A stretch of 64,000 nucleotides of DNA. It comes from Lentilactobacillus laojiaonis (lineage in GTDB: Bacteria; Bacillota; Bacilli; Lactobacillales; Lactobacillaceae). Shown piece after piece: positions 1 through 64,000 of this stretch. The stretch spans positions 558,001 to 622,000 of the forward strand of contig NZ_CP085278.1 of assembly GCF_020616595.1 (NCBI RefSeq), read 5' to 3'. Below the pieces are notes generated by a model. That model saw only the letters and a program-made list of their open reading frames with translations, searched no databases and was not told the DNA's origin. The position numbers were made by a program, and so were the translations under genes. Each line of letters begins with the position of its first letter. Positions within the stretch are counted from its first letter, which is position 1.

Positions 1-1253
1 TCAAAGTATTCTTTAAACATCCAGAAACCGGCATCATTAACGTGAGATAAGGCTAATGAACCAGCACCGATAGCTAAAGCCATTAATACTGGGTTGGCGT
101 TTAATGAGTGCATTAATGGAGTAACTAAACCAGCAGCTGTCATACCAGCTACGGTAGCTGAACCAAGAGATGCACGTAAGATAACAGCAATTAACCAACC
201 TAAGATTAGTGGAGATAAGCTAGCGTGAACCATTACGTCTTGAACGGCTTTACCAACACCACCATCAATTAAAACTTGTTTAAAGGCTGCGCCACCACCG
301 ATAATCATTAGTAGCATAGCAATTGATTGAATAGCAGTTGAAATGGTATCAGAAATTTGTTTCATTGAACGTTTGCGGTGAATACCCATTGACCAGATAG
401 CGAATAGAAGTGCAATAACCATGGCGATCATTGGGTTACCAAGCATAACAACGATTGATGAAAAACCGTGTGGTTCTTTAGGAGTTTTTCCACCAAAAAC
501 TACGAAAGTGTAGATGGTAGAAATTGCCATAAAGATTACTGGGAATAATGATGTTAATACAGAAATTCCAAATCCTGGAGTTTCTTTAAGATCAAATTCT
601 TTAATTTCACCAAAGGCTGGTAAACTCTTTTTAACTACAAATGCATCAGGAACCCATTTTTCAGCGATCTTTGTAAATACTGGTCCGGCAATGATAACGC
701 ACGGAATAGCTACAATAATACCGAATAAAAGAACTTGACCAATATTTGCACCTAAAGCAGTTGAAACTGCGGTAGGAGCAGGTTGTGGTGGCAAGAATCC
801 TTGGGTAGCTGATAAAGCAGTTGCCATAGGAATACCTAGATAAACAAATGGAACATCTGCTTCAAGAGCAACTGAGAATACGATTGGAGTAAGAAGAACT
901 AAACCAACTTCGAAGAATAATGACATACCAATAATAAATGATGCAATTACAATTGCTAGTTGGAGACGTTTCTTACCAAATTTTTGAATTAGGGTTTGGG
1001 CAATTCGATATGATCCACCGGAATCAGATACTAATCGGCCGATCATGGCACCAAATCCAAAAACAATGGCTAGTTCACCAAGTGAACCACCAATACCAGT
1101 TTTCATTGCATCAGCAATGTCTGCTGGATTCATACCTAGACCTAAAGCAACTAAAATTGAAGTTACGATAAGTGAGACAAAAGTATTAAGTTTTACCCTA
1201 ATGATTAAGAACAATAGGAATAAAATACCTAATAGTAAAACAACGAAAGGCAT
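1..1253 (-). CDS. gntP: Gluconate:H+ symporter, GntP family (3' end outside window)
   Basis: Membrane symporter that brings gluconate into the cell. The reverse-strand reading from an ATG at 1253 gives a hydrophobic protein starting MPFVVLLLGILFLLF, with the family blocks GFGAMIGRLVSDSGGSYRIA near residue 65 and SHVNDAGFW near the window edge. About 417 residues are present; the family is near 440-450, so only the last few helices are missing. It is transcribed alone, away from the CLC gene. A second ATG 14 bases upstream is out of frame. No GntR-type regulator is visible here. Assignment to GntP is firm; substrate gluconate is the usual one but related sugar acids are possible. Confidence 0.93.
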   Translation of the reverse strand, partial: MPFVVLLLGILFLLFLIIRVKLNTFVSLIVTSILVALGLGMNPADIADAMKTGIGGSLGELAIVFGFGAMIGRLVSDSGGSYRIAQTLIQKFGKKRLQLAIVIASFIIGMSLFFEVGLVLLTPIVFSVALEADVPFVYLGIPMATALSATQGFLPPQPAPTAVSTALGANIGQVLLFGIIVAIPCVIIAGPVFTKIAEKWVPDAFVVKKSLPAFGEIKEFDLKETPGFGISVLTSLFPVIFMAISTIYTFVVFGGKTPKEPHGFSSIVVMLGNPMIAMVIALLFAIWSMGIHRKRSMKQISDTISTAIQSIAMLLMIIGGGAAFKQVLIDGGVGKAVQDVMVHASLSPLILGWLIAVILRASLGSATVAGMTAAGLVTPLMHSLNANPVLMALAIGAGSLALSHVNDAGFWMFKEYF

Positions 1254-1610
1254 AAAATCACACTCATTTCTTTCTTTTTTCGTAATTTATGATAGCGATT
1301 TAAAAACCGCAACAGAAACATTTTAAAGGAATTTCGAGATAAATACAACCTTAGATTTATAAGCATTTATATCATTTTACTAATATGTTTATAAATAAAA
1401 AATAGTATGAATTTCAATTCCTTTAATGTAAAACGGATTAAATAAAGGGTTCGTTCAAAATTTAATCATCTTACACTGAATTTTATTCTATCATTTAGCT
1501 AACTTTTTTAAAAAAAATTTGATTTTTAAATATTTTATAAAATTTTATTGTAAAAAGATAAAATTGATTTTAAAGTTAAATTAAGAACAAAATAAAAGGA
1601 GTAGATTTAT
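1254..1610. promoter_or_regulatory. Divergent promoter region between gntP and the CLC gene
   Basis: Very AT-rich 357-base intergenic stretch. No open frame of note. TGATAGCGATTTAA near 1290 resembles a cre (CcpA) site but has two mismatches, so catabolite control of gntP is only a weak suggestion. AAAAGGAG at 1594-1601 is the ribosome binding site of the CLC gene. Confidence 0.4.
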
Positions 1611-1649
1611 ATTTTTGATACACGCAATCTTAGAGGATTAAAATTAGTT

Positions 1650-2885
1650 TTGCATGGAATTGTTATTGGTGGAATAACTGGTGCTGTAATTAGTATATTT
1701 AGAAAATTAATCGAAATATTATTAAAATTAACTACATTATTTTACATAAAAAGTAATTCTAATTTTAATTATATGTTGGTAATTTTATTGATAAATTTAA
1801 TGATTTGGTTAGTGGTTAGTCAAATGATTAAAAAAAACTTACATATAATGGGCTCGGGAATTCCAGAAATTAAGGGAATTTTGTTAAATAAATTAAAATT
1901 AAATTGGTTATCAACCTTAGTTAACAAATTTATAGCAAGTGTTTTAGTTCTAGGTACAGGGGTATTTTTAGGTAGAGAAGGTCCAACCGTTCAGTTAGGT
2001 GGAATGATTGGTCAAGGCTATGGAGAGATTACACACAATTCAAATCAAGATATTCGATACTTAATTAAAGGTGGGGCCGCCGCTGGAATATCTGCAGCTT
2101 TTAATGCCCCGATTGCAGCTACAATTTTTGGCCTAGAAGAATTTGGTTACTCTTCTTTAGCATGGATGACATCATTTTCCGCAGCTATTACGTCTGATTT
2201 AGTGGCTATGAAAGTATTTGGATTAAAACCCGTTTTATATGCGGCTAAAAATCATAGTCTACCTTTAAAATTTTATTGGTATGTAGTATTAATGGGAGTG
2301 ATTATTGGGTTATTAGCATTCCTATTTCAAAAAAATTTATTGATCATGCCAAATATATATCAAAAGTTGTTTAAATTTATTCCGCGTAATTATCAGGGAA
2401 TAGTTCCACTAGCTTTAATAATTCCAATTGGCTACTTTTGGACTAATGCTTTAGGGGGAAGTAGTAGTTTAATCGTTAGTTTATATAAAATTCCATTAAC
2501 CATTGTATCGCTAGTAATATTATTAGTATTACGATATGCTTTTACCATGCTTGCGTATGGCTCTGGTCTTCCAGGAGGTATCTTTTTACCAATGTTGACC
2601 CTCGGAGCCATAATAGGAGCATTATATGGCGTATGTATGGTTAATTTAGGTCTCTTACCATTAAAATATTTAATTGATTTTATCATTTTCGGAATGGTGG
2701 GATATTTCTCAGGAATTAGTAAAACTCCTTTTACTGCAATACTATTAATAACAGAGATGGTTGGTAGCGTTCAGCACCTAGTTCCGTTAGGATTAGTTGC
2801 ATTAACTTCATATTTAATAGTTGATCTATTAGGTGGAAAGCCAATTTATGATTCTATGATGAATAATATGTTAAAAACGGCGTAA
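1650..2885 (+). CDS. CLC-type chloride channel / H+:anion antiporter
   Basis: Integral membrane anion transporter of the CLC family. The family signatures are present: GSGIPEIKG near residue 68, GREGPTVQLGG near 105, AAFNAPIAATIFGLEE near 150 and GLPGGIFLP near 305. The glutamate of GREGP is the gating residue. 411 residues from the TTG at 1650, close to the usual length without a CBS tail. The reading frame stays open back to 1605, and a good AAAAGGAG site sits 9 bases before an ATT codon at 1611, which would add the residues FDTRNLRGLKLVL typical of the family. The true start is therefore probably 1611 with an unusual AUU codon. Stands alone; the next gene is 65 bases downstream. Confidence 0.93.
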   Translation: MHGIVIGGITGAVISIFRKLIEILLKLTTLFYIKSNSNFNYMLVILLINLMIWLVVSQMIKKNLHIMGSGIPEIKGILLNKLKLNWLSTLVNKFIASVLVLGTGVFLGREGPTVQLGGMIGQGYGEITHNSNQDIRYLIKGGAAAGISAAFNAPIAATIFGLEEFGYSSLAWMTSFSAAITSDLVAMKVFGLKPVLYAAKNHSLPLKFYWYVVLMGVIIGLLAFLFQKNLLIMPNIYQKLFKFIPRNYQGIVPLALIIPIGYFWTNALGGSSSLIVSLYKIPLTIVSLVILLVLRYAFTMLAYGSGLPGGIFLPMLTLGAIIGALYGVCMVNLGLLPLKYLIDFIIFGMVGYFSGISKTPFTAILLITEMVGSVQHLVPLGLVALTSYLIVDLLGGKPIYDSMMNNMLKTA

Positions 2886-2950
2886 ATCAAAATTAGTATC
2901 TAGAAGTCCAAATAGTGTTAAAATCAATTTAAATTAAGGGGGAAGAGATT

Positions 2951-3175
2951 ATGGAATTAACTGAAAATGAATATCATATTTTAGAATCGATTGATTCTGG
3001 TCAAGCAGAAATTGGAATGAGTTTATCATCTCTTATTGATTTTTGTGAATTTAATTTTAATGCTAATCCAAAACCATTAATCGATGTTGGATATATCGAA
3101 ATAAATCCGGATCTTAATGGACTAACAACCAAAGGAAAAGAAGCTTTAAAAGCTTATTACAATAAAAGAATTTAA
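2951..3175 (+). CDS. Small winged-helix-like hypothetical protein
   Basis: 74 residues, acidic, starting MELTENEYHILESI and ending with GLTTKGKEALKAYY. The last segment looks like the wing and final helix of small winged-helix proteins, but no DNA-binding helix is obvious. Strong ribosome binding site AAGGGGGAAGAG precedes the ATG, and a clean terminator follows at once, so it is a real monocistronic gene. Function not recognised. Confidence 0.7.
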   Translation: MELTENEYHILESIDSGQAEIGMSLSSLIDFCEFNFNANPKPLIDVGYIEINPDLNGLTTKGKEALKAYYNKRI

Positions 3176-3177
3176 AA

Positions 3178-3208
3178 AAATCGTTACCAAAATGGTAACG
3201 ATTTTTTG
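3178..3208 (+). terminator. Rho-independent terminator
   Basis: AAAATCGTTACC, a 4-base loop, GGTAACGATTTTTT. Ends the small winged-helix gene. Confidence 0.9.
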
Positions 3209-3430
3209 TTTATGCATAATTTGATTTGACTGAAAATGGAAAAGCATTTTTATATTCAGTTCAAGATATCTTGATATAATTTCTGAAAATCAAAATAGTA
3301 TTTTAACTTATGACATTGTTTGCATTACAAAGAAAAGAACGATTTAATCGATAAAGTGATCCATCAATTTAAGCAATTATAAAGGTACTAATAAATAATT
3401 TTTTTGCTAAATTATGTAAATTGTGTTTTA

Positions 3431-3459
3431 ATAGTTGTAACTAATAAAGTTACAACTAT
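3431..3459. promoter_or_regulatory. Likely Rrf2 operator (11-bp inverted repeat)
   Basis: ATAGTTGTAAC, 7 bases, GTTACAACTAT: a perfect dyad ending 12 bases before the ATG of the Rrf2-family gene, overlapping the expected promoter/TSS. Position and symmetry fit autoregulation of the four-gene operon 3472-7267. The rest of the 3209-3430 intergenic stretch shows nothing else I can name. Confidence 0.65.
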
Positions 3460-3471
3460 TAAGGAGAAATC

Positions 3472-3909
3472 ATGAAAGAGTCAACCAAATTTAGTGATGC
3501 AATTCATATTCTTGCGTTTATTAAAATTTATTCTAGTATAAAATTAACTAGTCAAATAATTGCTAGTAGTATTGGAACTTCACCAGTAGTTGTTCGAAGA
3601 TTGATGTCACAGTTAAGTGAAGCTAAATTGATTTATACAACTAAGGGAACTGCTAATCCTAAATTAGCAAAAAAATTAGAAAGTATTTCACTTTTAGATA
3701 TAATGCGAGCAGTTGAAGAACGTTCTTTATTTAATGTGGATAATAAAACTAACCCGGATTGTATTGTCGGTGGCAATATTCAGGAAGTTTTGAAAAAAAA
3801 ATATGCAGAAGTTGAAGAGGCTATGCAAACTAAGCTAGCAAGCATTACTTTACAAGATATTGTTGATGATATCTTAATTAAACAGGCGGAAAGGACCGGT
3901 GATTGTTAA
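3472..3909 (+). CDS. Rrf2-family transcriptional regulator
   Basis: DNA-binding repressor of the Rrf2 (YwnA-like) family, 145 residues. Residues 1-70 form the winged helix, with SSIGTSPVVVRRLMSQL as the recognition helix region; the C-terminal helix ends LVDD-like ILIKQAERTGDC. Two cysteines (in NPDCIVGG and at the last residue) are available for redox sensing, but the three-cysteine cluster of iron-sulfur Rrf2 proteins is absent. First gene of an operon with an oxidoreductase and an ABC transporter, preceded by a perfect dyad that it probably binds. Its stop overlaps the start of the next gene. Confidence 0.88.
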   Translation: MKESTKFSDAIHILAFIKIYSSIKLTSQIIASSIGTSPVVVRRLMSQLSEAKLIYTTKGTANPKLAKKLESISLLDIMRAVEERSLFNVDNKTNPDCIVGGNIQEVLKKKYAEVEEAMQTKLASITLQDIVDDILIKQAERTGDC

Positions 3910-4769
3910 TGATGGTAACTATAACTGGAGCAACTGGAAATCTTGGTCAAAAAGTAGTCAATGAATTGACTAAGTTAATTAGTCAGGAAGAAATTAGATT
4001 AGCGGTCCATACCCCAGCTAAAGCTAATAAGTTTCATAACTCTAAAATGTCTATTGTACCAATTGATTATGCAAATATTGACTTAATGGTTAAGGCTTTT
4101 AAAGACAGTGAGGTTTTAATTTATATTCCCAGTATTACATATAATGTTAAGCAACGAATTATTGAATTTGAAAATAGTTTAGTTGCAATGAAAAAAGCAC
4201 AAATTAAAAATTTAGTTTTTGTTAGCTTTTTTGCTGATCAAGAAAATAATCCATTTAAAATGTCGGGTTATTATGCTTATGTACCACGAAGACTAGCAGG
4301 AACTAATTTAAACTATGCTATTTTGAAAAATTCTTTGTATGCAGATCCATTAATACCATATTTACCAGAATTAATTGAACGGGAAGGGTTAATATATCCA
4401 GTTGGCAATCAGGCACTATCATTTATTACAAGGTCTGATAGTGCAAAGGCCATCGCTAAAGTAGCAGTAACTCCTAGTTTGCGTAACAGTGGACAAAAAT
4501 ATTTATTAACACAGGGAGAAAATTACACTATGAACCAGTTAGGAAATTTGATGACGGAAATAACTGGTCACCATATAGGCTACAATGAAATGACACTTGA
4601 AAATTTTGCAAGGGAGTATGCTGATGAAGGTGATGGAGATGAATTAGCATCCATGTATAAAGCTGGTGCAATGGGATTAATGAATGGCATTAGTGATGAC
4701 TTTATTCAAATAACAGGTAATAAGCCCAAAACCATGCGAGAATTTTTACGGGAGAATTATATAAAATAG
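3909..4769 (+). CDS. NAD(P)-binding (NmrA/YtfG-like) oxidoreductase
   Basis: Atypical short-chain dehydrogenase of the NmrA/quinone-oxidoreductase type. The N-terminal Rossmann motif TGATGNLGQKV binds NAD(P); the catalytic YxxxK is not in the classical place, as is usual for the NmrA branch. 286 residues, full length. The stop codon of the Rrf2 gene overlaps the ATG at 3909; an in-frame TTG at 3903 lies closer to the AAAGGA site and could also be used. Rrf2 regulator next to this enzyme is a common pair in lactobacilli and suggests a redox or electrophile response. Substrate unknown. Confidence 0.82.
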   Translation: MMVTITGATGNLGQKVVNELTKLISQEEIRLAVHTPAKANKFHNSKMSIVPIDYANIDLMVKAFKDSEVLIYIPSITYNVKQRIIEFENSLVAMKKAQIKNLVFVSFFADQENNPFKMSGYYAYVPRRLAGTNLNYAILKNSLYADPLIPYLPELIEREGLIYPVGNQALSFITRSDSAKAIAKVAVTPSLRNSGQKYLLTQGENYTMNQLGNLMTEITGHHIGYNEMTLENFAREYADEGDGDELASMYKAGAMGLMNGISDDFIQITGNKPKTMREFLRENYIK

Positions 4770-4794
4770 TTAGTTATTAGGAAGGAAATATAGA

Positions 4795-5739
4795 TTGATA
4801 GAATTTAGTCATATTAATAAAAAATATCTAAATCAACTGGCATTAAATGATTTAAATCTAACAATACCTACTGGTGATTTATTTGTCTTGGTTGGTCCAA
4901 GTGGGAGTGGAAAAACAACAACCTTAAAAATGATTAATCGTTTAATAGAACCAACCAGTGGTACCATTAAGCTGGATAATCAAGATGTTACTGAAATTAA
5001 CGTCCAAAAATTACGCTTAAATATGGGGTATATTTTGCAAAATATTGCGTTATTTCCTAATTTAAATTTACAAGACAATATCGCAATACAACTAGAGGCA
5101 AAACATGTTCCTAGAAGTAAACGAGTCAAACAGGCTAGGAAATTATTAGACTTAGTGGGTTTGCCCGCAAATGAATATGCTATGCGCTATCCTCGCGAAT
5201 TATCCGGCGGTGAACAGCAAAGAGTGGGAATCGTTAGGGGAATTTCAACCAATCCTAAAATTATATTAATGGACGAGCCGTTTAGTGCGCTAGATCCCAT
5301 TTCTAGAAAGCAACTACAAAATTTAGTTTTAGAGCTTCATCAAAAGCTTAATGTAACGATAGTGTTTGTTACTCATGATATGCAAGAAGCTTTAAGACTA
5401 GGTACTCATATAGCAGTAATGAAAGATGGACATATTCAACAAATTGGGACACCTAATGAGATTACAGATTCACCCGCCAATAATTTTGTTAAAGAGTTTT
5501 TTGATTCGGTAAATATTGATACCAATATTACACTTAGTGATTTTATACTCGACGGCTATGATCAATTACCTCAAGATAATGGGAATTATTTAGAACTACC
5601 TATGGAAGCTACGATCAATCAACTATCTCAAGGACTTAAGGGACATACTGATGGTGTGAAAGTTAAAACTAGTGAGGGAACTTACCGAGTTATCACTACT
5701 AATGATTTGTTAAGCTTCATCTCAGAAAGAGGGGTTTAA
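4795..5739 (+). CDS. ABC transporter ATP-binding protein, OpuCA/EgtV-like
   Basis: ATPase of a quaternary-amine-type importer. Walker A GPSGSGKTT at residues 34-42, signature LSGGEQQR at 136-143, Walker B IILMDEP at 156-162, followed by the H-loop THD. The C-terminal 80 residues are a short CBS-like remnant, so the protein (314 residues) is shorter than OpuCA proteins with two full CBS domains. TTG start with GGAAGGA site. Lies 25 bases after the oxidoreductase and 4 bases before the permease/binding protein, so it belongs to the Rrf2-controlled operon. Substrate class betaine/choline/carnitine or ergothioneine. Confidence 0.9.
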   Translation: MIEFSHINKKYLNQLALNDLNLTIPTGDLFVLVGPSGSGKTTTLKMINRLIEPTSGTIKLDNQDVTEINVQKLRLNMGYILQNIALFPNLNLQDNIAIQLEAKHVPRSKRVKQARKLLDLVGLPANEYAMRYPRELSGGEQQRVGIVRGISTNPKIILMDEPFSALDPISRKQLQNLVLELHQKLNVTIVFVTHDMQEALRLGTHIAVMKDGHIQQIGTPNEITDSPANNFVKEFFDSVNIDTNITLSDFILDGYDQLPQDNGNYLELPMEATINQLSQGLKGHTDGVKVKTSEGTYRVITTNDLLSFISERGV

Positions 5740-5743
5740 TTAA

Positions 5744-7267
5744 ATGTGGCAAGACTTAATTAAAACAATTAATACTCAACATACTGAAATTTGGCAAGCA
5801 TTAATTCAACATATTGAATTGTCATTAGTTTCGCTACTAATTGCTGCGATAATCGCAATTCCCTTAGCGGTTGTTTTGATTAGAAATAAACGATTAGCTG
5901 AAATTGTTTTACAAATAACGAGTATTATGCAAACTATCCCTTCCTTAGCATTGTTAGGAATCTTAATTCCGTTTGTTGGAATAGGTACGGTGCCTTCAAT
6001 AATTGCATTAGTAATTTATGCTATTATGCCAATTTTTCAAGGAACCTATTCTGGCTTGTCGGAAATTGACCCATCATTAAAAGAAGCGGAATTAGCATTA
6101 GGATTACCCAAATGGATGACTTTATTTAAAATTGATTTACCACTTGCTATGCCATCAATTATTGGAGGTATTCGAGTGGCGTTAGTTTTGATTATTGGAA
6201 CAGGTACCCTAGCGGCTTTAATTGGTGCCGGTGGATTAGGAACCTACATTATTACCGGTATAGAAACTAATAACAATTCATACTTAATTATTGGTGTTAT
6301 ATTATCTTCTATTTTGGCAATTACTTTTTCAGCTCTAGTAAAATGGATTGGATCATTTTCACAGAAAAAAATAATTATAACTTTTTTAGGATTATTAGCC
6401 ATATTTAGTGGTTATTTTGGATACCAAAAATTGATTGGTCCTAAAAATGAAATAGTTATTGCTGGCAAGTTGGGTAGTGAACCCGATATATTAATTAATA
6501 TGTATAAAGAATTAATTGAACGAGATAATCAAAATTTAAAAGTCACGCTTAAACCAAATTTTGGAGCAACTACTTTTTTATTTAATTCGTTAAAAAGTAA
6601 CCAAATTCAAGTTTATCCAGAATTTACTGGTACCATTACGCAAACAATCTTAAAAAATGCTACAAATAGTACAGATCACTCAGCAAAATTAACTTATCAA
6701 CTTGCTAAACAAGGCTTAAAAAAGCAATATGATATGGATTATTTACAGCCAATGAAATACTATAACGGCTATGCATTACTAGTTACTAAGCAGTTTGCTA
6801 AAGAATATAATTTAAAAACTATTTCAGACTTATTGCCAATTGCAAATAAACTACAGGCTGGATTTGACCCGGATTTTAATTCCTTAAAGGATGGTTATCC
6901 TGGAATTAAGAAAAGCTATCATTTGAATATGGGTTCAATTAAAACTATGGAACCGGTTATTCGATATAAAGCAATTGAAAAAGGTAAAGTTAATATTGTT
7001 GATGGCTACACTACGGACCCTGAAATAAAAGAGTATGACTTAGTAGCGTTAAAGGATGATAAAAACTTCTTCCCACCATTTCAGGGAGCTCCATTATTAA
7101 AAAGTTCGACCCTTAAAAATTATCCATCAATAAGAAAATCATTGGAAAAACTAAGTAATCGCATCTCTAATACGGATATGCAAGAAATGAATTACCAAGT
7201 GCAAATTAAGCATAAAAAAGCTTCTAAGGTAGCACATAATTATTTAAAACAACATAAAATAATATAA
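5744..7267 (+). CDS. Fused ABC permease + substrate-binding protein (OpuC/BilE/EgtU type)
   Basis: 507 residues in two parts. Residues 1-205 are the BPD-type permease with six helices and the EAA-like loop around EAELALGLPKWM; a further helix at 212-234 anchors residues 240-507, an OpuAC-type binding domain on the outer face. Such fusions carry betaine/choline/carnitine (OpuC, BilE) or ergothioneine (EgtU of Streptococcus pneumoniae, about the same length). Works with the ATPase just upstream; a terminator follows. Sequence alone, by eye, does not settle the ligand. Confidence 0.9.
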   Translation: MWQDLIKTINTQHTEIWQALIQHIELSLVSLLIAAIIAIPLAVVLIRNKRLAEIVLQITSIMQTIPSLALLGILIPFVGIGTVPSIIALVIYAIMPIFQGTYSGLSEIDPSLKEAELALGLPKWMTLFKIDLPLAMPSIIGGIRVALVLIIGTGTLAALIGAGGLGTYIITGIETNNNSYLIIGVILSSILAITFSALVKWIGSFSQKKIIITFLGLLAIFSGYFGYQKLIGPKNEIVIAGKLGSEPDILINMYKELIERDNQNLKVTLKPNFGATTFLFNSLKSNQIQVYPEFTGTITQTILKNATNSTDHSAKLTYQLAKQGLKKQYDMDYLQPMKYYNGYALLVTKQFAKEYNLKTISDLLPIANKLQAGFDPDFNSLKDGYPGIKKSYHLNMGSIKTMEPVIRYKAIEKGKVNIVDGYTTDPEIKEYDLVALKDDKNFFPPFQGAPLLKSSTLKNYPSIRKSLEKLSNRISNTDMQEMNYQVQIKHKKASKVAHNYLKQHKII

Positions 7268-7298
7268 AAAACCGCCTATGAAATATAGGCGGTTTTTA
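7265..7298. terminator. Bidirectional terminator between convergent genes
   Basis: AAAAACCGCCTAT, 5-6 base loop, ATAGGCGGTTTTT; serves the transporter operon and, read on the other strand, the nuclease gene. Confidence 0.9.
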
Positions 7299-8135
7299 TT
7301 ATAGATTACCATTATTGTAATCTATAGTAATTCCTTCAACTGAATTAATAACTACGATTTCTTTATCAATTATATTGTCGGAAGATTTAATATCAACAAT
7401 AGATCCTCGAGGGACAGTTTCATTCTTGTTATATAGAGGGGTTGTTTCGTAATAAATTGTAGCAGTTTGGCTAGGATGATTTACCCAATAATTTTCAGCT
7501 AATTCTTCAGCATATCGCATACCACCATCTTGATCGGCTCCCACATTTTGTGGTCGAGTTCCGGTAGTGAAATTATATTTAGAATCATATGACCCCTTAC
7601 CTAGTAAACTATCAGCGATTGAATGACTACGATTATATAAATAGCCATGATAAGTACGGTTGTTTAGTCCATAATGAATTGAAACTTTGGGATTATGTGG
7701 CCAAGCCGGAGGATCAAGAGGGGACCCCTGTCTAGAACCTCTTGATGCTTGATATTCAGAGTAAGTTAAAATTGCTCGAGCAGTCGAGGATCGACCTAAA
7801 CTATCAGCAGAAAATTTATAATTACCAGCATTCATGCCGTCAAAGCCACTCAGTCTAGATTTACCATTTTCCCAATAATAGTTGCTAGTGGGACCTGCGG
7901 ACTTTTGGTTGGTATAAGAAACTAATCTCGTTAAAATTTCACTTTGCGAACTAGTTACATTAGTAGATTGATTGTTACTATTAATTACTTTATTAGTGAC
8001 AGTTTTTAAGTAATTATTAGGTGAAGTATGATTGTTATATGTAGCAAAGCCACCAACTAATAACAGAATTCCAGCCAAAATGGTTAGCAAACTAGGGAAT
8101 TTATTAGTTGTTTTCTTATTTTTCTTTTTTGCCAA
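7299..8135 (-). CDS. DNA/RNA non-specific endonuclease, EndA/NucA-like, membrane anchored
   Basis: Nuclease of the beta-beta-alpha-metal family. N-terminal lysine-rich stretch plus one helix (about residues 14-32) anchors it outside the cell. The active-site block reads YNRSHSIADSLLG, corresponding to the DRGH-type motif with catalytic His; the ensuing NFTTGTRPQNVGADQDGG segment carries the metal-binding Asn. 278 residues. In streptococci EndA degrades one strand during DNA uptake; in lactobacilli the role may be nucleotide scavenging. Monocistronic, convergent with the transporter operon. Confidence 0.88.
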   Translation of the reverse strand: MAKKKNKKTTNKFPSLLTILAGILLLVGGFATYNNHTSPNNYLKTVTNKVINSNNQSTNVTSSQSEILTRLVSYTNQKSAGPTSNYYWENGKSRLSGFDGMNAGNYKFSADSLGRSSTARAILTYSEYQASRGSRQGSPLDPPAWPHNPKVSIHYGLNNRTYHGYLYNRSHSIADSLLGKGSYDSKYNFTTGTRPQNVGADQDGGMRYAEELAENYWVNHPSQTATIYYETTPLYNKNETVPRGSIVDIKSSDNIIDKEIVVINSVEGITIDYNNGNL

Positions 8136-8250
8136 TTTATAACTCCTTTAATTTAATTAAATTGATATAAAATTACACCATAACTTAAATATTACAATGT
8201 AATATTTAAATTAACAATACGTTATTTTATTCTTATGACTAACTATGTAG

Positions 8251-8331
8251 TATGATTAAATCACGGGGATATCCTTGGGGGATATAAAAACGATGTGTTA
8301 GTTCTTGGGGGAGGACTAACACATTTTTTGT
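8251..8331 (+). ncRNA. Candidate small RNA with two G-rich-loop hairpins
   Basis: In a 307-base gap without a gene. Possible -10 TATGAT at 8251-8256, no convincing -35. Hairpin 1 (8269-8285): ATATCC, loop TTGGG, GGATAT. Hairpin 2 (8294-8323): stem TGTGTTAGTTC paired with GAGGACTAACACA-type strand, loop TTGGGGGA, followed by T6. The second hairpin is a good intrinsic terminator, so a transcript of about 70 nt is likely. Both loops expose UUGGG(GG), the same as the Shine-Dalgarno string of the fructokinase operon genes at 10,424 and 10,877. Family not recognised. Confidence 0.5.
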
Positions 8332-8363
8332 TGTCAAAGATGTTACATAATTAATTATCAATA

Positions 8364-8402
8364 AAATTCCGTTACCTCAAAATTAGGTAACGGAATTTTT
8401 TA
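8364..8402. terminator. Bidirectional terminator, 14-bp perfect stem
   Basis: AAATTCCGTTACCT, 7-base loop, AGGTAACGGAATTT then T-run; A-run on the other side. Insulates the lacI-type gene from the small RNA region. Confidence 0.85.
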
Positions 8403-8442
8403 TTAAAGATAGTATAATTAAATTACTAATAGGAGGTCGATT

Positions 8443-9432
8443 ATGCTAAGCGATAAAAATGTAAAGTTAGAGGATGTTGCTAAATTAGCTGGAGTGTCAA
8501 AAACAACAGTATCTAGGGTTTTAAATCATCGTGGTTACTTAAGCCAGAAAACCATCGATAAAGTGCATGAAGCTATTGATAATTTAAATTATCGACCAAA
8601 CCAAATTGCTCGGCAGTTGCATGAAAGAAAAACTAATTTAGTTGGGTTAGTCTTTCCTACTATGAATGATCCATTTTTTAGCCAACTTGAGACTAAACTA
8701 GATAGTCAATTATATAAATTAGGTTATAAAACTTTACTAGGTAATAGCCAAAATGATCCAGATAGAGAACAAAATTATCTACAACAGTTGTTAAATCACC
8801 AAATTGATGGACTAATCGTTGGTTCTCACAATAAAGGACTAACAGAATATAATAATTTGAATTTACCAATAATATCTATCGAACGACATATTGCTGATCA
8901 CATTCCAGTGGTAGCATCAGATAATTATTTAGGAGGAAAGCTTGCCACACAACAATTAATTGATGATGGATGTAAACATATAATCCATACTAACTATCCT
9001 GAATTGATTGCTTCAACCAATCAATTACGCCAAAATGCATATGTAGATGTAATGCATAAAAATAATTTGCCGGTAACAATATATCATATTGATTTTGATT
9101 CTTCTTTGGAAGATAAAATTTCAATTATTCATCAATTATTTATAGAACACCCGGAAGTTGATGGAATTTTTGCAGATAATGATACAAATGCAAATTTAAT
9201 AATGCAAACGGCTAAAAAGCTAGGATATAAAATTCCGGAAGATTTAAAAATAGTCGGTTTTGATGGGTCAAAAATGGTACAGATGTTTTTACCGGAATTA
9301 ACCACTATACAACAGTCAATTGATCAGATGGCGGAAGTGGCAGTAGAACTATTAGAGCAACGAATTGAAGGTAACACTGAAGTTAAATCGGTTACTTTGC
9401 CAGTAAAATTGATTAAGGGATCTACGGCATAA
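8443..9432 (+). CDS. LacI-family transcriptional regulator (ScrR/RbsR-like)
   Basis: Sugar-responsive repressor, 329 residues. Residues 8-30 carry the LacI helix-turn-helix (VAKLAGVSKTTVSRVLNH) and the hinge YRPNQIARQL; the rest is a periplasmic-binding-protein-like sensor ending near ELTTIQQSIDQMAE. Start ATG with AGGAGG site 6 bases before it. It sits 106 bases upstream of fructokinase, and a perfect LacI-type operator lies between them over the -35 of the fructokinase promoter, so it very probably controls that operon in response to sucrose or fructose. Confidence 0.9.
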   Translation: MLSDKNVKLEDVAKLAGVSKTTVSRVLNHRGYLSQKTIDKVHEAIDNLNYRPNQIARQLHERKTNLVGLVFPTMNDPFFSQLETKLDSQLYKLGYKTLLGNSQNDPDREQNYLQQLLNHQIDGLIVGSHNKGLTEYNNLNLPIISIERHIADHIPVVASDNYLGGKLATQQLIDDGCKHIIHTNYPELIASTNQLRQNAYVDVMHKNNLPVTIYHIDFDSSLEDKISIIHQLFIEHPEVDGIFADNDTNANLIMQTAKKLGYKIPEDLKIVGFDGSKMVQMFLPELTTIQQSIDQMAEVAVELLEQRIEGNTEVKSVTLPVKLIKGSTA

Positions 9433-9448
9433 TTTTTAAAAAATATTT

Positions 9449-9518
9449 TATGTCAATCGATTGACATATTTTTGATAAGGATCTAATATTAAGTTGTTAA
9501 CTAATGTAAGCGCTTAAA
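9449..9518 (+). promoter_or_regulatory. Fructokinase promoter with LacI operator and cre site
   Basis: Operator TATGTCAATCGATTGACATA (9449-9468), a perfect 20-bp dyad with central CG. Its right half is the -35 TTGACA (9461-9466); after a 17-base spacer the -10 is TAATAT (9484-9489). Downstream, ATGTAAGCGCTTAAA (9504-9518) matches the cre consensus with one mismatch, placed to act as a CcpA roadblock. Confidence 0.8.
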
Positions 9519-9538
9519 AAATAAAGGAGTGAAGATTT

Positions 9539-10414
9539 ATGTTATTAGGTAGTATTGAAGCAGGAGGGACAAAATTTGTTTGTGCAGTAGGTAATACTAA
9601 TTATCAGGTTCAAGATAGTATTAGAATTCCTACTACCACTCCTGATGAAACTCTTGGAAAAGTAGTTGAATATTTTAAACAATTTGATGAGTTAGGAGCT
9701 ATTTCAGTAGCCTCATTTGGACCAATTGAAATTCGCCACAGTTCAGATAAGTATGGATATATTACTAATACTCCTAAACCTGGATGGCAAGATACTAATT
9801 TTGTGGGAGTTCTAAAGCAATACTTTAATATTCCGATTTATTGGACCACTGATGTTAATGGTTCGGCATATGGTGAATATGTACTAGAAACCCTCTTTAA
9901 TAAACCGGTTCATTCATTGGTTTATTACACAATTGGAACTGGGGTCGGAGCTGGATGCGTAATTGATGGTAAATTTGTTGGGGATGCTGGTCATCCTGAA
10001 ATGGGACATATTAAATTAAAACGTCATCCAGAAGATATTAATTTTGATGGGATCTGTCCTTTCCATGGTGATTGTTTAGAAGGATTAGTAAGTGGTCCTA
10101 CGTTTGACGCACGTCTTGGAAAACCGGGTAAAGATGTACCTTTAAGTGATCCAACTTGGGATATAATGGCTTACTATGTTGCTCAAGCCGCAATGGATGC
10201 AACTGCGATGTTTAGACCTGCTGAAATTGTATTCGGTGGTGGTGTAGTTAGTGAACCGTTCTTAGATAAAGTTCGTAAGCAGTTTAATGAACTATTAAAT
10301 GGATATCTCGAAGTAGGGGATTTGAATGACTATATTAGAATGCCTTTAGCAAAAAACAACGGATCAGCAACGCTGGGTAATTTTGCATTGGCCTTAAAAG
10401 CAGCCACTGAATAA
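9539..10414 (+). CDS. scrK: Fructokinase, ROK family
   Basis: Phosphorylates fructose to fructose-6-phosphate with ATP. ROK features: N-terminal phosphate loop GSIEAGGTKF at residues 4-13, catalytic Asp in TTDVNGSAYGE near 107, and the zinc-binding ROK signature GHPEMGHIKLKRHP ... CPFHGDCLEGL near 155-185, whose His and three Cys are all present. 291 residues, full length. First gene of an operon with a VOC protein and a multi-pass membrane protein, under a LacI operator and a cre site. In a fructose-using heterofermenter it feeds the phosphoketolase route. Confidence 0.92.
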   Translation: MLLGSIEAGGTKFVCAVGNTNYQVQDSIRIPTTTPDETLGKVVEYFKQFDELGAISVASFGPIEIRHSSDKYGYITNTPKPGWQDTNFVGVLKQYFNIPIYWTTDVNGSAYGEYVLETLFNKPVHSLVYYTIGTGVGAGCVIDGKFVGDAGHPEMGHIKLKRHPEDINFDGICPFHGDCLEGLVSGPTFDARLGKPGKDVPLSDPTWDIMAYYVAQAAMDATAMFRPAEIVFGGGVVSEPFLDKVRKQFNELLNGYLEVGDLNDYIRMPLAKNNGSATLGNFALALKAATE

Positions 10415-10417
10415 CTA

Positions 10418-10440
10418 TTAATTGGGGGAAAATAAAATGG
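10418..10440 (+). repeat. Repeated ribosome-binding segment, copy 1
   Basis: About 22 bases (TTA ATTGGGGGAAAATAAAATGG) around the start of the VOC gene are identical to those at 10871-10893 at the start of the next gene. Confidence 0.8.
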
Positions 10441-10844
10441 CATTTAATAAAAGTTTATCAGGATATTTTGATGATCTAGCACATGTGGGAATTCCAACTG
10501 ATGATCTAGAAAATAGTATTCAATTTTGGCAATCATTAGGATTCAAAGAAATTGGTCGCTTTACAATGGAAGACCAAAAACATGAAGTGGCTTTTATGCG
10601 AGCGGATCATTTAATTATTGAAATTTGGAATAGTGATCCTGCTGTTCATCAAACAGGTGCAATTAATCATATCTCTTTAAATGTTAGTGATGCCGACGAA
10701 GCGTTTAAAGCTGCCAAATTAAATGGATATAAGATAAAAGAAAATGAGGTGCAACATTTAGATTATTGGCAAAATGGAATTAAATATTTCAATATAATCG
10801 GGCCAAATGATGAAATTATTGAGTTTTGCGAAATTGTCAAATAA
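10437..10844 (+). CDS. VOC (glyoxalase/bleomycin-resistance fold) protein
   Basis: 135 residues with two beta-alpha-beta-beta-beta modules: HVGIPTDDLENSIQFWQSLGF at the start and INHISLNVSDADEAFKAAK in the middle, ending IIGPNDEIIEFCE. His and Glu at the usual metal positions are present. The start is the ATG at 10437 behind a GGGGG-type ribosome site, not the TTG inside that site. Between fructokinase and a membrane protein, so it may act on a sugar derivative, perhaps as an isomerase; that is inference. Confidence 0.82.
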   Translation: MAFNKSLSGYFDDLAHVGIPTDDLENSIQFWQSLGFKEIGRFTMEDQKHEVAFMRADHLIIEIWNSDPAVHQTGAINHISLNVSDADEAFKAAKLNGYKIKENEVQHLDYWQNGIKYFNIIGPNDEIIEFCEIVK

Positions 10845-10870
10845 TTATTTAGTTGATTAAGTTATTTTAG

Positions 10871-10893
10871 TTAATTGGGGGAAAATAAAATGG
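10871..10893 (+). repeat. Repeated ribosome-binding segment, copy 2
   Basis: Identical to 10418-10440; gives the membrane protein the same translation signal as its upstream neighbour. Confidence 0.8.
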
Positions 10894-11681
10894 TAAATGA
10901 TAGTACAAAAAATGAAAATTTATCACCGTCAATGATAGCCTTTTATTTTATTATTTCACTAATAATTAATTCTGCTGGAAATGTTTTAACTTTGGCAACG
11001 AGTGATAAAATTCATCCGTCATTTTTAGGATCTGCTTATTGGACAGCTGCCGAAGCTAATTTGGGGATTGCTTTGCATTGGAATTTATTTTGGACATTTT
11101 TGATTTTAGGAATGCTTATTTCAGTCCTAAATGCAGTGCTAGTAGGTAAATTTAATGTTAAGCGGATTTTTGGAAACTTAATTTATATGGTTCCTTTTTC
11201 TGCTTTAATTCAAGTGTTTGAAAACTTCTTTATTGGTAAATTTTCAATTTACGGTGGTTTACCTGAAGCAAAGACACCCATGATGGTAGCTGTATATGTT
11301 TTCTTAAATTTTTTAGGAGTAGCCTTAATTGGGATTGCGATTTCGATTTACCAACGAGTTAATTTTGTATTACATCCTGCTGATGATTTAATGCAGATTT
11401 TAAGATTTAAGTATTTTAATGGTAATGCGATAATTGCTATGTGGGCATCGTATATTCCACCAACAATTATGGCAATAATCGCTTTAATGATAACTCATCA
11501 ATTTACTAATTTTGGATTAGGGACTATTTTTGCCTTCTTATTTCAAGGAACCTTTACCAGTTTAGGTGATAAGTATGTGTTCAAAAATCTAGTTCACCAG
11601 AATTTTGATGTAGGTGAAAAGAACATAAAGCCTACTCAAGCGGCTAAAGAACCCAACCAAGTGAGCAAGATACAACACTAA
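10890..11681 (+). CDS. YczE-like multi-pass membrane protein; C-terminus replaced at palindrome junction
   Basis: 263 residues with about five to six membrane segments (ISLIINSAGNVLTLATS, GIALHWNLFWTFLILG, VAVYVFLNFLGVALIG, MWASYIPPTIMAIIALM). Proteins of this kind are often annotated as sugar-specific permeases of the YczE/YitT type; transport has not been shown. Third gene of the fructokinase operon. The last 16 codons (from 11629) lie in the left arm of the giant palindrome and read the folT tail sequence in another frame, so the natural C-terminus has probably been swapped. Start ATG 10890. Confidence 0.75.
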   Translation: MVNDSTKNENLSPSMIAFYFIISLIINSAGNVLTLATSDKIHPSFLGSAYWTAAEANLGIALHWNLFWTFLILGMLISVLNAVLVGKFNVKRIFGNLIYMVPFSALIQVFENFFIGKFSIYGGLPEAKTPMMVAVYVFLNFLGVALIGIAISIYQRVNFVLHPADDLMQILRFKYFNGNAIIAMWASYIPPTIMAIIALMITHQFTNFGLGTIFAFLFQGTFTSLGDKYVFKNLVHQNFDVGEKNIKPTQAAKEPNQVSKIQH

Positions 11682-11780
11682 TAAAAAGAATCCTGCTAGT
11701 ATATATTCAACATCAAATAAAGGGGAACCTAATTTGATGTATGTGTATCTTACATTTAAATTAATTTGGAGGTGTTTCTT

Positions 11781-11975
11781 ATGGCTAAAGAAAGTAAAGC
11801 AACACGACAATACAATGGTAGTTTAGGTGGTAAGAAGACTGTGGCAACCCACGGACACGAATTTTATAAAGAAATTGGTGCAAAAGGTGGCCGTCAAACA
11901 GCCGCAACACATTCAAAAGCTTTCTATCACGATATCGCAGAAAAAGGTAACGCAGCAAAGAAAGCACGTAAATAA
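11781..11975 (+). CDS. Small KGG-motif (con-10-like) stress protein, left copy
   Basis: 64 residues, basic and glycine-rich, with the repeated motif GGKKTVATHGHEFYKEIGAKGG and a second partial repeat. Such small hydrophilic KGG proteins are annotated as general stress-induced proteins in Gram-positives; mechanism unknown. ATG at 11781 is preceded by TTGGAGGTG. Own terminator follows at 11989-12029. Identical copy at 33631-33825. Confidence 0.85.
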   Translation: MAKESKATRQYNGSLGGKKTVATHGHEFYKEIGAKGGRQTAATHSKAFYHDIAEKGNAAKKARK

Positions 11976-11988
11976 AACTGAATATAAT

Positions 11989-12029
11989 AAAAAAGGTCAT
12001 CTGTTGGAAATCAACAGATGACCTTTTTT
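11989..12029 (+). terminator. Strong terminator, 17-bp stem
   Basis: AAAAAGGTCATCTGTTG, 5-base loop, CAACAGATGACCTTTTT. The mirrored copy is at 33581-33621. The stretch 12030-12269 holds only imperfect GTGTGTAGGTTA repeats and the promoter of the acyltransferase. Confidence 0.92.
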
Positions 12030-12269
12030 GTGTGTAAGTTTTTGTGTGTAGGTTAAGAATATAAAGTTGTAGGTTAGGGATGTAAAATTGATCGGATAAA
12101 GTGAATAAATAAAATGGCAAAAAGTCTGATAATTTAAGCTTAAATATAACCAAAACTACAGAAATTTGGTATGATTTAATTGTACGATAATTAGTGATAA
12201 ATTAGTTAACCAAAACATAGTGCTTAGACTAATGGGAAAAAGAATAATATAGGTAATGGGGTGTTTTAA

Positions 12270-14219
12270 GTGAATCAAGAGTTATCACGAACAAATCAAA
12301 AAAAGCAGCAAAAGCAGGGGGCTAAGCGACGATACATAACCGGGATTGATGGATTAAGAAGTCTCGCAGTAATCGGTGTAATTGTATTTCATTTGGCACC
12401 ATCGTCACTAAAGGGAGGATTTTTGGGGGTTCCCATTTTCTTAGTATTGGCGGGATATTTGGTAACCTACTTTATGATATTAGATTGGGATAAAGATCGG
12501 TCATTACATATTGGGTCGTTTATCAAACGAAGAATTAGTCGACTATATCCAACATTAATTACTGTATTAGTGGGAACAACTGCATATATTACGTTGTTTG
12601 AACGTCAATTGCTAACTAATATTAGAGGAACTATTTTAACTAATCTCACTTTTGTATATAACTGGTTTGAAATCAATCATGGTCAATCGTATTTTGATCG
12701 AGCCATGGGTGAATCACCATTTACGCATTTATGGACATTGTCATTGGAAGGACAATTTTATATTATTTGGCCCTTCGTAATGTTAATTTTGTTAAAACTA
12801 TTTAAAAATCGAGTAATTCCAGGAATAATTTTATTTGCTGGCTCCGTAATTTCAGCTGTTGAGATGGCTTTGATCTATGATCCAGGTAATGTTAACCGAG
12901 TATATTATGGAACTGATACCCGTTTCTTCGCTTTGTTATTGGGAGCATCATTAGCTTTCTTATGGCCAATGAATCATTTATCAAATAATGTAAGTAAATC
13001 TAATCGTAGATGGTTAGATGGGATTGGCTTGTTTGCTATTGTAGCCATGGTAATTGCTTACTTTACTTTATCAGGCTCTGATACTTCAGTTTACCAATGG
13101 GGGATGTATGTATTTTCAGCAGTGGCAACATTATTAGTTGCTATGATAGTTCATCCAGCTAGTCATTGGAACGCTTGGCTTACTAATAAGTTATTTACTT
13201 ACATTGGTAAAAGAAGTTATGGAATTTATGTATATCAATTTCCAGTAATGATTTTTTATGAAAATAAAGTCAAAAGCATTGGAGATCACCCAGTGATTAA
13301 TGCAATTATTCAAATTGCAATTATCTTATTAATTAGTGAAATCAGTTACCGTTATATTGAAAAACCACTCCGTAACTTTAAATGGTCACAACTTAAAGAA
13401 AATAATGGTAAGAGTTATTTAAGTGTAAAAAATATCGCTAGATTAACTGGAGTATTTGCATTAGTAGCTTTAACTACAGTTGGATTAGTTCAACAACCTC
13501 AAAAAACTACTGGTTCATCTTTACAAAAGGTAATTAATAGCCGCAGTAAAAAGGCTAATAAAGCTAATGCTAAAGCCATCAAGTTACAGAAGCAACAAGC
13601 CAAAGCAGCAGCTGAATATTCACATAATCAAGCCTTAGAAAAACGTGAAATGCAACATTTGAGTAAAACTCAACGTGAAAATATGAAGACTTATCAATTG
13701 AGTGCGCGAGATATTGTGACATTAAAACAAACACCGCTTACTTCGGTAGGTGATTCAGTTATGATTGATGTTTCAACTAGCATTCAAGATGTATTTCCGG
13801 CCGCAACTGTTAATGGTAAAGTTGGTAGACAGGCTGCAGAAGTAATGCCAGTTCTAAATTCGTTAGAATCTAATGGTCAATTAAGTAAGAATGTCTTACT
13901 TAACATCGGAACTAATGGAACAGTTACCAAAGACCAAGTTGAAGAAATCTTAGACTTTTTAGGTAAGGATCGGGATGTTTACTGGACAACTGCTTATGTA
14001 CCAAATCGTAGTTGGCAACAACAAGTTAACTCTACTCTATATGCAGAAGCTAAGAAGCACAGTAATCTCCACATCATCGATTGGTATGGAACTGCTAAAA
14101 ATCATCCAACTAGCTGGTTTACAACTGATGGAATTCATCCAAATAATGTTGGGGTAACCCATTTTGCAGGATTAGTTGCTAAGTCAATTGCTAAGGATAA
14201 AGAGACCAATGCTAATTAG
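12270..14219 (+). CDS. oatA: OatA-like acyltransferase 3 / SGNH hydrolase, left copy
   Basis: Peptidoglycan O-acetyltransferase type protein, 649 residues. Residues 20-370 are an acyltransferase-3 domain of about ten helices (GIDGLRSLAVIGVIVFHL at the start; R/H and the EGQFYIIWP motif present). A basic linker with coiled-coil character (LEKREMQHLSKTQRENM) leads to an extracellular SGNH domain with block I VGDSV and block V DGIHPNN, carrying the catalytic Ser, Asp and His. GTG start with GGGG-type site. In Firmicutes OatA acetylates N-acetylmuramic acid and gives lysozyme resistance. Copy on the other arm is intact. Confidence 0.9.
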   Translation: MNQELSRTNQKKQQKQGAKRRYITGIDGLRSLAVIGVIVFHLAPSSLKGGFLGVPIFLVLAGYLVTYFMILDWDKDRSLHIGSFIKRRISRLYPTLITVLVGTTAYITLFERQLLTNIRGTILTNLTFVYNWFEINHGQSYFDRAMGESPFTHLWTLSLEGQFYIIWPFVMLILLKLFKNRVIPGIILFAGSVISAVEMALIYDPGNVNRVYYGTDTRFFALLLGASLAFLWPMNHLSNNVSKSNRRWLDGIGLFAIVAMVIAYFTLSGSDTSVYQWGMYVFSAVATLLVAMIVHPASHWNAWLTNKLFTYIGKRSYGIYVYQFPVMIFYENKVKSIGDHPVINAIIQIAIILLISEISYRYIEKPLRNFKWSQLKENNGKSYLSVKNIARLTGVFALVALTTVGLVQQPQKTTGSSLQKVINSRSKKANKANAKAIKLQKQQAKAAAEYSHNQALEKREMQHLSKTQRENMKTYQLSARDIVTLKQTPLTSVGDSVMIDVSTSIQDVFPAATVNGKVGRQAAEVMPVLNSLESNGQLSKNVLLNIGTNGTVTKDQVEEILDFLGKDRDVYWTTAYVPNRSWQQQVNSTLYAEAKKHSNLHIIDWYGTAKNHPTSWFTTDGIHPNNVGVTHFAGLVAKSIAKDKETNAN

Positions 14220-14224
14220 ATTAA

Positions 14225-14267
14225 AATAAAAAAAGGTATCAGCAATTTTAGCTGGTACCTTTTTTAT
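14225..14267 (+). terminator. Terminator after oatA-like gene
   Basis: AAAAAAGGTATCAGC, 7-base loop, GCTGGTACCTTTTTT with one G-U/mismatch. Confidence 0.88.
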
Positions 14268-14711
14268 TAGGTAATAATAATCATCATTTAGTTATAAAAA
14301 AATAATTAATTTATTATTACAATATTACATAATGTAATTAAAAATATAATTTTATGAATCCGTTTTATGGTTGATAAATTGGTAATTAGATAGATTTTTT
14401 TAATAGAATAAGTAAAACATTTTAAATTAGCCGATGTAAATATGATGAAATTTTTGTAATATACAGCTATTGCTTTTCAATAAATTGTTGATTTAACGGC
14501 ACTATTTAACGATAATTATGAATTTTAAATTCCAACTAAAAAATATTTAAACCTTGATTTAATAAAGATTGTTACATTTTTTTATAAAACTTATTGTAAC
14601 TATAATGTCATAGATATGATACATACAAGAAAGTAAATCTATGATAAATTTAATAGCGTCAAAAAGATGACAAGAAAATTATTGGTTTCAAATAGAAAGG
14701 AAGAAATTCTT
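14268..14711 (+). promoter_or_regulatory. Long AT-rich leader of the Apf gene with WalR-like box
   Basis: About 440 bases without a convincing gene. TGTAAC-TATAA-TGTCAT at 14595-14611 is one base off the WalR consensus (TGTWAH, 5 bases, TGTWAH) and overlaps a TATAAT -10 at 14601-14606. TCATAGAT (14608-14615) and ATCTATGA (14637-14644) form an 8-bp stem in the 5' UTR. ATTACATAATGTAAT at about 14327 is a further short dyad. WalRK control of wall hydrolases is well known, so this is plausible. Confidence 0.5.
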
Positions 14712-15422
14712 ATTTTAAGTCTAAAGAAAATTATCGTTACTAGTTCAGCATTAATGGGTACTATCCTAACAGGAGTAACTCTAGCTAGTGCAAACACTAC
14801 TTACACTGTTCAATCAGGAGATACTCTTTCAAAAATCGCAGAAAACTATGATACTACGGTTAACTCAATTGCTAACCTAAACAACATTAAAAATGTTAAT
14901 TTGATTTATGTTGGGGACCAATTAGAAATTGCTGACTCAGCAACTCAAGCTACATCAACTAACACTGCAGCTATTGCTCCTGCAACTAGCTCAGCAACTC
15001 AAACTACTTCAGCAAATACTGCTGCAAGTTCATCAGCTGCAACTACTTCAGCAAACACTACTGCAACTAGTTCAGCAAATACTAGTTCATCATCAAATAC
15101 TAGTTCATCAGCAAACACTGCTGCAACTAGCTCATCAAATACTAGTTCATCAAACAAAACTAGTTCAAGTTCATCAAACTATGGTTCAAGCTCACATGCT
15201 GACATCTTAAGTCAAATGGAACAAAGAACTGGAGTTTCAGCTTCAACTTGGAACTACATTATTAACCGTGAATCAAACTGGCAACCATACGTAAGAAACA
15301 GTAGCTCAGGTGCATATGGATTATTCCAAAACATGCACATTAGTGGTGGTTCTGTTCAAGACCAAATCGATGCTGCCGTAAGTCTTTACAACCAACAAGG
15401 TATGGCTGCTTGGGCACTATAA
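14667..15422 (+). CDS. apf: LysM + aggregation-promoting-factor/transglycosylase-like secreted hydrolase, left copy
   Basis: Secreted wall-binding protein. A signal peptide ([23 protein letters not shown]) precedes one LysM ([17 protein letters not shown]), a 90-residue Ser/Thr/Asn/Ala-rich linker, and a C-terminal lysozyme-like domain with the catalytic Glu in NRESNW and the family ending AAWAL. Apf proteins affect cell shape and aggregation in lactobacilli. The ATG at 14667 gives 251 residues, but the ribosome site AAAGGAAG (14696-14703) is inside that frame and points to the ATT at 14712, giving LSLKKIIV as the mature signal start. Right copy identical. Confidence 0.9.
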
Positions 15423-15429
15423 TTAAATA

Positions 15430-15468
15430 AAGAAAAAGTCATTTAGAGATAAGTGGCTTTTTTTATAC
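15430..15468 (+). terminator. Terminator after apf-like gene
   Basis: AAAAAGTCATTT, 7-base loop, AAGTGGCTTTTTTT; two G-U pairs in the stem. Confidence 0.75.
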
Positions 15469-15480
15469 ATAAAAGTTTTA

Positions 15481-15508
15481 TTGAAAAACTAGTAATAAAT
15501 GCTATAAT
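15481..15508 (+). promoter_or_regulatory. Promoter of the ABC-F leader
   Basis: -35 TTGAAA (15481-15486), 16-base spacer, -10 TATAAT (15503-15508). Gives a leader of about 240 nt before the ABC-F start. Confidence 0.75.
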
Positions 15509-15514
15509 TGAAAT

Positions 15515-15717
15515 AAATAAATCGGAGGTGGCTGCAAACATGAGAATCTAATCCAACTAATCATCATTTTTAAAACAATATTTTATAGTAATTCCGTATT
15601 GGGGGATGCTATTTAATAGTAATTTAGAAATGGTCTTTAAATTGGATTGGGTTAATTATGGATGTAGACCATTAATTTGACCTAATGACTTAAATATTAG
15701 GTCTTTTTTTATATAAA
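15515..15717 (+). promoter_or_regulatory. Leader-peptide attenuator of the ABC-F gene, left copy
   Basis: Starts with a consensus GGAGGTGG site (15524-15531) and a three-codon frame ATG AGA ATC TAA. AATCCAA at 15550-15556, at the end of that frame, can pair with TTGGATT at 15642-15648. ATGGTCT (15630-15636) pairs with AGACCAT (15666-15672). The leader ends in an intrinsic terminator GACCTAAT/ATTAGGTC (15679-15703) with T7, 43 bases before the coding sequence. This is the layout of antibiotic-responsive ABC-F attenuators, where a stalled ribosome on the short frame prevents terminator formation. Confidence 0.75.
15540..15551 (+). CDS. Three-codon leader peptide (Met-Arg-Ile)
   Basis: ATG AGA ATC TAA directly after the strongest ribosome binding site in the neighbourhood (GGAGGTGG, spacing 8). 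Likely a regulatory uORF rather than a functional peptide. Confidence 0.6.
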   Translation: MRI

Positions 15718-15753
15718 AATTTAAAGGCCGTTTCGTAAAAGGAGACGGTAAAT

Positions 15754-17136
15754 ATGGCATATCAATTAAGAGAGTTACAGGCAAATTATGCTGGTAGACA
15801 AATTTATGATATTGATAAAATAATCATACCAGAAGGTAAAGTAATTGGTTTGATTGGAGTAAATGGTGCTGGTAAGACTACGCTAATTAAAGAACTTAAG
15901 AACAGAGAAAAGCAAATTCGACCTAAGGCAGTGGTGGAACTATTACCACAGCTAAAACCTGATGAAGATATTAGTGGAGGTCAGCAAGTACAAGAGTATA
16001 TAAATAATGCATTTAGACGACCATCTAACATATTATTGTTAGACGAACCAACCGCCAACTTAGATCTTAATCATCTAAATAAATTAAAATATCAGTTAAA
16101 ATACTATCCGGGAACAGTAATCATCATTTCTCATGATCGGGACTTTTTAGATGGGGTAGTTGATGAAATATGGGAATTACAGGATGGCGAGCTGCAGACA
16201 TTTACAGGCAATTATACTGAATTTGTTGATTATAAGACGAATCAACGCGATCAACAAGCAAAAGATTACCAAACCTATAGGAATAAGCAAAAACAGCTAC
16301 AAAGGGCTTTAAATAAGAAAAAACAGCAAGCTAGCCGAGCTACTAAGGTACCTAAAAAATATCAAGGTACTAATGAAGCTAAAAATATGAAGCAACATTA
16401 TAAAGATCAGCAAGGAAAACTTAGCAAGGATACAGCTGCACTTAAAAGTAGATTGCAGCGAACGACGGGTGTCGATAAACCTAAAGAAAGTAAGCCTATT
16501 AAATTTAACTTACCCGGAATGGATAATTTAAAGCAATCCACCCTACTAACTGTTAATAATTTAACTGTCAAAAGGGATGAGAATATTTTAATTGATGAGG
16601 TTAACTTAAAAATAAAAGCGGGCCAAAATATTGCGGTAATCGGTGAAAATGGGACCGGCAAAACTACTTTACTAGATATGATTTATCACGCCTACAAGCA
16701 AAATAATGATGCTAAAATCATTGCCTCACCTAAATTAAAACTAGGCTATTTTCATCAGCAACTTACGCAACTAGATACTACTAAATCTATTTTAGATACA
16801 GTAAATGAACTATCGATTCAAGATAATTCCATTAACCAGACCGTTTTGGCAAATTTAGGTTTTGATAGAGCGGACTTTCATAAATTGGTTCAAGTATTAA
16901 GTGGAGGGGAACGGGTTAAATTGGCCTTGGCTAGGTTAATGGTTAGTGATATAAATGTTTTAATGTTAGATGAACCTACTAATTATTTAGATATCGTTAC
17001 CGTAACCGAATTAGAAAAGATGCTAATAGACTATCCAGGAACCGTAATATTGGTAAGTCATGACCAACAATTAGTTGATCATGTTAGTGATTTTGTTTAT
17101 GAGATTCAAGCTAAACAATTTAATCAAGTAAAATAA
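15754..17136 (+). CDS. ABC-F ribosome-protection-type ATPase, left copy
   Basis: Soluble protein with two ABC domains and no membrane part, 460 residues. Domain 1: Walker A GVNGAGKTT near residue 33, signature SGGQQ near 74, LLLDEPTANLDL near 95. A charged linker of about 80 residues (the P-site-tRNA interaction motif region, rich in KKKQQ) follows. Domain 2: GENGTGKTT near 298, LSGGERVKLALARLM near 386, LMLDEPTNYLD near 408. Such ARE ABC-F proteins (Vga/Lsa/Vml type) remove lincosamide, streptogramin A or pleuromutilin drugs from the ribosome. Its attenuated leader supports that role; the exact drug is unknown. Confidence 0.9.
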   Translation: MAYQLRELQANYAGRQIYDIDKIIIPEGKVIGLIGVNGAGKTTLIKELKNREKQIRPKAVVELLPQLKPDEDISGGQQVQEYINNAFRRPSNILLLDEPTANLDLNHLNKLKYQLKYYPGTVIIISHDRDFLDGVVDEIWELQDGELQTFTGNYTEFVDYKTNQRDQQAKDYQTYRNKQKQLQRALNKKKQQASRATKVPKKYQGTNEAKNMKQHYKDQQGKLSKDTAALKSRLQRTTGVDKPKESKPIKFNLPGMDNLKQSTLLTVNNLTVKRDENILIDEVNLKIKAGQNIAVIGENGTGKTTLLDMIYHAYKQNNDAKIIASPKLKLGYFHQQLTQLDTTKSILDTVNELSIQDNSINQTVLANLGFDRADFHKLVQVLSGGERVKLALARLMVSDINVLMLDEPTNYLDIVTVTELEKMLIDYPGTVILVSHDQQLVDHVSDFVYEIQAKQFNQVK

Positions 17137-17156
17137 AAAAGCCCTAGGGCTTTTTT
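17135..17156. terminator. Bidirectional terminator
   Basis: A6 GCCC TAGGGC T6 with a minimal loop; shared by the convergent ABC-F and tetR genes. Confidence 0.85.
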
Positions 17157-17760
17157 ATTTTTCGTTAGAAAATGCCAAAATGGATGGTAGAGTAACCTCT
17201 CTAACGATTTTTTCAATTACTGGTATGGTAACATCACTGTCTAAAGTCCATGAATTATATCTTAGTAAATCAAAATAAGCTAGTTTAACAGTCTCGCTGG
17301 GGAGCCCTTTAATTTCATGCTTGCTAATGGCTAATTGTAAAATATAATCCATAATTTTTAAATTAGCGGTTCTCGAATACGCAATGATCTTTTTTAATTG
17401 AATATTTTGGGATGAATTAGCAATTCCAAACAAGATTTTAAAATGGTGATTAGCTCCGCGGGTAGATTGCTTAATAAATTCTTTGCCAACGAACATTAAA
17501 TTTTTTTCCAATGATCCTAAATCGAACTCTAGACTAGTTAATACGTTATTAGAAATTTTGATTTCGTATAAAATAGTTTCTAAAACTAGATCAAATAATT
17601 GGTCCCAATATCGATAGAGTACAGATCTACTGGTATGAGCCTGCTTAGCAATTTTGGAAAAATTAATGTGGTTATAGCCATCTTTTTCTAATAAATAATA
17701 GGTTGCTTCATATATTTGAATTTGTAACGTGTCGCCACGTCTTCTGGTATCTTTTTGCAT
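17155..17760 (-). CDS. TetR/AcrR-family regulator, left copy
   Basis: 201 residues from the ATG at 17760, which follows AGGAGTGATAAAATC; a longer upstream reading lacks a ribosome site. The N-terminal helix-turn-helix is INFSKIAKQAHTSRSVLYRYW at residues 28-48. The ligand domain is not close to a family I can name. Divergent from the NADH-oxidase-like gene; direct copies of TGTATCTTA at about 17837 and 17879 in the shared promoter are likely binding sites, so it probably represses that gene. Intact copy at 27845-28450. Confidence 0.88.
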   Translation of the reverse strand: MQKDTRRRGDTLQIQIYEATYYLLEKDGYNHINFSKIAKQAHTSRSVLYRYWDQLFDLVLETILYEIKISNNVLTSLEFDLGSLEKNLMFVGKEFIKQSTRGANHHFKILFGIANSSQNIQLKKIIAYSRTANLKIMDYILQLAISKHEIKGLPSETVKLAYFDLLRYNSWTLDSDVTIPVIEKIVREVTLPSILAFSNEK

Positions 17761-17923
17761 GATTTTATCACTCCTGATAGTTATGGTTAGATACGAACTA
17801 ATTAAAAGTGTACCGTAAAATAGGTAGAAAACAAAGTGTATCTTAATTATAATATTAATCATCATATTAAATACAATATGTATCTTATTAGTTGGATCAG
17901 ATTATAATTAAGGAGATTTAAAT
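17761..17923. promoter_or_regulatory. Divergent promoter tetR / flavoprotein
   Basis: Contains two direct TGTATCTTA copies 42 bases apart (about 17837 and 17879) and an ATTAAT-rich dyad between them. Probable TetR-family operator region. Confidence 0.5.
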
Positions 17924-19267
17924 ATGAAAGTTATTGTAATTGGTGGCTCACACGGTGGTTATGAATCGGTTGAAACAATCTATGAAACTATGCCTAAGAA
18001 TACTGTGGTTAATTGGTATGATCAAGGTGACCTAGATTTAGTAGTTAATTGGAGTAAAGAACGAGTTGATGATGCTAAAGATGTTAGGCATATGACTAAT
18101 GAAGCTTTAAATAAAAATCATATCAATTTGTTTAGCTTGAGTAAGGTAATTAATATCGATGCTTCAAAACATTGTATTATTGCTAAAAATTTAGTTACCG
18201 ATGAAGAAATAGTTGATTATTATGATAAATTAATTATCGCAACTGGATCTGATGCTAATAAATTAAGAATTCCTGGAACCAATCTTGATAGAGTAATGAC
18301 CATGCGCGGGAAGGTTGGAATTAATAAGGTTAAACAACAATTGCATAATGCGCAAATTAAGAATGTAATTATTGTTGGTGGAGGATATATTGGAATAATG
18401 GCAGCCAATATGTTTAGCCAAGCTGGCAAACAGGTAACTCTAATTAATGGTAGTCAGCAAATATTAGATAATTATCTAGATGATGATTTTATTGAGATAC
18501 TAATGAATGATTTAAAAAATCATCAAGTTGATTTAGAATTATCGCAACAAGTTATCAGAATTAATGGTGATACCACCGTGGCATCAGTAGAGACTAATAA
18601 AGGTGAGTATTTGGCAGACATGGTTCTATTAGCAGTTGGCAACAAGCCTAACACTGAGTGGCTAGATGGAATTGTTAAACTAAATTCTAAGAAGTTAATT
18701 GAGGTTGATGAATATATGCATACGGATCTTGAAGATGTTTTTGCTGTTGGGGATGCAACCGAAGTTAGATTTACGCCGACTAATGAAATGAAAAATATCG
18801 CTTTAGCTAGCAATGCTCAAAGACAAGCTAAAACTGCAGTAGCTAACTTGAATTCTAACTTACAGCCATTTTATGGAGTACAAGGCACTAGTGGGTTGGT
18901 ATTATTTGATAAAGTTTTTGCCACTACAGGAGTTAACTCTAAAATGATTGAATCAGCTGAGTTACCTATAAGTAGTGTTTTAGTAACTTATGATAATCTA
19001 ATGGATAATGTTCCCGATAGTTTTAGAACTCAAATTCGATTTAAGCTATTTTATAGCAATGTTGATCACACTATTAAAGGAGCTCAGATTTTGGCTGATA
19101 AGGACTTTAATGAAATAATTAACACTATTTCAGTTGCCATCCAAATGAGAATGACTATTGAGCAGTTAGCATATGCTGATTTTTATTTTCAACCTCAGTT
19201 AACTAACGAATGGAATATTATGAATATTGCGGCACAGAAAGCGTTAAAAAAGACATCGAATGATTAA
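17924..19267 (+). CDS. NADH oxidase/peroxidase-family flavoprotein lacking the redox cysteine, left copy
   Basis: FAD- and NAD-binding oxidoreductase of the class III disulfide-reductase family (Nox/Npx/CoADR), 447 residues. FAD motif IGGSHGGYESVE at residues 6-17, NAD motif IVGGGYIGIMAANMF near 148, FAD motif DVFAVGDATEV near 270, and the C-terminal dimerisation domain. The redox-active cysteine (Cys42 in FLSCG of the family) is absent: the segment reads LVVNWS. The only cysteine is in SKHCIIA. It may still oxidise NADH with oxygen through the flavin, but not by the cysteine-sulfenate mechanism. Divergent from tetR; terminator overlaps its end. Confidence 0.88.
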   Translation: MKVIVIGGSHGGYESVETIYETMPKNTVVNWYDQGDLDLVVNWSKERVDDAKDVRHMTNEALNKNHINLFSLSKVINIDASKHCIIAKNLVTDEEIVDYYDKLIIATGSDANKLRIPGTNLDRVMTMRGKVGINKVKQQLHNAQIKNVIIVGGGYIGIMAANMFSQAGKQVTLINGSQQILDNYLDDDFIEILMNDLKNHQVDLELSQQVIRINGDTTVASVETNKGEYLADMVLLAVGNKPNTEWLDGIVKLNSKKLIEVDEYMHTDLEDVFAVGDATEVRFTPTNEMKNIALASNAQRQAKTAVANLNSNLQPFYGVQGTSGLVLFDKVFATTGVNSKMIESAELPISSVLVTYDNLMDNVPDSFRTQIRFKLFYSNVDHTIKGAQILADKDFNEIINTISVAIQMRMTIEQLAYADFYFQPQLTNEWNIMNIAAQKALKKTSND

Positions 19268-19281
19268 TCGATGTCTTTTTT
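19246..19281. terminator. Bidirectional terminator overlapping gene ends
   Basis: AAAAAAGACATCGA, 8-base loop, TCGATGTCTTTTTT. Lies over the last codons of both the flavoprotein gene and the convergent merR gene. Confidence 0.85.
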
Positions 19282-19733
19282 ATGATTAACTTGCTGGGAT
19301 GCTAAATATTGTTTGCGCCATTTAGGATTAACTTGATGTGTTCCAGGGATGTAGAAAATGCTCTCGGTCCCCGCCTCATTAGCGTGTTGATAATACCATT
19401 TTTTCCATCTAAGAAAGCCAGCTGTGTTTCTAATTCGTGAATTTTGTTTTCTAAAATTTTTTCTTGTTGGATCATAAAATCATAGCGTTGAGGTAACGTA
19501 TTATCGCCCTCCATACACCAATTCATAAATTTAGCGATTTCTTTAATGGGGATTCCTGACTTTTTTAAGCAATTAATGACTTCAATATATCCTAAATCAT
19601 TATCATTAAATTGGCGACGACCACCAGCATCTCTTTTAATAAAAGGCATTAAGCCAGCTTTATCGTAGTATCTAATGGTATCTTGAGAAACATTGTATTT
19701 CTGAGAAATATCACTCATAGTATAATTTGCCAA
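19264..19733 (-). pseudogene. MerR-family regulator, left copy, frame shifted by a missing T
   Basis: Activator of the MerR family; N-terminal helix-turn-helix YTMSDISQKYNVSQDTIRYYDKAGL, then a coiled coil LENKIHELETQLAF. In this arm a run of three T (near 19415, bottom strand GGCTTTC) should be four; the right arm has four. Restoring it gives the expected C-terminus LRWKKWYYQHANEAG ... KKDID with stop at 19264. As written the frame ends at 19302 after an unrelated tail. No cysteine set for metals; it resembles the MerR proteins paired with SDR or aldo-keto enzymes. Divergent from the SDR gene, with a classical MerR operator between. Confidence 0.85.
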
Positions 19734-19759
19734 ATTAGTATCCTCTTCATTAATAATAT

Positions 19760-19790
19760 TTGACCTGGAGTTAACTCCAGGTGATATGGT
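19760..19790 (+). promoter_or_regulatory. MerR-type promoter with dyad in a 19-bp spacer
   Basis: -35 TTGACC (19760-19765), 19-base spacer, -10 TATGGT (19785-19790). The spacer holds the perfect dyad ACCTGGAGTTAACTCCAGGT (19763-19782). The overlong spacer with a centred dyad is the hallmark of MerR-activated promoters; it drives the SDR gene. Confidence 0.85.
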
Positions 19791-19826
19791 AAGAATAACA
19801 TATAAATGAAAGAAGGAAAATATATT

Positions 19827-20557
19827 ATGAATAAACCGTTAATAGTAATTACTGGAGCTAGTTCAGGGTTTGGATCAGAATTGCTAAACTATTTAATCAA
19901 GCAGACTTCCCTATGTTATTGCTGGGTCGTAGAATTGAAAAGATTAAAAGCCTACCTCTTAATTTTGATAATGTAATGGTAGATAAAGTTGATGTTACTG
20001 ATTATGATGCTTTTGCAGCTAGTATTAAAAAAGCTGAAGCTAAATTTGGACCAGTTGACCTGCTAGTTAATAATGCTGGGGTAATGTTATTAGGTAATGT
20101 ACGGGAACAGTCTCCTAAGGAATGGCAAACTATGTTAGATACAAATGTTATGGGAGTACTTAATGGAACTCAAATTGTTCTAGATGATATGATAAAACGC
20201 CATCATGGTACGATTATCAATATGTCTTCATTAGCTGGTAAAAAAACATTTGTTAATCATGCTGCCTATGTTGCATCTAAATTTGGCGTACATGGTTTAA
20301 GTGAAACAATTCGAGAAGAAGTTTCTAATGAAAATGTACGTATCTCAATGGTTGCTCCAGGTGCCGCTGAAACTGAGTTATTAACTCACGTTACCGATGA
20401 TCATGCTTTAAGTGATTATCAAGACTGGAAAGAAACTATGGGTGGAATTACACTAGATCCCAAACACGTTGCTGAGACCGTTAAATTTATTTATGATATG
20501 CCACAAGAAGTTAATATTCGAGAAGTCGATATTGCAGCGACTAGGCAAGATTCATAA
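19827..20557 (+). pseudogene. Short-chain dehydrogenase/reductase, left copy, one frameshift
   Basis: Classical SDR of about 243 residues: TGASSGFGSE cofactor loop, NNAGVM near residue 82, catalytic Ser in MSSLAG, YVASKFG (Tyr and Lys). Near 19883 the arm reads GAATTGC where GAAATTGC is needed; the right arm is also one base short at that place but lacks a different base, so the true gene is probably whole. The longest intact piece runs 19913-20557. Controlled by the divergent MerR regulator. Terminator follows. Confidence 0.88.
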
Positions 20558-20563
20558 AATAAT

Positions 20564-20593
20564 AAAAAGCTCATTATATTATGAGCTTTTTTT
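20564..20593 (+). terminator. Terminator after SDR gene
   Basis: AAAAAGCTCAT, 6-base loop, ATGAGCTTTTTTT. Confidence 0.88.
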
Positions 20594-20603
20594 GTTACCC
20601 TAA

Positions 20604-20637
20604 TTTTGTTGCATATGCAACAAAATGAAAGTATAAT
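20604..20637 (+). promoter_or_regulatory. MarR operator and promoter of a probable leaderless mRNA
   Basis: A perfect 22-bp dyad at 20604-20625, core TTGTTGCATATGCAACAA, overlaps the -35 TTGCAT (20609-20614). After a 17-base spacer the -10 is TATAAT (20632-20637). The expected start of transcription, 7 bases on, is the ATG of the marR gene (20644), and no ribosome site is present. Confidence 0.75.
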
Positions 20638-20643
20638 TAGAAT

Positions 20644-21099
20644 ATGAAAAAAATAATAAGACAAATTGGTAGCATTTATAGAAGCTTAGAGTTTATTAGT
20701 AATAAAGAGTTTAAAGAAATGTCTTTAGGCAATAATTTATATGCCTATTTAGTTTATATTGCGGAAAATCCTGGCACAATCTCAAAGGAGTTAGCAATTG
20801 ATTTAAAAGTTGATAAGACTACGGTATCAAGATCAATTAAGAAATTAGAAAATAATAACTTAATTGAGCGACGCCTAAGTGAAACTAATAAAAAAGAATG
20901 GCATTTATTTGCTACTGAATTAGGATTGAAGAATTACCAAGTAATTTTATCAGAATATGAATATTCATCTAAAAAAATTTTATCGGGATTAAGTGATGAT
21001 GATATTAAAAAGTTAAATGTTATTTTAGACAAAGTGGAAAGTAATGCTAGTTTAGAATGGAATTTTGTTAGAGATGGAAATAAACGAGAATACCTTTAG
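20644..21099 (+). CDS. MarR-family regulator, left copy
   Basis: 151 residues. Winged helix with ELAIDLKVDKTTVSRSIKKLENNNLIERR at residues 50-80 as recognition helix and wing. Intact in this arm, broken in the right arm (24490-24948). Overlaps the start of the GNAT gene by 26 bases, so the two are co-transcribed and translationally coupled. The 22-bp dyad over its own promoter suggests autoregulation. Confidence 0.9.
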   Translation: MKKIIRQIGSIYRSLEFISNKEFKEMSLGNNLYAYLVYIAENPGTISKELAIDLKVDKTTVSRSIKKLENNNLIERRLSETNKKEWHLFATELGLKNYQVILSEYEYSSKKILSGLSDDDIKKLNVILDKVESNASLEWNFVRDGNKREYL

Positions 21100-21603
21100 G
21101 ATTAAACCAGTGACCTTAAATGATGTCAATGTATTACGGGACATTAGCTGTTTAACGTTTAAAACGACTTTGGGCCATATAATACTGAAGCTAATATTAG
21201 TAAATACTTAGTTTCAGCCTACTCAATTGATAAGTTATCAACTGAGATTAGAGGTTTGAATACTTATTTTTATCTGGGTTATTTAGATGAGATGATGGTT
21301 GGCTATATAAAAAATAAACGTTAATCAGGCACAAACTGAGAAAATGGGATGCAAATCCCTGGAAATTGAAAAAATTTACGTAGTAGCAGAATATAATCAT
21401 ATGGGAATTGGTTCTAAATTAATGATGCAAGCTATTAATTTAGCAAAAAGCCTTAATAAAAAGTTTATTTGGTTAGGAGTTTGGAAAGATAACCTTAATG
21501 CTTTGAGTTTTTACCAAAAAGTGGGTTTTATAAGTATGGAGAGCATACTTTTACGATTGGTGATGACCATCAGATTGACTACATTATGAAAATGAATTTA
21601 TAA
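21074..21603 (+). pseudogene. GNAT-family N-acetyltransferase, left copy, frameshifted
   Basis: Acetyltransferase of about 175 residues when frames are joined: MEINENTFRIKPVTLNDV at the start, EIEKIYVVAEYNHMGIGSKLMMQA as the acetyl-CoA-binding motif A, and NALSFYQKVGF then a YGEHTFTIGDD-like end. Single-base errors near 21170 (T-run), 21312 (A-run) and 21528 (T-run) split it; the right arm has the correct base at the first two. The MarR + GNAT pair is common for stress or antibiotic detoxification. Substrate unknown. Confidence 0.8.
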
Positions 21604-21632
21604 GATTTTAAATTACCTTAGGAGAATATAAT

Positions 21633-22335
21633 ATGCAAAATATAATTATTGATGATAAATTTTGGGATATTTTTCCAGATGCTCAAATTAATATATTAAT
21701 AGTGAATGATATAGACAATCACGACCAAAACGAAGATTATGTAAAAATGTTAAATGATGCCCAAATAGCTGCTAAACAGTATATAACCAGGGATGTATTT
21801 AGTGAAAATGAAATTATTCAAAATTGCGTAAAATATATCAAAGTTTTAAGAAAAAGAAGGCGCTCGTTCATCTATCGAAGCTTTATTAAAACGGGTATCT
21901 CAGCGAAAAGAAATTGGACATATTAATCCGTTAGTTGATGTCTATAATAGTATTTCATTAAGATATGGCGTACCAATTGGAGGAGAAGATATTGATACTA
22001 TTCAGGGACCGTTGCATCTTGGTATTGCTAATGGTAATGAAGCTTTTTTCCCATTAGGTGATAGCCAAATGACCTGCTTTAAACGGTGAAGTGATTTATT
22101 ATGATGATGCCGGAGCAGTTTGTAGGTGTTTAAATTGGCGTGACGGTCAACGTACAATGCTTAAAATGATACAACAAATGCTATATTCTTTATTGAATCT
22201 ATTAATAAAGACCAGTTAAAGCAAAGTAATGAAGCTATTGTTTCATTACGTGAAATGATATATAAATTTTTTGGAGTTACTGGTGAAATTTATAAATTAA
22301 CTAAAAATAATTCTCAAGTAACAATTAATTTGTAA
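21633..22335 (+). pseudogene. B3/B4 (PheRS-beta-like) domain protein, left copy, frameshifted
   Basis: Stand-alone B3/B4 domain protein of about 230 residues. Recognisable blocks: KEIGHINPLVDVYNSISLRYG, PIGGEDIDTIQGPLHLGIANG and NWRDGQRTML, spread over two or more frames. Single-base indels near 21830-21880, 22070 and 22165 break it; most of this part is readable in one frame in the right arm (23317-23778). The domain resembles the aminoacyl-tRNA editing fold of phenylalanyl-tRNA synthetase, and trans-editing is a guess only. ATG has an AGGAG-type site. Confidence 0.82.
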
Positions 22336-22337
22336 AT

Positions 22338-22375
22338 AAAAAGGATGTAAGATTAGTAATCTTACATCCTTTTTA
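22338..22375. terminator. Bidirectional terminator
   Basis: AAAAAGGATGTAAGATTA facing its complement and T5; serves the B3/B4 gene and the convergent small gene. Mirrored copy at 23210-23247. Confidence 0.88.
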
Positions 22376-22637
22376 TTAAATATAATTTAATGATATTACT
22401 GAACTAGATTGATATACAACATCTGAATTATCTAATGAGAACCAATCAGCCCTAGCGAACTAAGCCTTGTATCCCAATTCTTTCATCTGATGTTGATAAT
22501 TGTTCATCATTAATAGTACCATTAAAAATTTGAGTTGGATAAAATGGATCAGATGTACCATTTTTCCATGCTCTAATTTTAGTGTCGTTGTTGACTATAA
22601 GGGTGTCGTTATTAGATAGTTTAATTTTTACTGGCAA
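22376..22637 (-). pseudogene. Orphan 86-residue protein, left copy, one extra A
   Basis: Same gene as 22947-23207. An extra A near 22460 shifts the frame after residue 60. TTG start with AGGAAGG site. Family not recognised. Confidence 0.75.
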
Positions 22638-22946
22638 TTTAAATATACCTTCCTTTCATAATGTAATCACATTAATCATAATATATACATAATAAATTAA
22701 CTATAATTATGACTTAATAATGAAATTGATTATTAATTATTTTCAATATACGTGTAATAAAATACACAATAATAAATTGACCTAACACTTAATTAAGTGT
22801 TAGGTCAATTTATATTGTGTATTTTATTACACGTATATTGAAAATAATTAATAATCAATTTCATTATTAAGTCATAATTATAGTTAATTTATTATGTATA
22901 TATTATGATTAATGTGATTACATTATGAAAGGAAGGTATATTTAAA
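22638..22946. other. Centre of the giant palindrome
   Basis: About 150 bases of promoter sequence of the small gene, followed directly by its mirror image. The axis is between 22792 and 22793, inside a perfect 32-bp dyad with core CACTTAATTAAGTG flanked by TTGACCTAA and its complement. The first mismatch between arms is a one-base indel about 20 bases from the axis. TAATGTGATTACATTA at 22910-22925 is a further dyad just before the right copy of the small gene. No adapter-like sequence between the arms. Confidence 0.9.
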
Positions 22947-23207
22947 TTGCCAGTAAAAATTAAACTATCTAATAACGACACCCTTATAGTCAACAACGAC
23001 ACTAAAATTAGAGCATGGAAAAATGGTACATCTGATCCATTTTATCCAACTCAAATTTTTAATGGTACTATTAATGATGAACAATTATCAACATCAGATG
23101 AAAGAATTGGGATACAAGGCTTAGTCGCTAGGGCTGATTGGTTCTCATTAGATAATTCAGATGTTGTATATCAATCTAGTTCAGTAATATCATTAAATTA
23201 TATTTAA
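22947..23207 (+). CDS. Orphan 86-residue protein, right copy (intact)
   Basis: Starts at TTG after AGGAAGG, reading MPVKIKLSNNDTLIVNNDTK and ending SSSVISLNYI. Polar, probably all-beta, no signal peptide, no cysteine. A terminator follows immediately. I do not recognise the family. It is the gene nearest the palindrome axis and is intact only in this arm. Confidence 0.75.
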   Translation: MPVKIKLSNNDTLIVNNDTKIRAWKNGTSDPFYPTQIFNGTINDEQLSTSDERIGIQGLVARADWFSLDNSDVVYQSSSVISLNYI

Positions 23208-23247
23208 TAAAAAGGATGTAAGATTACTAATCTTACATCCTTTTTAT

Positions 23248-23957
23248 TTACAAATTAATTGTTACTTGAGAATTATTTTTAGTTAATTTATAATTTCACC
23301 AGTAACTCCAAAAAATTTATATATCATTTTCACGTAATGAAACAATAGCTTCATTACTTTGCTTTAACTGGTCTTTATTAATAGATTCAATAAAGAATAT
23401 AGCATTTGTTGTATCATTTTTAAGCATTGTACGTTGACCGTCACGCCAATTTAAACACCTACAAACTGCTCCGGCATCATCATAATAAATCACTTCACCG
23501 TTTAAAGCAGGTTCATTTTGGCTATCACCTAATGGGAAAAAAGCTTCATTACCATTAGCAATACCAAGATGCAACGGTCCCTGAATAGTATCAATATCTT
23601 CTCCTCCAATTGGTACGCCATATCTTAATGAAATACTATTATAGACATCAACTAACGGATTAATATGTCCAATTTCTTTTCGCTGAGATACCCGTTTAAT
23701 AAAGCTTCGATAGATGAACTGAGCGCCTTTCTTTTTCTTAAAACTTTGATATATTTTACGCCAATTTGAATAATTCATTTTCCACTAAATACATCCCTGT
23801 GTTATATACTGTTAGCAGCTATTTGGGCATCATTTTAACATTTTACATAATCTTCGTTTTGGTCGTGATTGTCTATATCATTCACTATTAATATATTAAT
23901 TTGAGCATCTGCGAAAAATATCCCTATAAATTTATCATCAATAATTATATTTTGCAT
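23248..23957 (-). pseudogene. B3/B4 domain protein, right copy, frameshifted
   Basis: Mirror of 21633-22335. The central 150 residues (KEIGHINPLVDVYNS to ESINKDQLKQSNE) are in one frame here, whereas the left arm breaks there; the N-terminal part is broken here but readable on the left. Confidence 0.8.
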
Positions 23958-23985
23958 ATTATTTCTCCTAAGGTAATTTAAAATC

Positions 23986-24515
23986 TGTATAAATTCATTT
24001 CATAATGTAGTCAATCTGATGGTCATCACCAATCGTAAAAGTATGCTCTCCATACTTATAAAACCCACTTTTTTTGGTAAAAACTCAAACATTAAGGGTT
24101 ATCTTCCAAACCCTAACCAATAAACTTTTATTAAGGCTTTTTGCTAAATTAATAGCTTGCATCATTAATTAGAACCAATTCCCATATGATTTATATTCTG
24201 CTACTACGTAAATTTTTTCAAATTTCCAGGATTTGCATCCCAATTTTCTCAGTTTGTGCCTGATTAACGTTTATTTTTATATAGCCAACCATCATCTCAT
24301 CTAAATACCCAGATAAAAATAAGTATTCAAACCCTCTATCTCAGTTGATAACTTATCAATTGAGTAGGCTGAAACTAAGTATTTACTAATATTAGCTTCA
24401 GTATTATATGGCCCAAAAGTCGTTTTTAAACGTTAAACAGCTAATGTCCCGTAATACATTGACATCATTTAAGGTCACTGTGTTTAATCCTAAAGGTATT
24501 CTCGTTTATTTCCAT
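23986..24515 (-). pseudogene. GNAT acetyltransferase, right copy, heavily frameshifted
   Basis: Mirror of 21074-21603. Carries the correct T-run and A-run at two places where the left arm is wrong, but has many additional indels and an altered stop region (TATACAG instead of TATAAG). Confidence 0.75.
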
Positions 24516-24948
24516 CTCTAACAAAATTCCATTCTAAACTAGCATTACTTCCACTTTTGTCTAAAATAACATTTAACTTTTTAATATCATCATCACTTTA
24601 ATCCCGATAAAATTTTTTTTAGATGAATATTCATATTCTGATAAAATTACTTGGTAATTCTTCAATCCTAATTCAGTAGCAAATAAATGCCATTCTTTTT
24701 TTATTAGTTTCACTTAGGCGTCGCTCCAATTAAGTTATTATTTCTAATTTCTTAATTGATCTTGATACGTAGTCTTATCAACTTTTAAATCAATTGCTAA
24801 CTCCTTTGAGATTGTGCCAGGATTTTCCGCAATATAAACTAAATAGGCATATAAATTATTGCCTAAAGACCATTTCTTTAAACTCTTTATTACTAATAAA
24901 CTCTAAGCTTCTATAAATGCTACCAATTTGTCTTATTATTTTTTTCAT
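24490..24948 (-). pseudogene. MarR regulator, right copy, frameshifted
   Basis: Mirror of the intact 20644-21099 with several single-base indels. The operator/promoter copy just beyond it (about 24955-24990) has lost one T from the dyad flank. Confidence 0.8.
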
Positions 24949-25033
24949 ATTCTAATTATACTTTCATTTTGTTGCATATGCAACAAATTAGGGTAACAAA
25001 AAAAGCTCATAATATAATGAGCTTTTTATTATT

Positions 25034-25770
25034 TTATGAATCTTGCCTAGTCGCTGCAATATCGACTTCTCGAATATTAACTTCTTGTGGCATATCATAA
25101 ATAAATTTAACGGTCTCAGCAACGTGTTTGGGATCTAGTGTAATTCCACCCATAGTTTCTTTCCAGTCTTGATAATCACTTAAAGCATGATCATCGGTAA
25201 CGTGAGTTAATAACTCAGTTTCAGCGGCACCTGGAGCAACCATTGAGATACGTACATTTTCATTAGAAACTTCTTCTCGAATTGTTTCACTTAAACCATG
25301 TACGCCAAATTTAGATGCAACATAGGCAGCATGATTAACAAATGTTTTTTTACCAGCTAATGAAGACATATTGATAATCGTACCATGATGGCGTTTATCA
25401 TATCATCTAGAACAATTGAGTTCCATTAAGTACTCCCTAAACATTTGTATCTAACATAGTTTGCCATTCCTTAGGAGGGACTGGTTCCCGTACCATTACC
25501 TAATAACATTACCCCAGCATTATTAACTAGCAGGTCAACTGGTCCAAAATTTAGGCTTCAAGCTTTTTTAATACTAGCTGCAAAAAGCATCATAATCCGT
25601 AACATCAACTTTATCTACCATTACATTATCAAAATTAAGAGGTAGGCTTTTAATCTTTTCAATTCTACGACCCAGCAATAACATAGGGAAGTCTGCTTGA
25701 TTAAATAGTTTAGCATTTCTGATCCAAACCCTGAACTAGCTCCAGTAATTACTATTAACGGTTTATTCAT
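25034..25770 (-). pseudogene. SDR oxidoreductase, right copy, frameshifted
   Basis: Mirror of 19827-20557. The C-terminal 111 residues from MSSLAGKKTF are intact (25034-25369); the upstream half has several indels. Confidence 0.82.
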
Positions 25771-25862
25771 AATATATTTTCCTTCTTTCATTTATATGTT
25801 ATCTTACCATATCACCTGGAGTTAACTCCAGGTCAAATATTATTAATGAAGAGGATACTAAT

Positions 25863-26332
25863 TTGGCAAATTATACTATGAGTGATATTTCTCAGAAATA
25901 CAATGTTTCTCAAGATACCATTAGATACTACGATAAAGCTGGCTTAATGCCTTTTATTAAAGAGATGCTGGTGGTCGTCGCCAATTTAATGATAATGATT
26001 TAGGATATATTGAAGTCATTAATTGCTTAAAAAAGTCAGGAATCCCCATTAAAGAAATCGCTAAATTTATGAATTGGTGTATGGAGGGCGATAATACGTT
26101 ACCTCAACGCTATGATTTATGATCCAACAAGAAAAAATTTAGAAAACAAAATTCACGAATTAGAAACACAGCTGGCTTTTCTTAGATGGAAAAAAATGGT
26201 ATTATCAACACGCTAATGAGGCGGGGACCGAGAGCATTTTCTACATCCCTGGAACACATCAAGTTAATCCTAAATGGCGCAAACAATATTTTAGCATCCC
26301 AGCAAGTTAATCATAAAAAAGACATCGATTAA
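25863..26332 (+). pseudogene. MerR regulator, right copy, frameshifted
   Basis: Mirror of 19264-19733. Has the correct T4 before the CTTAGATGG codons (so the natural C-terminus is readable) but an extra A in the following run and other indels. The two arms together give one whole MerR protein. Confidence 0.82.
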
Positions 26333-27680
26333 TCATTCGATGTCTTTTTTAACGCTTTCTGTGCCGCAATATTCATAATATTCCATTCGTTAGTTAACTG
26401 AGGTTGAAAATAAAAATCAGCATATGCTAACTGCTCAATAGTCCATTCTCATTTGGATGGCACCTGAAAATAGTGTTAATTATTTCATTAAAGTCCTTAT
26501 CAGCCAAAATCTGAGCTCCTTTAATAGTGTGATCAACCATTGCTATAAAATAGCTTAAATCGAATTTGAGTTCTAAAACTATCGGGAACATTATCCATTA
26601 GATTATCATAAGTTACTAAAACACTACTTATAGGTAACTCAGCTGATTCAATCATTTTAGAGTTAACTCCTGTAGTGGCAAAAACTTTATCAAATAATAC
26701 CAACCCACTAGTGCCTTGTACTCCATAAAATGGCTGTAAGTTAGAATTTCAAGTTAGCTACTGCAGTTTTAGCTTGTCTTTGAGCATTGCTAGCTAAAGC
26801 GATATTTTTCATTTCATTAGTCGGCGTAAATCTAACTTCGGTTGCATCCCCAACAAGCAAAAAACATCTTCAAGATCCGTATGCATATATTCATCAACCC
26901 TCAATTAACTATCTTAGAATTTAGTGTAACAATTCCAATCTAGCCACTCAGTGTTAGGCCTTGTTGCCAACTGCTAATAGAACCATGTCTGCCAAATACT
27001 CACCTTTATTAGTCTCTACTGATGCCACGGTGGTATCACCATTAATTCTGATAACTTGTTGCGATAATTCTAAATCAACTTGATGATTTTTAAATCATTC
27101 ATTAGTATCTCAATAAAATCATCATCTAGATAATTATCTAATATTTGCTGACTACCATTAATTAGAGTTACCTGTTGCCAGCTTGGCTAAACATATTGGC
27201 TGCCATTATTCCAATATATCCTCCACCAACAATAATTACATTCTTAATTTGCGCATTATGCAATTGTTGTTTAACCTTATTAATTCCAACCTTCCCGCGC
27301 ATGGTCATTACTCTATCAAGATTGGTTCCAGGAATTCTTAATTTATTAGCATCAGATCCAGTTGCGATAATTAATTTATCATAATAATCAACTATTTCTT
27401 CATCGGTAACTAAATTTTTAGCAATAATACAATGTTTTGAAGCATCGATATTAATTACCTTACTCAAGCTAAACAAATTGATATGATTTTTATTTAAAGC
27501 TTCATTAGTCATATGCCTAACATCTTTAGCATCATCAACTCGTTCTTTACTCCAATTAACTACTAAATCTAGGTCACCTTGATCATACCAATTAACCACA
27601 GTATTCTTAGGCATAGTTTCATAGATTGTTTCAACCGATTCATAACCACCGTGTGAGCCACCAATTACAATAACTTTCAT
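26329..27680 (-). pseudogene. NADH-oxidase-like flavoprotein, right copy, frameshifted
   Basis: Mirror of the intact 17924-19267. Only the first 168 residues are in frame (27168-27680); an A missing near 27177 and at least ten further indels break the rest. Confidence 0.85.
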
Positions 27681-27844
27681 ATTTAAATCTCCTTAATTAT
27701 AATCTGATCCAACTAATAAGATACATATTGTATTTAATATGATGATTAATATTATAATTAAGATACACTTTTGTTTTCTACCTATTTTACGGTACACTTT
27801 TAATTAGTTCGTATCTAACCATAACTATCAGGAGTGATAAAATC

Positions 27845-28450
27845 ATGCAAAAAGATACCAGAAGACGTGGCGACACGTTACAAATTCAAATATATGAAGC
27901 AACCTATTATTTATTAGAAAAAGATGGCTATAACCACATTAATTTTTCCAAAATTGCTAAGCAGGCTCATACCAGTAGATCTGTACTCTATCGATATTGG
28001 GACCAATTATTTGATCTAGTTTTAGAAACTATTTTATACGAAATCAAAATTTCTAATAACGTATTAACTAGTCTAGAGTTCGATTTAGGATCATTGGAAA
28101 AAAATTTAATGTTCGTTGGCAAAGAATTTATTAAGCAATCTACCCGCGGAGCTAATCACCATTTTAAAATCTTGTTTGGAATTGCTAATTCATCCCAAAA
28201 TATTCAATTAAAAAAGATCATTGCGTATTCGAGAACCGCTAATTTAAAAATTATGGATTATATTTTACAATTAGCCATTAGCAAGCATGAAATTAAAGGG
28301 CTCCCCAGCGAGACTGTTAAACTAGCTTATTTTGATTTACTAAGATATAATTCATGGACTTTAGACAGTGATGTTACCATACCAGTAATTGAAAAAATCG
28401 TTAGAGAGGTTACTCTACCATCCATTTTGGCATTTTCTAACGAAAAATAA
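27845..28450 (+). CDS. TetR/AcrR-family regulator, right copy (intact)
   Basis: Protein identical to that of 17155-17760, 201 residues, ATG after AGGAGTGATAAAATC. See the left copy for domains. Confidence 0.88.
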   Translation: MQKDTRRRGDTLQIQIYEATYYLLEKDGYNHINFSKIAKQAHTSRSVLYRYWDQLFDLVLETILYEIKISNNVLTSLEFDLGSLEKNLMFVGKEFIKQSTRGANHHFKILFGIANSSQNIQLKKIIAYSRTANLKIMDYILQLAISKHEIKGLPSETVKLAYFDLLRYNSWTLDSDVTIPVIEKIVREVTLPSILAFSNEK

Positions 28451-28468
28451 AAAAGCCCTAGGGCTTTT

Positions 28469-29852
28469 TTATTTTACTTGATTAAATTGTTTAGCTTGAA
28501 TCTCATAAACAAAATCACTAACATGATCAACTAATTGTTGGTCATGACTTACCAATATTACGGTTCCTGGATAGTCTATTAGCATCTTTTCTAATTCGGT
28601 TACGGTAACGATATCTAAATAATTAGTAGGTTCATCTAACATTAAAACATTTATATCACTAACCATTAACCTAGCCAAGGCCAATTTAACCCGTTCCCCT
28701 CCACTTAATACTTGAACCAATTTATGAAAGTCCGCTCTATCAAAACCTAAATTTGCCAAAACGGTCTGGTTAATGGAATTATCTTGAATCGATAGTTCAT
28801 TTACTGTATCTAAAATAGATTTAGTAGTATCTAGTTGCGTAAGTTGCTGATGAAAATAGCCTAGTTTTAATTTAGGTGAGGCAATGATTTTAGCATCATT
28901 ATTTTGCTTGTAGGCGTGATAAATCATATCTAGTAAAGTAGTTTTGCCGGTCCCATTTTCACCGATTACCGCAATATTTTGGCCCGCTTTTATTTTTAAG
29001 TTAACCTCATCAATTAAAATATTCTCATCCCTTTTGACAGTTAAATTATTAACAGTTAGTAGGGTGGATTGCTTTAAATTATCCATTCCGGGTAAGTTAA
29101 ATTTAATAGGCTTACTTTCTTTAGGTTTATCGACACCCGTCGTTCGCTGCAATCTACTTTTAAGTGCAGCTGTATCCTTGCTAAGTTTTCCTTGCTGATC
29201 TTTATAATGTTGCTTCATATTTTTAGCTTCATTAGTACCTTGATATTTTTTAGGTACCTTAGTAGCTCGGCTAGCTTGCTGTTTTTTTCTTATTTAAAGC
29301 CCTTTGTAGCTGTTTTTGCTTATTCCTATAGGTTTGGTAATCTTTTGCTTGTTGATCGCGTTGATTCGTCTTATAATCAACAAATTCAGTATAATTGCCT
29401 GTAAATGTCTGCAGCTCGCCATCCTGTAATTCCCATATTTCATCAACTACCCCATCTAAAAAGTCCCGATCATGAGAAATGATGATTACTGTTCCCGGAT
29501 AGTATTTTAACTGATATTTTAATTTATTTAGATGATTAAGATCTAAGTTGGCGGTTGGTTCGTCTAACAATAATATGTTAGATGGTCGTCTAAATGCATT
29601 ATTTATATACTCTTGTACTTGCTGACCTCCACTAATATCTTCATCAGGTTTTAGCTGTGGTAATAGTTCCACCACTGCCTTAGGTCGAATTTGCTTTTCT
29701 CTGTTCTTAAGTTCTTTAATTAGCGTAGTCTTACCAGCACCATTTACTCCAATCAAACCAATTACTTTACCTTCTGGTATGATTATTTTATCAATATCAT
29801 AAATTTGTCTACCAGCATAATTTGCCTGTAACTCTCTTAATTGATATGCCAT
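28469..29852 (-). pseudogene. ABC-F ATPase, right copy, one extra A
   Basis: Mirror of 15754-17136. A run of six A in the left copy is seven here (29282-29288), splitting the protein into residues 1-190 and an internal-ATG piece carrying the second ATPase domain. No other difference is apparent in the frames, which fits a homopolymer sequencing error. Confidence 0.85.
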
Positions 29853-29894
29853 ATTTACCGTCTCCTTTTACGAAACGGCCTTTAAATTTTTATA

Positions 29895-30097
29895 TAAAAA
29901 AAGACCTAATATTTAAGTCATTAGGTCAAATTAATGGTCTACATCCATAATTAACCCAATCCAATTTAAAGACCATTTCTAAATTACTATTAAATAGCAT
30001 CCCCCAATACGGAATTACTATAAAATATTGTTTTAAAAATGATGATTAGTTGGATTAGATTCTCATGTTTGCAGCCACCTCCGATTTATTTATTTCA
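29895..30097 (-). promoter_or_regulatory. ABC-F leader attenuator, right copy
   Basis: Mirror of 15515-15717 including the three-codon frame (30055-30066, bottom strand) and the terminator at 29895-29928. Confidence 0.72.
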
Positions 30098-30183
30098 ATT
30101 ATAGCATTTATTACTAGTTTTTCAATAAAACTTTTATGTATAAAAAAAGCCACTTATCTCTAAATGACTTTTTCTTTATTTAA

Positions 30184-30939
30184 TTATAGTGCCCAAGCAG
30201 CCATACCTTGTTGGTTGTAAAGACTTACGGCAGCATCGATTTGGTCTTGAACAGAACCACCACTAATGTGCATGTTTTGGAATAATCCATATGCACCTGA
30301 GCTACTGTTTCTTACGTATGGTTGCCAGTTTGATTCACGGTTAATAATGTAGTTCCAAGTTGAAGCTGAAACTCCAGTTCTTTGTTCCATTTGACTTAAG
30401 ATGTCAGCATGTGAGCTTGAACCATAGTTTGATGAACTTGAACTAGTTTTGTTTGATGAACTAGTATTTGATGAGCTAGTTGCAGCAGTGTTTGCTGATG
30501 AACTAGTATTTGATGATGAACTAGTATTTGCTGAACTAGTTGCAGTAGTGTTTGCTGAAGTAGTTGCAGCTGATGAACTTGCAGCAGTATTTGCTGAAGT
30601 AGTTTGAGTTGCTGAGCTAGTTGCAGGAGCAATAGCTGCAGTGTTAGTTGATGTAGCTTGAGTTGCTGAGTCAGCAATTTCTAATTGGTCCCCAACATAA
30701 ATCAAATTAACATTTTTAATGTTGTTTAGGTTAGCAATTGAGTTAACCGTAGTATCATAGTTTTCTGCGATTTTTGAAAGAGTATCTCCTGATTGAACAG
30801 TGTAAGTAGTGTTTGCACTAGCTAGAGTTACTCCTGTTAGGATAGTACCCATTAATGCTGAACTAGTAACGATAATTTTCTTTAGACTTAAAATAAGAAT
30901 TTCTTCCTTTCTATTTGAAACCAATAATTTTCTTGTCAT
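30184..30939 (-). CDS. apf: LysM/Apf secreted hydrolase, right copy (intact)
   Basis: Protein identical to 14667-15422. The same unusual start arrangement (ribosome site inside the longest frame, pointing to an ATT codon) is present. The 30940-31386 stretch mirrors the left leader and holds no gene. Confidence 0.88.
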
Positions 30940-31386
30940 CTTTTTGACGCTATTAAATTTATCATAGATTTACTTTCTTGTATGTATCATATCTATGACA
31001 TTATAGTTACAATAAGTTTTATAAAAAAATGTAACAATCTTTATTAAATCAAGGTTTAAATATTTTTTAGTTGGAATTTAAAATTCATAATTATCGTTAA
31101 ATAGTGCCGTTAAATCAACAATTTATTGAAAAGCAATAGCTGTATATTACAAAAATTTCATCATATTTACATCGGCTAATTTAAAATGTTTTACTTATTC
31201 TATTAAAAAAATCTATCTAATTACCAATTTATCAACCATAAAACGGATTCATAAAATTATATTTTTAATTACATTATGTAATATTGTAATAATAAATTAA
31301 TTATTTTTTTATAACTAAATGATGATTATTATTACCTAATAAAAAAGGTACCAGCTAAAATTGCTGATACCTTTTTTTATTTTAAT

Positions 31387-33336
31387 CTAATTAGCATTGG
31401 TCTCTTTATCCTTAGCAATTGACTTAGCAACTAATCCTGCAAAATGGGTTACCCCAACATTATTTGGATGAATTCCATCAGTTGTAAACCAGCTAGTTGG
31501 ATGATTTTTAGCAGTTCCATACCAATCGATGATGTGGAGATTACTGTGCTTCTTAGCTTCTGCATATAGAGTAGAGTTAACTTGTTGTTGCCAACTACGA
31601 TTTGGTACATAAGCAGTTGTCCAGTAAACATCCCGATCCTTACCTAAAAAGTCTAAGATTTCTTCAACTTGGTCTTTGGTAACTGTTCCATTAGTTCCGA
31701 TGTTAAGTAAGACATTCTTACTTAATTGACCATTAGATTCTAACGAATTTAGAACTGGCATTACTTCTGCAGCCTGTCTACCAACTTTACCATTAACAGT
31801 TGCGGCCGGAAATACATCTTGAATGCTAGTTGAAACATCAATCATAACTGAATCACCTACCGAAGTAAGCGGTGTTTGTTTTAATGTCACAATATCTCGC
31901 GCACTCAATTGATAAGTCTTCATATTTTCACGTTGAGTTTTACTCAAATGTTGCATTTCACGTTTTTCTAAGGCTTGATTATGTGAATATTCAGCTGCTG
32001 CTTTGGCTTGTTGCTTCTGTAACTTGATGGCTTTAGCATTAGCTTTATTAGCCTTTTTACTGCGGCTATTAATTACCTTTTGTAAAGATGAACCAGTAGT
32101 TTTTTGAGGTTGTTGAACTAATCCAACTGTAGTTAAAGCTACTAATGCAAATACTCCAGTTAATCTAGCGATATTTTTTACACTTAAATAACTCTTACCA
32201 TTATTTTCTTTAAGTTGTGACCATTTAAAGTTACGGAGTGGTTTTTCAATATAACGGTAACTGATTTCACTAATTAATAAGATAATTGCAATTTGAATAA
32301 TTGCATTAATCACTGGGTGATCTCCAATGCTTTTGACTTTATTTTCATAAAAAATCATTACTGGAAATTGATATACATAAATTCCATAACTTCTTTTACC
32401 AATGTAAGTAAATAACTTATTAGTAAGCCAAGCGTTCCAATGACTAGCTGGATGAACTATCATAGCAACTAATAATGTTGCCACTGCTGAAAATACATAC
32501 ATCCCCCATTGGTAAACTGAAGTATCAGAGCCTGATAAAGTAAAGTAAGCAATTACCATGGCTACAATAGCAAACAAGCCAATCCCATCTAACCATCTAC
32601 GATTAGATTTACTTACATTATTTGATAAATGATTCATTGGCCATAAGAAAGCTAATGATGCTCCCAATAACAAAGCGAAGAAACGGGTATCAGTTCCATA
32701 ATATACTCGGTTAACATTACCTGGATCATAGATCAAAGCCATCTCAACAGCTGAAATTACGGAGCCAGCAAATAAAATTATTCCTGGAATTACTCGATTT
32801 TTAAATAGTTTTAACAAAATTAACATTACGAAGGGCCAAATAATATAAAATTGTCCTTCCAATGACAATGTCCATAAATGCGTAAATGGTGATTCACCCA
32901 TGGCTCGATCAAAATACGATTGACCATGATTGATTTCAAACCAGTTATATACAAAAGTGAGATTAGTTAAAATAGTTCCTCTAATATTAGTTAGCAATTG
33001 ACGTTCAAACAACGTAATATATGCAGTTGTTCCCACTAATACAGTAATTAATGTTGGATATAGTCGACTAATTCTTCGTTTGATAAACGACCCAATATGT
33101 AATGACCGATCTTTATCCCAATCTAATATCATAAAGTAGGTTACCAAATATCCCGCCAATACTAAGAAAATGGGAACCCCCAAAAATCCTCCCTTTAGTG
33201 ACGATGGTGCCAAATGAAATACAATTACACCGATTACTGCGAGACTTCTTAATCCATCAATCCCGGTTATGTATCGTCGCTTAGCCCCCTGCTTTTGCTG
33301 CTTTTTTTGATTTGTTCGTGATAACTCTTGATTCAC
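31387..33336 (-). CDS. oatA: OatA-like acyltransferase, right copy (intact)
   Basis: Protein identical to 12270-14219, 649 residues, GTG start. Confidence 0.9.
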   Translation of the reverse strand: MNQELSRTNQKKQQKQGAKRRYITGIDGLRSLAVIGVIVFHLAPSSLKGGFLGVPIFLVLAGYLVTYFMILDWDKDRSLHIGSFIKRRISRLYPTLITVLVGTTAYITLFERQLLTNIRGTILTNLTFVYNWFEINHGQSYFDRAMGESPFTHLWTLSLEGQFYIIWPFVMLILLKLFKNRVIPGIILFAGSVISAVEMALIYDPGNVNRVYYGTDTRFFALLLGASLAFLWPMNHLSNNVSKSNRRWLDGIGLFAIVAMVIAYFTLSGSDTSVYQWGMYVFSAVATLLVAMIVHPASHWNAWLTNKLFTYIGKRSYGIYVYQFPVMIFYENKVKSIGDHPVINAIIQIAIILLISEISYRYIEKPLRNFKWSQLKENNGKSYLSVKNIARLTGVFALVALTTVGLVQQPQKTTGSSLQKVINSRSKKANKANAKAIKLQKQQAKAAAEYSHNQALEKREMQHLSKTQRENMKTYQLSARDIVTLKQTPLTSVGDSVMIDVSTSIQDVFPAATVNGKVGRQAAEVMPVLNSLESNGQLSKNVLLNIGTNGTVTKDQVEEILDFLGKDRDVYWTTAYVPNRSWQQQVNSTLYAEAKKHSNLHIIDWYGTAKNHPTSWFTTDGIHPNNVGVTHFAGLVAKSIAKDKETNAN

Positions 33337-33630
33337 TTAAAACACCCCATTACCTATATTATTCTTTTTCCCATTAGTCTAAGCACTATGTTTTGGTTAA
33401 CTAATTTATCACTAATTATCGTACAATTAAATCATACCAAATTTCTGTAGTTTTGGTTATATTTAAGCTTAAATTATCAGACTTTTTGCCATTTTATTTA
33501 TTCACTTTATCCGATCAATTTTACATCCCTAACCTACAACTTTATATTCTTAACCTACACACAAAAACTTACACACAAAAAAGGTCATCTGTTGATTTCC
33601 AACAGATGACCTTTTTTATTATATTCAGTT

Positions 33631-33825
33631 TTATTTACGTGCTTTCTTTGCTGCGTTACCTTTTTCTGCGATATCGTGATAGAAAGCTTTTGAATGTGTT
33701 GCGGCTGTTTGACGGCCACCTTTTGCACCAATTTCTTTATAAAATTCGTGTCCGTGGGTTGCCACAGTCTTCTTACCACCTAAACTACCATTGTATTGTC
33801 GTGTTGCTTTACTTTCTTTAGCCAT
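33631..33825 (-). CDS. Small KGG-motif stress protein, right copy
   Basis: Identical to 11781-11975. It follows folT on the same strand, about 120 bases after its stop; I infer this is the parental order. Confidence 0.85.
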   Translation of the reverse strand: MAKESKATRQYNGSLGGKKTVATHGHEFYKEIGAKGGRQTAATHSKAFYHDIAEKGNAAKKARK

Positions 33826-33941
33826 AAGAAACACCTCCAAATTAATTTAAATGTAAGATACACATACATCAAATTAGGTTCCCCTTTATTTGATGTTGAA
33901 TATATACTAGCAGGATTCTTTTTATTAGTGTTGTATCTTGC

Positions 33942-34463
33942 TCACTTGGTTGGGTTCTTTAGCCGCTTGAGTAGGCTAGAATTTAATAATAAATAAATTA
34001 AAATTATTTGAATGGGGGTAGTTATTAACTGTTTAACTAGTCTCATTGGAAATAATGCAGTAAATGGTGTATAGTACAAAATATTTACCCACCAAGTATT
34101 TAGGAAGGCATTAACAAATAATGAAATTAATACCTGAGCTAAAATAACTCTAATCCAAGTAATTCTATGATTATAGAAAAACAAGCTATATATTAATGCT
34201 CCTACAATTGCTGATATAGTAAATCCTGGAAAATACGGTACTCCTTGAATCAAGGTACCGACTATATCCAGCACTGCAGCAATTGATACTGACCAAACCA
34301 TACCGTAGCAATAACTAATTACCGCGGTTACTAAAAAGACTAAGTTAAATTGAATTAACTGATTTCCTAAATTTATCTGATTTAGAATTAACTCCATTCC
34401 CATTAAAATCCCTAAAATAACTATATCCTGAGTTTTTAATTGATTTTTTTTGAAACCGATCAT
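33942..34463 (-). CDS. folT: Folate ECF transporter S component
   Basis: Substrate-binding membrane subunit of the folate ECF transporter, about 173 residues with five to six helices (LGILMGMELILNQI, LVFLVTAVISYCYG, ISAIVGALIYSLFF, VILAQVLISLFVNAFLN, IQIILIYLLLN). Works with the shared EcfT/EcfA module encoded elsewhere. The start is the ATG at 34463; an in-frame ATG at 34472 is inside the AAGGAG site region. A THF riboswitch precedes it. Its last 12 codons, SLLKRLKNPTK and the stop, lie in the palindrome arm; that tail reads as a natural FolT C-terminus. Confidence 0.9.
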   Translation of the reverse strand: MIGFKKNQLKTQDIVILGILMGMELILNQINLGNQLIQFNLVFLVTAVISYCYGMVWSVSIAAVLDIVGTLIQGVPYFPGFTISAIVGALIYSLFFYNHRITWIRVILAQVLISLFVNAFLNTWWVNILYYTPFTALFPMRLVKQLITTPIQIILIYLLLNSSLLKRLKNPTK

Positions 34464-34483
34464 AAAAACCATCTCCTTAAAAA

Positions 34484-34595
34484 GGAGCTTCCCAATAATG
34501 GCGAATGCGGAAAATATATCGCAGGTCGCCTAACGACCTTTCGTTTAAAGTTCACATTCCGTTCCCTTAACACTTAACGCATATTTTCCTACTCC
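34484..34595 (-). promoter_or_regulatory. Tetrahydrofolate (THF) riboswitch
   Basis: Bottom-strand RNA matches the folT-type THF aptamer: GGAG ... TATGCGTTAAGTG, GGAATGTGAAC, ACGAAAGGTCG facing CGACCTGCGA, then TTTTCCGCATTCGCC and closing CTCC. The closing CTCC is followed by TTTTTAAGGAG, where the released or paired CTCC can mask the folT ribosome site, so control is likely translational: THF bound, folate uptake off. Confidence 0.88.
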
Positions 34596-34651
34596 ATAAT
34601 TTTTACTCACCTATTGTATCATGTTTACTAACACTATACAGATTTTTATAA

Positions 34652-34692
34652 AATAAAAGGCTAGAATCATGGAAAATTCTAACCTTTTATTT
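34652..34692 (-). terminator. Terminator after multicopper oxidase
   Basis: Bottom strand AAAAGG-TTAGAAT, loop, ATTCTAG-CCTTTT with a single mismatch, then T-rich tail. Confidence 0.75.
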
Positions 34693-34701
34693 TATATATT
34701 T

Positions 34702-36237
34702 TTACATCTCTGTATTAGTCTTTTCATATGAATCCATCCCACCAAGCCAGACTTCTGATTCAGGAATTTTTAATTCTTTTGCAAAAGCCTGCATTAATGT
34801 ATTCATATCCATTAATCGATATTCTTTAGGATGATTGGGATCAAAGACTTCAAATTGGGCCATCATACCCCCATCTTCATGTTCAAGTATATGGCAATGG
34901 TTCATATATACCCCAGTTTTTGGACAAGTTACCTTAATTCTAACCGTCTCATTGGGATTTACTGATATCGTATCCTTTAGACCCAATTCATTAGGATAAG
35001 GGGCTTTTCCATTTCTTGAAACTACTTTAAAAAGGGTTCCATGCATATGATAAGGATGAATCATTCCACCATCCACTTCATTATTATTAGTTATATCCCA
35101 ATATTCTGTATTACCTACTTGCTGGCGATCATCAATTCTCTGCATATTAAATTTCTTGCCATTTATGGCTACCGTTTCATCCATGCCTGACATTAAAACT
35201 TCGTGAATTTTTGTATTTTCAGTAACTGGATGGTCAACAATATCAACTAAGTGATCTGGAAGATTATCGCTATCCTTTTTAAAGTTATGAATTTTCAATG
35301 TTAAAATTGGAGTTTTATCAGAATATAAAATTACTTGATCACCAGGTTGGTAGTTACCAAAATCAACTACAACTTCATCACGTTCTGCGCAAGTGATCAT
35401 TAACTTCTTCATATAAACCGGTTCTTCTAATAATCCACCATCTGAACCAATTTGTGCAAAAGTTAAATCGTCACTAAAATGTAGTCGCCATTCTCGTCGA
35501 TTAGATCCATTTAAAATTCTAAAACGTACTTTTTGCGTTTTAACTTCAAAATATGGGTTTATTGTTCCGTTTATTAGCGGAACCGTTCCCAGGGTACCAT
35601 CAGGATCATAATCTTTTCGATAATTAAATTGGTTATCTTCGTGAAAATTACGATCCTGCAAAATTAGTGGAATATCATCAATTCCATACTCCTTAGGTAT
35701 GGGCAATTGATCCGTAATTTTATCTTTAATTAATACCATGGTTGCTAGGCCTTTCCAAACTTCTTGAGCAGTAGCAGGGCAAGGATGTGCATGTAACCAT
35801 AGTGTTGCTGCGGGTTGATCAACTGTAAAATCAATATGATTGGTTTCACCGGGATAAACTGGTGCATGACAACCCCCATCTATAATTGGCCCAGAAACAT
35901 TTAACCCATGCCAATGAAAAGTAGTCAATATCGGTAAACTATTTTTTAAATTAATATGAATATTTTTACCATTTTCAAAAACAATTGTCTTTCCTAAATA
36001 ATTAGCATTATAACCAAATGTTTTAGTTTTTTTGTCAGGCAAGAATTGGGTTTCACCAGTTCTTGCCTCTACGGTATAAAAGGTATCGGTCTCAGTTTGA
36101 TTATCTGGTTTTAATAGTTCTGGAATTTTTAATTTTTGAGCTGGAACCTCTTGGTTAACTTCTAATTCCTTATATGCTCCATCAGTCCTATCAATATCTT
36201 TTATATTATAAAAATACGAATCATAAATTTTTGACAT
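34702..36237 (-). CDS. Multicopper oxidase (CueO/laccase-like), no export signal
   Basis: Oxidises a substrate (Cu(I), Mn(II), phenolics or bilirubin-like) and reduces oxygen to water. 511 residues, three cupredoxin domains. Copper ligands seen: HWHGLN near residue 103, WLHAHPC near 145, HPYHMHG near 398, and HCHILEHEDGGMM near 450 (type 1 and trinuclear sites complete). There is no Tat or Sec signal: it starts MSKIYDSYFYNIKD, as in other lactobacillar enzymes, so it is probably cytoplasmic. Lies 47 bases after the YdhK-like gene on the same strand; together they look like a copper-handling operon. Confidence 0.92.
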   Translation of the reverse strand: MSKIYDSYFYNIKDIDRTDGAYKELEVNQEVPAQKLKIPELLKPDNQTETDTFYTVEARTGETQFLPDKKTKTFGYNANYLGKTIVFENGKNIHINLKNSLPILTTFHWHGLNVSGPIIDGGCHAPVYPGETNHIDFTVDQPAATLWLHAHPCPATAQEVWKGLATMVLIKDKITDQLPIPKEYGIDDIPLILQDRNFHEDNQFNYRKDYDPDGTLGTVPLINGTINPYFEVKTQKVRFRILNGSNRREWRLHFSDDLTFAQIGSDGGLLEEPVYMKKLMITCAERDEVVVDFGNYQPGDQVILYSDKTPILTLKIHNFKKDSDNLPDHLVDIVDHPVTENTKIHEVLMSGMDETVAINGKKFNMQRIDDRQQVGNTEYWDITNNNEVDGGMIHPYHMHGTLFKVVSRNGKAPYPNELGLKDTISVNPNETVRIKVTCPKTGVYMNHCHILEHEDGGMMAQFEVFDPNHPKEYRLMDMNTLMQAFAKELKIPESEVWLGGMDSYEKTNTEM

Positions 36238-36284
36238 AATTTTCTCCCCAAAAAATTAGTAGCTTATCAGCTTAAATTTTTACC

Positions 36285-36983
36285 TTATCGATATATTAAA
36301 TCAGCATTAACCGGAATTTGGGTTGGTGCCCATTTATTCAATTTTTCTAATTGCTTAATTGATGTACCGTATTTTTGTGAAATTTCCCAATAAGTCATTC
36401 CAGGCTTTACTGTTAATTGATTAGTTGAACTGATATTTTTAACTGGCTTTAATTCTTCTTGAATAAACCAGCGATGATCACTCATAGGAGCTTGTCCTTT
36501 ATACGCCGGGATGTTAACCATATACACATTCGTATCTTTAACTTGGTTTATTTTGGCAGTAGCTCCCTTCATTCCAGGCATATGGTTAGCTTCTAACACT
36601 ACCTGATCTCCAGCTTTTAGCGGAGTAGAAGAATCCTTCATTCCTTTAAGTTCACGTTGAATTACCCATTTATGATTTTTAATATATTTATGGCTCACTG
36701 AATTATAAAAGTCTACGGAATACACATGGGTATGATAGGCGCCTGCTATCGTCGCAGTTGCGCCTTTCATTGTCATTCCCATATGATTCACTAAAACTGT
36801 TACCTTTTGACCAACCTTATAATCAGGATCATTAGCATGCTCTAATTTATTGAGTGATACTTGATTGGCCATAGGAGTGGCCATCATTATATTATTCATA
36901 TCAGCATATGTATTATCAATAACTTCTGTAAATGTTGTTATTCCCCCAAGTACTAATAAACCTAAACAAAGTAATTTTTTCAA
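36285..36983 (-). CDS. Secreted YdhK/DUF1541 repeat protein with C-terminal LysM
   Basis: 232 residues. Signal-like helix MKKLLCLGLLVLGGITTF at the start. Two DUF1541 repeats, each with NHM(G/P)GMKGATA and a WVIQREL / WFIQEEL end; the Met/His-rich turns suit copper binding. Residues 188-232 are a LysM (LTVKPGMTYWEISQKYGTSIKQLEKLNK), which would hold it at the cell wall. First gene of the operon with the multicopper oxidase. No CopY-type box (TACANNTGTA) is visible upstream. Confidence 0.85.
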   Translation of the reverse strand: MKKLLCLGLLVLGGITTFTEVIDNTYADMNNIMMATPMANQVSLNKLEHANDPDYKVGQKVTVLVNHMGMTMKGATATIAGAYHTHVYSVDFYNSVSHKYIKNHKWVIQRELKGMKDSSTPLKAGDQVVLEANHMPGMKGATAKINQVKDTNVYMVNIPAYKGQAPMSDHRWFIQEELKPVKNISSTNQLTVKPGMTYWEISQKYGTSIKQLEKLNKWAPTQIPVNADLIYR

Positions 36984-37060
36984 AAAATCTCCCCCTAAAT
37001 TTATTATGGTACATAAATCATCATATCAAAAGTAGGTAGTTTTTTTACAAAATTAGTTTG

Positions 37061-37103
37061 CATAAAAAAATAGGCTTACCTATTTTATAGGAAGCCTATT
37101 TTT
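37061..37103 (-). terminator. Terminator after degV-family gene
   Basis: AAATAGGCTT-rich stem around a 14-base inner region that can itself pair (CCTATTTTATAGG); T-run on the bottom strand. Overlaps the last codons. Confidence 0.75.
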
Positions 37104-37959
37104 CAAAATCTCTTAACCAACCTAGTGCCAGGGCTTTTTCACCTAAGTGAGTACCAATCACTGGACCAAAATAACTATGTTCTACAGTCATGGTTGGATA
37201 TTTTTCTTTAATACTTTTAGTCCAAGCATCCCCAGCAACCGGATCATTAGCATCAAGTACTAAAGCTCTTAATGGATATGGAGAGTTAGCCACTGCTTGA
37301 GCAAATAATTCTTCTACTCTTAGTAAAGCTTTCTTCCGAGAACGAATTTTTTCAAAAGCCACTATTTCGTGACTATTATCATCAAAGGTTAGTAATGGCT
37401 TGATTTTTAAAATCCCACCAATAAATGCAGAAGCATTAGATAAGCGTCCACCTCTAACTAAATTCTGTAAATCATCAACAATAAACAATTCATCGATTGT
37501 TGATTTTAAATCATCAAGTTGCTTAATAATCTCTTCAATATCTGCGCCTTGACTAGCTAACTTGCTAGCAACAATGGCCAAATATCCCATTAATTTTACA
37601 GTTATTTGTGAATCGTATGGAACTACTTTAATACGATCTATACTTGGTGCAATTTGAACTAATGCATTATAGAATCCTGAAATCGTACTAGCTAAATGTA
37701 TACTGATTACTGCATCATATCCCTCATCAGCTAATTCATTATAAAATTCAATCATTTGACCAATTGGTGGTTGTGAGGTACTAGGAAATGACTGGGAATT
37801 TCTCAATTTATCATAGAATTCTTCATTAGTAATATCAATGCCTTCATTATAACTTTTGCCATCTATTATTACTGGAATAGGTACAACTTTTATACCATAT
37901 TTTTCAACTTCTGATTCGTCCAAATACGCAGTACTATCAGTTACAACTGCAATTTTCAT
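37096..37959 (-). CDS. DegV family fatty-acid-binding protein
   Basis: 287 residues. Family blocks: TDSTAYLDE at residues 7-15, FPSTSQPP with the ligand-binding Thr/Ser near 60, ISIHLASTISGFYNA near 90, and RGGRLSNASAFIGGILKIKPLL near 165. FakB-like proteins of this family present fatty acids to FakA kinase for phospholipid synthesis. Transcribed after a MarR gene 24 bases upstream, which might be a FabT-like regulator of lipid genes; that link is inference. Confidence 0.92.
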   Translation of the reverse strand: MKIAVVTDSTAYLDESEVEKYGIKVVPIPVIIDGKSYNEGIDITNEEFYDKLRNSQSFPSTSQPPIGQMIEFYNELADEGYDAVISIHLASTISGFYNALVQIAPSIDRIKVVPYDSQITVKLMGYLAIVASKLASQGADIEEIIKQLDDLKSTIDELFIVDDLQNLVRGGRLSNASAFIGGILKIKPLLTFDDNSHEIVAFEKIRSRKKALLRVEELFAQAVANSPYPLRALVLDANDPVAGDAWTKSIKEKYPTMTVEHSYFGPVIGTHLGEKALALGWLRDFEK

Positions 37960-37983
37960 TAAATTTCACCTATCTTCTAAATT

Positions 37984-38397
37984 TTAAATCTGACTTAAAC
38001 TATTATTTAGTCTCAATATCAATTTCTGAATAACTTGTTTTTCTTCATCAGACCATTGATTAAAAATTTTTCCATCCAGGTCCTTATTTAACAGTTCAAT
38101 ATTTTCAAATGATTGCTGACCTTTATTAGTTGCCGTATAAACTAATTGGCGCTTATCGTGACCAATTGCCTTTTTTATTATCATCGACTTTTCAACTAAG
38201 CGTTTCAACTGCCTAGATAGTGTTGATATATCTAAACCAGTTTGCATCGAAATTTTATCTTGTGTGTTATTACCATTAATAATCTGGTTTAATAAATTCC
38301 ACTCAGCAATTGTTAAGCCATTGGCCTTGGTATTATGTAATATACGCAATTGATGTTTTTTAGAAACATCATTTAAAGAAAGCAAAATTTCATCCAT
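37984..38397 (-). CDS. MarR-family regulator
   Basis: 137 residues from the ATG at 38397 (site TTGGAGG, spacing right; an upstream TTG lies in the site itself). Winged helix with TQDKISMQTGLDISTLSRQLKRLVEKSMI. In an operon with the DegV protein and divergent from rqcH. Target unknown. Confidence 0.88.
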   Translation of the reverse strand: MDEILLSLNDVSKKHQLRILHNTKANGLTIAEWNLLNQIINGNNTQDKISMQTGLDISTLSRQLKRLVEKSMIIKKAIGHDKRQLVYTATNKGQQSFENIELLNKDLDGKIFNQWSDEEKQVIQKLILRLNNSLSQI

Positions 38398-38527
38398 AGC
38401 CAATACCTCCAAAAATTCAGTATACCTTAATTATTTGTGACTTACAAATTAATTTAAGAAATTTAGTAATTAACCAAAATTTGCGTTATACTAGTAGGTA
38501 CTATCAATTTGAGAGCGAGGTATAATT

Positions 38528-40249
38528 ATGTCATTTGACGGCTCATTTACGCATTCAATCAAAAATGAACTTCAAAACATGTTAAGTACCGGAAGAGTTA
38601 GTAAAATCAATCAACCCTATGCCAATGAATTAATTTTAACAATTCGAGCACACGGACACAATCATCAGCTTTTACTATCAGCTAATCCGACTTATGCAAG
38701 AGTTCAAATAACCGATATTCCTTATAGTAATCCCAGAGTACCAAATAATTTTACAATGGTTATTAGAAAATATCTTAGTGGAGCTATCTTAAATCAAGTT
38801 TCCCAATTAGATAATGATCGCGTATTGTATTTTGATTTTACATCTAGAAATGAACTTGGTGACTTACAGAATTTAAGGTTAATCGTCGAAATTATGGCTA
38901 GACACAGTAACATCATCTTAATTGACCCTAAAGAAAATAAAATTCTTGATGCAATTAAACACGTTGGTTCAGATGTTAATCGTTACCGTATGATCTTACC
39001 GGGAGCTACTTATATTAATCCTCCTAAGCAAGATTTAGTTAATCCATTTAGCATGGAAAATTTTGAAATAATCTCACAGTTAATCCACGATTTTCCCAAT
39101 GTAGATGTTTTATCTCAAGAATTAAAACATCATATTCAAGGATTAGGTAATGAAACCGCCTTGGCTTTAGCTGATACTTTACACCAAAATAATAACTATA
39201 AAGAAAACTTCATTAGTTTTTTTGAAAAATTTAATAATCCTAAACCTACATTGAGTGAAAAATCTAACAATAAATTAGATTTTTCTGCTTTTCCCTATCA
39301 AATCGATGTTAAAAATAAATATTTTGATAGTTTAAGTAATCTCTTAGACGCTTATTTTAAAGATAACTCCCAACGTGAACGAGTGAGAGAACAAGGAGCT
39401 ACTTTAATACATGTAATTAAAAATCAGCTTAAAAAGAATCGTAATAAGCTCAAAAAATTAACTAAAGAACTTAAGGAAACTGATAAAGCTGATGGATATC
39501 GTGTTAAAGGAGAAATTTTAACTACTTATCTATATAAAGTTAATAGAGGTATGACCTCCGTTGAACTAGAAAATTTCTATGATAATAATGCACCAATTAA
39601 AATTGATTTATCAAATCAATTATCACCTTCTGAAAATGCCCAAAAGTATTTTAAGCATTATCAAAAACTGAAAAATGCAATTACTTATTTAAATGAACAA
39701 ATTGATATTACTAAAAAAGAAATTAATTACTTCGAAAATATCCAATCACAAATCGAAATTGCTGATCCAAAAGATTTAATAGAAATTCGTTATGAACTAG
39801 AACAGCAAGGCTATTTAAAAAATCATGAGCAACACAAGAAAAAACATAAAGTGGCTAAGCAAAAAATTAATAAGCCCGAAACATTTTATGCTAGCGATGG
39901 CACTATTATATTAGTTGGTAAAAATAATTTACAAAATGACCAGCTAACTTTGCATACTGCTGATAAGCGAGATACTTGGTTGCATACCAAAAACATTCCC
40001 GGATCACATGTTATCATTAAAGACTTTGATCCAAGTGAAGAAACCATCATTCAAGCCGCTTCATTAGCTGCCTATTTCTCAAAAGCTCGTGACTCTAGTA
40101 AAGTTCCAGTGGACTACGTAAAAGTTAAACAGATTAGAAAACCCAATGGATCCAAGCCTGGTTTTGTTATTTATGAAGGACAAAATACCGTTATTGTTGA
40201 TCCTGATGAAGAAATCGTTAACTCATTAACTAAAAAAGACAATCACTAA
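38528..40249 (+). CDS. rqcH: RqcH / FbpA (NFACT) ribosome quality-control protein
   Basis: Binds stalled 50S subunits and recruits tRNA-Ala to add alanine tails to nascent chains; formerly called fibronectin-binding protein A. 573 residues: NFACT-N (MSFDGSFTHSIKNEL, RISKINQPYANELIL), coiled-coil middle with KNQLKKNRNKLKKLTKELKET, and NFACT-R with LVGKNNLQNDQLTLHTADKRDTWLHTKNIPGSHVII near 460-500. AGCGAGG site. Single gene with its own terminator. Confidence 0.94.
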   Translation: MSFDGSFTHSIKNELQNMLSTGRVSKINQPYANELILTIRAHGHNHQLLLSANPTYARVQITDIPYSNPRVPNNFTMVIRKYLSGAILNQVSQLDNDRVLYFDFTSRNELGDLQNLRLIVEIMARHSNIILIDPKENKILDAIKHVGSDVNRYRMILPGATYINPPKQDLVNPFSMENFEIISQLIHDFPNVDVLSQELKHHIQGLGNETALALADTLHQNNNYKENFISFFEKFNNPKPTLSEKSNNKLDFSAFPYQIDVKNKYFDSLSNLLDAYFKDNSQRERVREQGATLIHVIKNQLKKNRNKLKKLTKELKETDKADGYRVKGEILTTYLYKVNRGMTSVELENFYDNNAPIKIDLSNQLSPSENAQKYFKHYQKLKNAITYLNEQIDITKKEINYFENIQSQIEIADPKDLIEIRYELEQQGYLKNHEQHKKKHKVAKQKINKPETFYASDGTIILVGKNNLQNDQLTLHTADKRDTWLHTKNIPGSHVIIKDFDPSEETIIQAASLAAYFSKARDSSKVPVDYVKVKQIRKPNGSKPGFVIYEGQNTVIVDPDEEIVNSLTKKDNH

Positions 40250-40267
40250 TAGTGGTTGTCTTTTTTA
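40232..40267. terminator. Bidirectional terminator rqcH / carB-like
   Basis: AAAAAAGACAATCACT, 3-base loop, AGTGGTTGTCTTTTTT. Confidence 0.9.
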
Positions 40268-42769
40268 GTTAATATTTTTAAATTCTAATCTAGCTCCTAC
40301 TTCTTGTTGCGTTGATCCAGCGTGTTGATTAGCTCTCAATTGATTGAAAGGAAACTGTGAAATCATATTGGCAACTCTTAAATAATGATCCGGCTTAACC
40401 ATTTTTTCTAATCTATTAAAGTCAACATTTCCAACATTTTTCTTTACCAATACTCTTACCCAATTAACTCCAGTAATTTTTGATAAGAATGCTGTTTCCG
40501 TAATTCTAATTGGTCTAAAACCAATAAATTCAAATTGGTCGGTTAGCGAGTCATAATCAAATAAAACTTGGATTAATCCTTGATAGTCACTATTTTTCAA
40601 CATGCTAATACTTTTATCTATTAAATAATTACCGTACTTAGTATGTTGCTTCATTGGCTGATAATAATTAGTAATATATTTTAAACTATTCTTATTATTA
40701 GCTGTATCTAACGTCGTAGTAGTAATTGGTAATATATTATTTCCATCAATAAATAGATCAACTGCCGTATTAGCTTTATTTTTATTAAAACTAGTTTTTT
40801 CCTGATCTGGTGGTAAAATAATCACTTTTAAATTTTTAAATTTGCGTAACTGTTTAGTTAAATAATGACGATTACCAGGAAGAAAAACATATTCTGGCTT
40901 TTCTATTTCGACAATATTCAATATATTTCCCAATTGAATTGGTTCAATATACTGTTTATTACTTAAGTGAGGCACTAATGAGACTGCATTAGGATTGGTA
41001 TTCATAATAATAGTTTTAAATCCCAACTTATGTAATTCAATTAATACTTGGGTAGTATAGTAATCTGAAGCGGTATTAGGTCCTAATTGATTGCCGCCTC
41101 TACCTATAACTAAAGCTGACTTACTATTAAAAGGGCTACTTTCATTTTCTAATTCATAACTACTATAGAAAATATTCGTCTTTTCAATGAACTCGCCAGC
41201 ACTCGGTTCCACTTCCTTATAAGTAACCCGGAAACCATTGTCCTGGTTAATTTTACGAATACTCATAATATCTGTATTCCATAATTCAGCCAACATACCG
41301 TCACCAAAACCATATTTATGGCCAATCTTAACGGCTTCACTACATAATGGATGGTTCTTTACATATTCTTGAATTTTTAACAATTGATTGATTTTATAAA
41401 AATAAAATTGGTCAATTTTAGTTAATTCTGATAATTCATCAATTGAAAAGCCTCTTCTAAGAGCTTCAATTAAAATCAACATCCGATTTTCTAGAGGGTG
41501 AATCAATTGCCTAATTAGACTATCTTCATCCATTTTTTGAGCAGTTGGTAAAATATCTCGTGGAGAATATTGAGAACTATGCATAGCTTTAATAATCGCC
41601 TCTTCGACACTTCTTCCAATACCAATTACTGAACCAACCGACTTAATCGTAGTGTTTAGATGTCTATCAGCATCGGGAACATCTTCAAATGGCCATAAAG
41701 GAATTTTAACAACCGTATGGTCCAAGGTAGGTTCCATGATCGCTAAAGAATTCCCAAATCTTTCCGGCAATTTAATTTCAGTCAACAGAATCCCTAATTC
41801 TAAGAATCCAGAAATATAAGAGATTGGATAACCGGTAGCTTTTGATGCTAGCATAGTATTTCTTGTAAAAAACGGACTTACCTTAGTTACGTAATACTTA
41901 TCATCCGTTCGGCTCTGCGCAAATTGAACATGACAGGTTCCGTTTAAATTAAGAGCATCCATAATTTTAAAGGTTGCTGATCTTAATCGCTGATACTCTT
42001 GACTTACTAACGTCTGGGTAGGTGCAAAAATTATAGAGTCTGCTGAATGAATTCCGATGGGGTCCATGTCTTCTAATCCCGAAACTAAAATTTTATTCCC
42101 TACTACATCTCTAACCCCTACCATTTCAATCTCTTTTAATCCCACAATACTTTGTTCGATTAAACATTGATTGACATAAGTACGACTAAAACTGTACTCC
42201 AAAGCCGCTTGCAGTTCCTCGCCATTTGAACACAATTTTCGACTAGTATCTCGATTAGGTGAAATTGGCTTAACAATTACTGGAAAACCAATTCCTCTAA
42301 CAAAATCAAAAGCTTCTTCGTAGTCATTAACTATCTTTGATGAAATGATTGGTTCATTAATTTCCGATAGCAAATCATTTAAATTATTATCATTAATAAT
42401 TTTAGCAATGTTATCTTTAGAAATTCCCAAGATTTGAACATGGTTTCTTTCTAAAACTCCACTATCTATTAATTGCCAAGTTACTTGTAATCCATTAAGT
42501 CCACTAACAGTAGGCAAAATTGCATTGGGTTTCTCTTTTTCAATTAAGCGTTTTACGTTTTCAAAATTAATTTCTTGATAGTAAACATTAGCCGGTTGAA
42601 TTTCCTCACTCACTACTGAAAAAGGATTGTCGTTAATAAAAATTACCTTAATTCCCATTTTCTTTAAAGCCATTAATTTTTCAAAAGCGCTCGCATCTAA
42701 TTCATTTTCAATTCCTAACTGAGTTGGTCCACTTCCTAATAATAATACTTTATTAATGTTAGAATCCAT
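40265..42769 (-). CDS. Degenerate carbamoyl-phosphate synthase large-subunit homolog
   Basis: 834 residues against about 1060 for CarB/PyrAb. Residues 1-400 align with the first synthetase half, 400-550 with the oligomerisation region, 560-834 with a much shortened second half; the C-terminal MGS-like regulatory domain is gone. Catalytic residues are lost in the first ATP-grasp: the glycine loop after PVIVKP reads ISPNRDTS, Arg169 is Lys167, and the metal/ATP residues Glu299, Asn301, Arg303 of the IEVNPR motif are Lys296, Ser298, Phe300 (TKVSPF). The frame is open throughout. Overlaps carA-like by 11 bases. Cannot be a normal synthase; pseudoenzyme or late decay. Confidence 0.88.
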   Translation of the reverse strand: MDSNINKVLLLGSGPTQLGIENELDASAFEKLMALKKMGIKVIFINDNPFSVVSEEIQPANVYYQEINFENVKRLIEKEKPNAILPTVSGLNGLQVTWQLIDSGVLERNHVQILGISKDNIAKIINDNNLNDLLSEINEPIISSKIVNDYEEAFDFVRGIGFPVIVKPISPNRDTSRKLCSNGEELQAALEYSFSRTYVNQCLIEQSIVGLKEIEMVGVRDVVGNKILVSGLEDMDPIGIHSADSIIFAPTQTLVSQEYQRLRSATFKIMDALNLNGTCHVQFAQSRTDDKYYVTKVSPFFTRNTMLASKATGYPISYISGFLELGILLTEIKLPERFGNSLAIMEPTLDHTVVKIPLWPFEDVPDADRHLNTTIKSVGSVIGIGRSVEEAIIKAMHSSQYSPRDILPTAQKMDEDSLIRQLIHPLENRMLILIEALRRGFSIDELSELTKIDQFYFYKINQLLKIQEYVKNHPLCSEAVKIGHKYGFGDGMLAELWNTDIMSIRKINQDNGFRVTYKEVEPSAGEFIEKTNIFYSSYELENESSPFNSKSALVIGRGGNQLGPNTASDYYTTQVLIELHKLGFKTIIMNTNPNAVSLVPHLSNKQYIEPIQLGNILNIVEIEKPEYVFLPGNRHYLTKQLRKFKNLKVIILPPDQEKTSFNKNKANTAVDLFIDGNNILPITTTTLDTANNKNSLKYITNYYQPMKQHTKYGNYLIDKSISMLKNSDYQGLIQVLFDYDSLTDQFEFIGFRPIRITETAFLSKITGVNWVRVLVKKNVGNVDFNRLEKMVKPDHYLRVANMISQFPFNQLRANQHAGSTQQEVGARLEFKNIN

Positions 42770-43850
42770 AAGCTTGTCTTCTCCTGGTTGCCATAGTTTC
42801 TATAAAGTCATCAAATATATCATCGCGATCCTTAGGTCCGGGGGAACCATCCGGTGAAAACTGAAATGACACTGCTGGATAATCTCGATGTCTTAATCCT
42901 TGGATCGAACCGTTAATTAGGTCTAAATAAGTAATAAAAAGTTTTGAGTGGTCAACAGATTTAAAATCAATTTGATAGCCTTGCTCTTGATCCGCAAACA
43001 GTAATTCATTAGTTATAATTTCCCGAATAGGATGATTACTACCATGATGCTCAATAAATAATGGGTTTAATTTAGCACCATTAGCAATGGCGAACAATTC
43101 ATGTCCCAATCCAAATGCAATTAGTGGAACCTCAGATTGAACATTTCGAATCATTTCTAAAACCCCAGGCTTAATGTCATTAGGATTTCCAGGACCGGTT
43201 GATAAAACAATTCCATCAGGATCCAAATCCAAAATTCGTTCACTGCTAGTATCATAAGGAACTACTGTAACGTTGCATTTTCTTTTTGATAGCTCCCTAA
43301 GCACTCCAAATTTTAGTCCAAAATCTATTACTACAACATTATCGCCATCATTAGGATTGGCATAAGGCTTGGGAGTTGAAACTTGAGCTACTTGTTGATT
43401 AGTTAAAACTGTAGCCGTCAATTGGTCAAATGCATGCTCATCATCAACATCCACAATACTTGCCTTCATATTTCCCACTTTTTGTAAATGGTGTCTTAAT
43501 TGGCGAGTATCAATGTCATAAATTCCCGGGATATTATGTTGTTTTAAATATTTATCAAGTGAAATTCTTTTAAAATGATCGGTGGCTAAATTTTCATACT
43601 CTCTAACAACCACACCTTTAGCAGTGGGCTGGACTGACTCATATGAATTTTGGTCTAATCCAGTGTTACCAATTGAAGATTGCGTAAAGACAATGATCTG
43701 ATTGTGATATACCTGATTAGTAATTATTTCTTGATAGCCATTCATAGTAGAGTTCACGACAATTTCCCCGCTAGTTGTCGCTAGTGAACCAAACGCTTTG
43801 CCTTCATATGAGGTTCCATCTTCTAATATTAAATACCTTGTTGTTGTCAT
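42759..43850 (-). CDS. Degenerate carbamoyl-phosphate synthase small-subunit homolog
   Basis: 363 residues, full CarA length. N-terminal half (STMNGYQEIITNQVYHNQI, TRQLRHHL) and class I amidotransferase half (VVVIDFGLKFGVLRELSKR, STGPGNPND) are recognisable. All three catalytic residues are gone: the nucleophile Cys in GICLGHQ is Gly247 (IAFGLGHE), the His and Glu of HPEASPGP are Ser332 and Asp334 (SPDGSPGP). It therefore cannot hydrolyse glutamine. Co-transcribed with pyrR upstream and the CarB homolog downstream. Frame intact, no stop or shift. Confidence 0.9.
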   Translation of the reverse strand: MTTTRYLILEDGTSYEGKAFGSLATTSGEIVVNSTMNGYQEIITNQVYHNQIIVFTQSSIGNTGLDQNSYESVQPTAKGVVVREYENLATDHFKRISLDKYLKQHNIPGIYDIDTRQLRHHLQKVGNMKASIVDVDDEHAFDQLTATVLTNQQVAQVSTPKPYANPNDGDNVVVIDFGLKFGVLRELSKRKCNVTVVPYDTSSERILDLDPDGIVLSTGPGNPNDIKPGVLEMIRNVQSEVPLIAFGLGHELFAIANGAKLNPLFIEHHGSNHPIREIITNELLFADQEQGYQIDFKSVDHSKLFITYLDLINGSIQGLRHRDYPAVSFQFSPDGSPGPKDRDDIFDDFIETMATRRRQAYGF

Positions 43851-43878
43851 CTACATCCCTCATTAAATGCTTTAGTGT

Positions 43879-44406
43879 CTATTTAATCAATTCGACTGTA
43901 TCTTTATTATCAATTTCAGATACAGACACTTTAATTCTTTCATGTTTTGATGTTGGGATATTTTTACCAACAAAATCAGCTCTAATTGGCAATTCTCGAT
44001 TACCACGATCAATCAATACAGCCAAATTTATACTCTTAGGTCGTTGAATTTCCATTAAAGCACTTAAAGCAGAACGAACCGTTCTACCAGTATATAATAC
44101 ATCATCTACTAAGATTACTCGTTTACCTTCAATAGAAAAACTAATGTCGTTATTAAATTTATCACGATTAGAACCTTCATGGCTAATATCATCACGATAA
44201 TTGGTTACATCTAACTCGCCTACTGGAATATCTATATTTTCAAGCTGCTTTAATCTATTAGCAATCCTCTTAGCTAAAAATACACCACGGGTCTTTATTC
44301 CGACTAATACCAAGTTGTCAACGCCCTTGTTTTTTTCAACTATTTCATATGTAATTCTGGTTAAGGCACGTTGCATAGCCATTTGATCTAATATAGTTTT
44401 ATCCAT
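43879..44406 (-). CDS. pyrR: PyrR bifunctional pyrimidine regulator / uracil phosphoribosyltransferase
   Basis: UMP-responsive RNA-binding regulator of pyrimidine genes with UPRTase activity. 175 residues; PRPP-binding motif [18 protein letters not shown] near residue 95, [16 protein letters not shown] near 43, and the [20 protein letters not shown] end. AAGGAG site. First gene of the cluster with the two degenerate synthase subunits, behind a strong hairpin; no PyrR binding-loop consensus was found in front of it. Confidence 0.94.
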
Positions 44407-44434
44407 TTTAGTGAACTCCTTAATAAATATCGGT

Positions 44435-44469
44435 ATTTTAAAACCGGGAAAGATTCCCGGTTTTAAAAT
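44435..44469 (-). terminator. Strong hairpin between rluD and pyrR
   Basis: ATTTTAAAACCGGGAA, 3-base loop, TTCCCGGTTTTAAAAT: 16-bp perfect stem. Ends in T-rich sequence on both strands; acts as terminator of the lspA-rluD unit, or as an attenuator for pyrR. Confidence 0.8.
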
Positions 44470-44522
44470 TATAATTTACTTAATTTAATATCAGAATAAA
44501 AAAACAAGTTAGTTTTGTCAAG

Positions 44523-45425
44523 CTAGCTATTATTCCTTATTGAAGCTAATGTATCTTTAAATATTTTAGGTAACGGAACCGTAAAGTCCATCAATTGCTT
44601 ACTAGTAGGATGAGTAAATCCTAATTCCCTAGCATGCAAGAATTGTCCATTTCCTTTAATTGTTTTATTAGGTCCATAAAGTGGATCCCCAACAACTGGA
44701 TGATTAATGTACTTCATGTGTACCCTAATTTGATGGGTTCGGCCCGTTTCTAATTGGCATTCAATTAAAGTGTACTTTTCAAAGCGTTCCACTACTTTAA
44801 AATGTGTGACTGCATTTCTACCACCAGCAACTACAGCTTGCTTTTTACGATCTTTAGGTGAACGACCTAGAGGAGCATTAACCGTACCTGAATTTTCTTT
44901 AATAACTCCATGAACTAAAGCATAGTATCTTCTGATATTGGTTTTATTTTTTAATTGTTCTGATAAATCCTTATGGGCATTATCATTTTTTGCAACCATC
45001 AGCAATCCTGAAGTATCCTTATCAATTCGATGTACAATTCCAGGACGTAATTCACCATTTATTTTAGATAATGGGGAATGAAACATTAATGCATTAACTA
45101 AAGTATGGTTTTTATGACCTGCAGCCGGATGTACAACCATTCCTTGTTCCTTATTTACTACAATTACATCATCATCTTCATAAACAATATCCAAAGGAAT
45201 ATCTTCTCCAACCAATTCAAGTATTTCGGGTTCAGGAAGATTAATTTCGATAACATCATCTACTTTAATCTCGTACTTTGGTTTGACCGTTTTGCCGTTA
45301 ACCAAGATATTTTGATTTTCAATTAAAGTTTTAGCTTGTGATCGACTAATCTCTTCATTAACGATTGATATAAATTTATCTAAACGTTCTCCAGCTTGAT
45401 CAACCACAATTTTTTTAGTTTCCAA
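44523..45425 (-). CDS. rluD: RluD-family 23S rRNA pseudouridine synthase
   Basis: Converts uridines of 23S rRNA to pseudouridine. 300 residues: S4-like domain (GERLDKFISIVNEEISRSQAKTLIENQNILVNGK) at the start, then the catalytic block HRIDKDTSGLLMVAKN with the essential Asp near 138, and GRTHQIRVHMKYINHPVVGDPLYG. Follows lspA on the same strand with a 21-base gap, the usual lspA-rluD order of Firmicutes. Confidence 0.94.
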   Translation of the reverse strand: METKKIVVDQAGERLDKFISIVNEEISRSQAKTLIENQNILVNGKTVKPKYEIKVDDVIEINLPEPEILELVGEDIPLDIVYEDDDVIVVNKEQGMVVHPAAGHKNHTLVNALMFHSPLSKINGELRPGIVHRIDKDTSGLLMVAKNDNAHKDLSEQLKNKTNIRRYYALVHGVIKENSGTVNAPLGRSPKDRKKQAVVAGGRNAVTHFKVVERFEKYTLIECQLETGRTHQIRVHMKYINHPVVGDPLYGPNKTIKGNGQFLHARELGFTHPTSKQLMDFTVPLPKIFKDTLASIRNNS

Positions 45426-45446
45426 AAATATAGTTCTCCTACAAAA

Positions 45447-45887
45447 TTATTCTTCTTTTATAAATATAACCAGCAAAACAATTACCCCAATAGTTAAACA
45501 TAAGTCCGCAAAATTAAATATTGGAAAATTAATAAAATCTAGTTGAAACATATCAGTCACATATCCCACACTAATTCGATCAATTAAATTTCCGATTGCT
45601 CCAGCCAGCATTAACGTAATACTAGCAGCGTATGCCTTATTAGAACGATATCTAAATAAAAAATATACTAAGATAATCGATGCGATAATTGCACTTATTA
45701 TAAATACCCATTGCGATCCAGACATAATACTCCAAGCCGCTCCAGTATTATTTAGTCTAGTTAAAGAAAAAATTCCTGGAATAATCGTTTTAACTTGGCC
45801 TAATTGAAAATTATTAACAATGGCGAATTTAATTATCTGGTCAATTGTTATCAATAAACAAGAAATGATTAAATATATAATTATCAT
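45447..45887 (-). CDS. lspA: Lipoprotein signal peptidase II
   Basis: Cleaves signal peptides of diacylglyceryl-lipoproteins. 146 residues, four helices. Catalytic Asp residues in GNLIDRISVGYVTDMF and FPIFNFADLCLTIG; the LNNTGAAWS motif is present. Operon lspA-rluD. Confidence 0.94.
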   Translation of the reverse strand: MIIIYLIISCLLITIDQIIKFAIVNNFQLGQVKTIIPGIFSLTRLNNTGAAWSIMSGSQWVFIISAIIASIILVYFLFRYRSNKAYAASITLMLAGAIGNLIDRISVGYVTDMFQLDFINFPIFNFADLCLTIGVIVLLVIFIKEE

Positions 45888-45901
45888 CTTTAATTTCCTA
45901 A

Positions 45902-47563
45902 CTAAAATAAACCTGTAATTTTACCATTGTTATCAATATCCATATTCAAGGCAGCCGGATGAGTAGGAAGACCAGGCATCGTTAAAATGTTACCAGTCAT
46001 TACTACAATAAATCCTGCACCTAGCTTAGGAACGATATCTTTAACATGGATAGTAAAATCGCTAGGAGCATTTAATTTTTGTGGGTCATCACTAAAAGAA
46101 TATTGGGTCTTAGCAATACAAATTGGTAAATTGTTAGCATCCATTTTAGCTAATTTATCAAGTACCTTCATTGCTTTTTTATCAATATCAACTTTATTTC
46201 CACCGTAGATTTTTTTCGTAACAGCTAATATTTTATCTTCAACTGATTCGTTAACATCATAGATAGGATAGAATTGATGTTCCTCATTACAAAGATCAAT
46301 CAACTTACTTGCTAAATCAGTAGCTCCAGCTCCACCATCTGCCCAAGCAGTTACTAAAGAACTTGAGACGTGTAATTGGTCTTTAATGTAATTTTGTAAA
46401 GCTTGAACTTCCTTATCTGTGTCTGAAGGGAATCGATTAATTGCAACGATTACGGGTTTGCCATACTGTTGCATTCCTAATACATGTCGATCTAAATTTT
46501 TGACCCCTTTTAACATTAAATCAACATTTTCAGTATCTAATTCATTTTTATCCATTCCACCATTCAGCTTCAAGGCTCGGATAGTGGCAACTACAACTAC
46601 TGTATCAGGCTGTTTATTTAATTTAGGAGTAACAATGTCCATAAATTTTTCTGCCCCTAAATCAGAGCCAAATCCTGCTTCGGTAATTGTATAATCTGCG
46701 CTATCTAAGCTAGCCTTGGTAGCCAAAATACTATTACATCCGTGGGCAATATTAGCAAATGGTCCTCCATGAATAAATGCAGGAGTATGTTCAAGAGTTT
46801 GGACTAGGTTAGGCTTAATAGCATCTTTTAGTAATAAAGTGATAGCTCCTTGAACTTTTAAATCAGCCACTCGAACTGGTTGATTGTCATAAGTATAGCC
46901 GATCAAAATGTTACTAATTCTATATTTTAAGTCATCAATATCAGTTGATAAACATAAAATTGCCATTAATTCACTAGCAACTGTTATATCAAATCCATCC
47001 TGACGAGGTACTCCAGAAGTCTTACCGCCTAATCCGACCACTACTTGTCGTAATTCTCGATCGTTAACATCTAAAACGCGTTTCCAAATAATTTGACGAG
47101 GGTCAATATTTAATTCATTTCCATGTTGGATATGATTATCAATTAATGCCGCTAAAGTGTTGTTAGCTTCAGTTAATGCATGAAAATCACCGGTAAAGTG
47201 TAAATTAATATCCTCCATTGGTACTACCTGAGATTTACCTCCACCAGTTGCTCCCCCTTTAATTCCCATAACTGGTCCTAAAGATGGTTCTCGTAAAGCC
47301 AAGCAGACCCTTTCACCTAACTTGGTGAATCCATCCCCTAATCCAATAGTAACCGTTGTTTTTCCTTCTCCAGCACTAGTTGGATTAATAGAGGTTACCA
47401 GTATTAATTTTCTTTTAGTTTTTTGATTATTAGTTGGAATACTGACCTTAGCTTTATAATTACCATATTGTTCTAATTGATTTTCAGGAATATTAATTTT
47501 TTGGGCAACATCTTTAATATTCCATAAATCAGCTGATTGAGAAATTTCAATATCTGTTTTCAT
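45902..47563 (-). CDS. fhs: Formate-tetrahydrofolate ligase
   Basis: Makes 10-formyl-THF from formate, ATP and THF for purine and fMet synthesis. 553 residues, full length. ATP loop [19 protein letters not shown]-like segment near residue 60 (here [14 protein letters not shown]), [24 protein letters not shown] near 92, and the C-terminal [16 protein letters not shown]. Own gene just upstream of lspA. The THF link with folT is functional only, not positional. Confidence 0.95.
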
Positions 47564-47577
47564 AATCTCGCTCCAAT

Positions 47578-47976
47578 CTAAACTCTATTTTTAGCTTCTT
47601 CAATTAAATTACTAATTTCAATGACCGAATTAGATGGCAAAATAAAATTATAAATTTTATTATTTACAATAATCCCTAAGCGATATTTACTTACAATTAT
47701 TTTTTGAATATCATGTAAATTTATAGTTAACCAGTGCGGGTTAATTACCCGACTAACTATAAATTGATCATTAAATATTTCTATATTTCTATAATGAATT
47801 TCAATCCAAGAAATTAGCAAGAAAAATAGAAAGAAAAATAAAGTTATCCACTGAAAATGAGTAATTTCTAACCAGGTAATTATTCCAATAAAAAAGATTA
47901 CCAACGTCCAGCTCCAACAAATTATACTAGTCAACGTTCCAGGTTGATATAAAAAACGTCTTTTTTGAGTTATCAT
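47578..47976 (-). CDS. ebsA: EbsA-family membrane protein
   Basis: 132 residues with two membrane helices (residues 17-36 and 43-62, [17 protein letters not shown]-like) followed by a soluble PH-like beta domain ([29 protein letters not shown]). Matches EbsA proteins of enterococci and lactobacilli, annotated as pore-forming protein EbsA; the true role is unclear. Divergent from the RNase H-like gene, as is usual in lactobacilli. Confidence 0.8.
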
Positions 47977-48009
47977 AATATAAAACTCCTTTTAGAAAGA
48001 ATGAATTAA

Positions 48010-48393
48010 ATGATTAAACTGTATACTGATGCTGCCGTAAATAAAAACTTCAAAACAAGTTCCGCCGGTATCATAATTATTAAAAATAAACAACAATATC
48101 AATTTAAATTTAAATTAAACACCTTAGATAATCACTTAGCAGAGTTTGAAGCAGCCATATTAGGATTTAAGACTTTGATCAATAATTTTGATACTAATAA
48201 TGAAATTATTATGTTTTTTACTGATAGTAAAATCATTAAAGACAGTCTTAATAAACAATATGCTAAACATTATCAACCACAAGTTGATGAATTAATTAAA
48301 TTAAACCGGTCTTTTAATACTGTAATTACTAATTGGATTCCAGAAAAACTAAATCAAGGGGCCCATAATTTAGCAATTCAGGGATTAAAATAG
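48010..48393 (+). CDS. RNase HI-like protein
   Basis: 127 residues with the RNase H fold: YTDAAVN at the start (first Asp), HLAEFEAAILGF (Glu), FFTDSKIIKDSL (Asp) and the loop WIPEKLNQGAHNLA near the end, where the last acidic residue is replaced. Short compared with E. coli RNase HI (155). Probably the reverse-transcriptase-like RNase HI homolog found in Firmicutes; activity likely but not certain. Confidence 0.85.
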   Translation: MIKLYTDAAVNKNFKTSSAGIIIIKNKQQYQFKFKLNTLDNHLAEFEAAILGFKTLINNFDTNNEIIMFFTDSKIIKDSLNKQYAKHYQPQVDELIKLNRSFNTVITNWIPEKLNQGAHNLAIQGLK

Positions 48394-49521
48394 TTATCTA
48401 ATTTTTTTACCCCAGTATTGGAAATAATCAGTTCTAATAGCTCCATTATATAACTTACGTTTTTTAGTTGCTTTATCACCATAAAATTTTTCGAATTCTA
48501 AATCACTAGTTAAGAAATATTTTGACCAACTAGTTAGAGGGTTAAATACCTTACCCATTTCTTTATATAGTTTTTGGACCTTAACTTGATCGCTTAATCG
48601 TTGTCCATATGGAGGATTACCAATAACTACACCATTTATTTTATCAGTTTTAAAGTCCGCTACTGCTAATTGCTTAAATTTGATATCTTCACTTAAACCA
48701 ATTTCTTGGGCATTTTGCTTAGCAATGTCAATCATTGATCCATCAATATCAGTTGCCAAAATATCAAGTTCAATATCATAATCCGCCAATGAATCAGCTG
48801 CATCTCGTTCGCTTTGAACCATATCATTATCAATCCAAGGCCATTGTTCACAGATAAATTCTCGATTAAATCCAGGAGCAATATTTCTACCAATCATAGC
48901 AGCTTCAATTGCAATTGTTCCAGAACCTGTAAATGGATCTAGTAATGGCATATCTGGATACCAATTTGTTAGCATAACTAGCGCAGCGGCTAAATTTTCT
49001 TTTAATGGAGCAGGTCCTTTAGCTACACGATATCCTCGTTTAAACAAACTAGATCCACTAGTATCTAAAGTAATCATTACATGATCTTTATTAATTGCTA
49101 CTTCTAACGGAAATTTAGCACCAGTTTCAGGCAATCGAGTATGCCGATGGTAAGTATCACTTAGTTTATTAACAATCGCCTTTTTTACTATTGCTTGGGC
49201 ATCAGGAACACTATGTAACTTAGAGTTATGTGATTTACCTTCCACAGGAAAATTAGCATCCATAGGCAATAATTTATCCCAATCTAAAGCCTTAGTTTTT
49301 TCAAATAATTCATCAAAAGTAATTGCATCAAATTCGCCAACAACAATTTTAATTCGGTCAGCAGTTCTTAACCATAGATTAGTTCTAATAATATCGTTAA
49401 CCGTACCACTAAATCTTGCACGACCATTTTCAACACTTACATCGTAATCTAATTTTCTAAGTTCTTTACCAACTAATGATTCAATACCAGCTGCACATGT
49501 AGCTATTAGATTAAATTTCAT
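48394..49521 (-). CDS. THUMP-domain rRNA methyltransferase (RlmK/L-like)
   Basis: SAM-dependent 23S rRNA guanine-N2 methyltransferase of the YpsC/RlmL type. 375 residues: ferredoxin-like N-terminus, THUMP about residues 45-155, methyltransferase with DPFTGSGTIAIEAAMIGRNIAPG near 190 and the catalytic GNPPYGQRL near 300. Next to rnpB, gpsB and ypsA, the conserved Firmicute order. Confidence 0.93.
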   Translation of the reverse strand: MKFNLIATCAAGIESLVGKELRKLDYDVSVENGRARFSGTVNDIIRTNLWLRTADRIKIVVGEFDAITFDELFEKTKALDWDKLLPMDANFPVEGKSHNSKLHSVPDAQAIVKKAIVNKLSDTYHRHTRLPETGAKFPLEVAINKDHVMITLDTSGSSLFKRGYRVAKGPAPLKENLAAALVMLTNWYPDMPLLDPFTGSGTIAIEAAMIGRNIAPGFNREFICEQWPWIDNDMVQSERDAADSLADYDIELDILATDIDGSMIDIAKQNAQEIGLSEDIKFKQLAVADFKTDKINGVVIGNPPYGQRLSDQVKVQKLYKEMGKVFNPLTSWSKYFLTSDLEFEKFYGDKATKKRKLYNGAIRTDYFQYWGKKIR

Positions 49522-49562
49522 ATTTTCACCCTGCTTAAATTTAAATTATAATTTTAGATAAT

Positions 49563-49587
49563 AAAAAAGTGGGAGCAAGCTCCCACC
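49563..49587 (-). terminator. Terminator of rnpB
   Basis: GTGGGAGC-AA-GCTCCCAC followed by T6 on the bottom strand. Confidence 0.92.
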
Positions 49588-49593
49588 ATCCTG

Positions 49594-49991
49594 TATAGTG
49601 TAAATTCCTGTAAGCCATGTTTTGTGCTTACTTAATCCCAGGAAAAATTAAGTAAGTAGTAATCATCTATCTCAGAGATATTGCTATCTCTCCCCCACAC
49701 TTGGTTCATTTTCCGTGTGTGAAGCTCCCCTACCATAAGTTTGGGTTTCCCGCTCGAGGGGTTTACCGCGTTCCACCGAAAAGGTTTCCCTAATCGTATC
49801 GTCACTGTGGCACCTTAAGGATCGTTAAGCATAGTTTACACCTTAGCTCTTCAATCCGCCGTTATCCATTATAATGGATACCCCGGCTTATTTTTTCACC
49901 GAGCACGAACACTACAAGCATCACAGCTTGTGCGAGCATGGACTTTCCTCAGCTGATATTAAACCAGCCGCAATTACTCAAAATTTACACC
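49594..49991 (-). ncRNA. rnpB: RNase P RNA, B type
   Basis: Catalytic RNA of RNase P, which removes 5' leaders of pre-tRNAs. Bottom strand shows the conserved GAGGAAAGTCCATGCTCGCAC, AGTGTTCGTGCTC, GGTAAACCCCTCGAGCGGGAAA-type and GAGATAGATGATTAC blocks. P1 is closed by GTGTAAATTT (5' end) with AATTTACAC (3' end), which sets the limits. Fills the gap between the methyltransferase gene and gpsB. Confidence 0.95.
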
Positions 49992-50004
49992 ATATTAAAT
50001 TATT

Positions 50005-50364
50005 TTAAAGACGATGAGAATCGTTTGAATTCATATCTTGTGAACCAAACACACGTCGCTCTAAATTAGATAATCTTTTTAAAATATCCATATTTGTTGC
50101 ACTAGACATTGGTTGTACAGATTGTCTACTTGTTGATGAAATTGGTTGGCTGCGGCCAACTGACACTTGTTTGGTCAAATCATCAACTTGCATTCGAAGA
50201 CGTTCATTTTCTTCACTCAAACTTTGTACTTCTTTACCTAAGGTTTCATAGTCCTTAATAACATTATCCAAGAAACCATCGACATCATTTGGATCATATC
50301 CGCGCATCTTTTGGCGGAATTCTTTTTGAAGGATGTCTTGTGGAGTATAGTTAACATTTTCCAT
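50005..50364 (-). CDS. gpsB: Cell-cycle protein GpsB
   Basis: DivIVA-like coiled-coil adaptor that brings PBP1-type synthases to the division site. 119 residues: N-terminal [31 protein letters not shown], coiled coil to residue 65, Ser/Gln-rich linker, and a C-terminal trimerisation helix [17 protein letters not shown]. Its partner PBP1A is encoded 1.4 kb away. Confidence 0.94.
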
Positions 50365-50420
50365 TATCCATTACACCTCGTCATTAATTTGCAACAAACT
50401 ATATAATATACTAACACAAT

Positions 50421-50996
50421 TTATTCAAAGTTCAAACCATTATTTAAACTTTCCTGATATTCTATTGCAAATTCCTGCAAATCATCAAAATTAATTAGTT
50501 TATATATATATGAATGTGCTTTAGAAAAATTTTGTATCGCATCGTAATCGTACTGAGACTTTCCTGTATGTTCTAAATCATATACTAAAATTGATTGATC
50601 TGTGTGAGAAAGCATAAAATCTTGATAATTTCTTAATTGTTGTGGATTTTCATACGGTCTTTGACTCACCTCACCGAAAAAATCGACTTTATTTTTAAGA
50701 TTTCTCAATTTTTCCTGATTAATTTCATTCCATTGATTTCCAAAATTGCTAAATGGGGTCATTAAAGCAGTTTTAAACTCACCAGTGTATTCCTGCCTTA
50801 ATTCATTAGCAACTTCTAAGCTCCATTGTTCAATTCCTAATTGACCACCACTAATAATCCAGTTAGTACCATTTTCAATTGCCAATGATAATTCCTGTTT
50901 TAGCGCCCACTTAATAACATCGGCTTTAATATCTTTATCGTTAAATATTCCTAGTTCGTAACTTCTATATCCTGTTATCCATAATCTATTCATCAA
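50421..50996 (-). CDS. ypsA: YpsA-family SLOG protein (DUF1273)
   Basis: 191 residues; WITGYRSYELGIFNDKD start, ISGGQLGIEQWSLEVANEL as the SLOG nucleotide-binding loop, and QNFSKAHSYIYKLINF near the end. YpsA affects cell division in Bacillus and Staphylococcus. Usual neighbour of gpsB. Confidence 0.92.
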   Translation of the reverse strand: MMNRLWITGYRSYELGIFNDKDIKADVIKWALKQELSLAIENGTNWIISGGQLGIEQWSLEVANELRQEYTGEFKTALMTPFSNFGNQWNEINQEKLRNLKNKVDFFGEVSQRPYENPQQLRNYQDFMLSHTDQSILVYDLEHTGKSQYDYDAIQNFSKAHSYIYKLINFDDLQEFAIEYQESLNNGLNFE

Positions 50997-51137
50997 TAAT
51001 CTCCTACAATAAAGTAATTTTGGAAATTTTAATTAATTGTTTTATAATATACCTTTATAATATTATCTCATGTAAATTATATATGGATTTTAAAGTATAA
51101 TTAATTTATGAATTATGAAAATATAAAGGAAGTTATC

Positions 51138-51764
51138 ATGACAATTAAATATCCCAATGGAAAATCATTTATTCAAAATGATTCTAATCCCCCAAAAATT
51201 CATAATCATAACTCAATCAACTATGCTAAACGAGGAATGAGTTTAGAATCAGAAATTAATGATAGCAATCAATACTATTTGCAAAATAATATTGCGGTTA
51301 TTCATAAGAAACCCACTCCGATAAGAATAGTATCCGTTGATTATCCCAAAAGAAGTGCAGCAAAAATAAAGGAGGCCTACTTTCAACAAGCTTCAACTAC
51401 CGATTATAATGGAGTATATAATGGTAAATATATCGATTTCGATGCAAAAGAAACTAAAAATAAGACGTCTTTTCCACTAAGTAATTTTCATGAACACCAA
51501 ATTGAACATATGCGAAAATGTTTAGCACAAGGTGGAATCTGTTTTGCAATTATTAAGTTTACATTAGATAATACAATTTTTGTTTTAGATGCATCAATAT
51601 TGATTGACTACTGGGATAAACAGAATATTATTAATGAAAGAAAGTCTATTCCAAAAAATGACTTATTTAAAAAAGCCATACAAATTGATTACCAGATAAA
51701 CCCAATAATTCCATATTTGGATGGAGTAGATATACTAATTAACCAGTTAAAAAAGGAGAAATAA
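51138..51764 (+). CDS. recU: Holliday junction resolvase RecU
   Basis: Resolves four-way junctions in recombination. 208 residues from the ATG at 51138 behind AAAGGAAG; an earlier ATG at 51108 lacks a site. Motifs: NYAKRGMSLESEINDSN, the catalytic YNGVYNGKYIDFDAKETKNKTSFPL with Asp/Glu/Lys, and HEHQIEHMRKC. Abuts pbp1A (TAA then ATG), the conserved recU-pbp1A operon. Confidence 0.94.
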   Translation: MTIKYPNGKSFIQNDSNPPKIHNHNSINYAKRGMSLESEINDSNQYYLQNNIAVIHKKPTPIRIVSVDYPKRSAAKIKEAYFQQASTTDYNGVYNGKYIDFDAKETKNKTSFPLSNFHEHQIEHMRKCLAQGGICFAIIKFTLDNTIFVLDASILIDYWDKQNIINERKSIPKNDLFKKAIQIDYQINPIIPYLDGVDILINQLKKEK

Positions 51765-54203
51765 ATGGCAAAACCAAAACACAAAATTGCAAAAAAATCA
51801 CGACCAATTAAACGTATCTTCCAAGTTATTTTAGCCCTATTTACCATTGGAATATTAGGAGGAGTTTCGTTATTTGCATTTTATGCAGCTACTTCACCCA
51901 ATATATCAAAGACTGCTCTTTCTAGTGATAATTCCACTAAATTCTATGATTCTAAAGGAAAACTAATTTCGAGATTAGGAGCACAAAATCGAGATTATGT
52001 TTCTAATAAAGATATTCCTCAATCATTAAAGTCTGCAATTGTCTCTATTGAAGATCGCAGATTTTATAAGCATCATGGAGTAGACCCAGTTAGAATATTA
52101 GGAGCCGCATTTGCTAATGTTAAAAATTCATCCGGAATGCAAGGTGGAAGTACTTTAACTCAACAATTAGTTAAACTATCGGTATTTTCAACCGACGCTA
52201 AAGATCGTACTTTAAAGCGAAAAGCTCAAGAAGCTTGGTTATCAGTTCAAGTAGATAAAAAATATTCTAAAGATCAAATTTTAGAATTTTACATTAATAA
52301 AGTATATATGGGTAATGGTATTTATGGTATGCAAACTGCCGCCGAATACTATTACAATAAACCTTTATCAGAATTGAATTTATCACAAACTGCCCTATTA
52401 GCTGGTATGCCACAATCACCTACTTCATATGACCCTTACACTTATCCACAATATGCTACCAATAGACGAAACGAAGTATTAAACGCTATGGTAGATAATA
52501 AGGTAATTACTAGTGAGCAAGCTAATGAAGCCAAAAAAGTCAATGTTACTACTGATTTAGCAACTAAGCATAGCTCTACTCAAACTTCCCAAGCAACTGA
52601 TAAATATGTTGATGCTTACTTAAAGGAATCAATTGCTGAATTAAATAAGCGTGGATATAAGACCAACAGTGGTCTAAAAGTTTACACTAACCTAGATCTT
52701 AGCGCTCAAAAGAAACTTTACAATGTAGCTAATAATGATCCTAGTATTTTATATCCAAGTAATGAATTCCAATTAGGAGCTACTTTAGTTGACGTTAATA
52801 CCGGTAAGGTAGTTGCCATGCAAGGGAATCGATTAAACAAAGTATCTTTCGGATTAAATCGAGCTGTACAAACTGATCGTTCCAGTGGTTCAAGTATCAA
52901 GCCATTGATGGATTATGCACCAGCAATTGAATATTTAAAATATCCAACTTACCAAGCTATGCAAGATACCCCATTTACCTACCCAGGATCAGATAAACAA
53001 TTAATGGATTTTGACAATCAATATGAAGGAACCATTACAATGCGTAAAGCATTAGTAGAATCAAGAAACATTCCGGCAATTAGAACCTTACAAAATGTTG
53101 GTATGGATCGAGCTACTAGTTTTCTTAAAAAATTAGGTATGAGTTTTGACAAACCTCTAGAATTACAAAACGGGATTGGAGCTTATATTTCCACCGAACA
53201 AGAAGCAGCTGCTTACGCCGCTTTTGCTAATGGTGGTACCTACTACAAACCATATCTAATTAACAAAATTGAATCAACCGATGGTCAAACTAAGGAATTT
53301 AGCAGTAAAGGACATAAAGTTATGTCATCTGCTACAGCCTTCATGATCACTAATATGCTAAAGGGTGTAATTACTGATTCAAACGGTTCTGGTACAGCAG
53401 CTAAGATAACTGGCTTATATCAAGCTGGTAAAACTGGATCTACCCAATATCCTTCGGACTACCTAGATAAGGTACCTTCAGAAGCTGCTATGGATTCTTG
53501 GTTTACAGGTTACACTCAAAACTATTCACTATCTGTATGGACTGGTTATGACCAACAATATAAAACTGGTCACTATATAACACAGGAGCAAACTAAAATT
53601 GCTCAAGAAATCTATAAATCAGTAATGACAGATGTTTCAACCAACGTCCCTAATACCGATTGGTCTCAACCAAATGACGTCGTAGCTACTAGGGTCAACG
53701 GTAAAACTGAATATTATGTTTCTGGATATCCTGGATCTGGTGGAGATGTAACAAACAATCAAACATCAAATCAAGTTACTAACAATCAAGCTACTACTAA
53801 CAACACCAACCAAGCTAATAATTCTGTAACCAATGAAGCAAAAAAAGAAGAGGACAACCAAACACAAACAACCACTTCTGATAGTAATAAATCATCAGAA
53901 GGTGGTACCTCATCTAATACCGAACAAACTCCAGATGATAACACTACTAGCAATGGTGATAATACTTCAGAAGATAATACTAATAATGATAGTAAAAATA
54001 ATGACACTAATACTAATAATTCTGATAACACTGAAGATACTAATAGTAGTAATGAAAATTCAAATACTACCAATTCAAATTCTTCTAACTCAAATTCTTC
54101 TAACTCAAATTCTTCTAACTCAAGTAGTAACAAATCATCAACTAATACCACTAATAATTCCAATAAATCTAATAACAACTCTACTAATAAAACTACTGAA
54201 TAA
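51765..54203 (+). CDS. pbp1A: Class A penicillin-binding protein PBP1A
   Basis: Bifunctional peptidoglycan synthase, 812 residues. Cytoplasmic basic start, one helix (17-40), glycosyltransferase domain with EDRRFYKHHGVDP and GGSTLTQQLVK near 90-135, transpeptidase with the SxxK serine in SSGSSIKPL near 375, SRN near 425 and KTGST near 560. Residues 665-812 are an Asn/Ser/Thr/Asp-rich disordered tail that includes four in-frame copies of a 15-base repeat (NSSNS). Operon with recU; GpsB is the likely partner. Confidence 0.95.
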   Translation: MAKPKHKIAKKSRPIKRIFQVILALFTIGILGGVSLFAFYAATSPNISKTALSSDNSTKFYDSKGKLISRLGAQNRDYVSNKDIPQSLKSAIVSIEDRRFYKHHGVDPVRILGAAFANVKNSSGMQGGSTLTQQLVKLSVFSTDAKDRTLKRKAQEAWLSVQVDKKYSKDQILEFYINKVYMGNGIYGMQTAAEYYYNKPLSELNLSQTALLAGMPQSPTSYDPYTYPQYATNRRNEVLNAMVDNKVITSEQANEAKKVNVTTDLATKHSSTQTSQATDKYVDAYLKESIAELNKRGYKTNSGLKVYTNLDLSAQKKLYNVANNDPSILYPSNEFQLGATLVDVNTGKVVAMQGNRLNKVSFGLNRAVQTDRSSGSSIKPLMDYAPAIEYLKYPTYQAMQDTPFTYPGSDKQLMDFDNQYEGTITMRKALVESRNIPAIRTLQNVGMDRATSFLKKLGMSFDKPLELQNGIGAYISTEQEAAAYAAFANGGTYYKPYLINKIESTDGQTKEFSSKGHKVMSSATAFMITNMLKGVITDSNGSGTAAKITGLYQAGKTGSTQYPSDYLDKVPSEAAMDSWFTGYTQNYSLSVWTGYDQQYKTGHYITQEQTKIAQEIYKSVMTDVSTNVPNTDWSQPNDVVATRVNGKTEYYVSGYPGSGGDVTNNQTSNQVTNNQATTNNTNQANNSVTNEAKKEEDNQTQTTTSDSNKSSEGGTSSNTEQTPDDNTTSNGDNTSEDNTNNDSKNNDTNTNNSDNTEDTNSSNENSNTTNSNSSNSNSSNSNSSNSSSNKSSTNTTNNSNKSNNNSTNKTTE
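54074..54124 (+). repeat. 15-base tandem repeat in pbp1A tail
   Basis: About three and a half copies of TCAAATTCTTCTAAC, coding NSSNS. Likely length-variable. Confidence 0.85.
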
Positions 54204-54241
54204 AAAAAGAGCTTGGCCATTTAATGGTCAAGCTCTTTTTA
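54204..54241. terminator. Bidirectional terminator pbp1A / dnaD
   Basis: AAAAAGAGCTTG-CCATT stem, AATGG-CAAGCTCTTTTT with a single bulge. Confidence 0.88.
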
Positions 54242-54958
54242 AATCTTATTTAAATCGATAATTGGAATATCCGGTCCGGAATATCCATTTTCATCATTAC
54301 TTAATTTATGATTATTTCTTTTATTAGAATAATCTTCTATCTGCTGAACTGTTTTAAGATTTTGTTTTTCCCAGTTCCCTAAGATTCGATCCATATACTT
54401 TAAATTTCTAACTTGATTTAAAACCGCTTCTTTTAAAGCTAGCATAATAATATCTGGATCATAGTTATCAATATCAAACCACTGACTAATAGTTTCCAAT
54501 TCTATAGGAGATAATGTACGACCAAATTCCTTTTCAATATTAGAAAAAATTTCTTGTCGAACATTACGCTTATCATTTTTTTCTGAGTTAGATATAGCTT
54601 TGTTTTGGTCACTATTATCGTCACCTAAGCTATTAACATAATCTTCTAATTTGTTATACATATTAGAAAAATCATACGCATCGTATTTCTTATTATTAAC
54701 TTGTTTACTAACAATTTTAACCATTTTATTAGTAATTAAATTATGAAATATTGCATATAAATGTTTTTCCGAAAAGCCTGTTTGAATCGCTAGTATTTTA
54801 ATATTAGGCATCGGAACAATAAAACTATCAGTTTTTTTGATTAATATATATACTAATAATTCTTCACTTTTTAAGCCAATCTTTTTATAGTAAGTTAACA
54901 ATAAATTATTTACTGTCGTGGACCCATTTTCTAATATTAATTGACTAAATTTTTTCAT
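54239..54958 (-). CDS. dnaD: DnaD-domain replication initiation protein
   Basis: 239 residues. N-terminal winged helix (residues 15-95, IKILAIQTGFSEKHLYAIFHNLI) and C-terminal DnaD domain (ADIENEFGRTLSPIELETISQWF-like, then DPDIIMLALKEAVLNQVRNLKYMDRILGNWEKQNLKTVQQIEDY). Works with DnaB and DnaI to load the helicase. Lies downstream of ypmB on the same strand, the usual order. Confidence 0.93.
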   Translation of the reverse strand: MKKFSQLILENGSTTVNNLLLTYYKKIGLKSEELLVYILIKKTDSFIVPMPNIKILAIQTGFSEKHLYAIFHNLITNKMVKIVSKQVNNKKYDAYDFSNMYNKLEDYVNSLGDDNSDQNKAISNSEKNDKRNVRQEIFSNIEKEFGRTLSPIELETISQWFDIDNYDPDIIMLALKEAVLNQVRNLKYMDRILGNWEKQNLKTVQQIEDYSNKRNNHKLSNDENGYSGPDIPIIDLNKI

Positions 54959-54983
54959 TTTTATTCCTCTAATGTAAATCTAA

Positions 54984-55487
54984 TTAAATATTTTCAATAA
55001 CCTTTTGTATTTTTCCGGATTTAAAAGTTACATTCGCAAAACAAAGTTTATTTTGATTGTTTACATATGAAACATTCCAATATGGGTGCTCTTTTTCAAT
55101 GGTTAAACCAACATTTAAAATCTTCTTAGGGCTTTTATAATTTTTAACTACTGTTCGTGCACTAGATGCAGTTATTCCTTGGCTATAACGTAAAGTAACT
55201 GCTGTTCCACCGTTCTTAGGAACAATTACATATTTCTTTTTACCAGTTTTATCTTTACCACTCACTGTATAATAAGTTTCATTTAAATTAGATGAATAGA
55301 ACTTATCAACATCTTTAATACCGGCTTCTTTAGCAATTTGAATTGTTTGTTTTCTGGCAGTTTGCATTGGTTTTCTAGATTGCCACAAAATAACAATTGT
55401 TGAAAATATCGCTATTACTAAAATCAATAAGACTCCCATTGTAATCGCAAATGTTCGTTGTTGCTTAACATGTTGCTTTCTTTGCAT
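54984..55487 (-). CDS. ypmB: YpmB-like membrane-anchored protein (DUF5590)
   Basis: 167 residues with one N-terminal helix (TFAITMGVLLILVIAIFSTIVIL) and two PepSY-like outer domains ending LCFANVTFKSGKIQKV. Between dinG and dnaD, as in other Firmicutes. Function unknown. Confidence 0.85.
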   Translation of the reverse strand: MQRKQHVKQQRTFAITMGVLLILVIAIFSTIVILWQSRKPMQTARKQTIQIAKEAGIKDVDKFYSSNLNETYYTVSGKDKTGKKKYVIVPKNGGTAVTLRYSQGITASSARTVVKNYKSPKKILNVGLTIEKEHPYWNVSYVNNQNKLCFANVTFKSGKIQKVIENI

Positions 55488-55502
55488 ACTCTCATCCTCT
55501 TT

Positions 55503-58331
55503 CTAAGATCTATCTCCATGTTTGGCAAAAAAAGATTTTATATCTATTAGACTTTCATCCAATGAAGTTTGAACAATTGGTACCTGTTTTTTCAAATTAG
55601 AGATAATAGTTTTTCCATAATTATGGTCTAGCAAACGAGAATCTAATATTCCAATCACTCCATAATCATTTTTAGTTCTAATTAATCTACCAATACCTTG
55701 ACGCAACTTCAAAGTTGCCTTAGGTACTGAAATTGTATAAAAAGGATCATGTCCCGCATTTTTAGCAATTGAATAGATTGCATGATTATAGGGATCTTTA
55801 GGTGACTCAAATGGAAGTTGTGCTATTATAATCATTTCTAATTGATCACCAGGAAAATCAATTCCATTCCAAAATCTTCCGGTTCCTAATAAAATTGCAT
55901 TTTCTTGGTTTATAAATTGTTTAGTTATCTTAGCAGTTCCTCCATGAATACCTTGAGCTAAAATTACATTATTAATTGAATCATTTGCCTCTAAACGATT
56001 ATAAACTTCCTCAATTGCTTTAAGGGAATTAAATAATACTAAAGTTTTGCGATGATCGGCAGCTAAAAACATTTTTTCAATACTATTAGCTACATAACTA
56101 TAATATTCATCAGTTTTTACACTGTTAAATTGATTATCATCAATTAGATACAACTTAGAATTATCTAAAGTAGCAAGATCGTTTTCTAATCGTTTAACTT
56201 TAGTATTTTCACCCTTGATGCCTAAATTTTTAAATATAAATTTTGATTTTTTAGATGACAATATAGTTGCACCCGTAAAGGTTACTGGTTCAAAAAATTT
56301 ATATAATTCTGACTGTAAAAAATCATTATCTAATGTTAACCCATAGTTTATCTTTAAACTATTAATATCTTTATTCAATCTAATGGATAACCAGAACACA
56401 TGTTGATCAATAATTTCATCACTACTATCCAATACATTAATTAATTGCGTATTTAAATCAGATAGCTCATTTAAATAATTTAAAAATGAATCTACATTAA
56501 CTAAATCATTATTAGTTAAACCACTCATATTTTGATTAATTTGACTATAAAAATTATCAGTTAGTTTTTTAACAATCACATTTACTTCGATGATATCATT
56601 AAAAATTTTTTCATGTTGCTTTTTAAAAAGGACAATATCTTTGTTATTAATCAAAAGTTGATAGTAATCACCCTGGCGATATAAATGTTTTTTCAAGATA
56701 AACCATTTATTAATTTCATTAACCAGGTCTGAAAGGCTGCTTTTCAAAATATCCATTTGCTTAATAATTATTTTAGTTAGTGAACTAATCGTTAAATTAT
56801 AGTCTTTTAAGTAATAAATACTACTATCAATTGGTTGATAAATGCTAGATAGTATTCGATTAATTAAAGTATTGATTTCTGAAATTGAAAAGCTTTCTTC
56901 ATTATTTTTAATAACTGCATTGGCAAATTCACTAGTTTCATCAATAACCAAATATGGTTTTTCTGATAGGTTAACAAATTTATCGCGGTTATTTAATAAA
57001 TATGCATGGTTAACTATTACAAAATTTGAACGTTTTGCATTTTCCAGATTAAATTTAAAAAAGTCATCAGCTTCAAATTCAGCAGCAACTTTGCCAGTAT
57101 GTTGAATTTTTTTTACAAGTGGCGATTGATCAAAATTGATATTTATTTCATCTAAATCACCCGTTTTCGTCATAGTTAGCCAAACTAAGATTTGAGCCTT
57201 AACGAAATCAGTGTAAGTGGTTCGATCCTCAATAGGCAACCAATTTTTAAACTTAGCAATGTCAATATAGTGGCGAGAACCTTTTAAAATACTACTAGTG
57301 ACTTTAAAATTTGATTTTTCATTTAATAAAGGAATGGTTTTATTTTGCAATTGCTCTTGTAAATTAGTTGTTGCTGTACTAATCACAATTGGTTTGTTAG
57401 GTTGAATTAAGTAGCTAAAGGGAAAAGTGTAGCCTAAGCTTTTTCCAATCCCTGTTGGAGCCTCAATTAGTAAGTTTTTTATTTTATGTTCTTCACTTAC
57501 ATAACTATAATTATTATAAATTAAATTCATCATCTCATTTTGAGATTTACGTGAATCTAGTCTACTAGGTAATACATTCAACTTAGCCTTTCTAGTTTTT
57601 GGATACTTAATTTTTGTAGTCTCCAACTTGCTATCAGGTAATAATCTTTTCTTTCTAATCACTAAACCGTTGCTAACTATTAAATATTCTGGTAAATCTT
57701 TGGTAATTTTAGCTTGCTGGCGGTTTCTATTTACTGATAAAAACACCTTGAATGTTTCTTTAGGTAATACCGGATGAACGCTAATAATTTGATCTAAGGT
57801 AATCTGCGGCAAATTATTTACCTGTTCAATCAATATGATTAATAAGTGAGCTGTAGCTAATGCGTCACTATCAGCCAAATGTGGGTGAACATGCAAAATA
57901 TTAAAATAATCACTTAAATCTTGTAATCGGTAGCTCGTTAAGGTAGGAAGTAAAATTTGGCTTAACGTAACCGTATCAATACCATCAATTTCTAATTCTG
58001 GGTAGCCAATTTTTATAAATTCTTCATTTATAAAGTTAAAATCAAAATTTATATTGTGAGCCACAAATACAGTATCTTTAAGTAATTGATAGATTTTTTC
58101 GGCTACCTGTTCAAAATTCGGAGCTGATTTTAATTGTTCATCAGTTATTCCAGTTAATTGAGAAATTTGACTTGAAATTAATTGTCCTGGGTTTATGTAA
58201 GTACTATAGTTATCAATAATTTTATTATTTTTAACCAAGTAGCAACTAAACTGAATTATTCGATTGTCATTTTTAGGGTCGGTTCCTGTTGTTTCAATGT
58301 CTACAACAGAAAATGTTGTTTGTGAGTTCAT
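55503..58331 (-). CDS. dinG: DinG-type helicase with N-terminal 3'-5' exonuclease
   Basis: 942 residues. Residues 1-165 are a DnaQ-like exonuclease (VDIETTGTDPKN, FVAHNINFDFNF, HPHLADSDALATAHLL). The helicase part has Walker A APTGIGKSLGY near 290, the DEAH-like LVIDETSEFANAV near 470, and motif VI GRLIRTKNDYGVIGILDSRL near 900. The four iron-sulfur cysteines of E. coli DinG are missing, as in other Gram-positive DinG proteins, where the exonuclease dominates. First gene of dinG-ypmB-dnaD. Confidence 0.93.
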   Translation of the reverse strand: MNSQTTFSVVDIETTGTDPKNDNRIIQFSCYLVKNNKIIDNYSTYINPGQLISSQISQLTGITDEQLKSAPNFEQVAEKIYQLLKDTVFVAHNINFDFNFINEEFIKIGYPELEIDGIDTVTLSQILLPTLTSYRLQDLSDYFNILHVHPHLADSDALATAHLLIILIEQVNNLPQITLDQIISVHPVLPKETFKVFLSVNRNRQQAKITKDLPEYLIVSNGLVIRKKRLLPDSKLETTKIKYPKTRKAKLNVLPSRLDSRKSQNEMMNLIYNNYSYVSEEHKIKNLLIEAPTGIGKSLGYTFPFSYLIQPNKPIVISTATTNLQEQLQNKTIPLLNEKSNFKVTSSILKGSRHYIDIAKFKNWLPIEDRTTYTDFVKAQILVWLTMTKTGDLDEININFDQSPLVKKIQHTGKVAAEFEADDFFKFNLENAKRSNFVIVNHAYLLNNRDKFVNLSEKPYLVIDETSEFANAVIKNNEESFSISEINTLINRILSSIYQPIDSSIYYLKDYNLTISSLTKIIIKQMDILKSSLSDLVNEINKWFILKKHLYRQGDYYQLLINNKDIVLFKKQHEKIFNDIIEVNVIVKKLTDNFYSQINQNMSGLTNNDLVNVDSFLNYLNELSDLNTQLINVLDSSDEIIDQHVFWLSIRLNKDINSLKINYGLTLDNDFLQSELYKFFEPVTFTGATILSSKKSKFIFKNLGIKGENTKVKRLENDLATLDNSKLYLIDDNQFNSVKTDEYYSYVANSIEKMFLAADHRKTLVLFNSLKAIEEVYNRLEANDSINNVILAQGIHGGTAKITKQFINQENAILLGTGRFWNGIDFPGDQLEMIIIAQLPFESPKDPYNHAIYSIAKNAGHDPFYTISVPKATLKLRQGIGRLIRTKNDYGVIGILDSRLLDHNYGKTIISNLKKQVPIVQTSLDESLIDIKSFFAKHGDRS

Positions 58332-58516
58332 AAAATCACCAAATCTTTATTTTATTCGTCTAACGCTATCCTTAATAATACTACATAAAAGCATGTATCT
58401 TCCACTTTATTAGATTTTTTTCGTATTCCTTATAAAACTCTAAAAAGATTAAATTAAAATTTTTTAACTTTATCAATTATGATAAAATAATTTTTGTTTG
58501 AAAGTGAGAGATATAA

Positions 58517-59476
58517 TTGAAAAATAAAGCGATCGGCATTAGCTATGCCAAAATAATTTTATTTGGTGAACATAGTGCAGTATATGGGAAACCATCTATT
58601 GTTTTACCAATATACTCCGTAAAAATGCAAGCTACTATTACTCTAACTAAAATCGGAAAAACAATAAGTAGCCAGTATTTTAATGGAAATGTTTCTGAAA
58701 TGAATAATAATTTATTAGGAATTAAGGTATTAATCAATAAAATTTTAGAATACTTTGGTAAGCCTCAACTAAGTTTTAATCTGGACATTAAGAGTGAAAT
58801 TCCAGTTGAACGAGGGATGGGATCTTCGGCTGCCACAGCCGTTTCAATTACTAAAGCCTTTTTCAATTTATTCGAAAAGAAAATTAATCGTAAGCTACTA
58901 TTAGAAATTGCTAACGTTGAGGAGTCTGTCACTCATGGTAATCCAAGTGGCATCGACGTTGCAGCTTCCAGTTCCAATACACCTATTTGGTTTATAAAAG
59001 ATACTATCGATTTACCCTTATCTTTTGATCTAATTAATTATTATTTAGTAATTGCTGATAGTGGTATTAAAGGAAAGACTAAAGAAGCTGTTAATTTAGT
59101 AAAACAAAAGCTCCTTGAAAGTAACGAAGCTAATTCCATTATCGATGAATTAGGTGATATAACTAATCAAGCAAGAAGAGCTCTTAGTAAAAGTGACGGA
59201 ATTACCCTCGGTAAATTAATGAACCTTTCTCAGGTTAAATTATCAAAATTGGGAGTTAGTACCCCAAAAATAAATGAACTATGTAAAATCGCAAACGAGT
59301 ATAACGGATTGGGGTCCAAACTTACTGGTAGTGGCCTAGGTGGATGTGTTATTACCTTAGCAAAAAATAAATCTGATGCTGAAACTATCGCCTTGCAACT
59401 TAAAAAAAATGGAGCCACTAAGACCTGGATTCAGTCCCTTAAAAACTATAATAATCCCAACGGAGATGAATCATGA
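58517..59476 (+). CDS. mvk: Mevalonate kinase
   Basis: Phosphorylates mevalonate to mevalonate-5-phosphate. GHMP kinase of 319 residues: KIILFGEHSAVYGKPSIVLP at the start, VERGMGSSAATAVSITKA near 95 (ATP loop), GNPSGIDVAASS near 140 with the catalytic Asp, and LTGSGLGGCVITL near 272. TTG start with GAAAGTGAGAG. First of four overlapping genes that convert mevalonate to isopentenyl and dimethylallyl diphosphate. Confidence 0.95.
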   Translation: MKNKAIGISYAKIILFGEHSAVYGKPSIVLPIYSVKMQATITLTKIGKTISSQYFNGNVSEMNNNLLGIKVLINKILEYFGKPQLSFNLDIKSEIPVERGMGSSAATAVSITKAFFNLFEKKINRKLLLEIANVEESVTHGNPSGIDVAASSSNTPIWFIKDTIDLPLSFDLINYYLVIADSGIKGKTKEAVNLVKQKLLESNEANSIIDELGDITNQARRALSKSDGITLGKLMNLSQVKLSKLGVSTPKINELCKIANEYNGLGSKLTGSGLGGCVITLAKNKSDAETIALQLKKNGATKTWIQSLKNYNNPNGDES

Positions 59477-60447
59477 ACAATCTGATAACCGCTAAAGCAC
59501 ATACTAATATTGCTCTAATTAAGTATTGGGGTAAAAAAAACGACGAACTTATTATTCCCCAAAATAGTAGTTTATCATTAACTCTAGATGCTTTTTATAC
59601 CCAAACATCGGTAATATTTGACGAGAGTTTATCAAACGACCAGTTACTAATCAATTCACAAAATGCCAATCAAACTGAACTTAGCAAGGTTTCTAATTTT
59701 TTAAATATTATTCGTAAAATGGCTCACATAGATACTTCAGCTAAAGTTATTTCTACCAACCATGTCCCTACTGCCGCTGGACTTGCTTCATCAGCATCTG
59801 CGTTTGCTGCTTTGGCAGGTGCCGCTAGTAAAGCTGCTGGACTAGATCTTAATAAACGTGATTTATCTCGATTAGCTCGTCGTGGATCTGGTTCAGCCTG
59901 CCGATCAATTTATGGCGGATTTGTTGAATGGCAAGGTGGTCATAATGATGAGGATTCATTTGCTAAACCAATCTATGATGAAGAAATTGATATTAATGTA
60001 ATTGCCTTAGCTACTAACAAATCACAAAAGAAGATTTCAAGTCGAACTGGTATGAAAATATCAGTAGATACTTCTCCCTACTATCCTACTTGGATTAAAG
60101 TGGCCAATAATGATTTAGTAGAATTAAAAAATGCTATTTATAAAAAAGATTTTACCAAGTTAGGTACTATTAGTGAATTAAACGCAATGCGTATGCATGC
60201 TCTAACATTAAGCGCTAATCCGGACTTCTTATATTTTAACGGTGATACACTGAATATTATGAATGAAGTTAAGTCTTTAAGAAGCAACGGTATTGAATGT
60301 TATTACACTATTGACGCTGGACCAAATGTAAAAGTTATTTGTAAGAGTAAGGATTCTGACTATCTCGTTAAATACTTTAATAATATACTAGGTAATGAGA
60401 ATGTCATATTAGCAAAGCCTGGAAATGGTATTGAATTTATTGAATAA
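59473..60447 (+). CDS. mvaD: Diphosphomevalonate decarboxylase
   Basis: Turns mevalonate-5-diphosphate into isopentenyl diphosphate with ATP. 324 residues: NIALIKYWGKKN near residue 12, PTAAGLASSASAFAALAGA near 98, and RRGSGSACRSIYGGFVEW near 135. Overlaps mvk in ATGA, so translation is coupled. Confidence 0.95.
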   Translation: MNNLITAKAHTNIALIKYWGKKNDELIIPQNSSLSLTLDAFYTQTSVIFDESLSNDQLLINSQNANQTELSKVSNFLNIIRKMAHIDTSAKVISTNHVPTAAGLASSASAFAALAGAASKAAGLDLNKRDLSRLARRGSGSACRSIYGGFVEWQGGHNDEDSFAKPIYDEEIDINVIALATNKSQKKISSRTGMKISVDTSPYYPTWIKVANNDLVELKNAIYKKDFTKLGTISELNAMRMHALTLSANPDFLYFNGDTLNIMNEVKSLRSNGIECYYTIDAGPNVKVICKSKDSDYLVKYFNNILGNENVILAKPGNGIEFIE

Positions 60448-60475
60448 TTAATTATTCTAGAAAGGATCTGAAAGT

Positions 60476-61552
60476 TTGATTTCTGTACAAGCTCCAGGAA
60501 AATTATTTATTGCCGGTGAGTATGCCGTAGTGGAACCTGGTCACCCGTCAATTATTGTAGCCCTAAATAAATTCGTTAATGTCAATATTACTGAAAGTAG
60601 TAATTTTGGAAGCATAATTTCTAAGCAGTACAAAGAAGACTCAGTAATTTGGAAGCGTCACGGTTCTGAAATGGTCTTAGACACTCGCGATAATACTTTT
60701 AATTATATTATTTCTGCTATTAAACTAACCGAAGAATACGCTCAAAGTTTAAATCGTAGTATGAAAATATACCATTTAGAAATAAATAGTGAGCTTGACA
60801 GTCCTAAAGGTAAAAAATACGGATTGGGGTCGTCTGCTGCCGTGACAGTAGCTACTATTAAGGGTTTATGTAAATTCTATGACCTACCACTAGATAAAGA
60901 TAAATTATTTAAACTAGCCGCTATTGCTCACCTAGATATACAAGGTAATGGCTCATTAGGCGATATTGCCGCTAGTGTTTATGGTGGATTTATTTCTTAT
61001 TGTACTTTCGATCATGAATGGCTTAAAACTGCACGAGTAGAATTATCGCTCATTGAACTGATCAATCAAAACTGGCCCAAATTACAAATTAATCAACTTC
61101 CTATTCCGGATGATCTTAAATTAACCATTGGGTGGACTGGATCACCAGCTTCAACATCTCATTTAGTAGATAAGGTTGAGGTCAAAAAAAATAAAGAGCA
61201 ACTAAATTATCAAGAATTTCTTAGTAAAAGCGACCAGTGCATTAATTCAATGATCACCGGTTTTAAGAGTAATAATGTTAGCTTAATTCAACAAGAGATT
61301 TTAAACAATCGGAAAATTTTAAGCCAACTTTCTAATTTTACAGAGGTTCCTATCGAAACTCCTTTACTAACAAAATTATGTGATATTGCTATTCATTTTG
61401 GTGCAGCAGCTAAAACGTCAGGAGCTGGTGGCGGAGATTGTGGTATTGTTATTTCCAATAAGAATAATGATATCCATAAAATGATTGACCAGTGGAAAGA
61501 AAATGACATCATTGAATTACCTTTAAACATACATCATGTTACTGATTTTTAA
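60476..61552 (+). CDS. mvaK2: Phosphomevalonate kinase
   Basis: Phosphorylates mevalonate-5-phosphate. 358 residues: APGKLFIAGEYAVVEPGHPSI at the start, KKYGLGSSAAVTVATIKGL near 115, GNGSLGDIAASVYGG near 160, and KTSGAGGGDCGIV near 313. TTG start behind AGAAAGGATCTG. 28 bases after mvaD. Confidence 0.95.
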   Translation: MISVQAPGKLFIAGEYAVVEPGHPSIIVALNKFVNVNITESSNFGSIISKQYKEDSVIWKRHGSEMVLDTRDNTFNYIISAIKLTEEYAQSLNRSMKIYHLEINSELDSPKGKKYGLGSSAAVTVATIKGLCKFYDLPLDKDKLFKLAAIAHLDIQGNGSLGDIAASVYGGFISYCTFDHEWLKTARVELSLIELINQNWPKLQINQLPIPDDLKLTIGWTGSPASTSHLVDKVEVKKNKEQLNYQEFLSKSDQCINSMITGFKSNNVSLIQQEILNNRKILSQLSNFTEVPIETPLLTKLCDIAIHFGAAAKTSGAGGGDCGIVISNKNNDIHKMIDQWKENDIIELPLNIHHVTDF

Positions 61553-61567
61553 CTTGGGAGATTTAAT

Positions 61568-62608
61568 ATGATTACACCTCATTCTCATCGAAAAGATGAA
61601 CATGTTTCTTTAGCACAAAAATTTTATCAAAATCAAGATTCCTTCAATGATCTTAAATTCATTCATCAAGGATTAACCGATTTATCTATTAATGATATTG
61701 ATATTTCAACTAAAATTGGAACAATTGACTTAGAAAGGCCCTTTTATATTGAAGCAATGACCGGCGGTAGTCAAAGGACCAAGGAGCTCAATCAACGTAT
61801 TGCTAAAATCGCCGCTCAAACTAATTTAGCTATGGCGGTTGGTTCTCAAAGCGTGGCGCTAAAAGATCCAAATGTGATTGATACTTTTAAAATTGTAAGA
61901 CAGATGAACCCTGATGGTATCATTTTTGCTAATCTGGGGGCAGAACATTCCTTAGATGATGCTAAAAGAGTAATTGATATGATCAATGCTGATGCCTTAG
62001 AACTACATATCAATACGCTACAAGAATTAATCATGCCTGAAGGAAGTCGCGAATTTCAATTTTTAAAAAATATAGAAAAATTAGTTAATAACATCCCTAT
62101 TCCAATCATTGTCAAAGAAGTCGGCATAGGAATGAGTCAGTCAACCATTAAACGACTTAAATCAGTCGGTGTTCAATTTATTAACATCAGCGGTACTGGT
62201 GGAACTAATTTTGCTCAAATTGAAAACTTTCGACGTCCCAATAAAGATATGGATTATTTGGCTGACTGGGGATTAAGCACAATTGAATCATTATGTAACA
62301 CATTACCCTATCAAAATGATTTAACTGTTATTGCCTCCGGAGGAATCAAATCTCCACTAGACGTTGCAAAATGTTTATCTCTTGGTAGCCAAGCAGTTGG
62401 CATAGCAGGTTTCTTTTTGAATCAACTATTTAAAAAAGACGATTCACAAATTATCGAAACAGTTAACGATTGGATCTATGGTCTTAAAGCAATTATGCTA
62501 TTAACAGATTCAATCAACGTTTCAGATCTAAAAAAATCAGAAAAAATCTTTTCTGATAAACTAATTAATTATCTTAAACAACAAAATTTGCAAAATTATA
62601 TAAAATAA
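61568..62608 (+). CDS. fni: Type 2 isopentenyl-diphosphate isomerase (FMN)
   Basis: Interconverts isopentenyl and dimethylallyl diphosphate using reduced FMN. 346 residues: RKDEHVSLAQKF start, EAMTGGSQRTKELNQRIA near 62, LQELIMPEGSREF near 153, ISGTGGTNFAQIE near 213 and ASGGIKSPLDVAKCLSLG near 257. Last gene of the mevalonate operon; a terminator follows. Confidence 0.95.
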   Translation: MITPHSHRKDEHVSLAQKFYQNQDSFNDLKFIHQGLTDLSINDIDISTKIGTIDLERPFYIEAMTGGSQRTKELNQRIAKIAAQTNLAMAVGSQSVALKDPNVIDTFKIVRQMNPDGIIFANLGAEHSLDDAKRVIDMINADALELHINTLQELIMPEGSREFQFLKNIEKLVNNIPIPIIVKEVGIGMSQSTIKRLKSVGVQFINISGTGGTNFAQIENFRRPNKDMDYLADWGLSTIESLCNTLPYQNDLTVIASGGIKSPLDVAKCLSLGSQAVGIAGFFLNQLFKKDDSQIIETVNDWIYGLKAIMLLTDSINVSDLKKSEKIFSDKLINYLKQQNLQNYIK

Positions 62609-62638
62609 AAAAGACTAATATTAATTAGTCTTTTTTTA
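62606..62638. terminator. Bidirectional terminator fni / rsmF
   Basis: AAAAAAGACTAATA facing TTAGTCTTTTTTT with a short loop. Confidence 0.9.
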
Positions 62639-63983
62639 TTGCAAATCTTAGTCCTTTTGGGAAAAAGTTTTTAGCTACCGAATTAACTACTTTGCTAAAA
62701 CCAATCCCTTGTCCCTGACAAGTTAATAAGTACCAACCTTTTTCAAGTGATGGATCAACAGAAAGCGTTTCACCATGGACATATTTCTGCCACTCTTCCT
62801 CGCTAATAGGTAACACCTTACTAATTTGATCAGGTTTAACTGCTAAAGATAATGCATATGATGGTTCAAACCGTTTTTTCTTAAAAGTACCAAGGTGTAA
62901 TCCCAACCTGCTAATTTTTATTTTAGATAGATCTGGAACTTCATTAGGCAAAACAAATAATTCATCACCAAAACACACTAGATTGGTAAATTTTGGACTA
63001 GTTTTAAAAGTTAAATTAATAAACTCATTTAACAACTCAGTTTGTTCTTTACTTAATTGAGTTAATTTAAATGGCTTTAGTTTTTTACTTTCAATTTCTG
63101 AATTAGGCTTTGTAAGCTTTGCGATAAAATGGCCTTCCCCGTTAAAATTATGTGGAAATAGTCTTACACAATTTTGTAAATCAGGATTGTTATCAGCCCA
63201 CTCTGGTCTCCCATCATTCATGTTATCAGTTTTATTAATTACGTCGATTGAATAATCAAAATTATCAACTAACCATGCAATAATTTGTTCATCTTCTTCT
63301 GGAGCAAAGGTACAGGTAGAATAAATTAATTCACCACCTGGTCTTAACATTTTATTAGCTTCAATTAAAATTTCACGTTGGCGTTTAGCACATTCCACTG
63401 GATAATCTAAATTCCAATAGTCCATTGCATCAGGATTTTTACGAAACATGCCTTCTCCAGAACACGGAGCGTCTACTAAAATTCGATCAAAAAAATTGGG
63501 TAGTTTTTTAGCCAATGTTTTAGGATCACTATTAGTTACAACCGTATTAGTAGCACCAAAACGTTCAACATTTTCAGTAAGAACTTTAGAACGTTTATAG
63601 TCAATTTCATTTGATACCAATAATCCGGTATTATGCATATAACTAATTAAATGAGTTGATTTACCACCTGGAGCTGCACATAAATCTAAAACTTTTTCAT
63701 TTAATTGAGGTTTAGCAACTTCACCAACAAACATGGCACTGGGTTCTTGACTATATATCGCCCCACTTTGATGGTTAACACTTTTTCCATTAATTTTTCC
63801 ATAATAACCAAATTCTGTATATTTAATTGGTTTACTTAAATTTTCGTCAATAACTTTTTCTTTTAAAGGATTAATTCTAAATCCATGTGTAATTTCATTA
63901 TCAAAACTGTCAAAGAATTTTTCTGATTCAACTTCTCCCATCAATTCACGATACTTATTTTTAAAATCAATTGGTAACTTCAT
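62625..63983 (-). CDS. rsmF: RsmF-type 16S rRNA m5C methyltransferase
   Basis: NOL1/NOP2/Sun family methyltransferase, 452 residues. N-terminal domain with RINPLK, SAM loop DLCAAPGGKSTHL near 107, DAPCSGEGMFRKNP near 172 and the catalytic STCTFAPEEDEQII near 223; the C-terminal part (from about 290) is the PUA-like RNA-binding region typical of YebU/RsmF. Complete, ending the window. Confidence 0.92.
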   Translation of the reverse strand: MKLPIDFKNKYRELMGEVESEKFFDSFDNEITHGFRINPLKEKVIDENLSKPIKYTEFGYYGKINGKSVNHQSGAIYSQEPSAMFVGEVAKPQLNEKVLDLCAAPGGKSTHLISYMHNTGLLVSNEIDYKRSKVLTENVERFGATNTVVTNSDPKTLAKKLPNFFDRILVDAPCSGEGMFRKNPDAMDYWNLDYPVECAKRQREILIEANKMLRPGGELIYSTCTFAPEEDEQIIAWLVDNFDYSIDVINKTDNMNDGRPEWADNNPDLQNCVRLFPHNFNGEGHFIAKLTKPNSEIESKKLKPFKLTQLSKEQTELLNEFINLTFKTSPKFTNLVCFGDELFVLPNEVPDLSKIKISRLGLHLGTFKKKRFEPSYALSLAVKPDQISKVLPISEEEWQKYVHGETLSVDPSLEKGWYLLTCQGQGIGFSKVVNSVAKNFFPKGLRFAIKKD

Positions 63984-64000
63984 TTACATACTCCTTACTT

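Follow-up and report, generated by a model that had tools for sequence, protein, structure and literature searches.

A spacer-less palindrome at the replication terminus of Lentilactobacillus laojiaonis suggests a linear chromosome with hairpin ends

The chromosomes of lactic acid bacteria are taken to be circles, and in the literature that we searched, which covered few subscription journals, no linear chromosome was found described for the Lactobacillaceae. Hairpin-telomere replicons are familiar from Borrelia and Agrobacterium, which have the telomere resolvases ResT and TelA. Telomeres of Borrelia have been located through palindromes that terminate PacBio and nanopore contigs (PMC6945570), and the terminal repeats of this genus are described as very short (PMC2459194). 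Long terminal inverted repeats combined with covalently closed hairpins have their nearest described counterpart in “Candidatus Phytoplasma mali”, which, like the organism studied here, has a small chromosome and belongs to a Bacillota-type lineage, and whose chromosome is linear (PMC2459194). That case was proven by renaturation and Southern blots, concerns another class and has repeats near 43 kb (PMC2459194), whereas the present one is known from sequence alone.

Linear replicons also occur closer to the present genome. Linear megaplasmids are known in lactobacilli, and pLMP1046 of L. salivarius is a linear plasmid, not a chromosome (PMC4165912). In its assembly, the left end of the enterococcal plasmid pELF1 consists of two identical 5-kb repeats that face each other, with the lowest short-read depth at their center, and it was read as a hairpin end; unlike the chromosome considered here, pELF1 is a plasmid, and its right end is protein bound (PMC6863802). 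By place and family, the nearest case is the terminus repeat of L. delbrueckii ssp. bulgaricus, a large inverted repeat with different flanks in a chromosome taken as circular, where the described repeats have spacers of 1 to 8.8 kb and contain dif (PMC5345009). The locus of L. laojiaonis shares with it a large inverted repeat at the terminus; its spacer is 0, in contrast, and there is no dif in the repeat.

Geometry of the palindrome and differences between its arms

The window analyzed here is a stretch of 64,000 bases, at 558001-622000 of the 1,242,019-bp contig NZ_CP085278.1, from a genome that is 88.8% complete. Comparison of the window with itself gave a single inverted self-match, that of 11629-33977 onto itself, and the best symmetry center fell at 22792/22793 with a spacer of 0. 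This confirms the preliminary description of the locus as a 22-kb palindrome without spacer and with different flanks (Table 1). A chance origin is excluded by the length of the palindrome. The outer flanks are two different unique sequences, with folT on the right and, on the left, a gene that we take to be yczE. The only other long near-identical repeat in the 1,116,000 of 1,242,019 bases examined is a unit of about 5 kb at five places, presumably the rRNA operons.

A minimal-edit alignment of the two arms showed 85 indel events (83 of one base and 2 of two bases) and 4 substitutions. The preliminary description had spoken of scattered single-base differences. This needs correcting: they are mainly indels, 87 of the 89 lie less than 4.5 kb from the axis, one lies at 4.5 to 5 kb and one at 6 to 6.5 kb, and the outer ~4.7 kb of the arms is identical. 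We take these differences to be sequencing errors left over where reads were few, ambiguous or poor, that is, consensus noise and not divergence, because diverged gene copies would mainly show substitutions. The base calling of nanopore reads is known to degrade past the junction of an inverted duplicate (PMC7229812).

Genes are broken by indels in both arms. Among frames of at least 50 amino acids, the ABC-F gene, the CoA-disulfide-reductase-like gene, MerR and MarR are whole in the left arm only, the B3/4 gene and an 86-amino-acid frame are whole in the right arm only, and the SDR frame is whole in neither. The doubling of oatA, apf, the ABC-F gene and regulators, pointed out previously, stands, and these genes would be part of subtelomeric repeats.

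The two outer junctions differ in character. The gene folT reads into the right arm, and since its 36 bp there complete the protein (176 amino acids, against 180 to 181 in two relatives), the right arm looks native. At the other boundary, yczE leaves its own sequence, where its L. senioris homologue ends in DVGEDQ. With the right arm apparently native and yczE running into a foreign frame, the right end has probably been copied onto the left one in place of what stood there, by a process such as telomere exchange or break-induced replication.

Table 1. Features of the palindrome and its surroundings (positions in the window)
Feature	Position	Strand	Remarks
gntP-like permease	1..1274	-	adjoins dif in L. 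senioris; here 10.4 kb left of palindrome
yczE-like membrane protein gene	10875..11681	+	last codons enter repeat in foreign frame; novel junction 11628/11629
Left arm, proposed left terminal inverted repeat	11629..22792		11,164 bp; tip at 22792; from self-comparison and alignment
oatA-like acyltransferase (PF01757)	12270..14219	+	right-arm copy 31387-33336
apf-like LysM protein	14667..15422	+	copy 30184-30939
ABC-F ATPase gene	15754..17136	+	copy 28469-29852, split by one indel
Pyridine nucleotide-disulphide oxidoreductase gene	17924..19267	+	right copy broken
Inner zone, 4.5 kb each side of axis	18293..27292		contains 87/89 arm differences; poor consensus
Axis	22772..22813		perfect palindrome without spacer, 21 bp per side; proposed hairpin-tip pair (replicated telomere)
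Right arm, proposed right terminal inverted repeat	22793..33977		11,185 bp; tip at 22793; native copy, folT end
Box GTGTATTTTATTACAC	22817..22832	+	25-40 from axis; mirrored in left arm; resemblance only
B3/4-domain gene	23317..23778	-	whole in right arm only
folT	33942..34472	-	last 36 bp inside repeat; native junction; congeners carry dif beyond its 3' end

Replication terminus and loss of dif and tyrosine recombinases

An unbroken reading frame, which from its sequence we take to be walK, runs from the end of the contig into its start, and the contig was therefore closed as a circle. Within the contig, the gene that its sequence and neighbors lead us to regard as dnaA lies at 14939-16264. 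The GC skew, computed in bins of up to 20 kb over 1,116,000 bases (all but 426001-438000 and 1122001-1236019), is positive from the origin region up to the palindrome and negative beyond it. Since the skew changes sign there, the axis is the replication terminus.

Gene order was compared with that of L. senioris. Over ~187 kb, 126 of 131 L. senioris frames of at least 100 amino acids have a match here, all in the same order, and over the next 40 kb the order is mostly kept too. The five frames without a match are xerC, thyA, a 555-amino-acid gene, xerD and a 102-amino-acid gene, where the names are presumptive and follow from sequence and the positions of PF00589 matches. In L. senioris, folT, the 555-amino-acid gene, dif and gntP are consecutive. 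Here, folT and gntP are separated by the palindrome and by a further 10.4 kb with other genes, including fruK and yczE, which in L. senioris adjoin mnmG.

What we take to be the dif pattern is present as exactly one site in 22 of the 23 Lentilactobacillus congeners, at a distance of 1,340 to 7,763 bp past the folT 3' end (n = 22). No site was found in the present genome, where the best local match in the bases examined covers 20 of 28 bases, against 21 in a reversed control. The other genome without a match to the pattern (G020) is 86% complete, and another genome (G148) lacks a match despite a strong match to PF00589. Taken alone, the absence of the pattern is weak evidence of dif loss. The tyrosine recombinase family PF00589, for its part, has at least four matches in each of the 23 congeners and at least one in 394 of 397 genomes of the family. 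The three genomes without it are one that is 76% complete (G273), one that is 100% complete (G173) and the present one, which has no match anywhere in the genome. Topoisomerase IV and an FtsK frame are retained.

Losses of dif, xerC and xerD at separate loci reflect evolution and not a gap in the assembly. A terminus lost through a gap in the assembly was considered and rejected, given that the 126 of 131 L. senioris frames follow in unbroken order up to gntP and folT, and that xerC and xerD are missing elsewhere, at otherwise intact loci and without a remnant at the expected places. The absence of dif at the terminus is observed here, yet it is not specific to linear chromosomes. The linear chromosome of A. 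tumefaciens is without dif, and dif is dispensable in linearized E. coli; small-genome bacteria with circular chromosomes can also be without dif/Xer (Carnoy and Roten, PMC2731167).

Related ends in Bombilactobacillus and on a linear plasmid

Of seven Bombilactobacillus genomes sampled, three carry the dif pattern and four (G173, G099, G150 and G195) do not. In these four, PF00589 is absent or gives weaker matches (best E values of 8e-27 to 2e-17, compared with 2e-43 to 6e-54 where dif is present), from which we infer that XerC and XerD are probably gone. The group was assigned to Bombilactobacillus by a small contig of G150, of which 8,001 bases are identical to NZ_CP093367.1 of B. folatiphilus. 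This contig (C2, NZ_CP093367.1, 15,159 bp) was considered as a linear plasmid and rejected as such; it is 100% identical over its full length to the G150 chromosome end and was not counted as a separate telomere.

The same architecture recurs in this group. The G150 chromosome has, at the skew switch (796025-826660), a 100% identical palindrome of 30.6 kb with no spacer and with perfect arms of 15,318 bp. G195 is a single contig of 1,494,436 bp whose first and last 20 kb are reverse complements of each other at 99.97%, and both contig ends fold back about an axis. G173 has an axis at one end of each of two contigs. No palindrome was found in the part of G099 examined, the first 10 kb of one contig. 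Outside the group, L. johnsonii G2A has a plasmid recorded as linear (NZ_CP040855.1), and thus not a chromosome, with a spacer-less fold-back palindrome at both ends (1-24021 and 97124-127062). Inverted repeats of at least 200 bp were absent from the terminus regions, 30 to 35 kb each, of six congeners that carry dif. The link between dif loss and the palindrome thus counts three genomes with both (the present one, G150 and G195), G173 in part, and these six congeners without a palindrome.

Six distinct ends (two of L. johnsonii, one each of G150 and G195, and two of G173) have the tip TAGCYCATAG in common and share a box near bases 25 to 39, with left-out profile scores of 32.6 to 47.1. A tip that is conserved across loci, replicons and two genera is what a site-specific telomere would be expected to have, and does not fit fold-back repair or random artefacts. 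The present axis begins with TTAAGTGTTAGG and not with TAGCYCATAG, and the position of its box GTGTATTTTATTACAC matches that of the GTNTCATTTTGACAC-like box in the six other telomere ends. When scored over the first 46 bases with a profile of five half-sites, the right arm reached 9.0 and the left arm 7.1. Scores as high were found at 4 and 10, respectively, of 6000 random positions of the window, and 3 of 3000 shuffles reached the score of the right arm. We do not place the present axis in the TAGCYCATAG family; there may be a weak resemblance to a Lactobacillaceae telomere, partly through the box at the same distance.

Viral contigs gave no match to the axis half-site, nor to the Bombilactobacillus tip. 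The left telomere of L. johnsonii matched 137 phage records, the best 10 of which are Prevotella Lak phages (81 to 83% over 40% of the query), which we read as a composition effect. The arms as a plasmid-borne duplication were rejected, as a distant search with 15500-22792 matched 9 of 72,556 plasmid records, with short gene-level matches only; the axis-side 508 bp matched 12 plasmid records, and the best 10 of these 12 cover at most 12% of the query.

With respect to a telomere resolvase, the present genome, the only one searched, differs from Borrelia and Agrobacterium in having no match to the ResT/TelK family (PF16684), in a search that matched in only 1 of 14 controls. A module of RusA, a protein of ~315 amino acids and an HTH component lies near the telomere of the L. 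johnsonii plasmid and recurs on a G173 replicon and in the G150 chromosome. As the resolvase it was rejected for the present genome, where the lone match in 1,116,000 of 1,242,019 bases has E = 0.088, but not for Bombilactobacillus.

A linear chromosome and its alternatives

We consider it probable that the chromosome of L. laojiaonis is linear with hairpin ends, and that its two 11.2-kb terminal inverted repeats were falsely joined into a circle by the assembly. The sequence runs through the tip as a palindrome without spacer at the far end from the origin, and linearity is favored by this zero spacer together with a consensus that worsens towards the axis, as well as by the position at the skew switch, the missing dif and tyrosine recombinases in a gene order that is otherwise kept, the like architecture in Bombilactobacillus, the tip shared by six other ends, and the six dif-bearing congeners without an inverted repeat. 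Against it stand the lack of a ResT/TelK-family match, the differing tip and low profile scores of the present axis, the RusA module not found in the bases examined, the small circular bacteria without dif/Xer, and the missing dif pattern in G020 and G148. On the evidence of its sequence, the chromosome appears to behave like a hairpin-telomere linear chromosome. The preliminary description had weighed an inverted duplication against a fold-back artefact; its doubts about both were fair, but it missed the reading favored here, in which each end of a linear chromosome would carry one copy. The findings on the terminus, dif, the tyrosine recombinases and Bombilactobacillus lie beyond the sequence on which it was based.

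We infer physical linearity, the hairpins, a resolvase and the order of events along the following lines. Both ends would carry the same repeat and be closed covalently as hairpins, with their tips at 22792 and 22793. Replication would proceed outward to both ends from the origin near base 15,000 of the contig, and the copied tip would form a spacer-less palindrome, which a resolvase would have to cut and reseal. Long reads would pass round the hairpin onto the other strand, the shared repeat would let the assembler link the left end to the right end, and the assembly would thereby close a false circle. The right repeat would have been the source of the left one, whose sequence would begin inside the final 36 bp of folT and which would be attached directly past yczE. 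Because a linear chromosome forms no dimers, dif, xerC and xerD would have become dispensable and could be lost. The sequence is identical whether the chromosome is a line with hairpin ends and terminal repeats or a circle that contains the palindrome, and this holds for G150 and G195 as well.

The leading alternative, which we judge unlikely, is a circular chromosome in which the palindrome is real. After the loss of dif/Xer, the septum would cut dimers within the terminus, and fold-back synthesis or sister fusion would then rescue the broken end, a route that El Kafsi et al. propose for L. bulgaricus together with an ancestral 8-bp spacer (PMC5345009). The terminus position given by the GC skew suits this explanation, as do the small circular bacteria without dif/Xer cited above (PMC2731167). 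A palindrome might also be tolerated, as no SbcD above the curated cut-off was found here, nor in 13 of the 23 congeners; for this reason, SbcCD was not used as an argument against a palindrome in a circle. However, fold-back priming leaves a loop, and a spacer of zero requires that the loop itself be palindromic, while the described L. bulgaricus repeats keep their spacers and dif (PMC5345009). Moreover, random breaks would not be expected to yield the conserved axis tips that Bombilactobacillus shares with the L. johnsonii plasmid. We agree with the earlier view that a palindrome without spacer is suspect in a circular chromosome.

Clearly less credible is an assembly artefact on an ordinary circle, in which one arm is a mirror image produced by a fold-back or chimeric read, and another misjoin connects it to yczE. 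The poor consensus in the inner zone of both arms and the mirror image at one axis are in keeping with such an origin. Nevertheless, two independent errors would both have had to land on the terminus/dif locus, and this in a genome from which dif and, at other loci, both xer genes have been lost, and the same structure is found in two Bombilactobacillus assemblies. A simple fold-back read would moreover give the same flank on both sides, which, as noted before us, is not the case here. Least likely is a linear chromosome with the same repeats and open, protein-capped ends of the Streptomyces type, joined at the axis by the assembler alone. In its favor, long terminal repeats are usual with capped ends in Streptomyces (PMC2459194), and an enterococcal linear plasmid is reported with one hairpin and one protein-bound end (PMC6863802). 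Against it, open ends give no sequence across the axis and nothing to set the tips base to base, and the related ends read round as palindromes.

Regarding a linear chromosome with hairpin ends beyond this genome, we are evenly divided on a broader proposal. Several Lactobacillaceae, namely the present Lentilactobacillus and at least two Bombilactobacillus, may have had their chromosomes linearized at the terminus on more than one occasion, by way of hairpin telomeres like those of linear lactobacillus plasmids, with a resolving enzyme that is not of the ResT/TelK kind. They would have lost dif and XerC/XerD in consequence, and would stand in the databases as circles with a palindrome at the terminus. 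If this is true, records would need correcting, since some contigs are entered as closed circles and one “plasmid” record represents the end of a chromosome, and the combination of a spacer-less palindrome at the skew switch with dif/Xer loss would serve as a genome signature for more cases. It would also point to a new telomere-resolving enzyme and provide a natural setting in which to test if dimer resolution is dispensable for a linear chromosome. A major family of bacteria from food, gut and bees would then include members with linear chromosomes.

Flanks of the palindrome and gene changes elsewhere on the contig

On one side of the palindrome, the gene name folT is supported by a tetrahydrofolate riboswitch that lies directly upstream of the gene. 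On the other side, gntP is separated from the palindrome by 10.4 kb, and this stretch contains genes that derive from elsewhere. In the congener L. senioris, fruK and yczE adjoin mnmG, near the origin, whereas in L. laojiaonis both are found within the stretch.

Two further observations concern parts of contig NZ_CP085278.1 outside the window. At 635875/635890, one gene, which we take to be thyA (thymidylate synthase), is absent from an otherwise conserved gene order. The FtsK frame near 458100-461300 encodes 696 aa versus 814 aa in L. senioris; residues 219-348 of the latter have no match in it, and the part aligned to residues 349-812 is 82% identical.

Probable telomeres of Lactobacillus johnsonii and Bombilactobacillus

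The record of the L. johnsonii G2A plasmid (NZ_CP040855.1) contains read-through palindromes at both ends, which double the terminal genes listed in it, with a unique part of ~100 kb between both axes. Its left telomere is adjoined by a gene set that encodes an HTH protein together with a RusA-type junction nuclease and a 228-317 aa protein without known family; this set is also present in two Bombilactobacillus genomes with L. johnsonii-like telomeres.

Positions of flank features, read-through palindromes and copies of the HTH/RusA/228-317-aa gene set (L165, L178 and L185, compared DNA stretches; L185 is part of NZ_CP040855.1)
Feature	Sequence	Coordinates	Strand
gntP to palindrome	window	1275-11628	
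Tetrahydrofolate riboswitch	window	34497-34598	-
Read-through palindromes	NZ_CP040855.1	1-24021; 97124-127062	
Gene set	L185 (L. johnsonii)	9249-11718; 12305-14774	
Gene set	L165	8897-10809	
Gene set	L178	481-2084	

The small contig of Bombilactobacillus folatiphilus

NZ_CP093367.1 (15,159 bp), recorded as a B. folatiphilus "plasmid," consists of the terminal repeat plus ~1 kb read round the tip. Since it is 100% identical to the chromosome end of the same genome, it is probably no true plasmid.
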